A stretch of 64,000 bases of DNA from Rubrivivax gelatinosus IL144. GTDB lineage: Bacteria > Pseudomonadota > Gammaproteobacteria > Burkholderiales > Burkholderiaceae_C. The notes under the pieces were generated by a model. It saw only the letters and a list, made by a program, of their open reading frames with translations. It did not search any database and had not been told where the DNA came from. Each line of letters begins with the position of its first letter. The first letter of the stretch is position 1. A program made the position numbers and the translations under genes. This document shows positions 1 to 64,000 of the stretch, one piece after another. The DNA is taken from NCBI RefSeq assembly GCF_000284255.1, contig NC_017075.1:4836001-4900000 (forward strand), read 5' to 3'.

Positions 1-1
1 C

Positions 2-367
<366 letters not shown>

Positions 368-385
368 CTCCCTACAATCCGGGGG

Positions 386-3010
386 ATGAACGAAAAGTAC
401 GTCCCCGCGGAAGTCGAAACCGCCGCCCAGGCGCACTGGAACGCCACCGGCGCGTTCAAGGTCGTCGAAGATCAGAGCAAGCCCAAGTTCTACGCCTGCT
501 CGATGCTGCCCTACCCCAGCGGCAAGCTGCACATGGGGCACGTGCGCAACTACACCATCAACGACATGATGGCGCGCTACCTGCGCATGAAGGGCATGAA
601 CGTCCTGATGCCGATGGGCTGGGACGCCTTCGGCCTGCCGGCGGAGAACGCGGCCATCGACAACGGCGTCGCGCCGGCGAAGTGGACGCGCGCCAACATC
701 GCCGACATGAAGAGCCAGATGCAGCCGCTGGGCCTGGCCTTCGACTGGAGCCGCGAGGTCGCCACCTGCGACGCCGGCTACTACAAGTGGAACCAGTGGT
801 TCTTCCTGAAGATGCTCGAGAAGGGCATCGCCTACAAGAAGACGCAGATCGTCAACTGGGACCCGATCGACCAGACGGTGCTGGCCAACGAGCAGGTCGT
901 CGACGGCCGCGGCTGGCGCTCGGGCGCGATCGTCGAGAAGCGCGAGATCCCCGGCTACTACCTGGCGATCACGAAGTACGCCGACGAGCTGCTCGCCGGC
1001 GTCAACGACAGCACCAGCGCCCACTACCTCGAAGGCTGGCCGGAGCGCGTGCGCCTGATGCAGGAGCACTGGATCGGCAAGAGCGAAGGCGTGCGCTTCG
1101 CCTTCACGCACGACATCCGCGGCGCCGACGGCGAGCTGATCCAGGGCGGGCGCATGTACGTCTTCACGACGCGCGCCGACACGATCAAGGGCGTCACCTT
1201 CTGCGCCGTCGCGCCCGAGCACCCGCTGGCGCAGCACGCCGCGCGCGACAACCCCGAGCTGGCCGCGTTCATCGAGACCTGCAAGAAGGGCGGCACGACC
1301 GAGGCCGAACTGGCGCTCAAGGAGAAGGAAGGCCGCCCGACCGGCCTCTTCGTCACCCACCCGCTGACCGGCGAACAGGTGCCGGTCTGGGTCGGCAACT
1401 ACGTGCTGATGAGCTACGGCGACGGCGCGGTGATGGGCGTGCCGGCGCACGACGAGCGTGACTTCTCCTTCGCCAAGAAGTACGGCCTGAACATCGTCCA
1501 GGTGGTGCACGTCGACGGCGAGCACTACGACTACGAGCGCTGGCAGGACTGGTACGGCGACAAGACGCGCGGCGTGACGATCAACTCCGGCAACTACAGC
1601 GGCCTGCCGTACAAGCAGGCCGTCGACGCCGTCGCCGCCGCGCTGGCCGCCAAGGGCCTGGGCGAGAAGAAGACCACCTGGCGCCTGCGCGACTGGGGCA
1701 TCAGCCGCCAGCGCTACTGGGGCACGCCGATCCCGATCATCCACTGCCCGCACTGCGGCGACGTGCCGGTGCCCGAGAAGGACCTGCCGGTCGTGCTGCC
1801 CGAGGATCTGGTGCCGGACGGCAGCGGCAACCCGCTGAACAAGTGCGAGTCCTTCCTGAACGTCGCCTGCCCGAAGTGCGGCGCCGCCGCCCGGCGCGAG
1901 ACGGACACGATGGACACCTTCGTCGACTCGTCCTGGTACTACATGCGCTACTGCTGCCCGGACAGCGACGGCGCGATGGTCGACGCGCGCAACGAGTACT
2001 GGATGCCGATGGACCAGTACATCGGCGGCATCGAGCACGCGGTGCTGCACCTGCTGTACGCGCGCTTCTGGACCAAGGCGATGCGCGACATCGGCCTGGT
2101 GAGCTTCAGCGAGCCGTTCACGCGGCTGTTCACGCAGGGCATGCTGCTCAACGAGTCCTACTACCGCGAGGACGCGTCGGGCAAGAAGCGCTGGTTCTAC
2201 CCGAGCGAAGTCGACGTGAAGTTCGACGAGCGTGGCCAGCCGGTGGGCGCCGTGGCCAAGGCCGACGGCCAGCCGGTGCAGCTCGGCGGCATCGAGAAGA
2301 TGTCCAAGAGCAAGAACAACGTCGTCGAGCCGCGCGACATCATCGCCCGGTTCGGCGCCGACACCGCGCGCACCTTCACGATGTTCGCCGGCCCGCCGGA
2401 CCAGAGCGCCGCGTGGTCGGACTCGGGCGCCGAAGGCGTGTTCCGCTTCCTGCGCCGGCTCTGGAGCTTCGGCGTCAAGGTCGCGCCGCGCGTGGCCGCC
2501 GCCGGCGCCGCGCCGCAGGGCACGAACCCGCTGCGCTACGAGGTGCACACGCTGCTCAAGCAGATCGGTGCCGACTACGACCGGCTGCAATACAACACCG
2601 TCGTCTCCGGCGCGATGAAGCTGCTGAACGCGCTGGAAGACGGCGCCGGCGCAGCCGACGACGCGACGCTGCGCGAAGGCGTCGGCATCCTGCTGCGCGC
2701 GCTGTACCCGGCGGCGCCGCACATCACGCACGCGCTGTGGGGCGAGCTCGGCTTCGCCGCCACGCTGGGCGAGCTGATCGACGCGCCCTGGCCCGAGGTC
2801 GACGACGCCGCGCTCGAGCGTTCGGAGATCGAGCTCGTGCTGCAGATCGCCGGCAAGACGCGCGGCAGCGTGCGCATCCCCGCCGACGCCGACCGCAAGG
2901 CGATCGAGGCGGCGGCGCTGGCCTCGCCCGAGTTCGCCAAGTTCGGCGAAGGCAAGGCGGCCAAGAAGGTCATCGTCGTGCCGGGCCGGCTCGTCAATGT
3001 CGTCGTCTGA
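386..3010 (+). CDS. leuS: Leucyl-tRNA synthetase
   Basis: This class I aminoacyl-tRNA synthetase charges tRNA-Leu in the cytoplasm. At 874 residues it is normal for bacterial LeuRS. The HMGH signature is at residues 49-52 (in [14 protein letters not shown]) and the KMSKS loop at 638-642. Between them lie the CP1 editing domain and a zinc-ribbon-like stretch with CPHCGD and CPKCG, and the C-terminal anticodon-binding region ends in VNVVV. The last 14 bases overlap lptE, so leuS, lptE and holA are probably co-transcribed and translationally coupled. Confidence 0.98.
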
Positions 3011-3497
3011 CCGCCGCCGCGCGCTGGGCGCGATCGCCGCGCTGGGCGCGCTCGCGCTCGGCGGTTGCGGCTTCCAGCTGCGCCGGCCGCAGAAGCCCAG
3101 CTTCGAGCGCATCGCGCTCGTCGGCTTCAAGCCGAAGTCGACGCTGGCGGCGGCGCTGCGCCGTGCGCTCGAACCCGACGTGCGCATCGTCGACGTGCCG
3201 GCGGCCGCGCAGGTCATCCTGCAGGTCACCGAGGACAAGCGCGAGAAGAGCGTCGTCGCTTCCACCTCCGCCGCCCAGGTGCGCGAGTTCGAGATCCGCG
3301 TGCGCCTGCACTTCAGCGCCCACACGCCCGACGGCCGCGAGCTGATCGCGCCGACCGAGCTGCTGCGCGAGGAAGACCTGAGCTACAGCGAAACCGCGGC
3401 CCTGGCCAAGCAGTTCGAGGAAGCCGACCTGTACCGCGACATGGAGAACGACATCGTCATCCAGGTCATGCGACGCCTGGCGGCGATCCGCCTGTAA
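2997..3497 (+). CDS. lptE: LPS-assembly lipoprotein LptE
   Basis: This is the outer-membrane lipoprotein that plugs the LptD barrel and helps deliver lipopolysaccharide to the cell surface. Its 166 residues begin with an arginine-bearing signal peptide and a lipobox LGGC, with the lipidated Cys near residue 24. GFQLRRP follows directly, as is typical of LptE. It starts inside the end of leuS and is followed two bases later by holA, the common leuS-lptE-holA order of Proteobacteria. Its partner lptD lies elsewhere in this window (16136-18514, minus strand). Confidence 0.93.
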
Positions 3498-3499
3498 CG

Positions 3500-4600
3500 A
3501 TGCAACTGCGTCCGGAACAGCTCGAGCAGCGCCTGCAGCGCGGGCTCGACACGCTCTACACGATCCACGGCGACGAGCCGCTGCTGGCCCAGGAAGCGGG
3601 CGATGCGATCCGCGCCGCCGCGCGCGCCGCCGGCTTCGTCGAGCGCCAGGTCTTCACCGTCGGCCAGCACTTCGACTGGAGCGGCCTGCTCGGCGCCTCG
3701 CAGGCGCTGTCGCTGTTCGCCGACCGCCAGCTGATCGAGATCCGCATCCCCAACGGCAAACCCGGCAAGGACGGCTCGGAAGCGCTTCAGCGCTACTGCC
3801 AGCAGCTCTCGCCCGAGGTGCTGACGCTGGTGACGCTGCCCAAGCTCGATTTCCAGCAGCAGAAGTCGGCCTGGTTCGCCGCGCTCGACGGCGCCGGCCC
3901 GGTGCTCAAGGTCGAGCCGGTCGAACGCAAGGCGCTGCCGGCCTGGCTGGCGCAGCGCCTGGGCCGCCAGGGCCAGCGTGTGGCCAGCGGCGAAGCCGGG
4001 CAGCAGACGCTGGCCTTCTTCGCCGACCGCGTCGAAGGCAATCTGCTGGCCGCGCACCAGGAGCTGCAGAAGCTCGCGCTGCTGTACCCGCCGGGCGAAC
4101 TGAGCTTCGAGCAGGTCGAGGCCGCGGTGCTCGACGTCGCACGCTACGACGTCTTCAAGCTCGGCGAGGCGGTGCTCGCCGGCCAGGTGGCACGCGCGCT
4201 GCGCATGCTCGACGGCCTGCGCGCCGAAGGCGAGGCGCCGGTGCTGGTGCACTGGACGCTGGCCGAGGACCTGCGCGGCCTGGCACGCGTGCGCGCCGCC
4301 GTCGACGACGGCAAGCCGCTGCCCCTGGCGCTGCGCGAAGCGCGTGTCTGGGGCACGAAAGAAAAGCTCTACGAACGCGTCGTGCCGACGCTGGCCGGCC
4401 ACCAGGCACAGCACCTGGTGCAGGCGGCGAGCACGGTCGACGGCATCGTCAAGGGCCTGCGCCACCCCGACTGGCCGGCCGAACCCTGGGACGCGCTGCG
4501 CCGCTTGGTGCTGATGGCCGTCGAGGCCGCCGCCGCGGCCGGCACGCCGACGCGCGGCACGCGCGCCAGCATGCCGCGCGCGCTGGCGCTGCACGCCTAG
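3500..4600 (+). CDS. holA: DNA polymerase III delta subunit
   Basis: This is the clamp-loader delta subunit, which opens the beta sliding clamp during chromosome replication. The start chosen is the ATG two bases after the lptE stop, giving 366 residues; the reading frame stays open upstream through lptE but only as a shadow. The start MQLRPEQLEQRLQRGL, the TIHGDEPLLAQEA stretch and the AAA-like fold with LVTLPKLDF match HolA. The stop codon lies inside a strong stem-loop, which probably ends the exbD-leuS-lptE-holA transcript. Confidence 0.93.
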   Translation: MQLRPEQLEQRLQRGLDTLYTIHGDEPLLAQEAGDAIRAAARAAGFVERQVFTVGQHFDWSGLLGASQALSLFADRQLIEIRIPNGKPGKDGSEALQRYCQQLSPEVLTLVTLPKLDFQQQKSAWFAALDGAGPVLKVEPVERKALPAWLAQRLGRQGQRVASGEAGQQTLAFFADRVEGNLLAAHQELQKLALLYPPGELSFEQVEAAVLDVARYDVFKLGEAVLAGQVARALRMLDGLRAEGEAPVLVHWTLAEDLRGLARVRAAVDDGKPLPLALREARVWGTKEKLYERVVPTLAGHQAQHLVQAASTVDGIVKGLRHPDWPAEPWDALRRLVLMAVEAAAAAGTPTRGTRASMPRALALHA

Positions 4601-4633
4601 GAGCTTGGCGGCTTCGCCGCCCAAGCTCCTAGG
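4596..4633 (+). terminator. Terminator-like hairpin at the end of holA
   Basis: The arm CCTAGGAGCTTGGCGGC (4596-4612) pairs with GCCGCCCAAGCTCCTAGG (4616-4633) across a UUCG-type tip, with one bulged base. The holA stop codon forms part of the stem. No long T-run follows, so it may work in both directions between the convergent genes holA and the reductase at 4807. Confidence 0.6.
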
Positions 4634-4705
4634 CTGCGCCGGCACGTTGGGCTCCCCCTAGTCCCCCTCCGAGATGGGGCTCCAGCTCGTCAGACCGCAC
4701 CCTCC

Positions 4706-4728
4706 AGCCTCCCTCCGGGAGGGAGGCT
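4706..4728. terminator. Perfect 11-bp inverted repeat between convergent genes
   Basis: AGCCTCCCTCC and GGAGGGAGGCT form a perfect 11-bp stem around a single G. It sits in the gap between holA and the convergent reductase gene. A second, bidirectional terminator is the simplest reading, but there is no T-tract to prove it. Confidence 0.4.
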
Positions 4729-4806
4729 CCAGTCAGTCTGACGAATGCTGTGGTGCGGTTCCGCCCACGTCGGCAGTTGCCAGACTCCGCCGCGCAGCCT
4801 GCTGGC

Positions 4807-5673
4807 TCAGTAACCGCGGCCGCGATCGACGAGGTGAGCGACGGGCCGGCCGTCGCGCCAGGCGCGCAGGTTGGCCGCGGCGACGCGGCTGGCGCTGCGC
4901 GGGTCGGTCGCTGCCGCAGCGTGCGGCAGCACGGTGACGCGCGGATGGGCCCAGAAGGCGTGGCCCGCCGGCAGCGGTTCTTGGCGGAAGACGTCGAGCA
5001 CCGCGTGGTGCAGCCGGCCGGTGTCCAGCGCCGCCAGCAGGTCGGGCTCGACGACGTGGGTGCCGCGGCCCAGGTTCACCAGTGACGCGCCTGCGGGCAG
5101 CGCGGCGAGGAAACGGGCGTCGATCAGATCGCGCGTGGCCGGCGTCAGCGGCAGCAGGTTGACGACGATCTCGGCGGCCGCCAGCAACGGCGCCAGCTCG
5201 CGGCCGCGGTGCCAGTGCTCGACGCGGTAGCCCAGCGCCGCCAGGCGCGCGCCGACCGTGCCGCCCATCTCCCCGCGCCCCAGCACCAGCACCGGCACCT
5301 CGTCGGCGCGGCGCTGCGCGTGCGGCCGCCACAGGCCTTCGCGCTGGCGCGCGGCGTAGTCGAAGAAGCCGCGGTGCAGCGCCAGCACGGCCCACGACGC
5401 GGTCTCGGCCATCGCCGCGTTCATCACCGGGTCGACCATGCGCGCCACCGGCACGCCGGGCGGCAGCGTCGGGTCGGCGAGCAGGCGGTCGACACCGGCC
5501 CACAAGGACTGCACCAGCGCCAGCGAGGGCATGCCGGCCAGCGCGCCGGGCGGCGGGTTGGCGACGACGGCGACATCGGCATCGCCGTCGTCGCACCAGC
5601 GTGCTTCGGGCAGCGCGGCGGCCAGCTCCTGCCGCCAGCGCGCGTCGATCTCGCCGGCGAGGCGGACCTTCAT
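4807..5673 (-). CDS. D-2-hydroxyacid dehydrogenase (glyoxylate/hydroxypyruvate reductase A-like)
   Basis: This is probably a cytoplasmic NAD(P)H-dependent reductase of 2-oxoacids such as glyoxylate or hydroxypyruvate. At 288 residues it matches the short GhrA subfamily. The nucleotide-binding loop GRGEMGG is near residue 134. NLGRGTHVVEPDLL carries the substrate-binding Arg, and the C-terminal catalytic His lies in TVLPHAAAATDP. pncC begins 3 bases before its start on the same strand and overlaps its ATG, so the pair should be co-transcribed. The substrate is inferred from the family. Confidence 0.85.
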   Translation of the reverse strand: MKVRLAGEIDARWRQELAAALPEARWCDDGDADVAVVANPPPGALAGMPSLALVQSLWAGVDRLLADPTLPPGVPVARMVDPVMNAAMAETASWAVLALHRGFFDYAARQREGLWRPHAQRRADEVPVLVLGRGEMGGTVGARLAALGYRVEHWHRGRELAPLLAAAEIVVNLLPLTPATRDLIDARFLAALPAGASLVNLGRGTHVVEPDLLAALDTGRLHHAVLDVFRQEPLPAGHAFWAHPRVTVLPHAAAATDPRSASRVAAANLRAWRDGRPVAHLVDRGRGY

Positions 5674-6158
5674 GCGTGCGCCGCCGCCACGAGCGCGGCC
5701 AGCGCCGCGTCCACCGTCGCTTCGCGCACCGCGGCGCGGTCGCCGCCGAGTTGCAGCAGCCGGGCCTCGGTGCGCCCGGCCACGGCCCAGGCGATCCAGA
5801 CCGTGCCGACCGGCTTGCCGGGCACCGCGCCACCCGGGCCGGCGATGCCGGTGACGGCCAGCGTCAGCTCGACCGGCGCGCGCGCCAGCAGCCCTTCGGC
5901 CATCGCACGCGCAACCTCCTCGCTGACCGCGCCGTGGGCGGCGATCAGCGCCGACGGCACGCCCAGCAGACCGGTCTTGGCTTCGTTGCTGTAGCTGACC
6001 ACGCCGCGTTCGAACCAGTCGCTGGAGCCGGCGACCGCGGTGCAGGCCGCGGCCAGCAGGCCGCCGGTGCAGCTCTCGGCGCAGGCGATGCGCCAGCCGC
6101 GCGCCCGCAGCGCGTCGGCCAAGGCCAGCACCGCGGGCTCGAAGCGGGTCAGCGCCAC
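5670..6158 (-). CDS. pncC: Nicotinamide-nucleotide amidohydrolase PncC (CinA C-terminal domain)
   Basis: This enzyme deamidates nicotinamide mononucleotide to nicotinate mononucleotide in pyridine-nucleotide recycling. The 162-residue product begins VALTRFEPAV from a GTG codon and overlaps the pgpA stop by ten bases. The signature AESCTGGLLAAA is near residue 25, with GIAGPGGAVPGKPVGTVW near residue 110. The reading frame stays open far upstream, but that part is antisense to pgpA logic and has no family features. The order thiL-pgpA-pncC is very common in Betaproteobacteria. Confidence 0.92.
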   Translation of the reverse strand: MALTRFEPAVLALADALRARGWRIACAESCTGGLLAAACTAVAGSSDWFERGVVSYSNEAKTGLLGVPSALIAAHGAVSEEVARAMAEGLLARAPVELTLAVTGIAGPGGAVPGKPVGTVWIAWAVAGRTEARLLQLGGDRAAVREATVDAALAALVAAAHA

Positions 6159-6670
6159 AGCGCGACCCCGATCGCGATGACCAGCAGCGTGCAGCCCGCG
6201 GCCACCAGGTCGTCGAAGACGATGCCGAAGCCTTCGCGCCAGCCGATCGTGCCGTCGGGCCGCGGTTTGAAGCGCCGGTCGGCCCAGCCCACCGGGCCGG
6301 GCTTGGCGGCGTCGAAGAAACGGAACAGCGCGAACGCGAGCGCCTGCATCAAGAAGCCGGCCGGCGTCACCAGCCAGAGCACGATCCAGAACGCGACGAC
6401 CTCGTCCCAGACGACGGCCGACGGGTCGCCGACGCCCATGTGGCGCGCGGTGATCGCGCAGACCCAGGGCGCGATCAACAGCCCGGCGCCGATGAGCAGC
6501 GCCCAGCCGGCCGTGCCCAGCCAGTGGTCGAGCAGCCAGAACGCGCCCCAGGCCCACAGCGTGCCGAAGGTGCCCGGCGCCTTGGGCGCCAGGCCGCTGC
6601 CGAAGCCGAACGCGATGCAGTGCGCCGGGTGGCGCAGCATGAAGGCGGTGCTGGCGCGGGAAGCGAGCAT
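6149..6670 (-). CDS. pgpA: Phosphatidylglycerophosphatase A
   Basis: This inner-membrane enzyme dephosphorylates phosphatidylglycerophosphate, the last step to phosphatidylglycerol. From the ATG at 6670 the product is 173 residues. The family motif GFGSGLAPKAPGTFGTLWA is near residue 23, several hydrophobic helices follow, and a C-terminal FGIVFDDLVAAG motif supplies acidic metal-binding residues. The gene starts 8 bases after the thiL stop and overlaps pncC. Confidence 0.94.
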   Translation of the reverse strand: MLASRASTAFMLRHPAHCIAFGFGSGLAPKAPGTFGTLWAWGAFWLLDHWLGTAGWALLIGAGLLIAPWVCAITARHMGVGDPSAVVWDEVVAFWIVLWLVTPAGFLMQALAFALFRFFDAAKPGPVGWADRRFKPRPDGTIGWREGFGIVFDDLVAAGCTLLVIAIGVALWR

Positions 6671-6678
6671 CAGGCCCG

Positions 6679-7629
6679 TCAGGCGAAGTGGTCGAAGCCG
6701 CGCGCCGCGACGTCCATCGGCCGGCCCTGGCCGTCGACGAAACGCAGCTCGTCCTCGGCGTCGATGCCGCCGATGCAGGTCACCGCCACCTGGGCTTCGG
6801 CGGCGGCGGCGAGCACCGCGTCGCGGCGCGACGGCGGCGCGGTGAACAGCAGCTCGTAGTCGTCGCCGCCGGCGAGCAGGCATTCGCGCTGCAGCTCGGC
6901 CGACTGCATCGCCAGCACGGTGCTGCGCGGGATGGCGTCGTAGTCGACCGTCGCGCCGACGCCCGACAGCCGCATCACGTGGCCCAGGTCGCCGGCGAGG
7001 CCGTCGCTGAGGTCGATCGCGCTGGTGGCCAGGCCGCGCAGCGCGATGCCCAGCGGCACACGCGGCTCGGGGCATTCCATCGAGCGCCGCACCTCCTCGA
7101 AGGCGCTGCCGGGCAGCGTCGCCGTGCCGCGGAAGACCTCCAGCGCCAGGCGCGCGTCGCCCAGGCGGCCGCTGACCCAGAGGTCGTGGCCGGGGCGTGC
7201 GCCGCTGCGCAGCAGCGCCTGCTCGGGCGGTACCTGGCCGAAGACGGTGATGCAGATCGACAGCGGGCCGGCCGTCGTGTCGCCGCCGACGAGTTCGATG
7301 CCGTGGCGCTCGGCCAGCGCGAACAGGCCGCGCGAGAAGCCGGCGAGAAAGCTCTCGTCGACACGCGGCATCGAGATCGCCAGCGTGAAGGCCAGCGGCT
7401 CGGCGCCGCAGGCTGCCAGGTCCGACAGGTTCACCGCCAGCGCCTTGTGGCCCAGGCGCTCCGGAGCGACCGTCGACAGGAAGTGGCGGCCCTCGACCAG
7501 CAGGTCGCTGGAGACGGCCAGGCGCATGCCCGGCTCGACGTCCAGCAGCGCGCAGTCGTCGCCGACGCCGACGGCGGCCCGGCGCGGCGCGCGGCCGAAG
7601 TACTTCTCGATGAGTTCGAATTCGCCCAT
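6679..7629 (-). CDS. thiL: Thiamine-monophosphate kinase
   Basis: This kinase phosphorylates thiamine monophosphate to the active cofactor thiamine diphosphate. I start it at MGEFELIEKYF (7629), which matches ThiL N-termini, rather than at the in-frame ATG 24 bases upstream. The product is 316 residues. Metal- and nucleotide-binding motifs are VGVGDDCALL, the NLSDLAACGAEP stretch and VGGDTTAGPL. It is the first gene of thiL-pgpA-pncC and lies 42 bases downstream of the response-regulator gene. Confidence 0.95.
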   Translation of the reverse strand: MGEFELIEKYFGRAPRRAAVGVGDDCALLDVEPGMRLAVSSDLLVEGRHFLSTVAPERLGHKALAVNLSDLAACGAEPLAFTLAISMPRVDESFLAGFSRGLFALAERHGIELVGGDTTAGPLSICITVFGQVPPEQALLRSGARPGHDLWVSGRLGDARLALEVFRGTATLPGSAFEEVRRSMECPEPRVPLGIALRGLATSAIDLSDGLAGDLGHVMRLSGVGATVDYDAIPRSTVLAMQSAELQRECLLAGGDDYELLFTAPPSRRDAVLAAAAEAQVAVTCIGGIDAEDELRFVDGQGRPMDVAARGFDHFA

Positions 7630-7671
7630 GGTGGTCGGCGGGGCCGGCGGCAAGGCGCCTGCCCGCGGTGC

Positions 7672-8319
7672 TCAGGCGCCGGATTCTCGCAGCAGGTTCG
7701 CGAGCTCGATCGCCGACTTGACGTTCATCTTCTCGAACACGCGCGCGCGGTGGACCTCGACGGTGCGCACGCTGATCGCCAGCTGGTCGGCGATGCCCTT
7801 GTTCGGCCGGCCCTCGACGACCAGGCGCATGACCTCGCGCTCGCGGTCGGTCAGCTCGGCCAGCGAGCGCCGCACCGACTCGGCCACCCGCCGCCGGCCC
7901 AGCGCCTCGGCGCTGACCAGCAGCGCCTGTTCGACGCGGTCGACCAGCGTGTTGTTCGAGAACGGCTTCTCTACGAAGTCGAAGGCCCCGCGCTTGACCG
8001 CGGCCACCGCGGTCGGCACGTCGCCGTGGCCGGTGAGGAAGATCACCGGCAGCGTCTCGGTCAGTCCGGACTCGGCGAGCTGCTCGAACAGCGCGATGCC
8101 CGACTGGCCGGGCATGCGCACGTCCAGCAGCAGGCACGACGGCGCATCGGGCCAGGGCGCGCGGCAGCCGGCGCGGAAGGCCTCGAAGGCCTCGGCGCTG
8201 GCGAAGCCTTCGGACAGCAGGCGGCGCGAACGCAGCAGCCAGGCGAGCGCATCGCGCACGACGTCCTCGTCATCGACGAGGTAGACGACCGGAATGCCGA
8301 GGGCGGGATCGGGGCGCAT
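7672..8319 (-). CDS. FixJ/DctR-type response regulator
   Basis: This is a two-component response regulator of 215 residues, starting at MRPDPALGIP. The receiver domain shows the acidic pocket VDDED (about 16-20), the phosphorylated Asp in LLLDVRMPG (Asp66) and Lys in DFVEKPFSN. The C-terminal LuxR-type helix-turn-helix spans LTDREREVMRLVVEG to VRTVEVHRARVFEKM. It lies 19 bases downstream of its likely kinase. A FixJ-type regulator with a two-TM PAS kinase, next to a malic enzyme gene, fits the DctS/DctR C4-dicarboxylate system. That assignment is inferred. Confidence 0.88.
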   Translation of the reverse strand: MRPDPALGIPVVYLVDDEDVVRDALAWLLRSRRLLSEGFASAEAFEAFRAGCRAPWPDAPSCLLLDVRMPGQSGIALFEQLAESGLTETLPVIFLTGHGDVPTAVAAVKRGAFDFVEKPFSNNTLVDRVEQALLVSAEALGRRRVAESVRRSLAELTDREREVMRLVVEGRPNKGIADQLAISVRTVEVHRARVFEKMNVKSAIELANLLRESGA

Positions 8320-8338
8320 CGGATGCGAGTATCGCCGC

Positions 8339-10396
8339 TCAGCCGCCGGCGGCATGTTCGCGCGGCTGGCCGCCCGGCGTCGGCGTGCGCGCGGCCGGCA
8401 GCGTGAAGCGGAACTCGCTGCCGCGGCCGTCGGCGCCGGGGCCGAACTCCAGCGTGCCGCCGTGCTGCTCGACGACCGTGCGGCACAGGCTCAGCCCCAG
8501 GCCCATGCCTTCGGTGCGGGTCGTGTAGAAGGGCGTGAAGAGCTTGTCGGCGACCTCGGCCGGGATGCCCGGCCCGCGGTCGGCGACGACGATCTCGATG
8601 CGCTGCGGCGAGGCCTGGCGCACGCGCAGCGCCAGCACGCGCTCTTCCAGCGGCGTATCGGTCTCCATCGCCTGGATGCCGTTGCGCGTCAGGTTCAGCA
8701 GCACCTGCTCGAGCATCGTGCGGTCGCATTCGAGGCGCGGCGCCCGCTTGGGGATGTCGATCTCGACGCGGGTGCCGCTCTTGCGCGCCTGCAGCCGCAC
8801 CAGCGGCAGCACGGCGTCGATCAGCTGGTCGGCGCCCAGCGTCTCGCGCTGCTGCACGCGCCGGCGCACGAAGTGGTGCACGCTCTTGATGATGCGGCCG
8901 GCGCGCTCGGCCTGCTCGGCGATGCGCTCCAGCGCCTGGCGCAGCATCGCGTCGACCGGGCCCGGCGGCGTGCCGTCGTGGGCCGCGTCGTCGAGCAGGT
9001 TCAGCGAGCCGCTGGAGTAGCTGGCGATCGCCGCCAGCGGCTGGTTCAGCTCGTGGCTCAGCAGCGAGGCCATCTCGCCGACGGTCGCCAGGCGGGCGCT
9101 GGCCTGCAGCCGGTCCTGCTGCTGGCGCGACAGCTCCTCGATGCGGCGCTGGGCGCTGACGTCGAGCACGGTGCTCATCCAGCCGGTCTGCCGGCCCTGG
9201 CCGTCGACCAGCGCGGCCTCGTAGATCATCACCGGGAAGCGTTCGCCGTTCTTGCGCATGAAGACCGTCTCGAAGCCTTCGCGCGCCTCGCGCGCCGGGC
9301 GCCCGGCGCCGACCAGCCGGCCGCGCTGGCGCTCGGCGTAGACCTCGACGAACTCCGGCGGCCAGTACGGCGGCAGCGGCTGGCGCATCTCCTCCTCGCT
9401 GAAGCCGACCATCGCGCAGAACGCCGGGTTGACGTAGGTGATGCGGCCCTGCAGGTCGCGGGCGCGCAAGCCGGTGACCAGCGAGTCCTCCATCGCCTTG
9501 CGAAAGGCCAGCGCCTCGCCGAGCGCTCGTTCGACACGCGCGCGCCGGCGCACGTCGCGCGCCAGCAGCAGCACCACGGCGAACAGCGCCAGCGACAGGC
9601 CCAGCACCAGCGCGGTGGCGACGTTGGGGATCAGGCTGGGCCGGCCCGAGGCGCTGTCGGCACGCAGCTGCAGCGCCGCGCCGGGCACGTCGATGACACG
9701 TTCGGCCTGGTAGATGCCGGCGCCGCGCACGAGGCCGGCACGCGCCAGCCGCGTGCCGTCGCCTTCGACGAAGCTCAGCTCGTGGCGGCGCGCCTGGCGC
9801 GGCCCGAGCGCGCCGTCCAGCAGCTGCGGCAGGCCGACGGTGCCGACGAGGAAACCGACCTCGCGCCCGCTGCGCAGCACCGGCACGCAGACGTCGACGA
9901 CCTCCTCGCCGATGCCGCCGTCGCCGGGCACGAAGTAGCTGCGCGAGAAGGCCGGCGCCGCCAGGTGGCGCGCCGCGGCGCAGGCGATGCCGGCCTCGAC
10001 GTCCAGCGACTGGCGCGGCATCGCCGAGAACAGCGGCAGCGCGAACGGGCCGTCGACCGCGTCGCCGATGCGCAGCTCGGGGTCGCGGCGTTCGATGCGC
10101 AGCAGCAGGCGCTGGCCGCGCAGCAGCGCCGCGGCGTCGGCACGCCAGCGCTCGGCGGCCGGGTCGCCCCAGCTCAGCGCCTGCAGCGAACGCATCGCCG
10201 CGAGCAGGTCGCGCTTGGCCTCGGCGGCGGTCTCGGTGGCCACCTCGTCGGCCTCTTCCTGGGCGCGCGTGGACTCGTGGCGCAGCGTCAGCCAGACCAG
10301 CAGCGACTGGGCGACGATCAGCAGCAGCACCAGCGCCAGCCAGGGCAGCCAGCGGTGCAGGCGCGGGGCGCGCGCGGAGTCGTCGGGGTCGTTCAT
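8339..10396 (-). CDS. PAS-domain sensor histidine kinase (DctS-like)
   Basis: This is a membrane sensor kinase of 685 residues starting at MNDPDDSARAPR. A first transmembrane helix (WLPWLALVLLLIVAQSLLVWL, about 14-34) is followed by a periplasmic sensor region of about 220 residues and a second helix (VATALVLGLSLALFAVVLLL). After these come a PAS domain (GRITYVNPAFCAMVGFSEEE), a HisKA domain with His in LLSHELNQPLAAI, and HATPase motifs (LLNLTRNGIQAME, DRGPGIP, GMGLGLSLCRTVV). The layout matches DctS-type kinases that sense C4-dicarboxylates. The divergent gene encodes malic enzyme, which agrees, but the ligand is inferred. Confidence 0.88.
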   Translation of the reverse strand: MNDPDDSARAPRLHRWLPWLALVLLLIVAQSLLVWLTLRHESTRAQEEADEVATETAAEAKRDLLAAMRSLQALSWGDPAAERWRADAAALLRGQRLLLRIERRDPELRIGDAVDGPFALPLFSAMPRQSLDVEAGIACAAARHLAAPAFSRSYFVPGDGGIGEEVVDVCVPVLRSGREVGFLVGTVGLPQLLDGALGPRQARRHELSFVEGDGTRLARAGLVRGAGIYQAERVIDVPGAALQLRADSASGRPSLIPNVATALVLGLSLALFAVVLLLARDVRRRARVERALGEALAFRKAMEDSLVTGLRARDLQGRITYVNPAFCAMVGFSEEEMRQPLPPYWPPEFVEVYAERQRGRLVGAGRPAREAREGFETVFMRKNGERFPVMIYEAALVDGQGRQTGWMSTVLDVSAQRRIEELSRQQQDRLQASARLATVGEMASLLSHELNQPLAAIASYSSGSLNLLDDAAHDGTPPGPVDAMLRQALERIAEQAERAGRIIKSVHHFVRRRVQQRETLGADQLIDAVLPLVRLQARKSGTRVEIDIPKRAPRLECDRTMLEQVLLNLTRNGIQAMETDTPLEERVLALRVRQASPQRIEIVVADRGPGIPAEVADKLFTPFYTTRTEGMGLGLSLCRTVVEQHGGTLEFGPGADGRGSEFRFTLPAARTPTPGGQPREHAAGG

Positions 10397-10491
10397 CGTG
10401 CGGTCGGGGGAATGCCGCGCAGTATCGGCGGCGCGGCGGGCGCGAAGGCTACGCGCTTTTGCGCATCGCAGCAGGGTCTGAAGCCGCTGCC

Positions 10492-10497
10492 TAGAAT
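10492..10497 (+). promoter_or_regulatory. Possible -10 element of maeB
   Basis: TAGAAT lies 33 bases before the maeB ATG and matches the sigma-70 -10 consensus at five of six positions. No convincing -35 sits 16-18 bases upstream, so an activator may be needed; the divergent two-component system is a natural candidate. A Shine-Dalgarno AGGAGA precedes the ATG at a good distance. Confidence 0.35.
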
Positions 10498-10530
10498 CTT
10501 TGGCCCCTCGCGACGCCACCAGGAGACAGG

Positions 10531-12825
10531 ATGTCCAGCCCCGAAGACAAGCGCGCCGAGCTGCGTCGCGCCGCGCTCGAATACCACGAGCTTCCGACCC
10601 CCGGAAAGCTGGCCATCGCGCCGACCAAGCAGATGGTCAACCAGCGCGACCTGGCGCTGGCCTATTCGCCCGGCGTCGCCTTCGCCTGCGAGGAGATCGT
10701 CGCCGACCCGGCGGCCGCCTTCCGCTACACCTCGCGCGGCAACCTCGTCGCCGTGGTCACCAACGGCACCGCGGTGCTGGGCCTGGGCGACATCGGCCCG
10801 CTGGCCGCCAAGCCGGTGATGGAAGGCAAGGCGGTGCTGTTCAAGAAGTTCGCCGGCATCGACGTCTTCGACCTCGAGGTCCAGGAGAAGAACCTCGACC
10901 GCCTCGTCGAGCACATCGCCGCGCTGGAGCCGACCTTCGGCGGCATCAACCTCGAGGACATCAAGGCGCCGGACTGCTTCTACGTCGAGCGCAAGCTGCG
11001 CGAGCGCATGAAGATCCCGGTCTTCCACGACGACCAGCACGGCACGGCGATCGTCGTCGGCGCCGCGGCGCTGAACGCGCTGAAGGTCGTCGGCAAGCGC
11101 ATCGACGAGATCAAGGTCGTCGCCAGCGGCGCCGGCGCCGCGGCGCTGGCCTGCCTGGGGCTGCTGGTCAAGCTGGGCGTGCGGCGCGAGAACGTCTGGG
11201 TCACCGACCTGGCCGGCGTCGTCTACCGCGGCCGCACCGAGCTGATGGACGATGACAAGGCCCAGTTCGCCCAGGACACCGCGGCGCGCACGCTGCGCGA
11301 GGTCATCGAAGGCGCGGACATGTTCCTGGGCCTGTCGGCCGGCGGCGTGCTCAAGCCCGACATGGTGCGTTCGATGGCCGCGCGGCCGATCGTCTTCGCG
11401 CTCGCCAACCCGACGCCGGAGATCCTGCCCGAGGAGGTCAAGGCCGTGCGCGACGACGCCGTCATCGCCACCGGCCGCACCGACTACCCGAACCAGGTCA
11501 ACAACGTCCTGTGCTTCCCCTACATCTTCCGCGGCGCGCTGGACTGCGGCGCGACGACGGTGACCGACGAGATGGAGATCGCCGCGGTGCACGCGATCGC
11601 CGAGCTCGCCCAGGCCGAGCAGGACGACGCGGTGGCCGCGGCCTACGGCGGCCAGACGCTGTCCTTCGGCCCCGAGTACCTGATCCCCAAGCCCTTCGAC
11701 GCCCGGCTGATGATCAAGATCGCGCCGGCGGTGGCCGCCGCGGCCCAGGCCAGCGGCGTCGCGCTGCGGCCGATCGAGGACTTCGACGCCTACCGCGAGA
11801 AGCTGCAGGCCTTCGTCTACGCCTCGGGCCAGACGATGCGGCCGATCTTCAACATCGCCAAGCGCGCGACGGCACGCCGCGTGGCCTATGCCGAGGGCGA
11901 GGACGAACGTGTGCTGCGCGCGGTGCAGGTCGTCGTCGACGAGGGCCTGGCGCGGCCGACGCTGATCGGCCGGCCGGCGGTGATCGCGCGGCGCGTCGAA
12001 CGCATGGGGCTGCGCGTGCGCGAGGGCCTGGACTTCGAGGTCGTCAACGTCGAGCAGGACAGCCGCTACCGCGACTTCTGGCAGACCTACCACCGCATGG
12101 CCGAACGCAAGGGCGTGACGCAACAGGTGGCCAAGATCGAGATGCGCCGGCGGCTGACGCTGATCGGCTCGATGCTGCTGGCCAAGGGCGAGGTCGACGC
12201 GATGCTCTGCGGCACCTGGGGCACGACCGCCAGCCACCTGCACTACATCGACCAGGTCATCGGCCGGCGCGAAGGCGCCAGCGTCTACGCCTGCATGAAC
12301 GGGCTGATCCTGCCGGGGCGCCAGGTCTACCTCGTCGACACCCACGTCAACTACGACCCGACGGCCGAGGAGCTGGCCGAGATCGCCGAGATGGCCGGCG
12401 ACGAGCTGCTGAAGCTGGGCATCCAGCCCAAGGTGGCGCTGCTGTCGCACTCGAACTTCGGCACCAGCGACCAGCCCAGCGCGGTCAAGGTGCGGCGCGC
12501 GCTGGGCTTGCTGCGCGAGCGCGCGCCCTGGCTGGAGGTCGACGGCGAGATGCACGGCGACATCGCGCTGGACGCCCAGGCGCGCGCCGCGCTGATGCCC
12601 AACGGCACGCTGCAGGGCGACGCCAACCTGCTGGTGCTGCCCAACATCGACGCCGCCAACATCGCCTACAACCTGCTGAAAACAGCCGCCAGCGGCGGCA
12701 TCGCGATCGGCCCGGTGCTGCTCGGCGCGGCCAAGCCGGTGCACGTGCTGACACCGTCGGCGACCGTGCGCCGGATCGTCAACATGACGGCGCTGGCCGT
12801 CGCCGACGCCAACGTTTTGCGCTGA
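10531..12825 (+). CDS. maeB: NADP-dependent malic enzyme, malic enzyme-phosphotransacetylase fusion type
   Basis: This enzyme oxidatively decarboxylates malate to pyruvate, linking C4-dicarboxylates to pyruvate and NADPH supply. The 764 residues are the usual MaeB length: an N-terminal malic enzyme module and a C-terminal domain related to phosphate acetyltransferase. Key stretches are [14 protein letters not shown], the active-site [13 protein letters not shown], the nucleotide-binding [13 protein letters not shown] and [13 protein letters not shown]. In the C-terminal part [20 protein letters not shown] is typical. It is transcribed away from a DctS/DctR-like pair. Confidence 0.96.
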
Positions 12826-12835
12826 CTTGCTCCTT

Positions 12836-12861
12836 CCGACGCGCCCGCCACGGCGCGTCGG
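12836..12861 (+). terminator. Hairpin downstream of maeB
   Basis: CCGACGCGCC and GGCGCGTCGG form a perfect 10-bp stem with a 6-base loop, starting 11 bases after the maeB stop. There is no T-run directly after it. Confidence 0.5.
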
Positions 12862-12879
12862 CATAGACAAAGCGAACAT

Positions 12880-12919
12880 GTGTGCGCCTACTCACTTGGC
12901 GCGCACCTTGCCCTTTTTT
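12880..12919 (+). terminator. Intrinsic terminator downstream of maeB
   Basis: GTGTGCGCC (12880-12888) pairs with GGCGCGCAC (12898-12906) with one G-U pair, and a CTTGCCCTTTTTT tract follows. The T-run makes this the better terminator of the two hairpins between maeB and the RNase gene. Confidence 0.6.
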
Positions 12920-12930
12920 GAGGCACAACC

Positions 12931-12959
12931 TTGAGTTTTCCGCGGCCGGAAGGTACCAT
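12931..12959 (+). promoter_or_regulatory. Sigma-70-like promoter of the barnase-barstar pair
   Basis: TTGAGT (12931-12936) and TACCAT (12954-12959) are separated by exactly 17 bases, each matching four of six consensus positions. The GTG start of the RNase gene lies about 20 bases after the predicted transcription start. The promoter follows the maeB terminators, so the pair appears to be its own transcription unit. Confidence 0.5.
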
Positions 12960-12986
12960 CGCGGTTTGTTCTTTCAGGGTTGACCC

Positions 12987-13430
12987 GTGTTCTGGTCCGG
13001 TCAGGCCGACAGGAGTGGCGCGCTCCGACAGGCGGTTTGCAGAGGGGCTCTCGCGATCGTCATGGCCACAGGCCTGGCGTCCGGCGCAGCAGTCCATGCA
13101 CGCCCCGCCGCGCCCCCGTCCGACTCGCCCAGCGTCGTCACCCTCGAAGAACTCCCGGCCCAGGCCCAGAAGACCTACCGGCTGATCCGCTCCGGCGGGC
13201 CGTTCCCCTACCCCAAGGACGGCACGGTTTTCTTCAATCGCGAACGTTTGCTTCCGGCCAAGGCGCGCGGCTACTACCGCGAGTACACCGTGCCCACGCC
13301 GGGCGCACGCAACCGGGGCGCCCGTCGCATCATTTGCGGCGGCCAGCAAGCGACCGCACCGGACACCTGTTTCTATACCGCCGACCATTACGCGAGCTTC
13401 AGCCGGATCGCGGAAGCGGGCGCGCGGTGA
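12987..13430 (+). CDS. Secreted barnase-type guanyl-specific ribonuclease
   Basis: This is an extracellular RNase of the N1/T1 (barnase/Sa) family. The 147-residue precursor starts at a GTG and has an N-terminal segment with CRGALAIVMATGLASGAAVHA, a likely signal peptide. The mature part carries the family's catalytic set: Glu in YREYTVPTPG, Arg in NRGARRIICGG and His in YTADHYASF. Two cysteines (IICGG, DTCFYT) could form a disulfide. The cognate inhibitor gene follows 35 bases downstream. An alternative start at the ATG of MATGLASG would leave a very short signal peptide. Role in competition or nutrient release is inferred. Confidence 0.85.
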   Translation: MFWSGQADRSGALRQAVCRGALAIVMATGLASGAAVHARPAAPPSDSPSVVTLEELPAQAQKTYRLIRSGGPFPYPKDGTVFFNRERLLPAKARGYYREYTVPTPGARNRGARRIICGGQQATAPDTCFYTADHYASFSRIAEAGAR

Positions 13431-13465
13431 CACCTGTTTTTGAACCCCCAAGGAGGCACGCGACC

Positions 13466-13861
13466 ATGGAGTTGCAGACCGTCCGACCCAACATCGTCCA
13501 GGCGATACGGGCCTACCGTGTCGATGACCTGATGCAGGCCGCCGGAGGCGCCGGCCAGCATTTTCTCTACGCCAACCTGTCGGCTGCCCAGTCGAAGCAG
13601 GAGGTGCTGGAGGCGATCGCGGCGGCGTTCCTGTTCCCTGCCCACTTCGGCAAGAACCTCGACGCGCTGTACGACTGCATGACCGACCTCGTGCACAAGG
13701 CCGGGCCGCAGCCGGGCTTCGTCGTCGTGCTCGAGCAGATTCCCGACAACCCGCGTTTCGACCGCGAGGCGCGCGAGCAGCTGCTCGACGTCTTCCGCGA
13801 CGCCGCCGATTTCTGGGGCGAGCGGAGGATACCGTTCAGGTGCTTCTATTCTTTTCAGTAG
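13466..13861 (+). CDS. Barstar-family ribonuclease inhibitor
   Basis: This is the cytoplasmic inhibitor expected to neutralise the neighbouring barnase-type RNase before export. It has 131 residues from an ATG preceded by a strong AAGGAGG ribosome-binding site. The central AHFGKNLDALYDCMTDL is the barstar hallmark, in which the helix containing Asp residues plugs the RNase active site. The C-terminal QIPDNPRF and FFRCFYSFQ-like end are also typical. A hairpin follows the stop codon directly. Confidence 0.92.
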   Translation: MELQTVRPNIVQAIRAYRVDDLMQAAGGAGQHFLYANLSAAQSKQEVLEAIAAAFLFPAHFGKNLDALYDCMTDLVHKAGPQPGFVVVLEQIPDNPRFDREAREQLLDVFRDAADFWGERRIPFRCFYSFQ

Positions 13862-14037
13862 CCCGCTCCCAGGAAAACGGGTCATGGGAGCGGGCCACGG
13901 AAACGGCCCAGAACACCACCGCGGTCAAGCCGGCCGCCAAGACGGTCTCGAAGAACGGTCAGAACCCCAACTTCGGCATGAACATGCCGATGATGTGCAG
14001 CGCGTTCGACACCGCGGCCTGGCTCAACGCCGCCTGA
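13840..14037 (+). CDS. Possible small protein overlapping the barstar end
   Basis: A 65-codon reading frame opens with a GTG about 12 bases after a GGAGG motif and overlaps the barstar gene by 22 bases. From about codon 15 nearly every third base is G or C, as in real genes of this genome. The C-terminal half contains NFGMNMPMMCSAFDTAAWLN. I recognise no family, and a hairpin falls inside it. The reverse strand is about as GC-rich at third positions, so this may be an accident. Confidence 0.2.
   Translation: MLLFFSVARSQENGSWERATETAQNTTAVKPAAKTVSKNGQNPNFGMNMPMMCSAFDTAAWLNAA
13861..13895 (+). terminator. Hairpin directly after barstar
   Basis: GCCCGCTCCCA (13861-13871) and TGGGAGCGGGC (13885-13895) form a perfect 11-bp stem with a 13-base loop, beginning at the last base of the barstar stop codon. 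No T-tract follows. Confidence 0.5.
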
Positions 14038-14053
14038 CGGCGGCGGCGATCGT

Positions 14054-14818
14054 TCAGCCGGCGGCCACCGCGCGCGCGAGCGCCAGGTAGTCCGCCACCG
14101 GCACTTCTTCGGCGCGGCGCTGGAGGTCGAACCCGACCTCGGCGCCGCGTTGTTCCATCCAGCGTCCGAGCGTGTGGCGCAGCAGCTTGCGCCGCTGCGA
14201 GAACGCGACCGTCACCAGCTCGCCCAGCAGCGCCGCGTCGACGCCCTCGGGCGCCGGCAGCGGCAGCATGCGCACGATCGCCGAGTCGACACGCGGCGGC
14301 GGGTCGAAAGCCTCGGGCGGCACGTCGAGCACCGACTCGATCTCGTAACGCCACTGCAGCATCACCGACAGGCGGCCGTAGTCCTTGCCGCCGGGGCCGG
14401 CGGCCATGCGGTCGACGACTTCCTTCTGCAGCATGAAATGCTGGTCGACGACGTGCTCCACCGCTTCCAGCAGGTGAAAGAGGATCGGCGTCGAGATGTT
14501 GTAGGGCAGGTTGCCGACGACGCGCAACGGCCGCCCGGCGGCTGCCGCCAGCGCGGCGAAGTCGACCTTCAGCACGTCGGCTTCGACGACCTCCAGCCCC
14601 TGCACGCGGCGCAGCCGCGCCGCCAGGTCGCGGTCGAGCTCGACGACGGTCAGGCGCTCTATGCGTTCGAGCAGCGGCATGGTCATCGCGCCCAGGCCCG
14701 GGCCGATCTCGACCATCGCCTCGCCCGGCTGCGGGTCGATCGCGTCGACGATCGCGTCGATGATCGAGTCGTCGGCCAGGAAGTGCTGGCCGAAACGCTT
14801 GCGCGGCTGGTGCTTCAC
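14054..14818 (-). CDS. rsmA: 16S rRNA (adenine1518-N6/adenine1519-N6)-dimethyltransferase
   Basis: RsmA (KsgA) dimethylates two adjacent adenines in helix 45 of 16S rRNA late in 30S assembly. The product is 254 residues with the typical start [20 protein letters not shown]. The SAM-binding motif is [12 protein letters not shown], and the catalytic [15 protein letters not shown] stretch is near residue 105. It is the last gene of lptD-surA-rsmA, a conserved envelope/ribosome cluster, and starts 7 bases after the surA stop. Confidence 0.96.
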
Positions 14819-14825
14819 GCGGGGC

Positions 14826-16139
14826 TCAGACCGGAGGCTCGCGGAACTCGATGTACGACCGATCGCGAAGGTCCTTGGCCCACTCGTTGTAGGCGTCGTC
14901 GAACTTGCGTTCGCGCAGCACGTTGCGCGCCTGTTCGCGCACCTGGCGCGCCTCGACCGGCACTTCGCGGCGCTCGACGACCTGGATCAGGTGCACGCCG
15001 AAGCGCGACTGCACCGGCTCGGAGACGCCGCCCACGGGCAGCTTGTTCATCGCGTCCTCGAACTCCGGCACCATCGTGCCGGGCGAGAACCAGCCGAGGT
15101 CGCCGCCCGACGGCGCCGAGCCGTCTTCCGAGTACTGGCGCGCGATGTCCTCGAAACGCCGCTGGCCGGCCGCGATCTGGCGGCGGAAGTCCGCCAGCCG
15201 ACGCTCCGCGACCTCGGGCGAGACCTGGTCGGAAGTGCGCACGAGGATGTGGCGGGCATGGGTCTGCGTCACGCGCACCGCGGTCGTCTCCTTGCGTTCG
15301 ACGACCTTCAGGACGTGGAACCCGGCGCCCGAGCGCACGAGTTCGGGCTTCACCTCGCCGGCCGGCACGTCGCGCACCGCCTCGACGAAGAGGTCCGGCA
15401 GGCGCGCCGAAGGCCGCAGCCCGATGACGCCGCCACGCTCCTTGTTGGAGTCTTCGGAGATCTCGCGTGCGACCGCCGTGAAGTCCTCGCCCTTGCGCAC
15501 GCGCGCCAGCGCCTGCTCGGCGCGAGCCTTGCGCGCGGCGACCACGGATTCGTCGCCGCCTTCGGGCACGGTGACCAGGATCTGCGCGATGTTGAGCTCG
15601 ACGTCGGCCTGGGTGGCGATGTTCTGCTGCGCCAGGTAGCGGTCGATCTCGCCGTCGGTGATGCGGATGCGCTGGTAGACCTCGCGCTCGCGCACCCGCT
15701 CGATCATGATCTGGTCGCGCAGGTTGGCGCGGAAACGCGCGTAGTCGATGCCTTCGGCGCGCAACCGGGCGCGCAGCTGCTCGGCGCTGATCTGGTTCTG
15801 CGCCGCCACGCTCTGCACCGCACGGTCGAGTTCGGGCTCCTCGACACGCATGCCGCTGTCGCGGGCATAGGTGACGACGGCACGTTCTTCGATCAGGTCG
15901 TCGAGCACGCGCTTGCGCACTTCCTCGACCGCGGGCTGCGGGCCGCCGGCACGCGCCGCCTCCTGGAGCACCCGCTGCACGCGAGTCTCCAGCTCGGCGG
16001 CGGTGACGGCCTCCTGGTTCACGATGGCGACGATGTAGTCGCCGTTGCGCTGGCGCTGCTGCGCCGGGGCCGTGACGGCCGCGGCAGCGAGCGCCAGCGC
16101 CAGCGCGGCGCGGCGCCAGGCGTTGAGGGATTCGGTCAT
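14826..16139 (-). CDS. surA: Periplasmic chaperone and peptidyl-prolyl isomerase SurA
   Basis: This periplasmic chaperone escorts outer-membrane proteins, including LptD, to the BAM complex. The 437-residue precursor starts [15 protein letters not shown], a signal peptide ending near APAQQ. A SurA N-terminal domain is followed by two parvulin domains, the first around [13 protein letters not shown] and the second around [15 protein letters not shown] to [15 protein letters not shown]. It overlaps lptD by four bases (ATGA), indicating translational coupling. Confidence 0.95.
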
Positions 16140-18514
16140 TCGTCGGAGGAGATGGGGTCGCGGCGGTCTTCGCGCAGCAGGGTGTAGCCCGGGATATTGT
16201 CCTTCAAGACCCCGAGCGGGTTGGAGCCCAGGCGCGACAGCCCGACCAGCTCCAGCTGGAACATCAGCCGCGTCGTCGCTTCGCTGCGGCCGGTGGACAG
16301 GCGCTCGGCGACGAAGCGCCCGATCCAGCACCCGGCGTCGTACTCGACGCCGAGGATGGAGTCGGTGATGCGGCTGTCCTTGGTGCTGTAGTTGAAGCGG
16401 CCGACGCTGTACCAGGTGCCGCTGCAGGCCCCGCCGCCGCCGGCGGCCGCGCCGATCATCGAACGCGAACCGCGTTCGGCGGCGGTCGGCACGCGGCCGA
16501 AGAGCGGCCATTGCCAGCCGACCTCGACCTGCTCGCTCAGCCCGCGCGTGAAGCGGTAGGTGGCGCTGACGGTGCGGAACGGCCCGGGCGAATAACGCGC
16601 GCCGACCACCGAGCGCACGGTGCGCGAGATCTCGGGGCTGTACTGCACGGTGCCGTCCAGCGTCCAGCTCGGCACGAGCGAGGTCGAGCCGAGCAGCAGA
16701 AGGTCGGAGAAACGCTGGTCGAAAGGTTCGCCGTCGGGCGTGCCGTCGGCCTGGGGCGTGACACGCTGGTCCGAGAACAGGTAGCGCTGCACGACGCCGA
16801 GCCGGAACAGCTCCTTGCCGTTGACCGCGTCGACGACGCGCGAGGTCACGCCGGCCGTCAGCAGGTTCGAGTCGGAGACACGGTCGACGCCGGAGAAGGC
16901 GTTGGGCGTGTAGATCGACTGGAAGTTGAAGTCCTTGCCGAAGGAATCGAAGTTCGGCAGGTCGGACTGCTTCTCGTAGGGCGTGCGCACGTACAGCAGG
17001 CGCGGCTCCAGCGTCTGGCGCAGCGCGCGGCCGAAGCCCGAGGTCTCGCGTTCGAGCTCGACGCCGAAGTCCAGGCTGAAGGTCGGCACCGAACGCGAGG
17101 CGCTGCGTTCGCCGTTGGCCATGCGCTGGTCGGTGCGGTAGCTGGCGGCGTTGAACGCCAGCCGCGGCTCCAGCCACCAGCCCGGCTCGCCGAAGCGGTG
17201 CCCCACCGAGGCCAGCAGGTGCACGCGGTCGCCGGTGAGCCGGGTGCCGTCGTCTTCGCCGTCGGGCAGCGTGAAGCGGTTGAACTCGGTCTCGGCGCTG
17301 TAGCTCAGGCCCGCGACGCTGCCGCCCAGGCGCACGCCGGTCTGCGGGCTGCGCTGGTACGGCGAGATGACACGCTGGTCGCTGTCCTGCAGCACCTGCC
17401 AGCGCTGCATGCGCAGGTAGGCGACGCCCTCGGCCTCGCCCAGACGCAGCGGCTGCTCCACGTCGGCGTCCGAACTCAGCAGGCGCGGCGTCAGGCTGCG
17501 GCGCGAATCGGGGAAGTCCTTCCACCAGCCGTCGTCGGAGACGTGGCGCAGGTTGGCCGAGTAGAACGCCGAATCGCCGAAGCGGCCCTCGTGCTGCCAC
17601 TGCCAGGCGCTGCGCGAGCGGCCGGCGACCTGGTCGTGCGGCAGCAGGTCCAGGTTCAGCGTGCCGCCCAGCGAGGGCTCGAGATAGCGGAACTCGGTCT
17701 GCAGGCCGGCGCCGCGGCGCGTGGACAGCCAGGGCGCGATCGTCGCGTCGCGGTTGGGCGCGATGTTCCAGTAATAGGGAACGGTCAGCTCGAAGCCGCT
17801 GCGGCTGTCCAGCCCGATCGACGGCGGCAGCCAGCCCGACTTGCGCTCGTCGGTCAGCGGGAAGCTGATCTCCGGGCCGCCGAGGATGGGCACGCCGAGG
17901 AAGCGCAGCACCGCGCCTTCGGCGACGCCTTCGTTGGCGTCGAAATCCATGCGCACCGCGCGCGCCTGCAGCACCCAGTCGGGCTCGGCGTCGCCGTCGC
18001 GCGGGCAGCTGGTGTACAGCGCGTTGCTGAGCCGGGCGCGCGAGTTGTCGAGGAAGTCGATGCGGTCGGCGCGGCCGCCGGAGCCGAGTTCCGGGAACGC
18101 GAACTCGGGCTCGAGGAAGAAACCTTCGAAGCGCTGCACACGCAGCTGCAGCTCGGGGCCCCAGTAGATCGCGCCCTGGCGTTCGATGCGCACGTGGCCA
18201 CGCGCGATCGCCAGGTCCTCGGCCTGGTCGTAGCTCAGGCGGTCGGACTGGATCACCGTGCCGCCGCGGCGGAACTCGGCGTCGCCTTCGGCCACCGCGT
18301 CGAGGTTGGGGCGCGAACGCACTTCCTGCGCGCGCAGCACGATCGGCAGGCGGCGGCCGGCCTCGCCGCCGGGCGGGGCCGTGAGCTTGCGGTCGGGGAT
18401 GAGCTGCGGGGGGGATGGCGGCACGCTTTCGGCCGGGGCATCCGGGGCTTGCGCCCGAACACCCGCGCCGACGAACGCCAATCCCGCCGCCAGCGCCAGC
18501 GGTGTCAGTCGCAT
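16136..18514 (-). CDS. lptD: LPS-assembly protein LptD
   Basis: This outer-membrane beta-barrel inserts lipopolysaccharide into the outer leaflet with LptE. It has 792 residues and an N-terminal signal peptide (MRLTPLALAAGLAFVGAGVRAQ). The OstA-type N-terminal domain (LRAQEVRSRPNLDAVAEGDAEF, IQSDRLSYDQAEDLAIARG) is followed by a barrel rich in alternating hydrophobic strands. The C-terminus has the usual GIGRFVAE-type strand pattern. It is the first gene of lptD-surA-rsmA and is divergent from the amgK homologue, an arrangement widely conserved in Proteobacteria. Confidence 0.95.
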   Translation of the reverse strand: MRLTPLALAAGLAFVGAGVRAQAPDAPAESVPPSPPQLIPDRKLTAPPGGEAGRRLPIVLRAQEVRSRPNLDAVAEGDAEFRRGGTVIQSDRLSYDQAEDLAIARGHVRIERQGAIYWGPELQLRVQRFEGFFLEPEFAFPELGSGGRADRIDFLDNSRARLSNALYTSCPRDGDAEPDWVLQARAVRMDFDANEGVAEGAVLRFLGVPILGGPEISFPLTDERKSGWLPPSIGLDSRSGFELTVPYYWNIAPNRDATIAPWLSTRRGAGLQTEFRYLEPSLGGTLNLDLLPHDQVAGRSRSAWQWQHEGRFGDSAFYSANLRHVSDDGWWKDFPDSRRSLTPRLLSSDADVEQPLRLGEAEGVAYLRMQRWQVLQDSDQRVISPYQRSPQTGVRLGGSVAGLSYSAETEFNRFTLPDGEDDGTRLTGDRVHLLASVGHRFGEPGWWLEPRLAFNAASYRTDQRMANGERSASRSVPTFSLDFGVELERETSGFGRALRQTLEPRLLYVRTPYEKQSDLPNFDSFGKDFNFQSIYTPNAFSGVDRVSDSNLLTAGVTSRVVDAVNGKELFRLGVVQRYLFSDQRVTPQADGTPDGEPFDQRFSDLLLLGSTSLVPSWTLDGTVQYSPEISRTVRSVVGARYSPGPFRTVSATYRFTRGLSEQVEVGWQWPLFGRVPTAAERGSRSMIGAAAGGGGACSGTWYSVGRFNYSTKDSRITDSILGVEYDAGCWIGRFVAERLSTGRSEATTRLMFQLELVGLSRLGSNPLGVLKDNIPGYTLLREDRRDPISSDE

Positions 18515-18532
18515 TTGTAGAATCGATTATCC

Positions 18533-19598
18533 ATGAGCGACAGCCTGCCCACCGCCGCCGTCGCGTGGCCCGACGAGGGCCGCCGACTCGCCTTCGAGCA
18601 CTGGCTCGATTCCATCGCCGCACGCCACCAGATCGACCGCGCGACGCTCGCGCCGGCGTCGGCCGACGCGAGCTTCCGCCGCTACCTGCGTGTCGACGCC
18701 GGCCGCGGCAGCCTGATCGTGATGGACGCGCCGCCGCCGCAGGAGGACGTGCGCCCCTTCGTGCACGTCGCCGGCCTGATCGAAGCCGCCGGGCTGCACG
18801 CGCCCAAGGTGCTGGAGTGCGACGCCGAACAAGGTTTCGTGCTGCTCACCGACCTGGGCCGCAAGCTGTACCTGGACGCGCTGCGCGACACCGAAGGCCG
18901 CCACGCCGACGCGCTGATGCGCGACGCGCTGCGCGCGCTGGTGCAGTTCCAGGCCCATGTCGACGCCGCGACGCTGCCCGTGTACGACGAGGCGCTGCTG
19001 CGCCGCGAACTCTCGCTGTTCCCCGAGTGGTGCGTGCAGCGCGAGTTCGGCGTCACCTGGAGCGACAAGGAACACGCGGCCTGGAACCGCGTCTGCGACG
19101 CGCTCGTCGCCAGCGCGCTGGCGCAGCCGCAGGTCGCGGTGCACCGCGACTGGATGCCGCGCAACCTGATGGTGGCCGAGCCCAACCCCGGCATCCTCGA
19201 CTTCCAGGACGCGGTGCGCGGCCCGATCACCTACGACCTGGCCTCGCTGCTGCGCGACGCCTTCCTGTCCTGGGACGAGGCGCAGGAAATCGACTGGGCC
19301 GTGCGCTGGTGGGAACAGGCGCGCCGCGCCGGGCTGCCGCTGGGCGACACCGATGGGCCACGACTTCGGCGAGTTCTGGCGCGCGCTCGAATGGATGGGG
19401 CTGCAGCGCCACCTGAAGGTGCTGGGCATCTTCTGCCGCCTGAAGCACCGCGACGGCAAGCCGCGCTACGCCGAGGACCTGCCGCGTTTCTTCGACTACG
19501 CGAGCAAGGTCGCGATGCGCTACGCACCGCTGAAGCCGCTGCTGCCGCTGCTGCAGCCGCTGTCGGGCCGGCGCGTCGAGACCGGCTTCACCTTCTAG
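18533..19598 (+). pseudogene. amgK: Frameshifted N-acetylmuramate/N-acetylglucosamine kinase (AmgK-like)
   Basis: AmgK phosphorylates recycled peptidoglycan sugars at the anomeric position, feeding a MurU-dependent recycling route. The first 270 codons are in one frame, from MSDSLPTAAVAW through the phosphotransferase motifs VHRDWMPRNLMV and GILDFQDAVRG. At the GGG run 19355-19357 the frame breaks. The rest (HDFGEFWRALEWMGLQRHLK to ETGFTF) continues one base later in another frame. Removing one G restores a continuous protein of about 354 residues. The cause could be a real mutation or a sequencing error. No murU homologue follows, although many genomes have one there. Confidence 0.85.
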
Positions 19599-19599
19599 T

Positions 19600-20559
19600 T
19601 CAGGCGACGAGCGCCAGCGGCCCGCCGCAGGCGGCCAGCCAGGGGTCGCGGTCGTCACCGCCGAAAGCCTGGATCAGGAACTCCAGCAGCGCGCGCGTTC
19701 GCGCCGGCACGTGCTTGCGGCTGGGCATCGCGGCCCAGATCGACAGCCCCGACAGCCGCCAGGCCGGCAGCACACGCTCCAGGCGGCCGTCGGCCAGCAC
19801 CTCCTCGAGCACCAGCGTCGGCAGCGCGGCGACGCCGAGCCCGGCGACCGCTGCGGCGAGCTGGGTCTGCACGTCGTCGCAGCGCAGCACCGGCGCACGT
19901 TCGGGCATCACCGTCTCGGTGGCTTCGCTGGCACCGGCTTCGCCGCCCCGGAAGAAGACCAGCCCGCGCGGCTGCGCCGCCGGTTGGAACAGCAGCTCGT
20001 GGCGCGCCAGATCGCGCGGATGGCGCAGCCGGCCATGGCGCGACAGGTAGCCGGGGGCGGCGCAGAGCAGCACCTCGGAGCGCGCCAGCCGGCGCGCGAC
20101 GAAGTCGCCGTCGATCGGGTCGCGCAGCGTCAGCAGCGTGACGTCGTAGTCCTCGTCGACGGTCTCGACGCGCCCCGGCGCCGTCAGCTCCAGCGCCAGC
20201 TTGGGGTGCTGGGCGGCGAAACGCGGCAGGTGGCGCACCAGCTGGTGCGCCGCCAGCGCCGACGGGCACAGCAGGCGCAGCGGCCCGCTCAGCTCGCGCG
20301 TCGCTTCGCCGGCCAGCGCGTCGGCCTCGTCGACCTCGGCCAGGATGCGCCGCGAACGTTCCAGGTAGCTCTCGCCGACCTCGGTCAGCGCGACACGGCG
20401 TGTCGTGCGGTTCAGCAGCCGCGCGCCCAGGTGGGCCTCGAGTTCGGCGACGACCCGCGTGACGACCGGCGGCGCCATGTCCAGCGCCCGTGCCGCACGC
20501 GCGAAGCCGCCTTCGTCGACGACGCGCACGAAGACCTTCATCGCGCGCAGCTGGTCCAT
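19600..20559 (-). CDS. LysR-family transcriptional regulator
   Basis: This is a LysR regulator of 319 residues. The N-terminal winged helix-turn-helix is typical: MDQLRAMKVFVRVVDEGGFARAARALDM, then VTRVVAELEAHLGARLLNRTTRRVALTE. A substrate-binding co-inducer domain follows from about residue 90. It sits 19 bases downstream of the M20 peptidase on the same strand, so that gene may be a target. The effector is unknown. Confidence 0.9.
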   Translation of the reverse strand: MDQLRAMKVFVRVVDEGGFARAARALDMAPPVVTRVVAELEAHLGARLLNRTTRRVALTEVGESYLERSRRILAEVDEADALAGEATRELSGPLRLLCPSALAAHQLVRHLPRFAAQHPKLALELTAPGRVETVDEDYDVTLLTLRDPIDGDFVARRLARSEVLLCAAPGYLSRHGRLRHPRDLARHELLFQPAAQPRGLVFFRGGEAGASEATETVMPERAPVLRCDDVQTQLAAAVAGLGVAALPTLVLEEVLADGRLERVLPAWRLSGLSIWAAMPSRKHVPARTRALLEFLIQAFGGDDRDPWLAACGGPLALVA

Positions 20560-20578
20560 CGTGGCCTCCGGCCCTGGC

Positions 20579-22027
<1,449 letters not shown>

Positions 22028-22136
22028 GGGCGGCTCCTGCGTGAATCGGGCAATCCCGCCAGTGTAGGCCTGCGCCCCCGCGGGCCGAGGGGAAGCCGGG
22101 CTTCGCAGCGCCGGGGGCCGCCGCTATCCTGGGCCG

Positions 22137-22970
22137 ATGACGACCGACTTCTTCCGCCTCGAGCTCGCCGACACCGGCGTCGCCCACCTGCAGCTCGCGC
22201 GCCCCGAGCGGCTGAACACGATGACGCCGGCCTTCTTCCCGGCGCTGCGCGAGGTCGTCGAGTCGCTCAACGCCGAGGGCCGCACGCGCGTGCTGGTGAT
22301 CTCCTCGACCGGCAAGCACTTCAGCGCCGGCATGGCGCTGGACGTCTTCGCCAGCGACCTGTCGCTGCTGGACACCGGCAACGCGCGCCGGCGCCTGGCC
22401 TTCCAGGACTCGCTGCGCCAGCTGATGCGCTGTTTCGACGTGCTGGAATCGGCGCGTTTCCCGGTCATCGCCGCGGTTCAGGGCGGCTGCATCGGCGGCG
22501 CGCTCGACCTGGCGGCGGCCTGCGACCTGCGTGTCTGCTCTGCCGACGCCTTCTTCACCGTGCAGGAGATCCAGATCGGCATGGCCGCCGACCTGGGCGT
22601 GCTGCAGCGCCTGCCGAAGATCGTGCCGCCGGGCGTCGCCCGCCAGATGGCCTACACCGGCGAACGGCTGGGTGCCGAGCGCGCGCTGGCCATCGGCCTG
22701 GTCAACGCCGTGCTGCCCGACGCCGCGGCGACGCTGGACCACGCGCTGACGCTGGCCGCCGAGATCGCCACCAAGTCGCCGCTGGCCGTCGCCGGCAGCA
22801 AGCTGGCGCTGAACTACGCCATCGACCACCCGACGGCCGACGCGCTGGAGCAGATGGCGCTGCTGCAGAGCGCGATCTTCGACATCGGCGAGATGGCCAA
22901 GGCGATCCAGGCCTGGCAGACCAAGGCCGACGCCGGCTTCGACCCGCTGGCGCCCGTCCCGCGCGTCTAG
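22137..22970 (+). CDS. Crotonase-family enzyme, probably delta(3,5)-delta(2,4)-dienoyl-CoA isomerase
   Basis: This enzyme probably isomerises 3,5-dienoyl-CoA during breakdown of unsaturated fatty acids with odd-position double bonds. It has 277 residues of crotonase fold. FSAGMALDVF and QGGCIGGALDLAAACDLR form the oxyanion hole. The acidic residues that distinguish dienoyl-CoA isomerases from plain hydratases are in place: Asp in AACDLRVC, Glu in FTVQEIQIG and Asp in MAADLGVLQRLPK. The last four bases overlap the end of the convergent CaiB gene. Confidence 0.82.
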   Translation: MTTDFFRLELADTGVAHLQLARPERLNTMTPAFFPALREVVESLNAEGRTRVLVISSTGKHFSAGMALDVFASDLSLLDTGNARRRLAFQDSLRQLMRCFDVLESARFPVIAAVQGGCIGGALDLAAACDLRVCSADAFFTVQEIQIGMAADLGVLQRLPKIVPPGVARQMAYTGERLGAERALAIGLVNAVLPDAAATLDHALTLAAEIATKSPLAVAGSKLALNYAIDHPTADALEQMALLQSAIFDIGEMAKAIQAWQTKADAGFDPLAPVPRV

Positions 22971-24151
22971 CCTTCGATCTTGCGCTTCGCGCGCAGCGGC
23001 GCCAGCACCTCGTCGGTGTCCTGGCCCAGCGTCGGCGCGTTGCGGCGGTGGCCGCCCGGCGTGCGCGACAGCTTGGGCACGATGCCGGGCACCGTCAGCG
23101 TGCTGCCGTCGTCCAGCGTCACCGGCAGCAGCATCTCGCGCGCGGCGTAGTGCGGGTCGTGGGCGATGTCGGCGGCGGTGTAGATGCGCCCGCCGGGCAC
23201 CGCGGCGGCGTCCAGCGCCGCCAGCACCTCGTCGACCGTGCGCGTGGCGGTCCAGGCGCCGATCGCGGCGTCGAGTTCGGCGACCCGCGCGACGCGGCCG
23301 GTGTTGTCGGCCAGTTCCGGGTCGGCGGCCAGGTCCTCGCGGCCGATGGTCTTCATCAGCCGGCGGAAGATGCTGTCGCCGTTGCCGGCCACCAGCACCT
23401 GGCCGTCGCGGCAGACGTAGGCGTTGGTCGGCGCGATGCCCGGCAAGGCGCTGCCGGCCGGGCCGCGCACGGCGCCGAAGGCGCTGTACTCGGGCAGCAG
23501 GCTTTCCATGCAGTTGAACACCGCCTCGTAGAGCGCGACGTCGATGATCTGGCCGCGGCCGCTCTTCTCGCGCTCGTGCAGCGCCATCAGCACGCCGATG
23601 ACGCCGTGCAGCGCCGCCAGCGTGTCGCCGATCGACACGCCGACGCGCACCGGCACACGCCCGGGCTCGCCGCTCAGGTGGCGCAGGCCGCCCATCGCCT
23701 CGGCGACGACGCCGAAGCCGGGTTTGTCGCGATACGGCCCGGTCTGGCCGTAGCCGCTGACCCGCAGCACGATCAGCCGCGGGTTGGCCTCGGCCAGCGC
23801 CTCGGGCGCGAGGCCGAAGCCCTCCAGCGCGCCGGGGCGGAAGTTCTCGATCAGCACATCGGCTTCGAGCGCCAGCTCACGCACCAGCGCCTGGGCCTCG
23901 GGGTCCTTCAGGTCCAGCGCCACCGAACGTTTGTTGCGCGACTGCACCTGCCACCAGACCGAGGTGCCGTCCTTCAGCAGCCGCCAGCGACGCAGCGGGT
24001 CGCCGCCGTCGGGCGGCTCGATCTTGACGACCTCGGCGCCGAAGTCGGCCAGCGTCTTGGCGGCAAACGGCCCGGCGATCAGCTGGCCGAGTTCGAGCAC
24101 CTTGAGCCCGGCGAGCGGGCCCGGCGACAGCGAGGCGTGGGGCGTCTGCAT
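22967..24151 (-). CDS. CaiB/BaiF (family III) CoA transferase
   Basis: This 394-residue protein is expected to move CoA between carboxylic acids. Typical family stretches are GLKVLELGQLIAGPFAAKTLADFGAEVVKIEPP at the N-terminus (its first part is the signature), RNKRSVALDLKDPE, YGQTGPYRDKPGFGVVAEAMGG and the C-terminal LGQDTDEVL. It follows metW by 13 bases and may be read from the metX promoter, but no methionine role is known for this family. Donor and acceptor cannot be read from the sequence. Confidence 0.9.
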   Translation of the reverse strand: MQTPHASLSPGPLAGLKVLELGQLIAGPFAAKTLADFGAEVVKIEPPDGGDPLRRWRLLKDGTSVWWQVQSRNKRSVALDLKDPEAQALVRELALEADVLIENFRPGALEGFGLAPEALAEANPRLIVLRVSGYGQTGPYRDKPGFGVVAEAMGGLRHLSGEPGRVPVRVGVSIGDTLAALHGVIGVLMALHEREKSGRGQIIDVALYEAVFNCMESLLPEYSAFGAVRGPAGSALPGIAPTNAYVCRDGQVLVAGNGDSIFRRLMKTIGREDLAADPELADNTGRVARVAELDAAIGAWTATRTVDEVLAALDAAAVPGGRIYTAADIAHDPHYAAREMLLPVTLDDGSTLTVPGIVPKLSRTPGGHRRNAPTLGQDTDEVLAPLRAKRKIEG

Positions 24152-24164
24152 GCGCCCAGTCTAG

Positions 24165-24749
24165 TCAGCTGCGTTCGAACTTGAACACCGCCACGCTGGC
24201 CAGCAGGTTGGGCAGCGTGCGCACGACACGCCCGTCCTGCAGCCCGAAGGCGTCGCTGATCTGCAGCCCGTTCTTGCGCGCCAGCACCTCGAAGTCGGCG
24301 TAGGTGCCGACGCGGATGTTGGGCGTGTCGTACCACTCGTAGGGCAGGGCGCGCGTCACCGGCATGCGGCCGCCGACGACACGCACGCGGTTGGGCCAGT
24401 GGGCGAAGTTCGGGAAGCTGACGATGCCGATGCGGCCGACGCGCACCGTCTCGTGCAGCATGCGCTCGGCATTGCGCAGGTGCTGCAGGGTCTCGATCTG
24501 CAGCACGACGTCGAAGCTCTGGTCGTCGAACAGCGCCAGCCCTTCTTCCAGGTTGAGCTGCACGACGTTGACGCCGCGCTGCACGCAGGCGAGCACGTTG
24601 GCGTCATCGATTTCGATGCCGTAGCCGGTGCAGCCCTTGTGGCGCTGCAGCCAGGCGAGCAGCTCGCCGTTGCCGCAGCCCAGGTCGAGCACGCGGCTGC
24701 CGTGCGGCACGAGGTCGCCGATGATCTGCAGGTCGCGGCGTTCAGACAT
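24165..24749 (-). CDS. metW: Methionine biosynthesis protein MetW
   Basis: MetW is a SAM-dependent-methyltransferase-fold protein that accompanies MetX in many Proteobacteria and is needed for full homoserine acyltransferase function. The product is 194 residues, with the motif [18 protein letters not shown] near residue 18 and the typical start [17 protein letters not shown]. It overlaps metX by eight bases, so the two are translationally coupled and share the SAM-II riboswitch. Confidence 0.95.
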
Positions 24750-25896
24750 GGGCGGCCTCCGTCTTCACGGCGCCGACCCGCGCGGCGACGGTCTCGAAGT
24801 AGGCGCGCATCGCCTGGTGGTAGCGCGGGTCCTCCAGCAGGAAGGCGTCGTGGCCGTGCGGGGCGGCGATCTCGGCGTAGCTGACGGCTATGCGGTTGTC
24901 GACCAGCGCCTTGACGATCTCGCGCGAACGCGCCGGCGAGAAGCGCCAGTCGGTCGTGAAGCTGACGACGAGGAACCGTTTGTCGCGTGCCGGCGCGAAG
25001 GCCGCCGCGAGCTTGCCGCCGTGCTCGCGCGCCGGGTCGAAGTAGTCCAGCGCGCGCGTGATCAGCAGATAGGTGTTGGCGTCGAAGTAGGCGCTGAACT
25101 TGTCGCCCTGGTGGCGCAGGTAGCTCTCGATCTGGAACTCGATCTCCTGCGTGCTGTAGCCCAGCTCGGCGGCGCGCAGCTCGCGGCCGAACTTGGCCTC
25201 CATCGCGTCGTCGGACAGGTAGGTGATGTGGCCGATCATGCGCGCCACGCGCAGGCCGCGTTTGGGCACCACGCCGTGTTCGTAGAAGTGGCCGCCGTGG
25301 AAGTCGGGGTCGGTGACGATGGCGCGGCGCGCGACCTCGTTGAAGGCGATGTTCTGCGCCGACAGGTTGGGCGCGGTGGCCACCGCGATGCAGTGCTCCA
25401 GCCGCTCGGGGTGGCGCATCGCCCAGGACAGCGCCTGCATGCCGCCCAGGCTGCCACCCAGCACCGCGGCCAGCTTGGGGATGCCCAGGCGCTCGACCAG
25501 CCGCACCTGCGCGTCGACCCAGTCCTCGACGGTGACGACCGGGAAGTCGGCGCCCCAGGCCTTGCCGGTGGCCGGGTTCAGGTGCGTCGGCCCGGTCGAG
25601 CCGAAACACGAGCCCGGGTTGTTGACGCCGATGACGAAGAAGCGCTCGGTGTCCAGCGGCTTGCCGGGGCCGACCAGGTTGTCCCACCAGCCGGTGGCGC
25701 CGCGCTCGTCGACGCCGGCGACGTGGTGGCTGGCGTTGAGCGCATGGCACACCAGCACCGCGTTGCTGCGCTCGGCGTTAAGCCTGCCGTAGGTCTCGTA
25801 GACCAGCGAGTAGGAAGGAAGCGACGCCCCGCTGCGCAGCGGCAGCGGCTCGTCGAAGTGCATCGTCTGGGGAGTGACGCGTCCGACCGAAGCCAT
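24742..25896 (-). CDS. metX: Homoserine O-acyltransferase MetX
   Basis: This enzyme acylates homoserine with acetyl- or succinyl-CoA, the committed step of methionine synthesis. It has 384 residues of alpha/beta-hydrolase fold, with the nucleophile in [14 protein letters not shown], catalytic Asp in [14 protein letters not shown] and His in [12 protein letters not shown]. The chosen start ([20 protein letters not shown]) aligns with other betaproteobacterial MetX proteins. No ribosome-binding site stands free before it: the ATG directly abuts the T-run of the upstream terminator. A later ATG (MHFDEPL, at 25863) is possible but less likely. Confidence 0.95.
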
Positions 25897-25935
25897 AAAA
25901 CAAAAACCCGGCGCCGCCGTCAGCGGGCACCGGGT
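25897..25935 (-). terminator. metX: Intrinsic terminator of the metX riboswitch
   Basis: Read leftward, ACCCGGTGCC pairs with GGCGCCGGGT across a 10-base loop and runs into TTTTTGTTTT, which touches the metX ATG. The 5' arm overlaps a competing small hairpin CACCG-AGACC-CGGTG (25928-25942), a natural antiterminator. Together they form a classic expression platform. Confidence 0.85.
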
Positions 25936-25943
25936 CTCGGTGT

Positions 25944-25997
25944 CCTCTTTAGCGGCATTTGTTAAAGCGCCCGCAATCAGGAAACAAATCGGCGCTG
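25944..25997 (-). promoter_or_regulatory. SAM-II (SAM-alpha) riboswitch upstream of metX
   Basis: Leftward, the sequence shows the SAM-II architecture. Stem P1 is AGCGCC (25991-25996) with GGCGCT (25966-25971). The loop begins GATTTGTTT, and its ATTTGTT pairs with AACAAAT (25957-25963) to form the pseudoknot. The conserved tail GCCGCTAAAGAGG follows. SAM-II binds S-adenosylmethionine and lowers expression of methionine genes. The terminator between aptamer and ATG suggests transcriptional control. SAM-II is best known from Alphaproteobacteria. Confidence 0.88.
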
Positions 25998-26005
25998 GAG
26001 CGGGC

Positions 26006-26011
26006 AGTATA
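26006..26011 (-). promoter_or_regulatory. -10 element of the metX transcript
   Basis: TATACT on the minus strand matches five of six -10 consensus positions. Initiation about seven bases on would begin the RNA almost exactly at the SAM-II aptamer. The -35 region (GGCTGA-like, overlapping the end of the AraC gene) is weak. Confidence 0.5.
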
Positions 26012-26012
26012 C

Positions 26013-26027
26013 GCCCCGCTCCGGGGC
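26013..26027 (-). terminator. Short hairpin after the AraC-type regulator
   Basis: GCCCCG and CGGGGC form a perfect 6-bp stem with a 3-base loop, right after the regulator stop codon and before the metX -10. It could weaken read-through into metX. There is no T-run. Confidence 0.35.
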
Positions 26028-26028
26028 C

Positions 26029-26964
26029 TCAGCCGCTGCGCGCCAGCGTCTCGGACGGGCGTTCGCCGAACTGCCGGCGGTAGTCGGCGGCGAAGGCGCT
26101 GAGGTTCCAGAAGCCCCAGGCCTGGGCCGCGGCCTGCACCGTCTGTCCCGGGCGGCCGGCGCGCAGCAGGCGGCGCACGGCGTTCAGCCGCACGCTGCGC
26201 AGATAGGCCAGCGGCGTGACGCCGGCCTCTTCCTCGAAGGCGTACTGCAGCGTGCGCCGGCTGACGTGCAGCGCCGCGCAGAGTTCGGCGACGCCGGGCA
26301 CCCGCTCGGGCGAGGCCGCCACCAGCGCATGCGCCTGGGCGACCAGATGGCGGCGCGACGCGGCGTTGCCACGCTCGCGCGGCACGGCGCGCGCGGCCAG
26401 CAGCCCGGCCACGGTGTCCAGCAGCGCCGACGGCGGCGGCGCCTGGCCGGCGGCGGCCAGCGCCAGGATCGCGCGCGCCAGCGCCAGCGCGTCGCGGCGC
26501 TGCGCCGGCTCCAGCGGCCACCAGGCGGCCTCGCGCGACTCGGGCTGGGGCAGCGCCGGCGCGTGCCGCGCCAGCAGCGCACGCGAGACGACGATGCCGA
26601 CGATCGAATGCCCCGCCGGGCTGACGAGCTCGAAGCTGCCGTCGGTGCCGCTGGCCATCACCGCGCCGGCGCCGACCCGCCGGCCGTTCAGCCGCGAGCC
26701 GTCGTCGGCTTCGGTCAGCCCGCACCAGACGGCGTCGCGCCAGACCTCGCAGCGCTGGCGCAGGCGCTGGCTGGTGCGCTCGCGGAAGAGCTGCACGCCA
26801 TCGGCCAGCGCCTCGTCGAGCCGGCCGTCGAAGCGGCCTTCGCCGAGCTGGTCGTACTCCTGGCGCCAGCCGCTCAGGTGCGCGGCGTGCTCGTCGACGT
26901 CGTGGGCGGCGCGGCTGGCGGCGCGCCATGGTGCGTTCTGCACACGGTTCGTGCTTTGCAACAT
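26029..26964 (-). CDS. AraC-family regulator, EutR-like
   Basis: This transcription factor has 311 residues. The C-terminal AraC domain has two helix-turn-helix units, VAELCAALHVSRRTLQYAFEEEAGVTPLAYL (its core VSRRTLQYAF) and AAAQAWGFWNLSAFAADYRRQFG. The FWNLSAFAADYRRQFGERP motif resembles EutR, the activator of ethanolamine genes. It is divergent from the ethanolamine permease-eutBC operon, which strongly suggests ethanolamine control. Ligand and operators are inferred. Confidence 0.82.
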   Translation of the reverse strand: MLQSTNRVQNAPWRAASRAAHDVDEHAAHLSGWRQEYDQLGEGRFDGRLDEALADGVQLFRERTSQRLRQRCEVWRDAVWCGLTEADDGSRLNGRRVGAGAVMASGTDGSFELVSPAGHSIVGIVVSRALLARHAPALPQPESREAAWWPLEPAQRRDALALARAILALAAAGQAPPPSALLDTVAGLLAARAVPRERGNAASRRHLVAQAHALVAASPERVPGVAELCAALHVSRRTLQYAFEEEAGVTPLAYLRSVRLNAVRRLLRAGRPGQTVQAAAQAWGFWNLSAFAADYRRQFGERPSETLARSG

Positions 26965-27049
26965 TGCCGATTCCCGCTAACGCGCAGCCCGACCGCGCTT
27001 CTACGCTTGCCCTGGAGCAAGGGCCGCGCCCGGCCCGGAGGGATTTCAG

Positions 27050-28408
27050 ATGTCGCAACCCGCACTGAACAAAACGCTGTCGACCTGGCAGCTCTGGGGC
27101 ATCGCCGTCGGGCTGGTGATCTCCGGCGAGTATTTCGGCTGGAGCTACGGCTGGGCCAGCGCCGGCACGATCGGTTTTCTCGTCACCGCGGTGTTCATCG
27201 CGCTGATGTACACGACCTTCATCTTCAGCTTCACCGAGCTGACGACCTCGATCCCGCACGCCGGCGGCCCCTTCGAATACGGCCGCCGCGCCTTCGGCCC
27301 CACCGGCGGCTACCTCGCCGGCTACGCGACGCTGGTCGAGTTCGTCTTCGCGCCGCCGGCCATCGCGCTGGCGATCGGCTCCTACCTCGCGGTGCAGTTC
27401 CCGGGGCTGGACCCGAAGATCGCCGCGGTCGGCGCCTACGCGATCTTCACCGTCGTCAACATCCTCGGCGTGCAGATCGCCGCGACCTTCGAGCTCGTCG
27501 TCACCGTGGTCGCGATCTTCGAGCTGCTGGTCTTCATGGGCGTCGTCTCGCCGGGCTTCTCGCTCGCCAACTTCGCCAAGGGCGGCTGGGCCGGCAGCGA
27601 CGGCTTCCACCTCGGCGCCATCGGCGGCATCTTCGCGGCGATCCCGTTCGCGATCTGGTTCTTCCTGGCGATCGAAGGCGTGGCGATGGCCGCCGAAGAG
27701 GCCAAGGATCCGAAACGTTCGATCCCGCGCGCCTACATCGGCGGCATCCTGACGCTGCTGGTGCTGGCCATCGGCGTCATGGTCTTCGCCGGCGGCGCCG
27801 GCGACTGGACCAAACTCTCCAACATCAACGACCCGCTGCCCCAGGCGATGAAGCTGATCGTCGGCGAATCCAGCGGCTGGCTGCACATGCTGGTGTGGCT
27901 GGGCCTGTTCGGGCTGGTGGCCTCGTTCCACGGCATCATGATCGGCTACTCGCGCCAGATCTACGCGCTGGCGCGCGCCGGCTTCCTGCCGGGCTCGCTG
28001 GGCGCGGTGCACCCGCGTTTCAAGACGCCGCACCGGGCCATCGTCGCCGGCAGCGTCGTCGGCCTGCTGGCCATCTTCAGCGACGAGTGGCTGCAGTTCG
28101 GCGGCCAGACGCTGACCGCCAACATCGTCACGATGAGCGTCTTCGGCGCGATCGTGATGTACATCGTCAGCATGGCCAGCCTGTTCAAGCTGCGCCGCAG
28201 CGAACCCGAGATGGCGCGCCCGTTCAGCGCGCCGCTGTTCCCGTGGTTCCCGGGTTTCGCGCTCGGCGCCGCCGTGCTCTGCCTGGCGACGATGAGCTAC
28301 TACAACCCGCTGATCGCGGCGCTGTTCGGCGGCCTGGGCGCGGCCGGCTGGCTGTGGTTCAAGCTCGCCGGCAAGCTGAGCCCGGTGCTGCCGGCGACGG
28401 CCGCCTGA
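27050..28408 (+). CDS. eat: Ethanolamine permease (APC family)
   Basis: This inner-membrane amino acid/polyamine/organocation transporter has 452 residues and about 12 hydrophobic helices. The start MSQPALNKTLSTWQLWGIAVGLVISGEYFGWSYG carries the GEYFGWS signature of ethanolamine permeases. IPFAIWFFLAIEGVAMAAEE is the conserved APC helix 6-type segment. It opens the operon, with eutB four bases downstream and eutC overlapping eutB. Together they import ethanolamine and split it to acetaldehyde and ammonia. No microcompartment shell genes are present. Confidence 0.92.
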   Translation: MSQPALNKTLSTWQLWGIAVGLVISGEYFGWSYGWASAGTIGFLVTAVFIALMYTTFIFSFTELTTSIPHAGGPFEYGRRAFGPTGGYLAGYATLVEFVFAPPAIALAIGSYLAVQFPGLDPKIAAVGAYAIFTVVNILGVQIAATFELVVTVVAIFELLVFMGVVSPGFSLANFAKGGWAGSDGFHLGAIGGIFAAIPFAIWFFLAIEGVAMAAEEAKDPKRSIPRAYIGGILTLLVLAIGVMVFAGGAGDWTKLSNINDPLPQAMKLIVGESSGWLHMLVWLGLFGLVASFHGIMIGYSRQIYALARAGFLPGSLGAVHPRFKTPHRAIVAGSVVGLLAIFSDEWLQFGGQTLTANIVTMSVFGAIVMYIVSMASLFKLRRSEPEMARPFSAPLFPWFPGFALGAAVLCLATMSYYNPLIAALFGGLGAAGWLWFKLAGKLSPVLPATAA

Positions 28409-28412
28409 GACC

Positions 28413-29810
28413 ATGGCCTACGCGCACGTCGTCGGCGGCTCGCGCCACGTCTTCGAGGACCTGCGCACCCTGATGGCGCGCGCGACGCCGGCGCGCTCGG
28501 GCGACGAGCTGGCCGGCGTCGCCGCCGCCAGCCGCGCCGAACGCGCCGCCGCCCAGCACGCGCTGGCCGAGCTGCCGCTGGCGACCTTTCTCGACGAAGC
28601 CGTCGTGCCCTACGAGGACGACGAGGTCACGCGGCTGATCGTCGACAGCCACGACGCCGCGGCCTTCGCGCCGGTGGCGCACCTGACGGTCGGCGGCTTT
28701 CGTGACTGGCTGCTGTCCGACGCCGCCACCGAACCGGTGCTCGCCGCGCTGGCGCCGGGGCTGACGCCCGAGATGGCGGCCGCGGTCAGCAAGATCATGC
28801 GCAACCAGGACCTGGTGCTGGTGGCGCGCAAGTGCCGCGTGCGCACGCGCTTTCGCGACACGATCGGCCTGCCCGGGCGCATCGCGACGCGGCTGCAGCC
28901 CAACCACCCGACCGACGACGCCGCCGGCATCGCCGCCAGCGTGCTCGACGGCCTGCTGCACGGCAGCGGCGACGCCGTCGTCGGCATCAACCCGGCCAGC
29001 GACAACGTCGCCCAGGTCACGCGGCTGGTGCAGATGCTCGACGCGGTGATCTCGCGCTGGCAGATCCCGACCCAGAGCTGCGTGCTGACGCACGTGACGA
29101 ACACGCTGCGCTGCATCGAAGCCGGCGCGCCGGTGGACCTGGTGTTCCAGTCCATCGGCGGCACCGAGGCGACGAACCGCAGCTTCGGCATCGACCTCGC
29201 GCTGCTCGCCGAGGCCCGCGCCGCGGCGCTGTCGCTGCAGCGCGGTGCGCTGTTCGACGACGGCACCCGCGGCGAAAACGTCATGTACTTCGAGACCGGC
29301 CAGGGCAGCGCGCTGTCGGCCGGCGCGCACCACGGCTGCGACCAGCAGACGATCGAGGCGCGCGCCTACGCCGTCGCACGCCACTTCGGCCCGCTGCTCG
29401 TCAACAGCGTCGTCGGCTTCATCGGCCCGGAGTACCTCTACGACGGCAAGCAGATCCAGCGTGCCGGGCTCGAAGACCACTTCTGCGCCAAGCTGCTGGG
29501 CCTGCCGATGGGCTGCGACGTCTGCTACACCAACCACGCCGAAGCCGACCAGGACGACATGGACACGCTGCTGACGCTGCTCGGCGTCGCCGGCTGCAGC
29601 TTCGTGATGGGCGTGCCCGGTGCCGACGACGTGATGCTGAACTACCAGACGACATCGTTCCACGACGCGCTCTACCTGCGCCGTGTGCTGGGGCTCAGGC
29701 CCGCGCCCGAGTTCGAACGCTGGCTGGAGGCGATGCAGATCACCGAACCCGGCGCACCCGACCGATTGCTCGCCGGCCTGCCGCCGGCTTTCGCCCGGAT
29801 CGCCGGATGA
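28413..29810 (+). CDS. eutB: Ethanolamine ammonia-lyase large subunit
   Basis: EutB is the catalytic subunit of the adenosylcobalamin-dependent lyase that converts ethanolamine to acetaldehyde and ammonia. At 465 residues it is standard length. Diagnostic stretches are GLPGRIATRLQPNHPTDD, GDAVVGINPASDN, FQSIGGTEATNRSFGID, YFETGQGSALSAGAHHG and LPMGCDVCYTNHAEADQDD. The next gene starts within the stop codon (ATGA). The cell must make or import vitamin B12 for this activity. Confidence 0.97.
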   Translation: MAYAHVVGGSRHVFEDLRTLMARATPARSGDELAGVAAASRAERAAAQHALAELPLATFLDEAVVPYEDDEVTRLIVDSHDAAAFAPVAHLTVGGFRDWLLSDAATEPVLAALAPGLTPEMAAAVSKIMRNQDLVLVARKCRVRTRFRDTIGLPGRIATRLQPNHPTDDAAGIAASVLDGLLHGSGDAVVGINPASDNVAQVTRLVQMLDAVISRWQIPTQSCVLTHVTNTLRCIEAGAPVDLVFQSIGGTEATNRSFGIDLALLAEARAAALSLQRGALFDDGTRGENVMYFETGQGSALSAGAHHGCDQQTIEARAYAVARHFGPLLVNSVVGFIGPEYLYDGKQIQRAGLEDHFCAKLLGLPMGCDVCYTNHAEADQDDMDTLLTLLGVAGCSFVMGVPGADDVMLNYQTTSFHDALYLRRVLGLRPAPEFERWLEAMQITEPGAPDRLLAGLPPAFARIAG

Positions 29811-30598
29811 ACGACGCCGTCACGCCCGAACCCTGGCAGGCCCTGCGCCGCCACACGCCGGCACGCATCGGCCTGGGCCGCGCCGGCGTCAGCCTGCCGA
29901 CCGCCGCGCACCTGGACTTCCAGCGCGCCCACGCCGAAGCGCGCGACGCGGTGCACCGGCCGTTCAACGCCGACGCCGTCGAAGCCGGCATCACCGCGCT
30001 GGGCTTGCCGACGCTGCGCCTGCACAGCGCCGCGCCCGACCGCGCGAGCTACCTGAAGCGCCCCGACCTGGGCCGGCGCCTGGACGCGGCCTCGTGCAGC
30101 GTGCTGCGCGAGCTGCCGGCACCGGAGCAGCCGCCGGACCTGGCGCTGGTCGTCGCCGACGGGCTGTCGACGCTGGCCGCCGAACGCCATGCCGCGGCCC
30201 TGGTGGCCGCGCTGCGCGCCACGCTGCGCCGCGGCTGGCGTTTCGCGCCGGTGGCGGTGGTCGAGCAGGCGCGGGTGGCGATCGGCGACGAGATCGGCCA
30301 CGCGCTGGGCGCACGCCTGGTCGTCGTCGCGATCGGCGAACGGCCCGGGCTCAGTTCACCCGACAGCCTGGGCCTGTACCTGACCTGGGCACCGCGCCCC
30401 GGGCGCACCGACGCCGAGCGCAACTGCATCTCCAACGTGCGCCCCGAAGGCCTGCCGGTCGAGGCCGCGGCGTCGCGCCTGGCCTGGCTGCTGGACGAAG
30501 CCCGCCGCCGCCGCCTGACCGGCGTCGAGCTGAAGGACGAAAGCGAACCGCCGGTGCCGCCGCTGGACCTGAGCGCCAGCTTCCTGCTCGGCGGCTGA
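29807..30598 (+). CDS. eutC: Ethanolamine ammonia-lyase small subunit
   Basis: EutC binds the cobalamin cofactor together with EutB. The 263-residue product starts at the ATG overlapping the eutB stop. TPARIGLGRAGVSLPTAAHLDFQRAHAEARDAV (core RIGLGRAG) near the N-terminus, VVADGLST and VVAIGERPGLSSPDSLGLYL are family hallmarks, and SNVRPEGL precedes the C-terminus. It is the last gene of the operon and ends 3 bases before the convergent glutathione-transferase gene. Confidence 0.96.
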   Translation: MNDAVTPEPWQALRRHTPARIGLGRAGVSLPTAAHLDFQRAHAEARDAVHRPFNADAVEAGITALGLPTLRLHSAAPDRASYLKRPDLGRRLDAASCSVLRELPAPEQPPDLALVVADGLSTLAAERHAAALVAALRATLRRGWRFAPVAVVEQARVAIGDEIGHALGARLVVVAIGERPGLSSPDSLGLYLTWAPRPGRTDAERNCISNVRPEGLPVEAAASRLAWLLDEARRRRLTGVELKDESEPPVPPLDLSASFLLGG

Positions 30599-30601
30599 GG
30601 T

Positions 30602-31219
30602 TCAGCCGCGCGGCGGCGCGGTGTCGATGAAGCTCTGCCGTGCGGCGAGCTTCTCGGCCAGCTTCGCGAGGTTCGGGTAGGGGCTGCGCCAGTCGACTTC
30701 CGGGAAGCGGAAGTCCAGATAGCCCAGCGCGCAGCCGACGGCGACGTCGGCCAGCGTGTAGTGGATGCCGGCGCACCAGGGGCGGTCGCCCAGGCCCTGG
30801 CTCATCGCCTTCAGGCTGGCTTGCACCTTGGTCATCTGGCGGGCTATCCAGGCCTGCGAACGCTCGCCTTCGGCGCGGCCGCTCCAGGTGGCTTCCAGGC
30901 GGGCGAGGATCAGCGCGTCCAGCACGCCGTCGGCCAGCGCTTCCCAGGTGCGCACCTCGACACGCTCGCGGCCCGAGGGCGGGATCAGCTTGCCGACCGG
31001 CGACAGCGTCTCCAGGTACTCGACGATGACGCGCGAGTCGAAGACCGCCTCGCCGCCTTCCATCACCAGGCAGGGCACCTTGCCCAGCGGGTTGGACTTG
31101 AGGATCGAGTCCGTGCCCCAGACGTCTTCCAGCACGAACTGGAAGTCGAGCTTCTTCTCGGCCATGACGACGCGCACCTTGCGGACGTAGGGGCTGGTGA
31201 GCGATCCAATGAGTTTCAT
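30602..31219 (-). CDS. Glutathione S-transferase family protein
   Basis: This cytoplasmic GST-fold protein has 205 residues. The N-terminal thioredoxin-like domain has the catalytic Ser in LTSPYVRKVRVVMAEK and the glutathione-binding stretch NPLGKVPCLVMEGGEAVFDSRVI (core LGKVPCLV). The C-terminal helical domain contains IHYTLADVAVGCALGYLDFR. I start it at MKLIGSLTSPYVRK; the longer frame upstream has no family similarity. A TAGAAT -10-like hexamer lies at 31263-31268 on this strand. The substrate is not predictable. Confidence 0.9.
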   Translation of the reverse strand: MKLIGSLTSPYVRKVRVVMAEKKLDFQFVLEDVWGTDSILKSNPLGKVPCLVMEGGEAVFDSRVIVEYLETLSPVGKLIPPSGRERVEVRTWEALADGVLDALILARLEATWSGRAEGERSQAWIARQMTKVQASLKAMSQGLGDRPWCAGIHYTLADVAVGCALGYLDFRFPEVDWRSPYPNLAKLAEKLAARQSFIDTAPPRG

Positions 31220-31304
31220 GGGGGGGAACGGGTTACAGCTTTGGGCTTGCCAGGGCCGATCGATTCTAGCCAAGCCCCTCTGAACCCCCCGGGGCACCCT
31301 GCCC

Positions 31305-32579
31305 CTAGGAACGCTGTAGCGTGAAGTCCACGCTCGCCGGCCGTCCGGGCAGCGCGAGTTCGGCCGTCGCCGGCGCCATGCGCGAGACGACGCGGCCGCC
31401 ACGCACCACCAGCAGGCGCTGGGCGCGCAGCCGGATCGCCTCGGCCGGCGAGCGCGCCTGCAGCAGCACGAAGTCGGCGCGGCAGCCGGGCTCCAGGCCG
31501 TAGCCCTCCAGCCCCAGGATGCGCGCGCTGTTCACCGTCACCGCGTCGAAACACTGGCGCATGCCGGCCTGGGAGGTCATCTGCGCGACGTGCAGCCCCA
31601 TCGCCGCCACTTCCAGCATGTCGCCCGAGCCCAGCGAGTACCACGGGTCGAGCACGCAGTCGTGGCCGAAGCCGACGTTGACGCCCGCGGCCAGCAGCTC
31701 GGGCACCCGCGTCATGCCGCGGCGTTTCGGGTACGTGTCGTGGCGGCCCTGCAGCGTGATGTTGATCAGCGGGTTGGCCACCGCGTGCAGCCCGGCCTCG
31801 GCCATCAGCGGCAGCAGCTTGCTGACGTAGTAGTTGTCCATCGAGTGCATGGACGTCAGGTGCGAGCCGGTGACGCGGCCCTGCAGCCCCAGGCGCTGGC
31901 ACTCGTAGGCCAGCGTCTCGACGTGGCGCGACAGCGGGTCGTCGCTCTCGTCGCAGTGCATGTCCACACGCAGGCCGCGGCGCGCGGCGATCTCGCAGAG
32001 CAGCTTCACGCTGGCGGCACCGTCCGCCATCGTGCGCTCGAAATGCGGAATGCCGCCGACGACGTCGACGCCCAGGTCCAGCGCCCGCTCCAGGTTGGCC
32101 AGCGCGCCCGGCGAACGCAGCACGCCGTCCTGCGGGAAGGCGACGAGCTGCAGGTCGAGGTAGGGCGCGACGCGTTTCTTCACCTCCAGCAGTGCCTCGA
32201 CGGCCAGCAGCCGCGGGTCGCAGACGTCGACGTGGCTGCGGATCGCCAGCAGCCCGCGCGCCACCGCCCAGTCGCAGTACTGCAGCGCCCGTTCGACCAG
32301 CGCCTCCTGCGTCAGCAGCGGCTTGAGTTCGCCCCACAGCGCGATGCCTTCGAGCAGCGTGCCGCTGGCGTTGACACGCGGCAGCCCGTAGCTGAGCGTC
32401 GCGTCCATGTGGAAGTGCGCGTCGACGAAAGGCGGGCTGAGGAGCCAGCCGCCGGCGTCGACGACCGGCGTGCCTTCGGGCGCGGAGAGCGCGGGGCCGA
32501 CGGCGGCGATGCGGCCGTCCTGGACCAGCAGGTCGAGACCGCTGCGGCCGTCGGGCAGGGTGATGTTGCGAACGAGCAT
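31305..32579 (-). CDS. codA: Cytosine deaminase-type amidohydrolase
   Basis: This metal-dependent deaminase probably converts cytosine to uracil. From MLVRNITLPDGRSG it has 424 residues, the CodA length. The metal ligands are visible: the first His pair in FVDAHFHMDATLS, His in LRVDMHCDESDDP, His in GSHLTSMHSMDNYY and the catalytic Asp in VGFGHDCVLDPWYSLG. It lies 52 bases downstream of upp, which would convert the uracil to UMP. The URC-type genes on the same strand point to use of pyrimidine bases as nitrogen source. Confidence 0.88.
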   Translation of the reverse strand: MLVRNITLPDGRSGLDLLVQDGRIAAVGPALSAPEGTPVVDAGGWLLSPPFVDAHFHMDATLSYGLPRVNASGTLLEGIALWGELKPLLTQEALVERALQYCDWAVARGLLAIRSHVDVCDPRLLAVEALLEVKKRVAPYLDLQLVAFPQDGVLRSPGALANLERALDLGVDVVGGIPHFERTMADGAASVKLLCEIAARRGLRVDMHCDESDDPLSRHVETLAYECQRLGLQGRVTGSHLTSMHSMDNYYVSKLLPLMAEAGLHAVANPLINITLQGRHDTYPKRRGMTRVPELLAAGVNVGFGHDCVLDPWYSLGSGDMLEVAAMGLHVAQMTSQAGMRQCFDAVTVNSARILGLEGYGLEPGCRADFVLLQARSPAEAIRLRAQRLLVVRGGRVVSRMAPATAELALPGRPASVDFTLQRS

Positions 32580-32631
32580 GGGGAGGTCGGCGAGGCGGTG
32601 AACGCCGCCGAGCATACGGCGCGGGCCGGCG

Positions 32632-33264
32632 CTACTTGGTGCCGAAGATCCGGTCGCCGGCGTCGCCCAGCCCGGGCAGGATGTAGCCGTGTTCGTCCAG
32701 GCGCTCGTCGATGGCCGCGGTGTAGACCGGCACGTCGGGGTGGTGCGCCTGGAAGTTGCGCAGGCCTTCGGGCGCGGCCAGCAGGCAGACGAAGCGGATC
32801 GACTTGGGCCGCGTCTCCTTCAGCCGCTCGACGGCGGCCACCGCCGAGTTGCCGGTGGCCAGCATCGGGTCGAGCACGATGGCGTCGCGCTCGTGCATGT
32901 CCTGCGGCATCTTGAAGTAGTACTCGACGGCGACCAGCGTCTTCGGGTCGCGGTACAGGCCGATGTGGCCGACGCGTGCGCCGGGCACGACCTCGAGCAT
33001 GCCGTCGAGAAAACCGTCGCCGGCGCGCATCACGGCGACGAAGACCGTCTTCTTGCCGTCGATGACCGGCGAACGCATCGTCGCCAGCGGCGTCTCGATC
33101 TCGATCATCGAGGTCGGCATCTCGCGCGTGACCTCGTAGGCCATCAGCATCGACAGCTCGTGCAGCAAGCGGCGGAAGCTGTTCGTGCTGCGGTCCTTCT
33201 GGCGCATCAGCGTCAGCTTGTGCTGCACCAGCGGGTGCGTGACGTGGTGGACGATGGGCGTCAT
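32632..33264 (-). CDS. upp: Uracil phosphoribosyltransferase
   Basis: Upp makes UMP from uracil and PRPP. The product is 210 residues, standard length, beginning [21 protein letters not shown]. The PRPP-binding loop is [20 protein letters not shown] near residue 130, and the C-terminal uracil site is [17 protein letters not shown]. In yeasts with the URC pathway uracil must first become a nucleotide, so clustering with URC4- and URC1-like genes assigns this copy a catabolic as well as a salvage role (inferred). Confidence 0.96.
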
Positions 33265-33286
33265 GCGGCGGGTTCGGGGTTTGGGG

Positions 33287-34523
33287 TCAGAAGATCGTGC
33301 CGTCGCTGTCGATGTCGACCGGCGGGGCGCCGTCGGCGCGAAGCTCGCGCGCGATCTGGCGCCCGGCGGCCCAGGTGCCGCCTTCGAGCACGCAGGCCAG
33401 CGGCAGCTGTTCGGCGTTCAGGCCCAGGCGTGCACGCACGCGCTCGGCGACTTCGTCGAGCAGGGTCACGGTCAGCGCGCGCCACTCGACGATGAACTCG
33501 TCGGCGGGCTTCCAGCGCCGCGCCAGGTCGCGCGGGTTGCGCGCCAGCAGCACGCCGCCGTCGAGCAGCAGGCCGCCGTTGCGGTACTCGGGCAGGCCGG
33601 TCAGCGCGTCCAGCCCGCTGACCTGCACGCCGCACCACTGCAGCGGCTCGATCAGCGAATAGGCCAGCCACTGGCTGAGCTTGTGGAACGGCACCCAGCC
33701 GGGCGTCAGCGGGTCGCTGCCGCCGCCGGGCGCGGCGTTGCCGGCGAAACGGTGCGGCCAGACGTCGCCGGCACGCTGGCCGGCGACGACGCTGCCGCTG
33801 GTCCAGATCGGCGCCATCACACGCAGCAGCACGCCGAGGATCTCGGCCGCCGTCACCTCGCTGCGCCCGCCAGCGGTCAGCAGGTCGTACATCAGCCCGG
33901 GGCGCGACTCCAGGCCGCTGCGCCCGCTTTCGGCCATCAGCGCGTCACCCAGGCGCACCAGCAGCGCGGCGCGGCCTTCGAGGCCGACCATCGGGTTGTC
34001 GGCCGTCACCTGGAAGAGCTCGGCCAGCGCACGGGCGTCCAGCCGGCGCAGCGCCGCGGCGTCGGCGCGCAGCGGCTCGCTGCTCTCGAAAGCGAAGGCG
34101 CCGGCGAGGAAACCGCGAAAGCTGGCGACACCCAGGCCTTCGGAGCGCGAATAGAACGGCGCCTCGTCGCCCTCGCCTTCGCGAAAGCGCCAGGCGCCGC
34201 CGGCGCCGGCGTCGAGCAGCACGCTGACGACGGCGACGTCGAAGTAGGCGCGGGCGCGCTCGGCCGGTGTCGCCCGGCCCAGGCGTTCGTCGAGCAGCGC
34301 CCGGCGGTCGACGCCGCCGGCCTCGAAGTGCCGCCAGCGGCTGTGGAAGGGAATGCGGCCGTCGGGGAAACGTTCGCGCGTCAGCGTGGCGACCCGTTCG
34401 GCGACCTCGTCCAGCCGCGAACGGTCGAGCCGGAACCAGCCCGAGCGCCCGTCGGCCACCGCCTGCGTGATCGCCGCCGATCGCAGCCGGATCGTCGCCG
34501 GGTCGCGCAGCAGCGCCAGCGCG

Positions 34524-34531
<8 letters not shown>
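33287..34531 (-). CDS. URC4/urg3-family protein (DUF1688), pyrimidine catabolism
   Basis: This 414-residue protein belongs to the family of the yeast URC4 gene, which is genetically required for uracil catabolism but whose reaction is unsettled. Recognisable stretches are [34 protein letters not shown] and [20 protein letters not shown]. There is no signal peptide or membrane helix. It lies 22 bases upstream of upp and overlaps the end of the URC1-like gene by eight bases, giving an order URC1-URC4-upp-codA on one strand. Family recognition is from memory of motifs and context. Confidence 0.85.
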
Positions 34532-35792
<1,261 letters not shown>

Positions 35793-35843
35793 CACGTTCC
35801 TCTGCTGGACGGGCGGACCACGATAAACACGGGATCCGCCGGC

Positions 35844-35889
35844 TGCTTGCGGGGTTTCCCCGCCTGCTTGAGGGGGCCCTGCGCAAGCA
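35844..35889. promoter_or_regulatory. Cluster of TGCTTG sites and a palindrome between divergent genes
   Basis: TGCTTGCG (35844-35851) and its complement CGCAAGCA (35882-35889) form an 8-bp inverted repeat. A third half-site TGCTTG lies at 35865-35870, and a perfect palindrome GCGGGGTTTCCCCGC at 35849-35863. They sit just upstream of a sigma-54-like promoter, where an enhancer-binding or repressor protein could bind. The protein is unknown. Confidence 0.35.
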
Positions 35890-35899
35890 ACGTGCCCGG

Positions 35900-35914
35900 T
35901 GGCATGCCGATTGC
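35900..35914 (+). promoter_or_regulatory. Sigma-54-type (-24/-12) promoter of the TonB receptor
   Basis: TGGCATGCCGATTGC matches the sigma-54 consensus TGGCACG-N4-TTGC with one change, and the GG and GC dinucleotides are exactly ten bases apart. The predicted start is near 35926, about 29 bases before the receptor ATG. Sigma-54 control would fit nitrogen-limited use of pyrimidines. Confidence 0.55.
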
Positions 35915-35954
35915 GCCGCGGCGCCGCGAGCCGAAACCACACCAGGAGGATCCC

Positions 35955-38162
35955 ATGGCCCGAACCCCGCGCCTGCCGGCGCACCACGCCGTCGCAGCGG
36001 CCGCGATCACCGCGCTTCACCTCGGTGCATCCGCACAGTCCAGCGACGAAGCCGAAGCCGGCAAGCTGCAGACGATCTCGATCACCGCCGAGCGCCGGCT
36101 GGAGAACATCCAGGAAGTGCCCAACTCGGTCAGCGTGCTGCAGGGCGAGACGCTGGAGGTGCTGAACACCAGCGGCCAGGACATCCGCATGCTGTCGGCG
36201 CGTGTGCCCAGCCTGAACATCGAGTCCTCCTTCGGCCGCGCCTTCCCGCGCTTCTACATCCGCGGCTACGGCAACACCGACTTCCGCCTCAATGCCTCGC
36301 AGCCGGTCTCGCTGGTCTACGACGACGTCGTGCAGGAGAACGCCATCCTGAAGGGCTTCCCGGCCTTCGACCTGGAACGTGTGGAAGTGCTGCGCGGCCC
36401 GCAGGGCACGCTGTTCGGCCGCAACACGCCGGCCGGCGTCGTCAAGTTCGACTCGGTGGCGCCGACCCAGCGCTTCGAGGGCTACGGCAGCCTGTCCTAC
36501 GGCCGCTGGAACACCGTCAACCTCGAAGGCGCGCTCAACGTGCCGACTTCCGAGACCTCGGCGCTGCGTGTGTCGGTGCTCAACCAGACACGCAGCGACT
36601 GGGTGCACAACACCAACCCCGACGGTCCGACGCAGGACCTGGAGGGCTACCGCGACAGCGCCGTGCGCCTGCAGTGGAAGACGCAGCCGACGAAGGACTT
36701 CAGCGCGCTGTTCAACCTGCACGCGCGCGACTTCGACGGCTCGGCGCGGCTGTTCCGCGCCAACATCATCCAGAAGGGCACGAACGACCTGGTGCCCGGC
36801 TTCGACGCCGACAAGATCTTCATCGACGGCGTCAACCGCTCCGAGCTGCAGAACTACGGCGGCAGCGCGCGCCTGCGCTGGGACCTGGGCCCGGTGGCGC
36901 TGTACTCGGTGACCGGCTACGAGCAGGTGCACACCTACAGCCGCGGCGACATCGACGGCGGCACGCCCAGCGGCCCCGGCGTCATCTTCTTCCCGTCCGA
37001 AACCGCCGACGGCATCCCGACGCACGACCAGTGGACGCAGGAGTTCCGCGTCGAGTCGACCGGCAAATCGGCGCTCGGCTGGCAGGCCGGCGTCTTCCTG
37101 TTCCGCGAGAACTTCGACTTCGAGAACTTCGGCTACGACTCGCTCAGCGCCGGCAACCCGCAGAGCTCCTACGAACGTTCGCGCCAGAAGAACGACGCCT
37201 GGGCCGTGTTCGGCGCCACCACCTGGCAGGCGACGCCGGCACTGTCGCTGCGCGCCGGGCTGCGCTACACGCGCGACAAGAAGGACTTCGACATCCTCGA
37301 CTACTCCGGCGGCCTGGGCACGCTGGACTCGATCAGCGCCTCGACGCACGACAACAAGGCCAGCTGGGACCTGAGCGCGACCTACGCGCTGTCCAAGGAC
37401 GTCAACCTGTACGCGCGTGCCGCCACCGGCTTCCGCGCCAGCAGCGTGCAAGGCGCCGGCGCCTTCAACGGCCAGTCGATCGCCAAGCCCGAGACCAACA
37501 CCTCGGTCGAAGCCGGCATCAAGGCCGACCTGTTCGAACGCCGCGCGCGCCTGGCCTTCAACGTCTTCCACTACACGGTGAAGGACCAGCAGCTCACCGC
37601 GGTGGGCGGCGCGGCCAACTCCAACATCCTGCTCAACGCCGACAAGGCCACCGGCCAGGGCTTCGAGCTCGACCTGCAGGCCTACCTGAGCGAGAACCTG
37701 CTGGCCACGCTGGGCATGGGCTACAACCTGACCAAGATCCAGGACAAGAACCTGGCCGTCTCGGTCTGCGCCCAGTGCACGGTGACCGACCCGCTGACCG
37801 CCGGCGGCAAGGCGCTGATCGACGGCAACCCGCTGCCGCAGGCGCCCAAGCGCACCGTCAACTTCACGCTGAAGTACACGCAGCCGCTGGCCGGCGGCGA
37901 CGCCTACGTGCTGACCGACTGGGCTTACCGCAGCGAGGTCAACTTCTTCCTCTACGAGTCCAAGGAGTTCACCGGCAAGTCGCTGCTCGAAGGCGGCCTG
38001 CGCGTGGGTTATGTCTGGGGCAACGGGAAGTACGATGCCGCGGCTTTCGTGCGCAACCTGACGAACCAGGTCCGGGTCGTCGGCGGCATCGACTTCAACA
38101 ACCTCACCGGCTTCATCAACGACCCGCGGACCTACGGGGTGCAGTTCAAGGCCAGCTTCTGA
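35955..38162 (+). CDS. TonB-dependent outer-membrane receptor
   Basis: This is an outer-membrane gated channel of 735 residues. Residues 1-27 look like a signal peptide (AAAAITALHLGASAQ). A TonB-box-like QTISITAERR is followed by a plug domain (IQEVPNSVSVLQ, FYIRGYGNTDFR, VEVLRGPQGTLFGRNTPAGV) and a long beta-barrel ending in TYGVQFKASF with the terminal Phe. A strong AGGAGGA site precedes the ATG. The BMP-type binding protein gene starts 5 bases downstream, and the divergent genes are pyrimidine-catabolic. Nucleoside or nucleobase uptake is therefore likely but inferred. Confidence 0.93.
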   Translation: MARTPRLPAHHAVAAAAITALHLGASAQSSDEAEAGKLQTISITAERRLENIQEVPNSVSVLQGETLEVLNTSGQDIRMLSARVPSLNIESSFGRAFPRFYIRGYGNTDFRLNASQPVSLVYDDVVQENAILKGFPAFDLERVEVLRGPQGTLFGRNTPAGVVKFDSVAPTQRFEGYGSLSYGRWNTVNLEGALNVPTSETSALRVSVLNQTRSDWVHNTNPDGPTQDLEGYRDSAVRLQWKTQPTKDFSALFNLHARDFDGSARLFRANIIQKGTNDLVPGFDADKIFIDGVNRSELQNYGGSARLRWDLGPVALYSVTGYEQVHTYSRGDIDGGTPSGPGVIFFPSETADGIPTHDQWTQEFRVESTGKSALGWQAGVFLFRENFDFENFGYDSLSAGNPQSSYERSRQKNDAWAVFGATTWQATPALSLRAGLRYTRDKKDFDILDYSGGLGTLDSISASTHDNKASWDLSATYALSKDVNLYARAATGFRASSVQGAGAFNGQSIAKPETNTSVEAGIKADLFERRARLAFNVFHYTVKDQQLTAVGGAANSNILLNADKATGQGFELDLQAYLSENLLATLGMGYNLTKIQDKNLAVSVCAQCTVTDPLTAGGKALIDGNPLPQAPKRTVNFTLKYTQPLAGGDAYVLTDWAYRSEVNFFLYESKEFTGKSLLEGGLRVGYVWGNGKYDAAAFVRNLTNQVRVVGGIDFNNLTGFINDPRTYGVQFKASF

Positions 38163-38167
38163 CGACG

Positions 38168-39130
38168 ATGAAACGCTTCCTCCTGGCCGCCGCGACGCTC
38201 GCGGCGGCGGCCACCGCCGGTGCGCAGCCGGCGGTGATCTACGAACTCGGCGGCAAGAACGACAAGTCCTTCGGCGAGGCGGCCTGGCGGGGCGCGGAAC
38301 AGTGGAAGAAGGAGACCGGCAAGCCGTACCTCGAGTTCGAGATCGCCAACGCCGCGCAGCGCGAGCAGGCCGCGCGGCGTTTCGCCGAACGCGGCGCCGA
38401 CCCGGTGGTCGGCGTCGGCTTCCCGCAGGCCTCGGCGATCGAGAAGGTGGCCAAGGACTTCCCGAAGCAGCGCTTCGCGATCGTCGACATGGTCATCAAG
38501 CTGCCCAACGTGCAGAGCTTCGTCTACCGCGAGCACGAAGGCAGCTTCCTCGTCGGCATGCTGGCGGCGATGGCCAGCAAGACGGGCAAGGTGGGTTTCG
38601 TCGGCGGCCAGGACATCCCGCTGGTGCGCAAGTTCCTCTGCGGCTACGAGCAGGGCGCGAAGTACGCCAACCCCAAGGTGCAGGTGCTGTCGGCGATGAC
38701 CGGCACGACCAACGCCGCCTGGACCGACCCGCCGCGCGGCGCCGAGCTGACCAAGGCCCAGATCGCCCAGGGCGTTGACGTCGTCTTCAGCGCCGCGGGC
38801 ACCACCGGCTTCGGCATCATGCAGGCGGCCAAGGACGCCGGCATCTACGCCATCGGCGTCGACAGCAACCAGAACCATCTGCACCCGGGCACGATGCTGA
38901 CCTCGATGGTCAAGCGCGTGGACCTCGCGGTCTACCAGGCCTTCAAAGGCGTGCAGCCGGGCGTGACGGTGCTGGGGCTGAAGGAAGGCGGCGTCGACTA
39001 CGCGCTCGACGAATACAACGCCAAGCTGATCACGCCGGCGATGAAAGCCAAGGTCGACCAGGCCAAGGCCGACATCGTCGCCGGCAGGCTGTTGGTCATC
39101 GACTACACCGCGGCCAACGCCTGCAAATGA
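38168..39130 (+). CDS. BMP-family (PnrA-like) ABC substrate-binding protein 1
   Basis: This periplasmic binding protein for nucleosides has 320 residues. It has an N-terminal signal peptide ([20 protein letters not shown]) without a lipobox Cys. Family motifs are VIYELGGKNDKSFGEAAWRG, VGVGFPQASAIEKVAKDFP, YREHEGSFLVGMLA and IGVDSNQNHLHPGTMLTSMV. It is a close paralogue of the protein encoded at 41789-42757. It lies directly after the TonB receptor, so the pair may form an outer-membrane-to-periplasm relay. It has no ABC genes of its own and probably shares the transporter at 42757-46868. Confidence 0.92.
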   Translation: MKRFLLAAATLAAAATAGAQPAVIYELGGKNDKSFGEAAWRGAEQWKKETGKPYLEFEIANAAQREQAARRFAERGADPVVGVGFPQASAIEKVAKDFPKQRFAIVDMVIKLPNVQSFVYREHEGSFLVGMLAAMASKTGKVGFVGGQDIPLVRKFLCGYEQGAKYANPKVQVLSAMTGTTNAAWTDPPRGAELTKAQIAQGVDVVFSAAGTTGFGIMQAAKDAGIYAIGVDSNQNHLHPGTMLTSMVKRVDLAVYQAFKGVQPGVTVLGLKEGGVDYALDEYNAKLITPAMKAKVDQAKADIVAGRLLVIDYTAANACK

Positions 39131-39137
39131 CGCCGAC

Positions 39138-40202
39138 TCAGGCCGGGGCTGCGGCGGCATCGGCCAGCAACTGGCCGAACAGGTCGACATAGTCCTCGCC
39201 CGCGGCCTCCAGGCGCGCGAGCGTGGCGGACAGCAACGCCGCCACGCGCGCCGCGTGGCGATCGCGCCAGCGCGCCGCCGCCGTGGCGAGATCGGTGTCG
39301 AAGACCGTGCCGACCGCAAAACGCCGCGGGAAGCCGTAGATGAACGGGCTCAGCGTGCCGTCGGGCTCGACGACCAGTGCCGGCACCAGATCGGCGAACC
39401 CCGCGCCCGCGGCGTCGCCGCCGGCCAGCAGCGGCCAGGCGCAGGCGCAGATGGCCTGGCGGCGATGCACGTCGAGGAACACCGCCGGCCCGCCGGGGCC
39501 ACGTTCGACCGAAAGCAGCGCCAGCAGCAAGGCTGCGGCGCGGAACTCGCGGTCGTCGGGCACTTCGTCGTGCATCTCGCGGGCCGCAGCGCCGAAGGCG
39601 CATAGCGGGTGCACTTCCAGCGCCGCCGCCCCGACCTCATCGGCGAAGGCGTACAGCCAGGCCAGACGGTCGGCGTTGGAGCGGGTCAGCGTAAACACGA
39701 GCACGAAGCGCTGGCCCTGCTCGCGCAGCGCGTCGAGTCCGCGGCGCATGCGCCGAAAGGCGCCAGGGCTGCCGCGCATCGTGTCGTGCTCGGCCGGCGG
39801 GCCGTCGACACTGACCGCTACGACGCCGGCCACAGGTGCCAACGCACGGGCACGCGGTGCATCGAGCAGCGTGCCGTTGGTCACCAGAGCCGTCGAGTAG
39901 CCGAGTTCGCGGCACGACTGCAAAAACCGCTCGCAATCGGGCCACAACAGCGGCTCGCCACCCGAAACGCCGACGTAGCCGTAGCCCAGCGCACGCGCCT
40001 GAGGCAGGAAACGCTGCAAAGCGTCCAGCGGCAGCGCCGCCGCACGCCGAGGGCCGCTGTCGGAATAGCAGTGGTGGCAGTGCAGGTTGCAGTTCAGCGT
40101 GGCCTGCACCTGGATCAGGCGCAGGCCCTGGCGCCCGAACAGCGCCGGCGTGGGCAGTGCGGCATCCGCGGGATCTGCCCGCGCTTCAGCTGCCCCGCAC
40201 AC
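39138..40202 (-). CDS. Radical SAM protein with a degenerate SPASM-like C-terminus
   Basis: This is a 354-residue radical SAM enzyme. The [4Fe-4S] motif CNLHCHHC is near residue 38, followed by the SAM-binding YVGVSGGEPLL and ALVTNGTLLD. The C-terminal part has the SPASM-like phrase VVEPDGTLSPFIYGF, but Phe stands where a cluster Cys is expected; remaining cysteines are HPLCAF and ICACAW. It overlaps the 104-residue gene upstream by 17 bases. Such coupling of a radical SAM enzyme to a small protein is typical of peptide maturation systems. The substrate is unknown. Confidence 0.85.
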   Translation of the reverse strand: MCGAAEARADPADAALPTPALFGRQGLRLIQVQATLNCNLHCHHCYSDSGPRRAAALPLDALQRFLPQARALGYGYVGVSGGEPLLWPDCERFLQSCRELGYSTALVTNGTLLDAPRARALAPVAGVVAVSVDGPPAEHDTMRGSPGAFRRMRRGLDALREQGQRFVLVFTLTRSNADRLAWLYAFADEVGAAALEVHPLCAFGAAAREMHDEVPDDREFRAAALLLALLSVERGPGGPAVFLDVHRRQAICACAWPLLAGGDAAGAGFADLVPALVVEPDGTLSPFIYGFPRRFAVGTVFDTDLATAAARWRDRHAARVAALLSATLARLEAAGEDYVDLFGQLLADAAAAPA

Positions 40203-40500
40203 GGCGCGTGGCGTTGACGAGGATCTCGTCGGGCACCGGGATGCCGTTGACCAGCACCTCGAAGTTGATGCGCGTGGCGACCAGTTCGTCGAGCAGCTTC
40301 TCGAACTCGCCGCGCTTGGGCGGCCACTTGAAGCGCATCTGCCCGTTGCCGCACCAGTCGCCGTCCGGATCGACGGCGATCAGCGAACCGCCGGCCGCCG
40401 TGGCGAGCGTCGCCAGCTTGCTGACTTCGGCGACCGAGATGCGCTGCCCGACCTTCATGATCTTGCTGATCGCTGCGTCGGAACCGCGTGTCGTGGCCAT
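40186..40500 (-). CDS. Small protein coupled to a radical SAM enzyme (unknown family)
   Basis: This 104-residue protein starts MATTRGSDAAISKIMK after an excellent AAGGAGG site. I do not recognise a family. It has no signal peptide or membrane helix. A central segment DGDWCGNGQMRFKWPPKR has the only Cys, two Trp and one Phe. It is flanked by helical-looking parts (VAEVSKLATLATAAGG, FEKLLDELVATR) and ends in NATRRVRGS. Its last 17 bases overlap the radical SAM gene, so the two are coupled. It could be the substrate, a RiPP-type precursor, or a recognition partner. Confidence 0.8.
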   Translation of the reverse strand: MATTRGSDAAISKIMKVGQRISVAEVSKLATLATAAGGSLIAVDPDGDWCGNGQMRFKWPPKRGEFEKLLDELVATRINFEVLVNGIPVPDEILVNATRRVRGS

Positions 40501-40628
40501 GGAATCCTCCTTGTCGGTTATTGCTCGGATGGCGCCGGGCATCGGCGCGGGGCGCCATTCCAGCTGTAGGCCGGGGCGCCCGGCGCTTCAAGCAACGACG
40601 AGGGGGATGTCCCCAGAACGGCGCCGGT

Positions 40629-41681
40629 TCAGGCCGGCAGCACCAGCCCCAGCGAGGCCGCGTGCGCGCGCACGACGGCCTCGGTCGCGGCGCGTTCGTT
40701 GGCGCCGAGGAAGGAGTGGCGTGCCGCCTGCACCGTCATCGCCAGCAGGTCGGCCACGGCCAGCGGCGTCTCGCGCAGCAGCGCCGCCGCTTCCGACGAG
40801 TGGCTGAGGCAGGACATCAACCGGTTGTCGGTGTGATAGCTGAGGCTCACGCCGGCGCGCCACAGCGCGGTGATCGGATGCGCCGCCACCGAGGCCGCGG
40901 CGCCGGTGTGCACGTTGCTCGTCGGGCAGACCTCCAGGTGCAGCCCGGCGTCGCGCACGCGGTCGAGCATCTCGACACGCGCCGGGTCGGACAGCACGTC
41001 GACCAGACGCACGCCGTGGCCGACCCGCAGTGCGCCATGCTGCAGCGCTTCGAGCACCCGTTCGGCGCCGTCGGCCTCGCCGGCGTGCAGCGTCAGCGGC
41101 AGGCCGGCGGCGCGTGCCGCGGCCAGCGCGTCGGCGTGGTCGCCGGGCGGGTGGCCGTGCTCGGGGCCGGCGAGGTCGAAGCCGACGACGCCGCGGCCGG
41201 CCCAGCGCAGCGCCAGCTCCAGCGCGCGGAAGGTCTGCACCTCGGGCAGCTGGCGCATCGCGCAGACGATCAGGCCCGACGGCAGCGCGCTGCGCTTCAG
41301 GCCGTCGACGATGGCCTCGACGGCGGCGTCGCCATCCACGCCGTGGGCTTCGAACAGCAGCGGCGCGACGCGGAACTCGGCCAGCAGCGCACCGTCGGCG
41401 CGCGCGTCCTCGGCGGCTTCGTAGGCGACGCGCGCCAGCGCCTCGGGCGAGGCCATCGCCGCGACCGTCAAGGCGAAACCTTCGAGGTACTTGGGCAGGC
41501 TGCCGGCGTGCGCGTTGGCGTCGAACCAGGCGTCCAGCGCGGCGACGTCGGCCGCGGGTGACGGCAGGCCGCGCTGCTGCAGCAGCTCGTGCAGGGTCGA
41601 GACACGCAAGCCGCCGTCCAGATGCTCGTGCAGCAGCACCTTGGGCAGCGCGTGGGCCAGCGGGGTGTCGGGGTCGTGCAT
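40629..41681 (-). CDS. add: Adenosine deaminase
   Basis: This enzyme deaminates (deoxy)adenosine to (deoxy)inosine in purine salvage. It has 350 residues. Metal and catalytic motifs are VLLHEHLDGGLR, LTLHAGEADGAERV, CPTSNVHTGAAAS and SYHTDNRLMS, the last in the form seen in many high-GC bacterial Add proteins. Inosine would feed the purine nucleoside phosphorylase at 47284. It lies 128 bases upstream of the small-protein gene and could be co-transcribed with it; it is divergent from the second BMP gene. Confidence 0.92.
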   Translation of the reverse strand: MHDPDTPLAHALPKVLLHEHLDGGLRVSTLHELLQQRGLPSPAADVAALDAWFDANAHAGSLPKYLEGFALTVAAMASPEALARVAYEAAEDARADGALLAEFRVAPLLFEAHGVDGDAAVEAIVDGLKRSALPSGLIVCAMRQLPEVQTFRALELALRWAGRGVVGFDLAGPEHGHPPGDHADALAAARAAGLPLTLHAGEADGAERVLEALQHGALRVGHGVRLVDVLSDPARVEMLDRVRDAGLHLEVCPTSNVHTGAAASVAAHPITALWRAGVSLSYHTDNRLMSCLSHSSEAAALLRETPLAVADLLAMTVQAARHSFLGANERAATEAVVRAHAASLGLVLPA

Positions 41682-41788
41682 CGCGGCGCGTTGAGCAAGC
41701 CCCGTGCCGCTTTCGGCCCGGCGAGGCTCGGCTTTTGCTACAGGTCGTCTTGTATCCTGACCGCCCCATACCCCATCGCCGTCGCGCC

Positions 41789-42757
41789 ATGCCGCTCCGT
41801 ACCCTCGCCGCGCTCGCGGCCTGCGTCGCCGCCGTGCAGGCCGCCGGGGCGGCGCCGGCCGTGGTCTACGACACCGGCGGCAAGTTCGACCGCTCGTTCA
41901 ACCAGTCGGCCGCCGAAGGCGCCGAGCGCTGGAAACGCGAGACCGGCCAGCCCTTCCTCGAGTTCACCGTCACCAACCCGGCGCAGCGCGAGCAGGCGCT
42001 GCGGCGCATGGCCGAACGTGGCGCCGACCCCATCGTCGGCATCGGCTTCGCGCAGAGCAGCGCGATCGAGAAGGTGGCGCGCGACTTCCCCAAGCAGCGT
42101 TTCGTCATCGTCGACGCCGTCGTCACGCTGCCCAATGTGCAGAGCATCCTGTTCAAGGAACACGAGGGCAGCTTCCTGGTCGGCGTGATGGCGGCCACGG
42201 CCAGCAGGACCGGCACCGTCGGTTTCGTCGGCGGCATGGACGTGCCACTGATCCGCAAGTTCCAGTGCGGCTACGAGCAGGGCGTGAAACACGCCGATCC
42301 CAAGGCCAAGGTGCTGGCGGCGATGACCGGCACGACACCGGCCGCGTGGAGCGACCCGGCCCGCGGCGCGGAGCTGGCGCGCACGCAGTTCGTGCAGGGC
42401 GCCGACGTCGTCTTCGCCGCCGCGGGCGCCACCGGCGTCGGCATCCTGCAGGCGGCCCGCGACGCCGGCAAGCTGGCGATCGGCGTCGACAGCAACCAGA
42501 ACCATCTGCACCCCGGCACGATGCTGACGTCGATGGTCAAGCGGGTGGACGTCGCGGTCTACAAGGCCTTCCAGGGCGTCACGCCGGGGGTCACCGCGCT
42601 GGGCCTGAAGGAAGGCGGCGTCGACGTCGCGATCGACGAGTACAACGCCAAGCTGGTGACGCCGGCGATGAAGGCCAGGCTGGAGCAGGCGCGCGCCGAC
42701 ATCGTGGCCGGCAAGCTGAAGGTCGTCGACTACATGGCCAACAACGCCTGCCGCTGA
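41789..42757 (+). CDS. BMP-family (PnrA-like) ABC substrate-binding protein 2
   Basis: This periplasmic nucleoside-binding component has 322 residues with signal peptide MPLRTLAALAACVAAVQAAG. It follows the same plan as the 38168 paralogue (VVYDTGGKFDRSFNQSAAEG, FKEHEGSFLVGVMA, IGVDSNQNHLHPGTML), and most positions agree by eye. The stop codon overlaps the ATPase start by one base (TGATG), so this copy is the dedicated binding protein of the operon. A TATCCT -10-like hexamer lies about 40 bases before the ATG. Confidence 0.93.
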   Translation: MPLRTLAALAACVAAVQAAGAAPAVVYDTGGKFDRSFNQSAAEGAERWKRETGQPFLEFTVTNPAQREQALRRMAERGADPIVGIGFAQSSAIEKVARDFPKQRFVIVDAVVTLPNVQSILFKEHEGSFLVGVMAATASRTGTVGFVGGMDVPLIRKFQCGYEQGVKHADPKAKVLAAMTGTTPAAWSDPARGAELARTQFVQGADVVFAAAGATGVGILQAARDAGKLAIGVDSNQNHLHPGTMLTSMVKRVDVAVYKAFQGVTPGVTALGLKEGGVDVAIDEYNAKLVTPAMKARLEQARADIVAGKLKVVDYMANNACR

Positions 42758-44295
42758 TGCCGACGACGGGGACCGAGACGCGCGGCGCCGCGGTGCGCCT
42801 GCGCGGCATCCGCAAACGCTTCGGCGCGGTGCAGGCCAACGACGGCGTCGACCTGACGGTGGCGCCGGGCAGCGTGCACGGCATCGTCGGCGAGAACGGC
42901 GCGGGCAAGAGCACGCTGATGGCCATCCTCTACGGCTTCCACCCGGCCGACGAGGGAACGATCGAGGTCGACGGCCGCGAGGTGACGATCACGAGCGCGC
43001 GCGACGCGATCGCGCTGGGCATCGGCATGGTGCACCAGCACTTCATGCTGGTGGACAGCCTGAGCGCGCTGGACAACGTGCTGCTCGGCGCCGAGGACGG
43101 CTGGCAGCTGGGCCGCGCCCGCGCCGCGCTGCGCACGCGGCTGGACGCGCTGATGGCCGAGACCGGCCTGCAGGTGCGCCTGGACGCCACGGTGGCCGAG
43201 CTGCCGGTCGGCGAGCGCCAGCGGCTGGAGATCCTGAAGGCCCTGGTGCGCGGCGCGCGCCTCTTGATCCTGGACGAGCCGACCGCGGTGCTGACGCCGC
43301 AGGAGACCGAGCAGCTCTTCGTCACGCTGCGCCGGCTGCGCGAACGCGGCACGACGATCCTGCTGATCACGCACAAGCTGAAGGAGATCCTGGCGCTGTG
43401 CGACGCGGTGACGGTGATGCGCGCCGGCCGCGTGGTGCTGGACGGCCCCATCGCCGGCATGACGCTGGACGGGCTGGCCGAGGCGATGGTCGGGCGGCGC
43501 GTGCAGCTGGGCCGTGGTGTCGACGCTGGCGCGGCGCCGGGCGAAGAGCTGTTGGCCGCACACGGCCTGCGCTGGCGCGACGCGCTGGGCGTGCCGCGGC
43601 TGGACGGCGTGTCGCTGTCGCTGCGTGCCGGCGAGATCGTCGGCGTGGCCGGTGTCACCGGCAACGGCCAGGGCGAGCTGCTGGACGCGCTGGCCGGGCT
43701 GCTGGCGCCGCAGGAAGGCGAACTCGCCCTCGGCGGCCGGCGCTTCACGCCGCCGCACTGGCTGGACCCGGCGACGGCGCGCACGCTGAAACTCGCCCAC
43801 GTGCCCGAAGACCGCCACGCGCGCGGGCTGGTGATGCCCTTCCCGATGTGGGAGTCGGCGGCGCTGGGCCACGAGGCCGGCTACGCACGCGCCGGCTGGC
43901 TGGACGGCGGCCGCATGCGCGCCGACTGCGCGGCGATGATGGAACGCTACGACGTGCGCCCGCGCGACCCGGCGCTGCGCTCGTCCAGCTTCAGCGGCGG
44001 CAACCAGCAGAAGCTGATCCTGGCGCGCGAGACCTGGGGCGGGCCGAAGGTGCTGCTCGTCGGCCAGCCGACGCGTGGCGTCGACATCGGCGCCATCGAG
44101 TTCATCCACGGCCGGCTGCGTGCGCTGCGCGACGGCGGGGCGGCGGTGCTGGTGGTGTCCTCGGAACTCGACGAGATCCTGGCGTTGGCGGATCGGGTGC
44201 TGGTGATGGCCGGCGGCCGGGTCGTGGGTGAGTTGCCGGTGTCGGAATGCAGCGAGGCGGTGTTGGGGCGATTGATGGGAGGGGCTGTTTCGTGA
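42757..44295 (+). CDS. Nucleoside ABC transporter ATPase (two ABC domains)
   Basis: This is the ATPase of a BmpA/NupA-type nucleoside importer. It has 512 residues with two ABC modules, as in sugar and nucleoside importers of the RbsA class. The first has Walker A GENGAGKSTL, signature LPVGERQRLEILKAL and Walker B LLILDEPTAVL. The second has the degenerate Walker A GVTGNGQGELL, signature FSGGNQQKLILARE and QPTRGVDIGA. The permease genes follow, but only after a 511-base gap that contains repeat DNA, which is unusual inside one operon. Confidence 0.94.
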   Translation: MPTTGTETRGAAVRLRGIRKRFGAVQANDGVDLTVAPGSVHGIVGENGAGKSTLMAILYGFHPADEGTIEVDGREVTITSARDAIALGIGMVHQHFMLVDSLSALDNVLLGAEDGWQLGRARAALRTRLDALMAETGLQVRLDATVAELPVGERQRLEILKALVRGARLLILDEPTAVLTPQETEQLFVTLRRLRERGTTILLITHKLKEILALCDAVTVMRAGRVVLDGPIAGMTLDGLAEAMVGRRVQLGRGVDAGAAPGEELLAAHGLRWRDALGVPRLDGVSLSLRAGEIVGVAGVTGNGQGELLDALAGLLAPQEGELALGGRRFTPPHWLDPATARTLKLAHVPEDRHARGLVMPFPMWESAALGHEAGYARAGWLDGGRMRADCAAMMERYDVRPRDPALRSSSFSGGNQQKLILARETWGGPKVLLVGQPTRGVDIGAIEFIHGRLRALRDGGAAVLVVSSELDEILALADRVLVMAGGRVVGELPVSECSEAVLGRLMGGAVS

Positions 44296-44806
44296 TGCCC
44301 GTTGCGCTCGTTCGCCTGCATCGGCGCGAGGCACGCCAGGAGGCCGCCGCCGGGGGCTCCGGCTCGCGGACCGGCGCTGCGCGCCGGCTTCGTTGCGCTG
44401 CTCGGATTCGGGGTCGCGCGGCCCAACTCGCTGCGCTCACTGCGTTCGCTCCGCTCAAACAGTCGGCCGCGAGTCAGATCACGATGCGCGCTGCGCGCGC
44501 CGACCCCGAAGCCTCCGCTGCTCACCCGCGAAAGTCGCCCCCAGCGACGGCCCCCTGCCGTGCCCACAACGAGCGGTGGCGCACCGCCTGTCTGTATGCC
44601 ACCAGCGGCGAACGAGCAGGTCGTCGGGGCGTGTCGCGGAGTGAAGTATTAGGAGGAGGGCGGGCGCCAGCCCGCCCGGGGGACATGAACGCAGCGGCAC
44701 GCCCCGGCGGCCTGCGGACGCGCCGATGCATGAATGCGCGGCGGCCGGCTCACGCGCCCATGTCGGCGAACGCGGACCGCCGGCCCGAACACAGGGACGC
44801 CACACC
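44296..44806. other. 511-base gap inside the transporter operon
   Basis: No gene is supported here. It holds three imperfect 9-mers in tandem (CTGCGCTCA, CTGCGTTCG, CTCCGCTCA at 44431-44457), a stretch that reads like decayed coding DNA in several frames, and copy A of a dispersed hairpin repeat at 44622-44712. The permease would be separated from the ATPase in mRNA by a structured leader, or may have its own promoter here. Confidence 0.6.
44622..44712 (+). repeat. Dispersed hairpin repeat, copy A
   Basis: The element has outer arms GGGGCGTG and CACGCCCC, then GAAGTATTAGGAGGAG, an 8-bp stem GGGCGGGC/GCCCGCCC (44658-44677) and GGGGGACATGAACGCAG. It is nearly identical to copy B (49247-49336, opposite strand). 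The core also occurs as copy C (60523-60567). Confidence 0.85.
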
Positions 44807-45907
44807 ATGACCCGCACCCCCGACCTCCCCCGCTGGGTCGACGTCGCCGTGCTGCCGCTGGTGAACCTGGCGGCGGCGCTGCTGGTGGCCGGTGGCGTGA
44901 TGGCGCTGGTGGGCTTCGAGCCGCTGCAGGTGATGAAGCTGCTGGCACAGGGCGCGTTCGGCAGCCGCATCGGCTGGGGCTACACGCTGTACTACGCGAC
45001 GACCTTCGTCTTCACCGGGCTGTCGGTGGCCGTGGCCTATCACGCCGGGCTGTTCAACATCGGCGGCGAAGGCCAGGCGATGCTGGGCGGGCTGTGCGCC
45101 GGGCTGGTGGCGCTGGCCGCCTCCAGCGTGCTGCCGGCCTGGCTGATGCTGCCGCTGATGGTGGTGGCGGCCGCCGCCGGCGGCTGCGCCTGGGCCGCGG
45201 TGCCGGGCGCGCTGCAGGCCTGGCGCGGCAGCCACGTCGTCATCACGACCATCATGTTCAACTTCGTCGCCGCGGCGCTGCTGGGCTGGCTGCTCGTCGG
45301 GCCGCTGAAGGAGCCCGGCAACATGACGCCCGAGAGCGCCGCCTTCGCCGACTCGGCACACCTGCCGGGCCTGCACGAGGCGCTGGGCTGGATCGGCGTC
45401 GAGTGGCCGAAGACGCCGCTGAACCTGTCGCTGGGGCTGGCCGCGGCCGCCGCCGTCGGCGTCTGGGCGCTGCTGTGGAAGACGCGCGCCGGCTACGCCA
45501 TCCGCGCCGTCGGCTTCGCCCCCGAGGCGGCGCGTTATGCCGGCATCGCGCCCAAGCGCACGGTGCTGCTGGCGATGGCGATCTCGGGGGCGCTGGCCGG
45601 GCTGGTGGGGGTCAACGAGATCGCCGGCGTGCACGGCCGGCTGATCCCCGACTTCGTCGCCGGCGCCGGTTTCGTGGGCATCGCCGTCAGCCTGATCGGG
45701 CGCAACCACCCGCTGGGCATCGTGCTCGCGTCGCTGCTGTTCGGCGCGCTGTACCAGGGCGGCGCGGAGCTGGCCTTCGAGTTGCCGGGTTTCTCGCGCG
45801 ACATGGTCGTGCTGCTGCAGGGGCTGGTGGTGCTGTTCGCCGGGGCGATGTCGCGCATCGGCGCGCCGGCGCTGGCGCGGCTGTTCGGGAGGCCGGCGCG
45901 TGGATGA
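44807..45907 (+). CDS. Nucleoside ABC transporter permease 1
   Basis: This is an inner-membrane permease of the BPD_transp_2 (RbsC-like) family, 366 residues from the ATG in CACACCATGACCCG. Several hydrophobic helices are visible (VLPLVNLAAALLVAGGVMALVG at the start). The signature GLFNIGGEGQAMLGGL near residue 85 is typical of guanosine/nucleoside permeases, and the EAA-like GFAPEAARYAGI contacts the ATPase. It overlaps permease 2 by eight bases. A longer in-frame start at 44726 would add a non-membrane Arg-rich tail and is rejected. Confidence 0.92.
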   Translation: MTRTPDLPRWVDVAVLPLVNLAAALLVAGGVMALVGFEPLQVMKLLAQGAFGSRIGWGYTLYYATTFVFTGLSVAVAYHAGLFNIGGEGQAMLGGLCAGLVALAASSVLPAWLMLPLMVVAAAAGGCAWAAVPGALQAWRGSHVVITTIMFNFVAAALLGWLLVGPLKEPGNMTPESAAFADSAHLPGLHEALGWIGVEWPKTPLNLSLGLAAAAAVGVWALLWKTRAGYAIRAVGFAPEAARYAGIAPKRTVLLAMAISGALAGLVGVNEIAGVHGRLIPDFVAGAGFVGIAVSLIGRNHPLGIVLASLLFGALYQGGAELAFELPGFSRDMVVLLQGLVVLFAGAMSRIGAPALARLFGRPARG

Positions 45908-46868
45908 GCTGGCGATCGGCTCGCTGGTGGCGAGCACGCTGCGGGTGTCGGTGCCGCTGATCCTGTGCGCGCTGGCCGGGCTGCTGTCCGAACGCGCCGG
46001 CGTCATCGACCTGGGCCTCGAAGGCAAGATGCTCGCGACCGCCTTCGCCGCCGCCGCCACCGGCGCGGTGACGCAGTCGCTGCCGGCGGCGCTGGCGGTG
46101 GCGCTGGCCGTCGGCCTGGCCTTGTCGATGCTGCAGGGCTACGCCTGCGTCACGCACGGCGGCGACCAGGTCGTGTTCGGCATGGCGATCACGATGACCG
46201 CCGCCGGCGCCACCGTCGTGCTCGGGCTGGCCTGGTTCCAGCAGGGCGGGCAGACGCCGCCGCTGGACGACGCGGTGCGCCTGGGCCCGTGGTTCACCGC
46301 GCTGGGCGAGCAGGTGGGGCGGCTGCCGGGCATCGGCCCGGGGCTGGCGCTGGCGCTGTTCGGCCACACGGCGCTGGTCTACGGCGCGCTGGCGCTGGTG
46401 GCCGCCATCTGGTGGCTGCTGTGGCGCACCCGCTTCGGGCTGCGGCTGCGCGCCGTCGGCGAGAACCCGGCGATGGTCGACGCCGCCGGTGTCGGCGTCG
46501 CGCTGCTGCGCTACCAGGCGCTGTCGCTCAACGGCCTGCTGTCGGCGCTGGCCGGCTGCTCGCTGGTGCTGGCGCAGAACCCGTCGTTCATCCCGAACAT
46601 GACCGCCGGCCGCGGCTACATGGCGCTGGCGGCGATGATCTTCGGCAAGTGGCACCCGGCCGGCGCGCTGGCGGCCTGCCTGCTGTTCGGTTTCCTCGAC
46701 GCGGTGTCGATCCGGCTGCAGGGCGCCGAGCTGCCGCTGGTCGGCACGGTGCCGGTGCAGGCCATCCAGGCGCTGCCCTATCTGCTGACGGTGGTGCTGC
46801 TGGCCGGCTTCATCGGCCGCTCGCGCGCGCCGGCGGCGCTGGGCCGGCCTTACGTGAAGGAGCGCTGA
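45900..46868 (+). CDS. Nucleoside ABC transporter permease 2
   Basis: This is the second inner-membrane permease of the importer, 322 residues, starting at a GTG that overlaps the end of permease 1. The signature GVIDLGLEGKMLATAFAAAA near residue 35 and LRAVGENPAMVDAAGVGVALLRYQAL, the ATPase-contact loop, place it with the NupC/YufQ-type partner of permease 1. Its stop codon shares one base with the cdd start. Confidence 0.93.
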   Translation: MDELAIGSLVASTLRVSVPLILCALAGLLSERAGVIDLGLEGKMLATAFAAAATGAVTQSLPAALAVALAVGLALSMLQGYACVTHGGDQVVFGMAITMTAAGATVVLGLAWFQQGGQTPPLDDAVRLGPWFTALGEQVGRLPGIGPGLALALFGHTALVYGALALVAAIWWLLWRTRFGLRLRAVGENPAMVDAAGVGVALLRYQALSLNGLLSALAGCSLVLAQNPSFIPNMTAGRGYMALAAMIFGKWHPAGALAACLLFGFLDAVSIRLQGAELPLVGTVPVQAIQALPYLLTVVLLAGFIGRSRAPAALGRPYVKER

Positions 46869-47287
46869 TGCAGCCCGACGACGAGACGATGCAGCGCCTG
46901 GTCGACGCCGCGCGGGCGGTGCGCCTGAACGCCTACGCGCCCTACTCGCGCTTCGCCGTCGGCGCCGCGCTGCTGGACGCCGAGGGCCGTGTGCATGCCG
47001 GCGCCAACGTCGAGAACGCCGCCTACCCGCAGGGCTGGTGCGCCGAGACCTCGGCGCTGGCGGCGATGGTGGCCGCCGGCGGCCGGCGCGTGCGCGCCGT
47101 CGTCGTCGTCGGCGCCGGGCCGCGGCCGCTGACGCCTTGCGGCGGCTGCCGCCAGAAGCTGCGCGAGTTCGCCACCGCCGACTGCCCCGTCTGGAGCGCC
47201 GACGAACACGGCGTCACCGCGCGCCACACGCTGGGCGCGCTGCTGCCCGCGGCCTTCGGGCCCGACCATCTGGAGAACACGCCATGA
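46868..47287 (+). CDS. cdd: Cytidine deaminase
   Basis: This enzyme converts (deoxy)cytidine to (deoxy)uridine. It has 139 residues, the short tetrameric class. The zinc site is GWCAETSALAAM plus PCGGCRQKLREF, that is, three cysteines rather than His and two Cys. NVENAAYPQ binds substrate. It is coupled to both neighbours (one-base overlap with the permease, four-base overlap with the phosphorylase), so uptake and breakdown are made together. Confidence 0.96.
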   Translation: MQPDDETMQRLVDAARAVRLNAYAPYSRFAVGAALLDAEGRVHAGANVENAAYPQGWCAETSALAAMVAAGGRRVRAVVVVGAGPRPLTPCGGCRQKLREFATADCPVWSADEHGVTARHTLGALLPAAFGPDHLENTP

Positions 47288-48093
47288 ACGAGAGCATCGC
47301 CGCCAGCGTGCAGCGCCTGGCCGCGCTGGGCCCGGCGCCCGCCGTCGCCGTCGTGCTGGGCAGCGGCTGGGACGGCATCGCCGCGCTGGTCGACGACCCG
47401 GTCGACGTGCCGTATGCCGAGCTGCCGGCCTTCCCGCGGCTGAGCGTGGCGGGCCACGCCGGCGTGCTGCGCGCCGGGCGCGTGGGCGGCACGCCGGTGT
47501 GGCTGCTGCGCGGGCGCAAGCACGCCTACGAAGACGGCGACGCGGCCGGCATGAAGGGCGCCATCCGCACGCTGGCCGCCGCCGGCTGCCGCACGCTGGT
47601 GCTGAGCAACGCCGCCGGCAGCCTGGACGCGGCGATGCCGCCGGGCTCGCTGATGCTGATCGCCGACCACCTGAACGTCGTGCAGCGCACGCCGCTGCAC
47701 GGCGAGCCGGGCAACGACCGTTTCGTCGACATGGGCCGCGCCTACGACCCGGCGCTGCGCGAGCTGGCGCGCCAGGTGGCCGCGGCCCAGGGCATCACGC
47801 TGCCCGAAGGCGTCTACGCCTGGGTGCTGGGGCCGCAGTTCGAGACCCCGGCCGAGATCCGCATGCTGGCGGCGATGGGCGCGCAGGCGGTGGGCATGAG
47901 CACCGTGCCCGAGACCATCCTGGCGCGCCACGCCGGGCTGCACGTGCTGGGGCTGTCGATGTTCACCAACATGGCCGCCGGCCTGTCGGCCGAGACGCTG
48001 AGCCACGAGCACACGATGGCCGTGGCGCGCGGCGGCGCCGACGACGCGGCGCGGCTGCTGGTGGCGCTGCTGCCGGTGCTGGCGGCGGCCTGA
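47284..48093 (+). CDS. Purine nucleoside phosphorylase (trimeric class, PunA/XapA-like)
   Basis: This enzyme phosphorolyses inosine/guanosine-type nucleosides to base and ribose 1-phosphate. It has 269 residues. Phosphate-binding VVLGSGWDGIAALV and RGRKHAYEDGD, base-site LSNAAGSLD, GPQFETPAEIRML and GMSTVPETI, and SMFTNMAAGLS with the purine-binding Asn are all visible. It ends the first nucleoside block. The natural downstream enzymes deoC and deoA lie about 12.7 kb away after the accessory region. Confidence 0.95.
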   Translation: MNESIAASVQRLAALGPAPAVAVVLGSGWDGIAALVDDPVDVPYAELPAFPRLSVAGHAGVLRAGRVGGTPVWLLRGRKHAYEDGDAAGMKGAIRTLAAAGCRTLVLSNAAGSLDAAMPPGSLMLIADHLNVVQRTPLHGEPGNDRFVDMGRAYDPALRELARQVAAAQGITLPEGVYAWVLGPQFETPAEIRMLAAMGAQAVGMSTVPETILARHAGLHVLGLSMFTNMAAGLSAETLSHEHTMAVARGGADDAARLLVALLPVLAAA

Positions 48094-48145
48094 AACGGCT
48101 TCAGCCCTCGCGCGTGAAATCGCGCTCGGGCCTGAGGCTGGCGTA

Positions 48146-48163
48146 CAGCGCCTTCCGGCGCTG
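48146..48163. terminator. Bidirectional hairpin between convergent genes
   Basis: CAGCGCC, TTCC and GGCGCTG form a perfect 7-bp stem with a 4-base loop between the phosphorylase and the convergent binding-protein gene. There is no T-run on either side. Confidence 0.4.
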
Positions 48164-48174
48164 CGCGTCCCGCC

Positions 48175-49077
48175 TCAGAGCTGGTAGCCCAGCACCATCG
48201 CGACCCCGGCTTCCTTGTTGGGGCGCAGGATGCTGTCGCGTGTCATCCGGCTCATCTTGATGGCCAGCTTGTCGCCGACGAACCACTTGCGATAGAGCGT
48301 GTCGGCCTCGCCGCTGGCGTACAGGCGCGCCAGCGTGCGGTCGACGGCGGCGAGCAGCGCCTTGTCGTCCTTGCGCACCATCACGCCATAAGGTTCGACC
48401 GACAACGCCAGCGTGCTGAGCTGGAACTTGTCGGCCGAGCCGTCGGCCGAAGCCAGGCCTTGCAGCAGCGAGTCGTCCTGCGCGAAGGCGCGCACCTTGC
48501 CGGCCTTCAGCGCGGCATACGCCTCGTTGTTGTTCGGGAAGACCTGCAGCTTGAGATGCACCTCGGTCTCGGCCAGGCGGGTGAAGAGCTTCTCGGACGT
48601 CGTGCCCTTGCTCAGCGCCAGCGGCAGGCCGTCCAGGTCCTTCAGCGTCGTGACCGGCGTGTCCTTGGGCGTCAGCACGCGCATCTGGGCGACGAACATC
48701 GTGTAGCTGAACGCCACCTGCTCCTGCCGCGCCTTGGTGTTAGTGGTGGAGCCGCACTCCAGGTCGATCTCGCGCGCCAGCAGCTTGGGGATGCGCTCGG
48801 CGCCGCTGACCACCTTGTACTGGACCTGCAGTTCGGGCAGCTTCAGCTCGCGCTTCAACTCCTCGACGGCGGCCAGGCACAGGTCGACCGAGTAGCCGAC
48901 CGGGCGCTTGTTCTCGTCGAGGTACGAGAAGGGCCGCGCCGCTTCGCGCACGCCCAGCGTGATGGTCTTGGTGGACTTGATGCGGCTGATCGTGTCGCCC
49001 GGGGTCTGGGCACTCGCAACACCGCAGGCCGCCAGCAGCGTGATGACTGCCAGCCGGCCGAAACGCAGGGACGCCAT
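48175..49077 (-). CDS. Amino acid ABC transporter substrate-binding protein (glutamate/aspartate type)
   Basis: This periplasmic binding protein has 300 residues starting MASLRFGRLAVITLLAACGVASAQ, a signal peptide with a Cys that is not in an ideal lipobox. The family 3 solute-binding fold shows in ITLGVREAARPFSYLDENKRPVGYSVDLC, in RIPKLLAREIDLECGSTTNTKARQE (core DLECGSTTNT, typical of glutamate/aspartate binders) and in KWFVGDKL. No permease or ATPase genes are near, so it is an orphan or uses a distant transporter. Confidence 0.88.
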   Translation of the reverse strand: MASLRFGRLAVITLLAACGVASAQTPGDTISRIKSTKTITLGVREAARPFSYLDENKRPVGYSVDLCLAAVEELKRELKLPELQVQYKVVSGAERIPKLLAREIDLECGSTTNTKARQEQVAFSYTMFVAQMRVLTPKDTPVTTLKDLDGLPLALSKGTTSEKLFTRLAETEVHLKLQVFPNNNEAYAALKAGKVRAFAQDDSLLQGLASADGSADKFQLSTLALSVEPYGVMVRKDDKALLAAVDRTLARLYASGEADTLYRKWFVGDKLAIKMSRMTRDSILRPNKEAGVAMVLGYQL

Positions 49078-49381
49078 GGGGGGCCGTCTTTCGGGAGATC
49101 GGGGAGGGCGAGATGGTAAATCTCGGATGGCGTCCATCCCATGACCAGCAGGGGGTGGGGCGTCGCTGTCGTTTCGGCGGGGTGTGACCGATTGCTCGCC
49201 TCGGCTGCGTCGTTGTGGTGCACGTCCGCTTGCGCCGGTGGGGGCCGGCCGCCGGGGCGTGTCCCTGCGTTCATGTCCCCCGGGCGGGCTGCGCCCGCCC
49301 TCCTCCTAATACTTCACTCCGGGACACGCCCCGACGGCCGGCGGGCGGCGCGGAGGTGCACTGACGGGCTCGCTCGACGCT
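49078..49381. other. 304-base gap with repeat copy B
   Basis: The first part is the upstream region of the binding-protein gene. The middle contains repeat copy B (49247-49336). I see no gene. This marks roughly where conserved gene content gives way to accessory DNA. Confidence 0.6.
49247..49336 (-). repeat. Dispersed hairpin repeat, copy B
   Basis: Read on the minus strand this matches copy A almost base for base: arms GGGGCGTGTC and GACACGCCCC, GAAGTATTAGGAGGAG, stem GGGCGGGC/GCCCGCCC with loop GCA, then GGGGGACATGAACGCAG. Its orientation is opposite to copies A and C. Confidence 0.85.
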
Positions 49382-49903
49382 TCAGCGTGCCGTTCCCTGG
49401 CGCAGCCCGTAGGCCCTGGCGATTCCCGCGGCGCCGAAGAGCACGATGACGGCGATGCCGGCGACTCGTTGGTCGAGCGTGTCGCCCACCACCAGCAACA
49501 GCAGCCCGCCCGCGACCAGCAGGACGCAGCAGACCATCAGGAACCACTGCGTCCCCACGTTGCCCGAGGACGGCGGGCTGGCATAACGCTCCTTCCAACT
49601 GAGCCGCAGGTCGCTGGGCGGGTAGGCGGCCACGAGCAGCAAGCTGCGCAGACTCATCCACGCCACCACGCCCAGCCCGACCACGAGCATCAGCAGCAGG
49701 TTGTGCAGCACCCCGAGCGCGATGGCCACCACGATGGCCAGTTGGTACTGCGTCGCCAGCCTGTCGCGCAGCCGCTGCTCGGTGGCGGCGTCCGGAAGGA
49801 TGCGGCCCTTGCCGAAGACGCCGAGCGGAAAGAAGACCGTGCGGCCGGCCGCGTCGTGCTTGAAGTTGCCGCGGGCCAGATCGTCGAAGTAGTTCAGTCG
49901 CAT
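49382..49903 (-). CDS. Hypothetical membrane protein
   Basis: I do not recognise the family. The 173-residue product begins MRLNYFDDLARGNFKHDAAGRTVFFPLGVFGKG, a hydrophilic cap. Four hydrophobic helices follow, in two pairs: YQLAIVVAIALGVLHNLLLM with LVVGLGVVAWMSL, and WFLMVCCVLLVAGGLLLLVV with VAGIAVIVLFGAAGIA. The N-terminal phrase TVFFPLGVFGKGRILPD resembles small membrane proteins found beside unrelated genes. It is GC-rich like the core genome. Confidence 0.7.
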   Translation of the reverse strand: MRLNYFDDLARGNFKHDAAGRTVFFPLGVFGKGRILPDAATEQRLRDRLATQYQLAIVVAIALGVLHNLLLMLVVGLGVVAWMSLRSLLLVAAYPPSDLRLSWKERYASPPSSGNVGTQWFLMVCCVLLVAGGLLLLVVGDTLDQRVAGIAVIVLFGAAGIARAYGLRQGTAR

Positions 49904-50121
49904 GTTTGATGGCGAGTCATCGTTTGGCGCTCGGATCCCTGCAGACGGAGCGACCGATTACTGACCATTCTCGGCACGCAACGGCGCGACTCGAATGCTG
50001 CCGCCAGTCCCGCAGAGGATGACTCTCATAGCGCGGCGGGGCAGCGGGCACCTCAAGGTGCGAACGTGGGGCGGGCGGCGGGCGTGCTACAGGAACTTGC
50101 CGCCCACCGATATGCGCCGGT

Positions 50122-50376
50122 TCAGTGCTCGTCCAAGCCCTGAAACTTGTCCGGATCCACCAGGTCCTTCAGCGGCACGCCGACGGCTCTGGCGAGAGCG
50201 TCGGCGTTGTCGATCGAGATGTTGATGCTGGCTCGCTCCACGCGGCTGACATAGGCCCGGGGCACTTCAGCCTCCAGCGCCAGCTTCTCTTGAGTCATGT
50301 CCTTCAGGCGACGCACGCGGCGCAGATTGCGCGCGAACACCTCACGAGCGGTCGGGGTCGGCATCAGCTTCGGCAT
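50122..50376 (-). CDS. XRE-family helix-turn-helix regulator
   Basis: This small DNA-binding protein has 84 residues. The Cro/C1-type domain is clear: FARNLRRVRRLKDMTQEKLALEAEVPRAYVSRVERASI (core LKDMTQEKLALEAEV) and ISIDNADALARAVGVPLKDLVDP. A second ATG four codons in is an alternative start. A palindrome lies 48 bases upstream of its start (50424-50438) and could be its operator. No toxin partner is obvious next to it. Confidence 0.85.
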   Translation of the reverse strand: MPKLMPTPTAREVFARNLRRVRRLKDMTQEKLALEAEVPRAYVSRVERASINISIDNADALARAVGVPLKDLVDPDKFQGLDEH

Positions 50377-50423
50377 ACGGGCACAGCATGGCTATCCCGG
50401 GTTGCCGACTCCACACTCTTTGT

Positions 50424-50438
50424 GACACTCTATGTGTC
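50424..50438. promoter_or_regulatory. Operator-like palindrome between XRE gene and next gene
   Basis: GACAC, TCTAT and GTGTC form a perfect 5-bp dyad in an AT-richer stretch between the divergent XRE gene and the gene at 50533. A self-regulating XRE protein would be expected to bind such a site. Confidence 0.35.
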
Positions 50439-50532
50439 GTTTGTGGATCTCTAAGTTTCCTAGAGTTCATCAAACGACGCAGATGAGTATCTTTTTGGAT
50501 ACAGCGCAGCACACGCCACAAGGAGGCCACGC

Positions 50533-50787
50533 ATGAAGAAGCCCGACAACCTGGGAACGGACTCCGACGCCTGGGCCGTGCTCGACGAAGCCCAGCAGTT
50601 GCTGCTTCGTGCCGAATCAGTGGTCGTACTGCTCGGCAGTGAGCCCGACGCGTCAGCTCACCATTCGTACGCGGCAGACGTTGCCAGCGACCTTCTGATG
50701 AGGGTGAAGGAGAGGGTGTCCGAGGCGCAGGAGATAGTGCGCAGGCCTCGTCAGCCATCTTCATTGATCAATGACGAAAGGCGCTGA
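50533..50787 (+). CDS. Hypothetical small protein
   Basis: This 84-residue protein is of unknown function. An AAGGAGG site sits 6 bases before the ATG, so it is very likely translated. It is mostly helical by appearance (WAVLDEAQQLLLRAESVVVLLG, VASDLLMRVKERVSEAQEIV) and hydrophilic at the ends. It is divergent from the XRE regulator and may be its target. Confidence 0.65.
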   Translation: MKKPDNLGTDSDAWAVLDEAQQLLLRAESVVVLLGSEPDASAHHSYAADVASDLLMRVKERVSEAQEIVRRPRQPSSLINDERR

Positions 50788-51238
50788 GTACTGGTACGGG
50801 ATAGAGACCGCGGCGCCGCCGCCAAACTCGAAGTCAAGAGTTTCATTGACCCGATGAGCTAGTCTTAGAAACGCAGTGCGGATGTCACATTTGGGCAAGT
50901 CAGAGGCTCCGGCCGTGTTTACGATAGATCACTAGGCTTAGGAAAACCCGGCCTAACTGCCGCCGGAGCGAATGCGAGGCAATTTACACCAGTGCTCTTT
51001 GACAGATTCTTTCATGCCCATTCAGCACCGTGATTTACAAAGACACCAATGGACGGAGGCATTATCAAGTGCTACCGCACTCGCACGGCCACCACAGCAA
51101 CAGCCAGTTAACGCCGGCTACTCTAGATAGAAACCGATTTTGATGGGGTCGTTTGCGCGCCTTTCTTTGAGACACTATCTAGCCAGTTCCGGCGGAATTA
51201 GCGGCGCCGACCGGCACAACGTAGCACGCAAGCGCAGC
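50788..51238. other. 451-base gap, AT-richer, probably cassette debris
   Basis: No gene is supported. Base composition is clearly lower in GC than the core genome. GCCTAAC at 50951-50957 (GTTAGGC on the minus strand) is an attC-type core 7-mer, followed by TGCCGCCGGAGCGAATG. This is consistent with the remains of a recombination site downstream of the gene at 51239. Confidence 0.45.
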
Positions 51239-52246
51239 TCATGCGTCGCTGGCTCCACGCTTCGTCAGAGATGTATTTCTCTTGCGATTTATTTTCCGCA
51301 TACCAGCGACCATCTCCTCAAATTTCCGTTGACGCTCTTCTATTTCAGCAAGTAACTCATCCGGCGGGTCGACGATGTCATTGATATAACGAAATAGGCG
51401 ATCCATACCTTCTTGATTTGGCCCAATCTCGATCACGGCTATAGCTCGGGGAGTGAGGTGGTCTGCAAGCACCCTAAAGAGGTGATCCAAATCAGTTGTA
51501 AACGAAGAAAGGGCCTTCTTTAGATTTTTATCGCCGACCCGACGACGGACCGCAGTGAGTATTTTTGCATTGTGGCGATACAGGTCTACGCCAATATCAT
51601 GATTGAGAACTACGCAACGCTCGCGGGTCGCAACATCAACCAAATCCTTTGCGTTTCGAATATCCTCAATCCGGACCCCCTCCCGAATCCTGTAAATCTC
51701 CGCGGTAGTCGCAATTATGGGAATATGGAAGAAGATGTGATGATCAACAAGTGACTTTTCGACTTGGCTCTCAATGGCTTCACCAACCTTGTTAACCATA
51801 GCGTAGGCGAGCTGGTAGATTGCCTGCGCAATCGACTTTTCATTAGCGCCATCGGCAAGCAACTCCGTTCCTTTGCTGCATACCGGCCCAAGTACGCGCG
51901 GATATTGCCATCCGTATTTAAACCGTTGAGGAACAAAGTGATCAAACGGGTTAAGAAAATCTGTAGGAGCGAGCTCACGAAATCCTCCATACTGGTCAGG
52001 CGAAAATACCCAACGAGTCCCTGGGTGCCGATACTTGCATTCAACCATCAAGTCCATAAAGCAGCCGCGCGTTATGTACGAGGCGTCAATGTCGTAAGAG
52101 AACTCACGCTCGATCGCGAGTTCGTCTTCCTTTAGGTACGAGTAGTGAAACTTGGCCACGCATCCTTGCGCCTGCAAATAGGCCAGGAGGTCACTCTCAA
52201 GGGGCAGACCGGAGGAGAGCAGCGATTGTTGCCAGGGCTTGGGCAT
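51239..52246 (-). CDS. Unknown protein with PD-(D/E)XK-nuclease-like motif
   Basis: I do not recognise the family. The 335-residue protein has an N-terminal region with ESDLLAYLQAQGCVAKFHYSYL, then EREFSYDIDASYITRG and FMDLMVECKYRHPGTRW. The D-x-D...D-x-x-VECKYR pattern is what one expects from a PD-(D/E)XK nuclease core (Asp, Glu, Lys). The C-terminal third is charged and partly coiled (LAEIEERQRKFEEMVAGMRKINRKRN). Codon use is lower in GC than the core genes. A defence-related nuclease is likely but unproven. Confidence 0.6.
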   Translation of the reverse strand: MPKPWQQSLLSSGLPLESDLLAYLQAQGCVAKFHYSYLKEDELAIEREFSYDIDASYITRGCFMDLMVECKYRHPGTRWVFSPDQYGGFRELAPTDFLNPFDHFVPQRFKYGWQYPRVLGPVCSKGTELLADGANEKSIAQAIYQLAYAMVNKVGEAIESQVEKSLVDHHIFFHIPIIATTAEIYRIREGVRIEDIRNAKDLVDVATRERCVVLNHDIGVDLYRHNAKILTAVRRRVGDKNLKKALSSFTTDLDHLFRVLADHLTPRAIAVIEIGPNQEGMDRLFRYINDIVDPPDELLAEIEERQRKFEEMVAGMRKINRKRNTSLTKRGASDA

Positions 52247-52256
52247 TGTAGTAATG

Positions 52257-52363
52257 GCATCTTAGGCGCCAGACGCGAATACTTCTCATGCGCCACCGAC
52301 CAATAGATCTCGCCGAACCGCCCTTTCGCGCACGACGGGTGGTTGACGCAAAAAAGGTTAGAT
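52257..52363 (-). other. attC-like site between two leftward cassette-type genes
   Basis: On the minus strand, ATCTAAC (52357-52363) overlaps the stop codon of the DUF3800 gene and fits the attC 5' core RYYYAAC. GCGTCAACCACC follows. About 100 bases on, CCTAAGAT (52257-52264) lies just before the next gene where GTTRRRY would be expected, with two changes. It is a weak site. Confidence 0.35.
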
Positions 52364-53431
52364 TCGCTCTCCCGCGAGAGCTTTCACCATGAAGTCAACG
52401 GCATTCACTCCACCAATCTCCTCCGTGCCAAGCGCGCGTGGCGTAACTACCGGAGCCGGCCAGATGGCATGAACAATAAACCGCTCGATTCCCGCCTGCT
52501 GGAGCTGCTCGGTCAGCTCGTCCTTTGCGCCACGCGCGATATTGCCAGCGAAGTAAGCAGCTGCACCAGCCAAAAGATCCACGACCTGCAGCTGAGGAAG
52601 GGTACGCGAGTCGGCAAATTTCAGCGTTCCCGCCCTCAAAGGAAACTCGAACTTCCTTCGGTCGTAGCCGATTACTACCGGCGAAGCGGCAGGATTCATC
52701 ATTGCAGCAAATGTTTCTCGCTCTGCCGCCACCGGCTTGGACTCGTCGTGTATGGCATAGAACTCTTCACCGAACTGCGTACCCCATACGCTCAACTGAT
52801 AGAAGACAGAGCCAATGGCAGGATCTAGAGCGAGGTAGTTCACGCCATCCAGTATTTCGTCAATCTCCCTCTGGGCAATAAGATAGGGACCGAATGATGC
52901 CCGGTGGCGAGGCTCGCTGCAGTTCTCGTAGAGCGCTCTAACCGCCTCGAAGAATTCAGCCTTGTTACCTGCATTCGGCGTTCTTATCATCCGCACGAAG
53001 GTGGATAGAAATAGTTCGAATCTCGCTTCCCCACAAAATACAGGCGTCACGTAGTAATGAAGATTGGCTATCGCAATATTTGCACCACGCTCGTAAAGAT
53101 CTAGGCCAGCACGATTAGCAAGCGTCTCCTCGATGATGTCAACAGCCTTGCACATCGCCATGTAGCGCTTGTGAGTAATCGATACTTTGACTCGCATAGG
53201 CGTCATGAGCGGCGACGCAAGAAATGCTAGAAGCCGGCGCCTGCCTGCATCTGATTTCTTCAGTGATGTGAACTTAACTTCCTGGGTTTGCGGTGTTCGC
53301 ACAAGGTTCAGGAGGTCATTCGCCTCCTCCCGACCGAAGTCAGAAGAAGCAAGAACAAATACAGGCTGATTGGGATCCAGCAAGGCGGCACCAGTATTAC
53401 CAGCCTCATCAAAGTGCACTTCAGGCGGCAT
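52358..53431 (-). CDS. DUF3800 domain protein
   Basis: This 357-residue protein (from MPPEVHFDEAGNTG) has the DUF3800 hallmark FDEAGNTGAALLD at the N-terminus and the C-terminal LPQLQVVDLLAGAAAYF, the conserved Asp pair of this RNase H-like family. A GTG six codons upstream is an alternative start. DUF3800 proteins are common in defence islands and mobile DNA; their activity is not established. Its stop codon overlaps an attC-type 7-mer. Confidence 0.75.
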   Translation of the reverse strand: MPPEVHFDEAGNTGAALLDPNQPVFVLASSDFGREEANDLLNLVRTPQTQEVKFTSLKKSDAGRRRLLAFLASPLMTPMRVKVSITHKRYMAMCKAVDIIEETLANRAGLDLYERGANIAIANLHYYVTPVFCGEARFELFLSTFVRMIRTPNAGNKAEFFEAVRALYENCSEPRHRASFGPYLIAQREIDEILDGVNYLALDPAIGSVFYQLSVWGTQFGEEFYAIHDESKPVAAERETFAAMMNPAASPVVIGYDRRKFEFPLRAGTLKFADSRTLPQLQVVDLLAGAAAYFAGNIARGAKDELTEQLQQAGIERFIVHAIWPAPVVTPRALGTEEIGGVNAVDFMVKALAGERI

Positions 53432-53627
53432 AGATATTCGCAGCTCCACGCGTCATTTGCAGCATCACCAGGCCGCGCAGACCATTCAATTCCTGCGCAA
53501 CAGACTTTCCACAAGGAAATCAGCCTCATCGCCCATGCGATATCCATCGTCCGGCTGACGCTGCCATAGGCACCATGAAGAAGTAGCGTTGGTTACTAGG
53601 TGACTCTAGTCACTCCGCCAAGCCGAC

Positions 53628-53694
53628 CAAGCCCGCCGCTCACCTTTGAGGGAAAGCCCCGCCCTGCCGCGGCCGTCGGGCAGCCGGTGTAGGT
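53628..53694 (+). repeat. Partial repeat of the left flank of the intact IS110-type element
   Basis: CCAAGCCCGCCG, then CCCTGCCGCGGCCGTCGGG and GCCGGTGTAGG are shared with 58950-59052, just left of the intact IS element. About 40 bases present there are missing here. This copy has no transposase beside it. Confidence 0.6.
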
Positions 53695-53762
53695 TTAGTC
53701 CCACAACGCGCCGCTCGCCGTGTCTGTCTTACGGCGACGCCGCATTTTGTTTGGACGAAAAA

Positions 53763-54068
53763 TTAGAATTCCGGCAGGTTTTCGAGATTGTCGGCCTCCT
53801 TCCCGTTGTCGACGGTCTTTATATATTCGACGCCTTTGACTTTGATGATGAAGACAGGCTGCCCCTTTTTCCAATTGCCATCGGTTCCCCTCAGGATCGT
53901 CACGAAGCTAGTGCCATTCTTAATCGAGGAAATCACAGTCGCTCGCGCGTATTCCGAGTGCGCGCCAATGGTGTCGCCATTGTCAGGGTGCGCACGGACT
54001 CTATCGATATGCGTGTGGGCGCTGTTGTAGCGCACGGCGGAAATTCCATAGTCAGACCATTTAGCCAT
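53763..54068 (-). CDS. DUF3892 domain protein
   Basis: This small protein of 101 residues starts MAKWSDYGISAVRYNSAHTH, with GAGGAA upstream. The stretch ISAVRYNSAHTHIDRVRAHPDNG matches DUF3892, a family of about 80-100 residues with no known function. A core 7-mer GTTAGAT (minus strand, 54094-54100) lies 26 bases before the ATG, as expected for an integron cassette whose reading frame begins just after the recombination point. Confidence 0.7.
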   Translation of the reverse strand: MAKWSDYGISAVRYNSAHTHIDRVRAHPDNGDTIGAHSEYARATVISSIKNGTSFVTILRGTDGNWKKGQPVFIIKVKGVEYIKTVDNGKEADNLENLPEF

Positions 54069-54093
54069 TTGTGTTCCTCGGTTCCAAACAAAG

Positions 54094-54211
54094 ATCTAAC
54101 GAACATCAGCGCCAATGTGCGATTCGTATCCGAAAATTGAATGTTGCGACGTGCAACAACATTCGGCAATCCTGCGAACAGATGATGCGGATCGGACTTT
54201 GCGGGCCTAAC
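54094..54211 (-). other. Two attC-type cores upstream of the DUF3892 gene
   Basis: On the minus strand, GTTAGGC (54205-54211, preceded by CATTC) and GTTAGAT (54094-54100, preceded by GATGTTC) both fit the attC 3' core GTTRRRY. Between them is a hairpin GAATGTTG/CAACATTC. The outer core borders the left end of IS copy A. Confidence 0.5.
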
Positions 54212-55519
54212 GAATGAAAGGCACATCCCTTCGCATCCCACCCACTCAAGGTTTTCCCTCAGGCAAGGACGGCCGCCCGGTACGACGATGGGGTTGCGAA
54301 ATCTCATCCTCCACCGGGCTGACGCAAGGAGATGTCCATGACGATTCTGTTTATCGGCATCGATCTGGCCAAGAACGTGTTTGCCCTGCACGGTGTCGAC
54401 GAGCGCGGCAAGCCTGCGCTGGTGCGCCCGGCAGTGCGCCGCGACCAGTTGCTCGAAGCGGCGGCCAAGCTGCCGCCATGCACCATCGGCATGGAAGCCT
54501 GCTCTGGCGCGCACCACTGGGCTCGGCGCTTCCAGGACTTCGGCCACACGGTGCGGCTGATGGCGCCCAAGTTCGTCGTTCCCTACCGCATGAGCGGGCG
54601 CCGCGGCAAGAACGACGCGGCCGACGCGGCCGCGATCTGCGAGGCCCTGCAGCGCCCGGCGATGCGCTTCGTGCCGGTCAAGTCGACGCAGGCGCAGTCG
54701 CGCCTGGCGGTGCATACGGCGCGCCAAGGCTGGGTGAGCGCGCGCACGGCAGTCATCAACCGCCTGCGCGGCGTGCTCAGCGAGTTCGGCATCGTGCTGC
54801 CGCTCAAGGCCGCTACGGTGCGCAGCCGCGCCGGCGAGCAGCTCGACACCGTGCCCGGCTGGGTGCAGACCGTGTGCCGCGACCTGCTGGCCGAACTGCA
54901 GCGCCTGGACGAGCGCGTGGCCGCGTACGACGAGCACATTCGCCTGATGGCCCAGGCCGACGACCGCGCCCGCGCGCTCATGGCCATGCCCGGCATCGGC
55001 CCGACCACTGCAGCGCGCTGCTGGCCAGCATCGGCTACGGCCACGACTTCGCCAACGGCCGCCAGCTCGCCGCCTGGATGGGCCTGGCGCCCGGCCAGTA
55101 CAGCTCGGGCGGCAAGAACCGGCTCGGGCGCATCACCAAGGCCGGCGACGCCTACCTGCGCACGTTGTTCATCATGGGAGCGCGTGCCGTGCTGGCCGCC
55201 GCGACCAACAAGCACGACCGGCTGAGCCGCTGGGCCACCGCGCTGGTCGAGCGCCGCGGCTACTGGAAGGCCGTGGTCGCCATCGCCGCCAAGAACGCGC
55301 GCATGGCCTGGGCGATGCTCGCCAAGGACGAAGAGCTCAAGCCCATTGCCTGAGCGCGCGCCACGCCGCCAAAGCCAACCGCCAAACTCATCGGAGAAAG
55401 GCGACCTCGAATCCGTTTCTGCCACCGCGTGACGCCAGCGTTGATGGATCAAGGTTGGACCTGCGCGGGGAGTGCTCGTTTGACTCAAGGCGGCGCCGGA
55501 CACGGCGACCGCGGCTAAC
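54212..55519 (+). mobile_element. IS110/IS1111-type insertion sequence, copy A
   Basis: This element of about 1.3 kb holds one transposase gene. The left boundary is set where similarity to copy B begins (GAATGAAA...GGACATCCC), next to GCCTAAC. The right boundary is near a second TAACGAATG at 55516-55524. Both ends therefore abut an attC-like core, as in IS1111 elements that target attC. No long terminal inverted repeats are visible, as expected for this family. The ~160-base tail after the transposase is where IS1111-group bridge RNAs are encoded. Boundaries are approximate. Confidence 0.7.
54338..55353 (+). pseudogene. IS110-family transposase, frameshifted (copy A)
   Basis: This is a DEDD-type transposase. 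The first part reads MTILFIGIDLAKNVFALHG, GMEACSGAHHWARRF and RRGKNDAADAAAICEA (the catalytic acidic residues) up to MAMPGIGPTTAA. Near 55013 one base is missing. The second part (LLASIGYGHDFANGRQ, AWMGLAPGQYSSGGKNRLG with the conserved Ser, RISRWATAL-type end) continues in another frame. Without the deletion it would have about 339 residues. AAGGAG lies 6 bases before the ATG at 54338. The copy is probably inactive unless the gap is a sequencing error. Confidence 0.88.
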
Positions 55520-55655
55520 GAATGGAGCCCCCGCGCGCGTCTTTCATCAGGGCCAGCAGCATCGAACGCTGCATCAAAGGCCGGTTGTAGTTCTGCAGTC
55601 CGCACCTTAGTTCTTGCGCCGTCAGGCGGCGCAATGGCAGTACACCGTCGAAGTG

Positions 55656-55686
55656 CCTTGATGAATCGATGATCGATTCATCAAGG
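55656..55686. repeat. Perfect 15-bp inverted repeat with single-base centre
   Basis: CCTTGATGAATCGAT and ATCGATTCATCAAGG are exact complements around one G. It is AT-richer than its surroundings. It could be an operator, a recombination site or a hairpin; no neighbouring gene explains it. Confidence 0.7.
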
Positions 55687-55818
55687 ACTCTATTTACTTG
55701 ACAGGCGGGGATGCCCTTGTAGTTGGATTTGAGGTGCCGTGGAGGCAGATGACTGGCCGCGGAGGGACGATTACCACTGGAGCCCGTAGCGGCCAGGCGT
55801 TGGCTGCCGCAACGGGTC

Positions 55819-55839
55819 GCCTCGAATGAGTAATTAGAC
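55819..55839 (-). other. 5' half of an attC-like site
   Basis: On the minus strand, 5 bases after the stop of the membrane protein gene, GTCTAAT (55833-55839) is followed by TACTCATTCGAGGC. This closely follows the common attC start GTCTAACTATTCATTCAAGCC. The 3' half is not clear, perhaps lost when IS copy A inserted. Confidence 0.55.
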
Positions 55840-55843
55840 ACCA

Positions 55844-56251
55844 CTAGCTCAGCTGCTTGCGTAACAACACAAGTTTCAATACAAGTGCCCACATATATCC
55901 CGCGAGGATGGCGGACAAGATCGTTACGAAGCAGTAGGCGGTGCGAACGGCATCGTAATGGCTAGGCACCGAAGTGCTATCTGAGGCGTACGCAAGGAAT
56001 GATTCTTTGGCAAGCTTGATTGCATCTGGTGCAAATATTAGCGCCACAGAAAGTGCCATAACCGATACCGGCAACGCTTTGCTTAACAGAACGGCGGTTA
56101 CAAACCTCTTCGCTGCGACGTTGTCCTCTCTGTGGGCCTTTGGCACCGTTTCAAGCGCCTTCGCAATCTCCGTGTACCAAAGGCTGAATAGTATTGCAGC
56201 GACAGCCATCAGCAGGCTGGACGCTGAAAGTAGATCGCTCATTGATGTCAC
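55844..56251 (-). CDS. Hypothetical membrane protein
   Basis: Unknown family, 135 residues. Three hydrophobic segments are visible: LSASSLLMAVAAILFSLWY, VLLSKALPVSVMALSVALIF and TAYCFVTILSAILAGYMWAL, with a positively charged loop (KAHREDNVAAKRF) after the first. The GTG start overlaps the stop of the preceding gene; an ATG three codons later is an alternative. The two genes look translationally coupled, so their products may work together. Confidence 0.6.
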   Translation of the reverse strand: MTSMSDLLSASSLLMAVAAILFSLWYTEIAKALETVPKAHREDNVAAKRFVTAVLLSKALPVSVMALSVALIFAPDAIKLAKESFLAYASDSTSVPSHYDAVRTAYCFVTILSAILAGYMWALVLKLVLLRKQLS

Positions 56252-56817
56252 GGGTTAGGCGGAACGCCGAACTTGGCGCAAAGGCGATTGTAGGAGGATG
56301 GAGATATCTCGTAGGTGGATACGCTCCCCTTCTTCTTTCCCACAGGTGAGAGGCTACCATCGATGTCGGCGAGCGCCTTGTTCAATTCATCCACCACGTT
56401 CTGACTGTTAATGACAACTGTGTAGTCTAGAGCGTTGTTCTGTCGACTCGCTGCAGTAAGTGACGCACTCAAAGTTCTCTCGACATGAGTTCTGAGTTGG
56501 TATTGGTATTTTGAGATTACCGATCGGATGAGCGACCGACTCTCAGTCAATGTCGTCTGAAAGAGACTGCTGACGGTTCGTTCGTCCGGAATAACGCCAT
56601 TGAACGCAGTTTCGATAAGAAGCAGCAGCCTGTACTCAAGCATGTCACTGCCGCGCTTGAAGACCTTCTGACCGCGGAACATTGCCAAGTACTCGTTGAT
56701 CGATGCGCCGAGGCATGCGTTCAGACGGGTATTCAAGTCAGCCGCATTGCAGCCGAGAATTGCAGCTATCTCGGCTTCCTCGGCGGGCGCGAGATTTAGG
56801 GTAGCGGTGATCTGCAA
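56248..56817 (-). CDS. Hypothetical protein of a cassette-type pair
   Basis: Unknown family, 189 residues. I start it at the TTG at 56817 (LQITATLNLAPAEEAEIAAIL), 7 bases after AGGGAG. The frame can be extended to a GTG at 56853, but that would run through the attC-like site. The protein is hydrophilic and mostly helical by appearance (FKRGSDMLEYRLLLLIETAF, SRSLIRSVISKYQYQLRTHVE). Codon use is AT-richer than core genes. The following membrane protein overlaps its stop. Confidence 0.6.
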   Translation of the reverse strand: MQITATLNLAPAEEAEIAAILGCNAADLNTRLNACLGASINEYLAMFRGQKVFKRGSDMLEYRLLLLIETAFNGVIPDERTVSSLFQTTLTESRSLIRSVISKYQYQLRTHVERTLSASLTAASRQNNALDYTVVINSQNVVDELNKALADIDGSLSPVGKKKGSVSTYEISPSSYNRLCAKFGVPPNP

Positions 56818-56834
56818 AGCTGACTCCCTGTGGT

Positions 56835-56896
56835 GTCTAACGTTTGAATTCACCGGCCTGCGCGGCTTTACGCGCAGACCCGGCGGAATGAGAGAC
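56835..56896 (-). other. attC-like recombination site
   Basis: On the minus strand this 62-base segment begins GTCTCTC at the stop codon of the Mrr-type gene and ends AAACGTTAGAC. The 3' core GTTAGAC fits GTTRRRY; the 5' core differs from the expected GTCTAAC at two bases. Between them, CCGGGTCTGCGCG and CGCGCAGGCCGG pair around TAAAGC, the folded shape expected of an attC. The next gene's ribosome-binding site lies about 10 bases beyond it. Confidence 0.6.
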
Positions 56897-57870
56897 TAGA
56901 GCGCACCATCATACAATATTTCCGGTAGCGCCATTTCTGGAGACCAGATGCCAGAGGTAACTTTGACATATGACTTGCAGAGAGCGGCAATCTTGCTCTC
57001 TGTCCCAAAACGAAGAGTCTGTCGTTGAACTTCGGTCAGACTTTCGATGGCGTTGGAGCAAAAGCCATATGTCGACAGATACAAGCCGCCTGAAATCTGC
57101 TCATTGACTATAACGTTCAGAAATTCGCTGATTGCTCCTGCGCCAACGCGCTGACCTGAACGCCAATGTTTAACTTCGACGTAGTACGTATGTGTCTTGG
57201 ATGCCACTTGGCAAGTGAGAACAATGTCTTTGCCCCCGTCTTTGCTGCCAGGAGTAAGTCGCGCCTCGAATCCCAAGCCCTCGAAAACCTCTGTGAGGAG
57301 CCTTTCCATCTCTCTCCATTCAATTTCATCCAAGTAGCGAGGATTTCTTACGATGAGAGAAATGAGCTTTCGACTCAGCTCGCGCCGGATTAAATTGACC
57401 AGTGAGACATCGACGGCCGGAATCTGCTCAAGCCGGCTGACCCATGACCGCAGGGAATCCAAGTCGATTAGTTCAATGCCAACAGGTGTGCTTCGGCGCA
57501 GAGCTTCGCGTGCTGCATAGGTAAACCGAGCGTTGGTTACTAGCATAGCGCGGGAAATCCCAGCGCTCACAGCCGCACCAAGAACGCGATGTACTGCGTC
57601 CGTACCTACGGCGCCTTGGCGGTAATGCTTGTATTCGATTGCGATTTCATCTGCTTCCTGATCGCCTGGCGTTCCCTTTCTTGCGATGAAATCGACGCCG
57701 ATATCCCGCTGGTGACCTACGGACTCAATTGTGTAGCCATCCTCAGTTAATAGGGACCCAAGAATCTCGCCCATCATTTTCTCTGCATCTTGTGGAGATG
57801 CAGATGGTGTCGCCGAGGCTTCAAGACGGCGAATGAGGGCCTTCAGTTCTTCCCGGCGATTGCTGTCCAT
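56896..57870 (-). CDS. Tandem Mrr-type restriction endonuclease-like protein
   Basis: This 324-residue protein has two PD-(D/E)XK (Mrr_cat) modules. The first has GHQRDIGVDFIARKG and IAIEYKHYRQGAVGTDAV with RAMLVTNARFTYAAREAL. The second has SKDGGKDIVLTC and YYVEVKHWRSGQRVGAGAI. Both Asp and the E-x-K cores are present, so both sites could be active. Such proteins usually cut modified or foreign DNA. No methylase is nearby, which suits a type IV-like enzyme. The stop codon borders an attC-like site. Confidence 0.8.
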   Translation of the reverse strand: MDSNRREELKALIRRLEASATPSASPQDAEKMMGEILGSLLTEDGYTIESVGHQRDIGVDFIARKGTPGDQEADEIAIEYKHYRQGAVGTDAVHRVLGAAVSAGISRAMLVTNARFTYAAREALRRSTPVGIELIDLDSLRSWVSRLEQIPAVDVSLVNLIRRELSRKLISLIVRNPRYLDEIEWREMERLLTEVFEGLGFEARLTPGSKDGGKDIVLTCQVASKTHTYYVEVKHWRSGQRVGAGAISEFLNVIVNEQISGGLYLSTYGFCSNAIESLTEVQRQTLRFGTESKIAALCKSYVKVTSGIWSPEMALPEILYDGAL

Positions 57871-57884
57871 TGTTGAGCTTTAAC

Positions 57885-58628
57885 GAATGAAATGGACATC
57901 CCCATAGCGTCCCACCCGCCTGAGGTTATCCCTCAGGCAACGACGGCCGCCCGGTACGACGATGGGGTTGCGAAATCTCATCCTCCACCCGGCTGACGCA
58001 AGGAGATGTCCATGACCATTCTGTGTATCGGCATCGATCTGGCCAAGAACGTGTTTGCCCTGCACGGTGTCGACGAGCGCGGCAAGCCTGTGCTGGTGCG
58101 CGCGGCGGTGCGCCGCGACCAGTTGCTCGAAGCGGTGGCCAAGCTGCCGCCGTGCACCATCGGCATGGAAGCCTGCTCGGGCGCGCACCACTGGGCTCGG
58201 CGCTTCAGGACTTCGGCCACACGGTGCGGCTGATGGCGCCCAAGTTCGTCGTGCCCTACCGCATAAGCCGGCGCCGCGGCAAGAAAGGCGCGGCGGACGC
58301 CGCCGCGATCTGCGAAGCGCTGCAGCGCCCGGCGATGCGCTTCGTGCCAGTCAAGTCAACGCAGGGGCAGTCGCGCCTGGCGGTGCACGTGCGCCGGCAT
58401 GGCAGTCATCAACCGCCCGCGCAGCGTGCTCAGCGAGTTCGACATCGTGCTGCCGCCCAATGCCGCCACGGTGCGCAGTCGCGCCAGCGAGCACTGGACA
58501 CCGTGCCCGGATTGGTGCAGACGGTGTGCCGAACCCAGTTGGCGGAACTACAGGGCCTGGATGAACGTTTGGCCGCGTACGAGGAGCACAGTCGGCTGAT
58601 AGCCAAGCCCACGACCGCGCCGGATTAG
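57885..58628 (+). mobile_element. Decayed IS110/IS1111-type element, copy B
   Basis: Its first 450 bases are nearly the same as copy A, including TAACGAATGAAA at the left junction and GACGGCCGCCCGGTACGACG further in. Similarity stops near 58622, so the 3' third of the transposase and the right end are missing. It sits right upstream of the Mrr-type gene start, where the minus strand reads CATTCGTTAAAG, an attC-like core. It is in the same orientation as copy A, 3.67 kb away. Confidence 0.75.
58012..58628 (+). pseudogene. IS110-family transposase remnant (copy B)
   Basis: The remnant begins MTILCIGIDLAKNVFALHGVDERG and continues through GMEACSGAHHWARRF. It shifts frame near 58207, again in the SRLAVHV stretch near 58390 where several codons present in copy A are missing, and near 58490. 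The KNDAAD acidic motif of copy A reads KKGAAD here, a lost catalytic Asp position. The C-terminal Ser-containing domain is absent. It cannot encode an active enzyme. Confidence 0.88.
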
Positions 58629-58633
58629 CCTAT

Positions 58634-58834
58634 TTACTTTCGGCCACCACCACCTGCGGGTGCGTTGCTGCGACCACCACCCGATGGACTACCTGTGCCA
58701 CTTGGCCAACCACCGCCGTTGCCTTGGCCACGCCCGCCGCCCCCGCCACCGGAACTGCCGCCACCAGAGCGGCCGCCGCCCTGCGAGCCACCACCGCCAC
58801 TACGACCACCGCCCGAATTTCCACCTTTGCTCAT
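58634..58834 (-). CDS. Glycine-rich small protein
   Basis: A 66-residue protein starts MSKGGNSGGGRSGGGGSQGG, with AGGAG 8 bases before the ATG. More than half of the residues are Gly, with Ser, Arg and Gln spacers and the ending SNAPAGGGGRK. Codons for Gly are varied (GGT, GGC, GGG), so this is not a simple DNA repeat. No function can be inferred; the composition resembles low-complexity RNA-binding tails. It lies between IS copies B and C, with an intrinsic terminator upstream. Confidence 0.55.
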   Translation of the reverse strand: MSKGGNSGGGRSGGGGSQGGGRSGGGSSGGGGGGRGQGNGGGWPSGTGSPSGGGRSNAPAGGGGRK

Positions 58835-58898
58835 ATGCAAACTCCTGACCGAAAGATTGAGGAAGCGAATTGCCGGCCGGCACTGGCAACACAGGCGG

Positions 58899-58922
58899 AA
58901 AAAAGACGCCGAAAGCGGCGCC
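58899..58922 (-). terminator. Intrinsic terminator, leftward
   Basis: On the minus strand GGCGCCG, CTTT and CGGCGTC form a 7-bp stem with one G-U pair, followed by TTTTTT. It would stop leftward transcripts before they reach the glycine-rich gene, so that gene needs its own promoter between 58835 and 58898. Confidence 0.6.
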
Positions 58923-59047
58923 GGTTACAGATGATTCTGAGCCCCCCCACCAAGCCCACCAAGCCCGCCGCCCCCCCTTCGAGGGGACGCCGGCCCGCCG
59001 GCGCGAACAGACCCGCACCGCCCTGCCGCGGCCGTCGGGTGGCCGGT

Positions 59048-60351
59048 GTAGGGAATACGAAGGGACTTCCCGCAACCAGCACGTCGCCGAGACGCCAGGA
59101 TTGAGGGAGGGATCAGTCCGACGCTGGAAAGGAGAAGTCCGTGGAAAAGCCTCCTGCAATGCCTGTCGTCCGAGTAGGCGTGGATCTGGCCAAACGCGTG
59201 ATCCAGGTGCACGCGGTGGATGCCGCCGGGCACGTGGTGGTGGCCCGAGCGCTGCCGCGCGAGAAGTTTCTGGCCTGGTGCGCGCAACTGCCGCCGGGCT
59301 GTACGGTGGCGATGGAGACCTGCAGCGGCGCGCACCACTGGGCCCGCCGGCTGCAAGAGATGGGTTTGCGGCCGCGGCTGCTGGCGGGCCATTTCGTCGG
59401 GCCGTACCGACTGCAGGGCCGGCGCGCCAAGAACGACGCCAACGACGCGGCGGCCATCTGCGAGGCAGCCAGCCGCCCGCAGATGCACTTCGTGCCGGTC
59501 AAGAGCGCCGAGCAGCAAGCGGTGCTGGCCGTGCACCGGCTGCGCGAGGGCTACAAGGTCGAGCGCACGGCCTGCATCAACCGCATCCGCGGCCTGCTCG
59601 CCGAGTTCGGCATCAGCTTCGCTCAGACACCCGAGGCGCTGCGCGAAGGCCTGGCCGACGCGCTGGAAGACGCCACCAGCGAGATGCCGTGGCTGGCTCG
59701 CGTGGCACTGCAACGTGCGCGGCTGCAGTGGGTCGAACTCGATTGCCACATCGCCTGGTGCGACGAGCGCATCACCGCACACCTCAAGGCCGACGCGCAG
59801 GCGCAGACGGCCGCCAGGCTCATCGGCATCGGAGCGGTGGGCGCCTCGGCAGCGGTGGCCACCGTCGGCGACTTCCGCCAGTTCAAGAGCGGCGCGCAGT
59901 TCGGATCCTGGGTCGGCCTGGCGCCGAGCCAGAACTCCAGCGGCGGGAAAGCCAAACTCGGACGCATCACCCGACACGGTGACACCTACCTGCGCACCCT
60001 GCTCATCCAGGGCGCCAAGTCCGCTGTCATGACCGCGCACAAACGCGACGACCGGATCTCGCGCTGGCTGGTGCAACTCACCGCGCGCGTGGGCTGGCAA
60101 AAGGCCGTCGTGGCCATGGCCAACAAGAACGCCCGCATCCTCTGGGCGGTACTCGCCAAGGGACAGCGCTTCGATCCCGACCACGTCAGCAGCAAACCCG
60201 GCGGCGCGGCCGCCGCCTGTTGACGCGACCGGCCCCGAATTCACCGACTTCCTCCAGGCGTGCGGCAGAAGATGCATCACACAGGTCAGACCGGCGGCGG
60301 GCAAGCTCGACTAATCCAATGTCGCGCCACAGGCGTCGACGAGTAGGGAAT
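59048..60351 (+). mobile_element. IS110-family element, copy C (intact)
   Basis: This is a different lineage from copies A and B. The boundaries proposed are the 9-base direct repeats GTAGGGAAT at 59048-59056 and 60343-60351, which enclose about 1.3 kb with one complete transposase gene. The last 120 bases are non-coding and could encode a bridge RNA of the IS1111 group; the first 90 bases are the other candidate. The boundaries are inferred from the repeat alone. Confidence 0.55.
59141..60223 (+). CDS. IS110-family transposase (intact)
   Basis: This 360-residue transposase carries the full DEDD set: Asp in VRVGVDLAKRVIQVH, Glu in AMETCSGAHHW, two Asp in RRAKNDANDAAAICEA. The C-terminal transposase_20 domain holds the conserved Ser in SQNSSGGKAKLGRIT. 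A GTG start follows GAAAGGAGAAGTCC at a good distance; a downstream ATG (MPVVRVGVD) is possible. IS110 enzymes recombine DNA guided by an element-encoded bridge RNA. Confidence 0.94.
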   Translation: MEKPPAMPVVRVGVDLAKRVIQVHAVDAAGHVVVARALPREKFLAWCAQLPPGCTVAMETCSGAHHWARRLQEMGLRPRLLAGHFVGPYRLQGRRAKNDANDAAAICEAASRPQMHFVPVKSAEQQAVLAVHRLREGYKVERTACINRIRGLLAEFGISFAQTPEALREGLADALEDATSEMPWLARVALQRARLQWVELDCHIAWCDERITAHLKADAQAQTAARLIGIGAVGASAAVATVGDFRQFKSGAQFGSWVGLAPSQNSSGGKAKLGRITRHGDTYLRTLLIQGAKSAVMTAHKRDDRISRWLVQLTARVGWQKAVVAMANKNARILWAVLAKGQRFDPDHVSSKPGGAAAAC

Positions 60352-60763
60352 GGAGCCCCGCCGAGCGGTTCGTATCTGGGCCCGCACGGGCAAGCCGTGC
60401 AACAAGGCCGTCTGTAGATGTGCAGTCTGTTCTCTGTGCCGATGCAGCCTCGCGGCGCACGCCTCAGCTGGAAGACGATTGACCGGAGCCATCGCGTGTT
60501 GACTCGGTGGGAAGTCCCTGTAGAAGTATTAGGAGGAGGCCCGGCGCAGCCGGGCCGGGGGACATGACCGGAACCGGCCACCCGGCGGCCGTGGCACGCC
60601 GCGGCGCTCGCACGCGATAAGCGCGAGCGCAACGCCAAAACACACCCGCCGCGCGCAACCAAACAAAAGGCAAGCCGACGACAACTACAGGCGCCATCAA
60701 CCAACGCCCCACACCCCGGTGTCAAACTCCACCCCGACACCCATCCCCGCCCGCCCACCCGAA
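60224..60763. other. 540-base gap between IS copy C and deoC
   Basis: The first part is the right end of IS copy C (to about 60351). Repeat copy C lies at 60523-60567. No gene is supported between 60352 and 60763. The deoC promoter should be here, but I see no convincing pair of hexamers. Confidence 0.5.
60523..60567 (+). repeat. Dispersed hairpin repeat, copy C (core only)
   Basis: GAAGTATTAGGAGGAG and GGGGGACATGA are kept as in copies A and B. The stem is GGCCCGGC/GCCGGGCC with loop GCA: two stem positions differ from the other copies and both are compensated on the opposite arm. The outer arms of copies A and B are not recognisable. Confidence 0.8.
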
Positions 60764-61504
60764 ATGAAAGACCTGATCGCCACCTCCCGCACCGCGCTCG
60801 CCTGTCTGGACCTGACGAGCCTGAACGACGCCGACACGGCGGCTGACGTGGAGCGCCTGTGCCGGCGCGCCGAGGGGCCGCAGGGGCGGGTGGCGGCGGT
60901 GTGCGTCTGGCCGCGGTTCGTGGCGCAGGCGCGGGCCGCGCTGCCGCCGGCCGTCAAGGTGGCGGCGGTGGCCAACTTTCCGGACGGCAGCACCGATGTC
61001 GAACGCGCCGTGCGCGAAGCGGCCGAGATCGTGGCCGCCGGCGGCGACGAGGTCGACGTCGTGATGCCCTGGCAGGCGCTGGACCAGGCGCGCACGCTGC
61101 TCGCCCAGGTGCGGCGCGAAACGCGCGGCCGCACGCTGAAGGTCATCCTCGAGACCGGCGAACTGCGCGACCCGCTGCTGATCCGCAACGCCGCACGCAT
61201 CGCGCTCGACGCCGGCGCCGACTTCCTGAAGACCAGCACCGGCCGCACGCCCAACGGCGCCACCATCGACGCCGCGCGCCTGCTGCTCACCGCCATCACC
61301 AGCGGCGGCTACCGCCAGGTGGGGCTCAAGGTCTCGGGCGGCATCCGCACCGCCGAGCAGGCGCAGAACTACGTCTACCTGGCGCGTGCGGCCCTCGGCC
61401 AGCCGACGCCGGCGCGCTTTCGCATCGGCGCCAGCAGCCTGCTCGACGACCTGCAGGCCGTGATCGGCGGCACGGCGCGGCCGGCTTCGGCCGCCAGCTA
61501 CTGA
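60764..61504 (+). CDS. deoC: Deoxyribose-phosphate aldolase
   Basis: DeoC splits 2-deoxyribose 5-phosphate into acetaldehyde and glyceraldehyde 3-phosphate, the last step of deoxynucleoside breakdown. I start it at the ATG at 60764, because MKDLIATSRTALACLDLTSLNDADT aligns with E. coli DeoC; a GTG at 60719 would add 15 residues. The product is 246 residues. The Schiff-base Lys lies in GADFLKTSTGRTPNGAT, and GLKVSGGIRTAEQA is also conserved. It overlaps the nucleotidase gene by one base and starts the second nucleoside block. Confidence 0.95.
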   Translation: MKDLIATSRTALACLDLTSLNDADTAADVERLCRRAEGPQGRVAAVCVWPRFVAQARAALPPAVKVAAVANFPDGSTDVERAVREAAEIVAAGGDEVDVVMPWQALDQARTLLAQVRRETRGRTLKVILETGELRDPLLIRNAARIALDAGADFLKTSTGRTPNGATIDAARLLLTAITSGGYRQVGLKVSGGIRTAEQAQNYVYLARAALGQPTPARFRIGASSLLDDLQAVIGGTARPASAASY

Positions 61505-63177
61505 TGGCCGCGCTGCGTGCGGCCTTCGCCGCGCTGGCCGCGGCGCTGGTGGCCGGCTGCGCCGCGGCGCCGGTTGCTGCGCCTGAGGCCAGCGCCCCCG
61601 CCGCCACCGTCTCGCTGCGCCTGCTGGCGATCAATGACTTCCACGGCTACCTGATGCCGCCGCCCGGCGGCCTGCGCCAGCCCGACCCCAACGAGCCGGG
61701 CCGCGTGACGACGGTGCCGGCCGGCGGCGCGGCGGTGATGGCCACCGCGGTGCGCGAGCTGGCGGCCGGGCACCCGAACCACGTCTTCGTCGCCGCCGGC
61801 GACCTGGTCGGCGCGTCGCCGCTGCTGTCGGCGCTGTTCCACGACGAGCCGACGGTGGAGTCGATGTCGGCGATGGGCCTGGCCTTCAGCGCCGTCGGCA
61901 ACCACGAGTTCGACGAAGGTGCGGCCGAGCTGCTGCGCCTGCAGCACGGCGGCTGCCACCCGGTGGACGGCTGCCGCGGGCCGCAGCCTTTCGCCGGCGC
62001 CGGCTTCCAGTACCTGGCGGCCAGCACCGTCGTGCGCGCCACCGGCCAGACGCTGCTGCCGGCCTACGCCATCCGCCGCTTCGACGGCGTGCCGGTGGCC
62101 TTCGTCGGCCTCACGCTGAAGGGCACGCCGCACATCGTGATGCCCTCGGGCGTCGCCGGGCTGGAGTTCCGCGACGAGGCCGACACCGTCAACGCGCTGG
62201 TGCCCGAGCTGCGGCGCCAGGGCGTCAACACCGTCGTCGTGCTGCTGCACGAAGGCGGCGAAGCCGACGGCGGCCGCGACGGCTGCGACAACCTGCGCGG
62301 CGCCATCACGCGCATCGTGCCGCGGCTGGACCCGGCGGTGGCGGTGGTCGTCAGCGGCCACACCCACCGCAGCTATGTCTGCCGCGTCGACGGCCGCCTG
62401 GTCACCAGCGGCGACCACTACGGGATGCTGGTCACGGCCATCGACCTGCAGCTCGACCGCGCCAGCGGCCGGGTGCTGCAGTCGGACGCCAAGAACGTCG
62501 TCGTCGACCCGGCGCGTTTTGCGCCCGACGCGCGCCAGCAGGCGCTGATCGCCGCCTACGAGCGCCTGGCGGCGCCGCTGGCGCAGCGCGTGGTCGGCAG
62601 CATCACAGCGTCGCTGACACGCGAGCCCGACGCCTCGGGCGAGTCGGTGCTGGGCCGCGTCATCGCCGACGCCCAGCTGGAAGCGACACGCGCCGTCGGC
62701 GCCCAGGCCGCGCTCACCAACCCCGGCGGCATGCGCAGCCCGATCCTGAAGACCGGCGACGGCCGCGTGCGCTACGCCGACGTCTTCGAGGCCCAGCCCT
62801 TCGGCAACCAGCTCGTCACGCTGACGATCAGCGGCGCCCAACTGGCCGCGCTGCTGGAGAACCAGTTCCACGGCGAGCGCCCGCGGGTGCTGCAGGTCTC
62901 GCGCGGGCCGCACTACGAATGGGACGCCACGCGCCCGGCCGGCTCGCGCCTGGTGCCGGGCTCGCTGACGCTGGACGGCCGGCCGGTCGCGCCGGCGCAG
63001 CGCCTGCGCATCACCGTCAACAGCTACCTCGCCGACGGCGGCGACCGCTTCGCCGTGCTGCGCGAAGGCAGCGAGCGTGTCTACGGCATAGCCGACGCCG
63101 AGGCCCTGGCGCGTTACCTCGGCGCGCATCCCGGGCTGGAACCGCCGCGCGACGTTCGCATCGTGCGCCGGCCCTGA
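61504..63177 (+). CDS. 5'-nucleotidase/2',3'-cyclic phosphodiesterase lipoprotein
   Basis: This secreted or periplasmic metallophosphoesterase has 557 residues. The N-terminus MAALRAAFAALAAALVAGCAAAP has a lipobox LVAGC, so it is probably lipid-anchored. Metal motifs are LLAINDFHGYL, AAGDLVGASPLL, VGNHEFDEGA, VVLLHEGGEAD and VVVSGHTHRSYVC. The C-terminal substrate domain has ALTNPGGMRSPI and PFGNQLVTLTISGAQL. It would release nucleosides from external nucleotides for the ABC importer. It is four bases from deoA. Confidence 0.93.
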   Translation: MAALRAAFAALAAALVAGCAAAPVAAPEASAPAATVSLRLLAINDFHGYLMPPPGGLRQPDPNEPGRVTTVPAGGAAVMATAVRELAAGHPNHVFVAAGDLVGASPLLSALFHDEPTVESMSAMGLAFSAVGNHEFDEGAAELLRLQHGGCHPVDGCRGPQPFAGAGFQYLAASTVVRATGQTLLPAYAIRRFDGVPVAFVGLTLKGTPHIVMPSGVAGLEFRDEADTVNALVPELRRQGVNTVVVLLHEGGEADGGRDGCDNLRGAITRIVPRLDPAVAVVVSGHTHRSYVCRVDGRLVTSGDHYGMLVTAIDLQLDRASGRVLQSDAKNVVVDPARFAPDARQQALIAAYERLAAPLAQRVVGSITASLTREPDASGESVLGRVIADAQLEATRAVGAQAALTNPGGMRSPILKTGDGRVRYADVFEAQPFGNQLVTLTISGAQLAALLENQFHGERPRVLQVSRGPHYEWDATRPAGSRLVPGSLTLDGRPVAPAQRLRITVNSYLADGGDRFAVLREGSERVYGIADAEALARYLGAHPGLEPPRDVRIVRRP

Positions 63178-63180
63178 ACG

Positions 63181-64000
63181 ATGCTGGCCGCCGAGATCAT
63201 CGCCGCCAAACGCGACGGCCACACGCTGGCCGAAGCCCAGATCCGCGCCTTCGTCGCCGGCCTGACGGCGCCCGAAGGCGAGGCGCGCTGGAGCGACGCC
63301 CAGGTCGCCGCGCTGGCGATGGCCGTGCTGCTGCGCGGCATGGACCGCGCCGAGACCGTGGCGCTGACGCAGGCGATGACCGACTCCGGCGAACGCCTGC
63401 GCTGGGCCGGCTTCGGCCGCCCGGTGCTGGACAAACACAGCACCGGAGGCCTGGGCGACAAGACCAGCCTGCTGCTGGCGCCCATCGTCGCCGCCTGCGG
63501 CGGCCTGGTGCCGATGATCAGCGGCCGCGGCCTGGGCCATACCGGCGGCACGCTGGACAAGCTGGAGGCGCTGCCCGGCTACGGCGTCGACCCGTCGCCC
63601 GAACGCCTGCACGCGGTGCTGCGCACGGCCGGCTGCGCCATCATCGGTGCCTCCGAGCGCCTGGCGCCGGCCGACCGCCGGCTCTACGCCATCCGCGACG
63701 TCACGGCCACCGTCGAGTCGCTGCCGCTGATCACCGCCAGCATCCTCAGCAAGAAGCTCGCGGCCTGGCTGGACGCGCTGGTGCTCGACGTCAAGCTCGG
63801 CAGCGGCGCCTTCATGCGTGACGCGGCGGCGGCGCAGGCGCTGGCCACCAGCCTGGTCGACACCGCGCGCGGCGCCGGGCTGGCCGCTGCGGCGCTGGTC
63901 ACCGACATGAACCAGGTGCTGGGCCGCAGCGCCGGCAACGCGCTGGAAGTCGCCGAATGCCTGGCGCTGCTGCGTGGCGAGCCGGGGGATGCGCGCCTGG
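63181..64000 (+). CDS. deoA: Thymidine phosphorylase (3' end beyond window)
   Basis: DeoA phosphorolyses thymidine and deoxyuridine. The visible 273 codons begin MLAAEIIAAKRDGHTLAEAQI and contain the phosphate-binding KHSTGGLGDKTSLLLAPIVAACGG, the signature SGRGLGHTGGTLDKLEALPG, SILSKKLAAWLDALVLDVKLGSGAFM and LVTDMNQVLG. The frame is open at the window edge; about 165 residues should follow. Products of deoA feed a phosphopentomutase (not in view) and then DeoC. Confidence 0.97.
   Translation, partial: MLAAEIIAAKRDGHTLAEAQIRAFVAGLTAPEGEARWSDAQVAALAMAVLLRGMDRAETVALTQAMTDSGERLRWAGFGRPVLDKHSTGGLGDKTSLLLAPIVAACGGLVPMISGRGLGHTGGTLDKLEALPGYGVDPSPERLHAVLRTAGCAIIGASERLAPADRRLYAIRDVTATVESLPLITASILSKKLAAWLDALVLDVKLGSGAFMRDAAAAQALATSLVDTARGAGLAAAALVTDMNQVLGRSAGNALEVAECLALLRGEPGDARL

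Follow-up and report, generated by a model that had tools for sequence, protein, structure and literature searches.

The DNA analysed here, a stretch of 64,000 nucleotides of Rubrivivax gelatinosus IL144 (NC_017075.1, positions 4,836,001 to 4,900,000; hereafter the window), carries a transporter operon, a variable accessory region and three copies of a hairpin repeat, all three of which had been claimed in a preliminary description. The motif GAAGTATTAGGAGGAG is present at positions 44643 (+), 49315 (−) and 60523 (+), and these three matches compare with 0.03 expected; none of 100 shuffled sequences reached three. The motif GGGGGACATGA also matches three times at the corresponding places, but here 0.61 matches were expected and four shuffles reached three when one mismatch was allowed. 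This second motif is weak when considered alone, but it stands in register with GAAGTATTAGGAGGAG, and thus its occurrence is not due to chance.

Copy A (44612..44724, plus strand, covariance model) is a complete single hairpin, which lies between the ATPase and permease genes of the transporter operon. When we inspected 30 permease loci from 29 genomes of the genus, a hairpin was located directly upstream of the permease in four of them: in IL144, in its near relative G024 and, as diverged doublets, in G012 (L252) and G027 (L241). At a fifth locus (L231), the hairpin lies on the opposite side of the permease at a distance of about 1.1 kb. None of the 30 loci provided a usable empty site at the transporter junction, and those lacking the hairpin are too diverged for target-site comparison. 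Copy B (49235..49346, minus strand, covariance model) is also complete and marks the left boundary of the variable region. Sequence common to IL144 and G024 takes in copy B and stops about 13 bp beyond the 5' end of this copy. The adjacent gene is present in just two of 41 genomes, and no empty site was found there.

Copy C is interrupted. Its 5' outer arm (59021..59050, plus strand, ends approximate) stands apart from the inner stem, the two conserved loop strands on either side of it and the 3' outer arm (60523..60602, plus strand), because an IS110-family (IS1111-like) insertion sequence sits inside this copy (59051..60522, plus strand, left end approximate; transposase at 59141-60223). Both DEDD_Tnp_IS110 and Transposase_20 domains were found, and the element has subterminal inverted repeats of the IS1111 type. 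A second copy of this insertion sequence (99.6% identical) splits another hairpin at 2298 kb of the genome, and the orthologous hairpins in G024 are unoccupied. The preliminary description had considered that the repeat might be part of an insertion sequence end, and here we found that it is the target and not the end. The insertion sequence targets the loop of the hairpin and has split copy C. According to the sections of the source cited here, ISPpu9 of Pseudomonas putida, a REP-targeting member of the IS110 family, likewise has a DEDD transposase and a single insertion point in a palindromic repeat, but it targets a different repeat family (PMC8450116).

Copies B and C do bracket the accessory region, but the neighbor of copy C there is a remnant of an integron attI site (58892..58937, minus strand). 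This remnant corresponds to the first 46 bp of our 174-bp attI query (93% identity), and about 83 bp of conserved spacer, as defined by alignments (58938..59020, minus strand), lie between it and the copy C arm. A degenerate second unit (53591..53693, plus strand), which is outside the 21 sites counted below, consists of a hairpin 5' arm and a portion of the conserved spacer. Two groups of minus-strand genes read away from these units. Those at 51239..53449 lead away from the second unit and encode a 335-aa protein without Pfam match (51239-52246) and a DUF3800 protein (52358-53449). Those at 56248..57870 lead away from copy C and encode a 201-aa protein without Pfam match (56248-56853) and a Mrr_cat restriction-type protein (56896-57870). 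The region that has copies B and C at its ends differs between the two genomes, with about 10 kb in IL144 and about 2 kb in G024.

Structure of the hairpin and selection on its fold

The full element comprises about 110 nt. Its outer stem is long, its internal loop is conserved (GNAGCGAAGTAAAGGAGGAG / GGGGGACATGAGCGGA in relatives) and its inner stem varies. The stem recognized previously corresponds to the inner one, and the longer outer stem, which encloses the conserved motifs, had been overlooked. As claimed for copy C, two inner-stem positions differ from copies A and B and both changes are compensated. For comparative analysis we used an alignment of 129 copies, which represents 80 listed loci out of 120 stretches matching the exact loop pattern; the stems lie outside this pattern, and in some cases several loci come from the same genome. 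Here, we found that stem pairing was kept in 97.1% of 3836 cells, compared with 34.5-45.1% in slid controls. The covariation score was 0.753 vs 0.185 for shuffled data, and G.T plus T.G pairs outnumbered A.C plus C.A pairs by 258 to 15 (about 17 to 1). Similarly, orthologous copies of two species exhibited compensated double changes at copy A and in the 4346-kb cluster. The preliminary description had concluded from three copies that the fold is selected and had named missing covariation among all copies as evidence to the contrary. In the alignment of 129 copies, 30 of 31 pairs carried changes on both sides; covariation is overwhelming and bears out the earlier conclusion far more strongly than three copies did. 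Kept pairing, two-sided changes and the excess of G.T over A.C indicate that the fold of one strand is selected and not that of both strands alike. A search of Rfam 15 yielded no family for the whole window at the gathering score, nor for the copy A region at E ≤ 5. The hairpin family is a strongly covarying single-strand fold without Rfam match.

Conservation is much higher in the loop than in either stem, but the value for the loop in this alignment is inflated because the loci were found by an exact loop pattern. Quasi-palindrome repair introduces paired changes and long perfect stems into any inverted repeat, and such templated correction of DNA might in principle mimic selection. However, this process is strand-symmetric, whereas the G.T excess is not, and it leaves the loop as the most conserved part unexplained, even if the loop figure is inflated by the search pattern. 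We consider it very improbable that the covariation originates from repair.

It had also been suggested that the hairpin acts as an RNA that hides or presents a start site. This idea was rejected: the ATG is replaced by ACG, ATT or AGT in 13 of 125 copies, despite its presence in the search pattern, and the reading frame following it varies between 9 and 881 codons. Moreover, the units are placed after stop codons, and not one of 53 is flanked by divergent genes.

Genomic distribution of the hairpin and its relation to REP elements

The three copies of the window are part of a larger set, since the IL144 genome contains 17 copies (E ≤ 1e-7), and up to 54 were counted in relatives. Hairpins occur in 24 of 41 genomes of the genus with a patchy distribution by species, and those lacking an attI site are dispersed on their own. 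The family ranges from Burkholderiales to Pseudoxanthomonas, and in the wider class the model detected it in at least three of 274 genomes when strict filters were applied. Exact matches were absent from viral_contigs (0), which gives no sign of viral carriage. A literature search for the motif letters and for such a repeat retrieved, among the matches listed, none that was related by title. The hairpins are a large, previously unlisted family scattered through bacteria related to Rubrivivax.

When two hairpins are neighbors they are almost always inverted and face each other with their 5' ends (43 of 45 pairs, median gap 42 bp); 39 other copies stand alone, and for 18 of these a locus end is no more than 250 bp away. 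Gene calls were made with a home-made caller, and none of 83 hairpins overlapped a called gene. Among the 53 units with both neighboring genes called, 38 were tandem, 15 convergent and none divergent, compared with 310 tandem, 56 convergent and 50 divergent gene pairs in the same loci. The units follow stop codons closely (median 50.5 bp, 84 distances, same caller). In the usual arrangement, two hairpins are placed 5' to 5', about 42 bp apart, behind stop codons. The recognized form would be one folded strand, in which two stems of free sequence but kept pairing surround a conserved asymmetric internal loop.

Dispersal, intergenic position, the mostly inverted doublets and targeting by an IS110-family element support the alternative of the preliminary description that the repeat is a REP-like DNA element. 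REP elements, as outlined in the sections of the review cited here (Di Nocera 2013, PMC3733652), are 20-40 bp palindromes that carry GTAG or CGTC as an unpaired tag on one side. According to these sections, the GTAG and CGTC families (REP/REPIN/BIME) are dispersed intergenic palindromes with tandem or convergent neighbors, form inverted dimers with spacers of mostly 20-100 bp, contain G.T pairs and compensated stem variants and are targeted by insertion sequences, and the hairpin resembles them in all these respects. In contrast to the REPs described there, the hairpin measures about 110 nt, its two stems are nested and its conserved loop comprises about 35 nt, it lacks a terminal GTAG or CGTC tag and we found no RAYT gene flanked by it. 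The same sections define TIRtrons by long terminal inverted repeats around tyrosine transposase genes. Some of these repeats are double palindromes forming dimers and families, like the hairpin, and some share GGGGWSAS, which is one letter away from GGGGACAT of the hairpin. However, TIRtron repeats flank a transposase gene by definition (PMC3733652), and at the loci examined we did not find hairpins on both sides of a tyrosine transposase gene.

We searched for a mobilizing enzyme of the RAYT type. The IL144 genome gave no Y1_Tnp match, hairpins were absent from the 1.5 kb (shorter at contig ends) around 25 Y1_Tnp loci of the genus, and across 41 genomes hairpins were present in 11 of 21 with and 13 of 20 without Y1_Tnp, which indicates no association. 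A RAYT was therefore rejected as mobilizer. The single exception is locus L160, where one hairpin lies on one side of a RAYT-like gene with a degenerate HUH motif; this adjacency is probably due to chance because a similar gltB-like setting was seen by eye in other loci of the genus. Hairpin movement might involve a single-strand (HUH-type) enzyme acting in trans.

The same data can be read differently. The hairpins may be structured RNAs that act in 3' untranslated regions and influence the upstream gene through mRNA stability, termination or translation; in this case, their dispersal would be secondary. The tolerance of G.T but not A.C, the proximity to stop codons without any unit between divergent genes, the recurrence upstream of the same permease and the fact that an inverted doublet yields one sense copy in transcripts of either direction are consistent with such a role. 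On the other hand, the same G.T excess is expected if single-stranded DNA is recognized on one strand, the loop is much more conserved than the stems, the distribution is patchy by species, and IS110-family targeting and doublet form are typical of REPs. We regard the RNA reading as possible but doubtful, although RNA and DNA roles could both hold. A REP-like, non-autonomous dispersed element is the better description and forms part of a joint explanation with the attI sites, which we consider probable.

Dispersed integron attI sites beside the hairpins

The attI query (174 bp) excludes the hairpin. With this query, dispersed attI copies were detected in four of 81 genomes of the genus (10 candidates scored per genome), with six copies in IL144 and five each in G024 (the fifth at E 4e-4 only), G315 and G316. 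These 21 copies belong to four Rubrivivax species. In IL144 they are located at 316, 656, 2037, 3969, 4168 and 4895 kb, away from the integrase gene intI at 1237513-1238457 (447.9 bits vs a cut-off of 265). A hairpin accompanies all 21 of them (18 intact according to the model, one split by the insertion sequence and two truncated remnants identified by eye), but none of the four native attI sites beside integrase genes. Leader sequences beside the hairpin match the attI regions next to intI of IL144 and G024 over 31-59 bp in BLAST (E down to 1e-11), and in a multiple alignment leader and native attI are collinear over about 170 bp. One dispersed site of G316 is identical to the native attI of this genome at 169 of 171 positions and ends at the crossover G|TT; its identity with the other three native sites is 88-91%. 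The crossover is recognizable at the end of 17 of the 21 copies. In the other four, to which the copy of the window belongs, attI is truncated or its crossover is degenerate. When attI regions of 12 integrase loci were compared with 108 hairpin loci, we obtained just two short matches (32 and 41 bp).

The joint between hairpin and attI is constant, with a spacer of about 82 bp. The unit ends at the 3' end of the hairpin, and beyond this point the sequence differs between sites. It occupies at least seven chromosomal places, each common to two to four of the four sampled species. Since sites with shared flanks are common to species, most of the spread predates these species and no recent jump of the unit was seen. 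These data suggest that in the R. gelatinosus clade a hairpin became joined to an integron attI at a fixed distance of about 82 bp. Alternatively, both may adjoin by an ancestral accident, with the whole block then being duplicated and the hairpin playing no part. The age of the sites and the unvarying joint and spacer are compatible with this scenario, and ordinary segmental duplication may have spread the unit. However, the copied unit ends at the hairpin with different sequence beyond, and hairpins lacking an attI are scattered across the genus in their own right. Therefore, spread driven by the hairpin needs fewer assumptions, and we consider mere block duplication rather unlikely.

A folded single strand with conserved unpaired bases that adjoins attI might itself be an integrase recombination site, an unusual attC-like one. 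However, no R/L core sites were seen, attC-like matches were present in just 4 of 80 loci of named relatives, and hairpins occur independently of intI (18 of 30 genomes with intI over the cut-off, 6 of 11 without). This possibility was rejected as most improbable.

Turnover of gene cassettes at the dispersed sites

Of 20 listed site pairs, 18 have orthologous outer flanks, two weak ones (161-175 bp, 78-81%) being excluded, and 17 were testable, one having only 10 bp of inner sequence. The flanks of the testable pairs are 90-99% identical over 561-687 bp, but within up to 700 bp beyond the crossover no match at E ≤ 1e-8 was obtained for any of the 17. As the pairs represent seven sites, six of them testable, they are not independent. 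A G|TT was recognizable on both sides in nine of the 17, and lost crossovers were placed nominally. Homology between IL144 and G024 stops at the attI end at two sites, and in G024 two different sites share a cassette, which begins at the G|TT of each (337 bp, 91%). A recognizable attC was detected in 4 of 21 inner stretches and in none of the outer flanks, with 0.2 expected from shuffles; a further one lies at L261 (3944-4086). At the remaining 17 loci the simple scan found no attC in the first 1.5 kb or less, but it recovered four attC in the native array and also misses others there that are visible by eye. On the gene strand, at most one attC was recognized per island (inner stretches mostly 1.5 kb; the scan misses some). 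The accessory genes of the window at 51239..53449 and 56248..57870, where the simple scan found no attC, are presumably of integron-cassette origin.

The dispersed sites resemble integron attI in that they match native attI, mostly end at G|TT and have variable genes behind them, in some cases with attC. According to the sections of the IntegronFinder 2.0 paper cited here (PMC9024848), attI is typically one site near the integrase. In contrast to this layout, attI itself has been copied to five or six other places per genome, each beside a hairpin. We infer that the integrase acts in trans, because cassettes turn over at the attI crossover. Each place would serve, or would once have served, as an integron platform that has no integrase itself and at which the chromosomal integrase encoded elsewhere would insert and exchange cassettes. 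Judged from sequence comparison, such integrase-less platforms, which would have spread together with a REP-like hairpin and would receive their cassettes in trans, are probably the best joint explanation, and captured genes appear to be distributed over the chromosome instead of residing beside the integrase alone. With less confidence, but still on balance, we favor a distributed integron, in which a REP-like hairpin picked up attI and scattered it, so that one integrase would load and swap cassettes at half a dozen further platforms.

With dispersed attI sites linked to a mobile-looking hairpin, the capture of cassettes would extend across the chromosome. Among the open-access papers listed and inspected, none was found to describe such sites, and the match obtained for Rubrivivax and attI deals with integrase control. 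The IntegronFinder 2.0 paper describes CALINs as degraded integrons with attC clusters (by default at least two attC sites and no integrase; PMC9024848). A distributed integron, if true, would be a route to integrase-less cassette islands other than decay of whole integrons. The same sites, carrying different cassettes in up to four species, would constitute a natural experiment for measuring cassette turnover.

We also considered that A-type and B-type hairpins might be the two ends of one cassette-carrying composite transposon. This idea was weakened because at 2298-2304 kb the island block shared with G024 starts before the A-type copy and holds a gene, and because the A-type copy at 2039 kb belongs to a doublet of its own.

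Architecture of the hairpin element and selection on its fold

The preliminary description had claimed three copies of a hairpin repeat with an 8-bp stem, and two stem changes in copy C that are both compensated in the opposite arm. We found all three copies in place (copy A, 44612..44724, forward strand; copy B, 49235..49346, reverse strand; copy C, 60523..60602, forward strand, with its 5' arm at 59021..59050) and confirmed the two compensated changes. The 8-bp stem is there, but a second, longer stem outside the conserved motifs had been missed. The full unit of about 110 nt involves an outer stem, a conserved internal loop, an inner stem and a small loop. The first conserved motif occurs in the window at a frequency far above chance. 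The second motif is weak by itself (with one mismatch allowed, three matches arose in 4 of 100 shuffles); it is in register with the first across the copies. In the R. gelatinosus IL144 genome the 5' strand of the internal loop reads ..GGAGTGAAGTATYAGGAGGAG and the 3' strand is GGGGGACATGAACGSA. The loop strand AAAGGAGGAG resembles a perfect Shine-Dalgarno sequence, and its complement would thus resemble the 3' end of 16S rRNA. Two sub-types in this genome differ in their outer stems (A-type, ..GGGGCGTGTCCC; B-type, ..GGGTGGCCGGT).

Selection on the fold, which had been proposed from copy C, was assessed by covariation in 129 hairpin copies out of 80 listed loci. Here, 97.1% of the cells were paired in an alignment that was fitted to the covariance model and is thus biased towards pairing. 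Changes on both sides were seen in 30 of 31 stem pairs, and none of 500 shuffles reached any of the covariation measures. Kinship alone can lift sequences above shuffles without structure, but slid controls, which preserve relatedness, were only 34.5-45.1% paired. If hairpin-templated repair alone had shaped the stems, G.T and A.C should be equally likely; however, we counted 258 G.T plus T.G cells versus 15 A.C plus C.A cells. This excess indicates that the given strand is the strand that folds. It is compatible with RNA and with single-stranded DNA alike and separates neither.

Distribution and relation to REP families

A covariance model built from 14 copies detected 17 hairpins in the IL144 genome (E<=1e-7), and three more weak matches were reverse-strand shadows. 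The hairpin is present in 24 of 41 genus genomes, with up to 54 copies. When the consensus of the relatives was used as exact pattern, at least 120 stretches were found among named genomes; the 80 listed matches include Rubrivivax, Hydrogenophaga, Rhodoferax, Variovorax, Methylibium, Aquabacterium, Caldimonas, Sulfurisoma and Pseudoxanthomonas. The same type of search gave no match in viral contigs, and at class level strict filters left matches in 3 of 274 genomes.

Neighbouring hairpins are inverted in 43 of 45 pairs, with their 5' ends facing and a median gap of 42 bp. Another 39 copies stand alone, of which 18 are no more than 250 bp from the end of their locus. None of 83 hairpin units overlaps a gene call. 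Where genes were called on either side (53 units), the flanking genes are tandem for 38 units, convergent for 15 and divergent for none; all adjacent gene pairs in this set of loci gave 310, 56 and 50, respectively. Units follow stop codons at a median distance of 50.5 bp (n=84 distances). Di Nocera 2013 (PMC3733652) describes this arrangement and placement for REPs. Thus, the earlier suggestion of a REP-like DNA element holds for the anatomy. In contrast, the hairpin falls outside the defined REP and TIR families because it differs in size, lacks the GTAG/CGTC tag and has no RAYT partner that we could find in the IL144 genome and the genus.

Directly upstream of the permease gene at copy A, hairpins are found in 4 of 30 loci. 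They are single in IL144 and the genus genome G024, whereas G012 (L252, 2733-3034) and G027 (L241, 106-355), two other species, have doublets that are diverged. These doublets point either to an ancient shared state or to insertions that recurred at a single junction.

As separate observations, a RAYT-like gene family (L096, L108, L160; about 250 aa) recurs close to what looks by eye like gltB sequence, with an HUH motif kept in some members and degenerate in L103 and L160. Locus L031 (8250-9353; 4346-4347 kb in IL144) holds six hairpins in 1.1 kb, partly arranged in tandem units of about 252 bp. The genes next to them resemble, on visual inspection, an H4MPT formyl-transfer cluster (fwdA/fhcD), and the corresponding stretch of G024 yielded two copies.

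An attI site beside the hairpin

Several B-type copies of IL144 near accessory genes have about 250 bp in common on their inner side. This leader gave short BLAST matches to the region beside the integron integrase in IL144 (L282) and G024 (L285), and the two are collinear over about 170 bp. The IL144 integrase (1237513-1238457) scored 447.9 bits (cut-off 265) and is followed by an array with clear attC sites. Taken together, these data identify the leader as an attI site, the landing site of integrons.

A 174-bp attI query, hairpin excluded, retrieved the native site and six dispersed copies in IL144 (316, 656, 2037, 3969, 4168 and 4895 kb) and five in G024, one of them at E 4e-4 only. Among 81 genus genomes, four matched at E<=1e-6 (IL144, G024, G315, G316), each with several copies; these counts are floors, with 10 candidates scored per genome. 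By model, 18 of 21 dispersed attI copies carry an intact hairpin at constant distance. That of the window has its hairpin, copy C, split by an insertion sequence, and a truncated hairpin was seen by eye beside two others (L292, L294). None of the four native sites has a hairpin. One dispersed attI of G316 (L315) shares 169 of 171 positions with its native counterpart, and their alignment stops at the crossover. A recognisable crossover (G|TT) is seen in 17 of all 21 dispersed copies; of the remaining four, two are truncated and two have degenerated. So far, the hairpin-attI association has been seen in this clade only. When attI regions of 12 integrase loci were compared with 108 hairpin loci, two short matches (32 and 41 bp) were obtained. 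Our search of the open-access literature found no description of dispersed (multiple, orphan or attI-like) sites. The genus is very integron-rich: integron integrases that score above the NCBIfam cut-off occur in 30 of 41 genomes.

Probable cassette turnover at dispersed sites

At the 2037-kb site, IL144 and G024 share 91% identity as far as the attI end and 93% beyond the island, and unrelated DNA (1.49 kb vs 0.9 kb) lies between these blocks. The attI end is also the end of homology at the 4168-kb site, and at the window site the two genomes likewise differ between the hairpin and copy B. At 656 kb, G024 has retained flank and hairpin, and attI is absent. Across four species, 18 site pairs with clearly orthologous outer flanks represent seven sites. 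Of these, 17 pairs (six sites) were testable; in none did the sequence past the crossover, over up to 700 bp, give a match at E<=1e-8, and in nine of these pairs the G|TT crossover was recognisable on both sides. In G024, two separate sites have the same cassette starting right at their crossover (337 bp, 91%). We recognised attC in 4 of 21 inner stretches and in no outer flank, with 0.2 expected from shuffles; one additional attC lies in L261 (3944-4086). The cargo of the window and of two other IL144 islands includes HNH, DUF3800, Mrr_cat and SEC-C proteins. As simplest reading, we infer cassette exchange in trans at dispersed sites.

The hairpin-attI unit spread before the split of the species that have its sites in common, and therefore no movement of the unit is seen in progress; segmental duplication may account for its spread. 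In the window, attI is reduced to a remnant of 46 bp and the island yielded no attC, so this local island is decayed. The case for dispersed attI platforms rests on the other copies.

Insertion sequences and other features of the window

An IS110-family element (transposase, 59141-60223) interrupts copy C, and a 99.6% identical copy of this element lies inside the hairpin at 2298 kb of IL144. The G024 orthologues of the split hairpins are unoccupied, with the target visible. A parallel case is ISPpu9, inserted in REPs of P. putida (PMC8450116). Two related IS110-family fragments of the window (54208-54970 and 57881-58621) are 88.5% identical and apparently broken. A SAM_alpha riboswitch (25928-26005, reverse strand) exceeds the Rfam gathering score. 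Next to the transporter operon, 38214-39137 and 41841-42764 are 80.7% identical over 934 bp and probably represent a duplicated gene.
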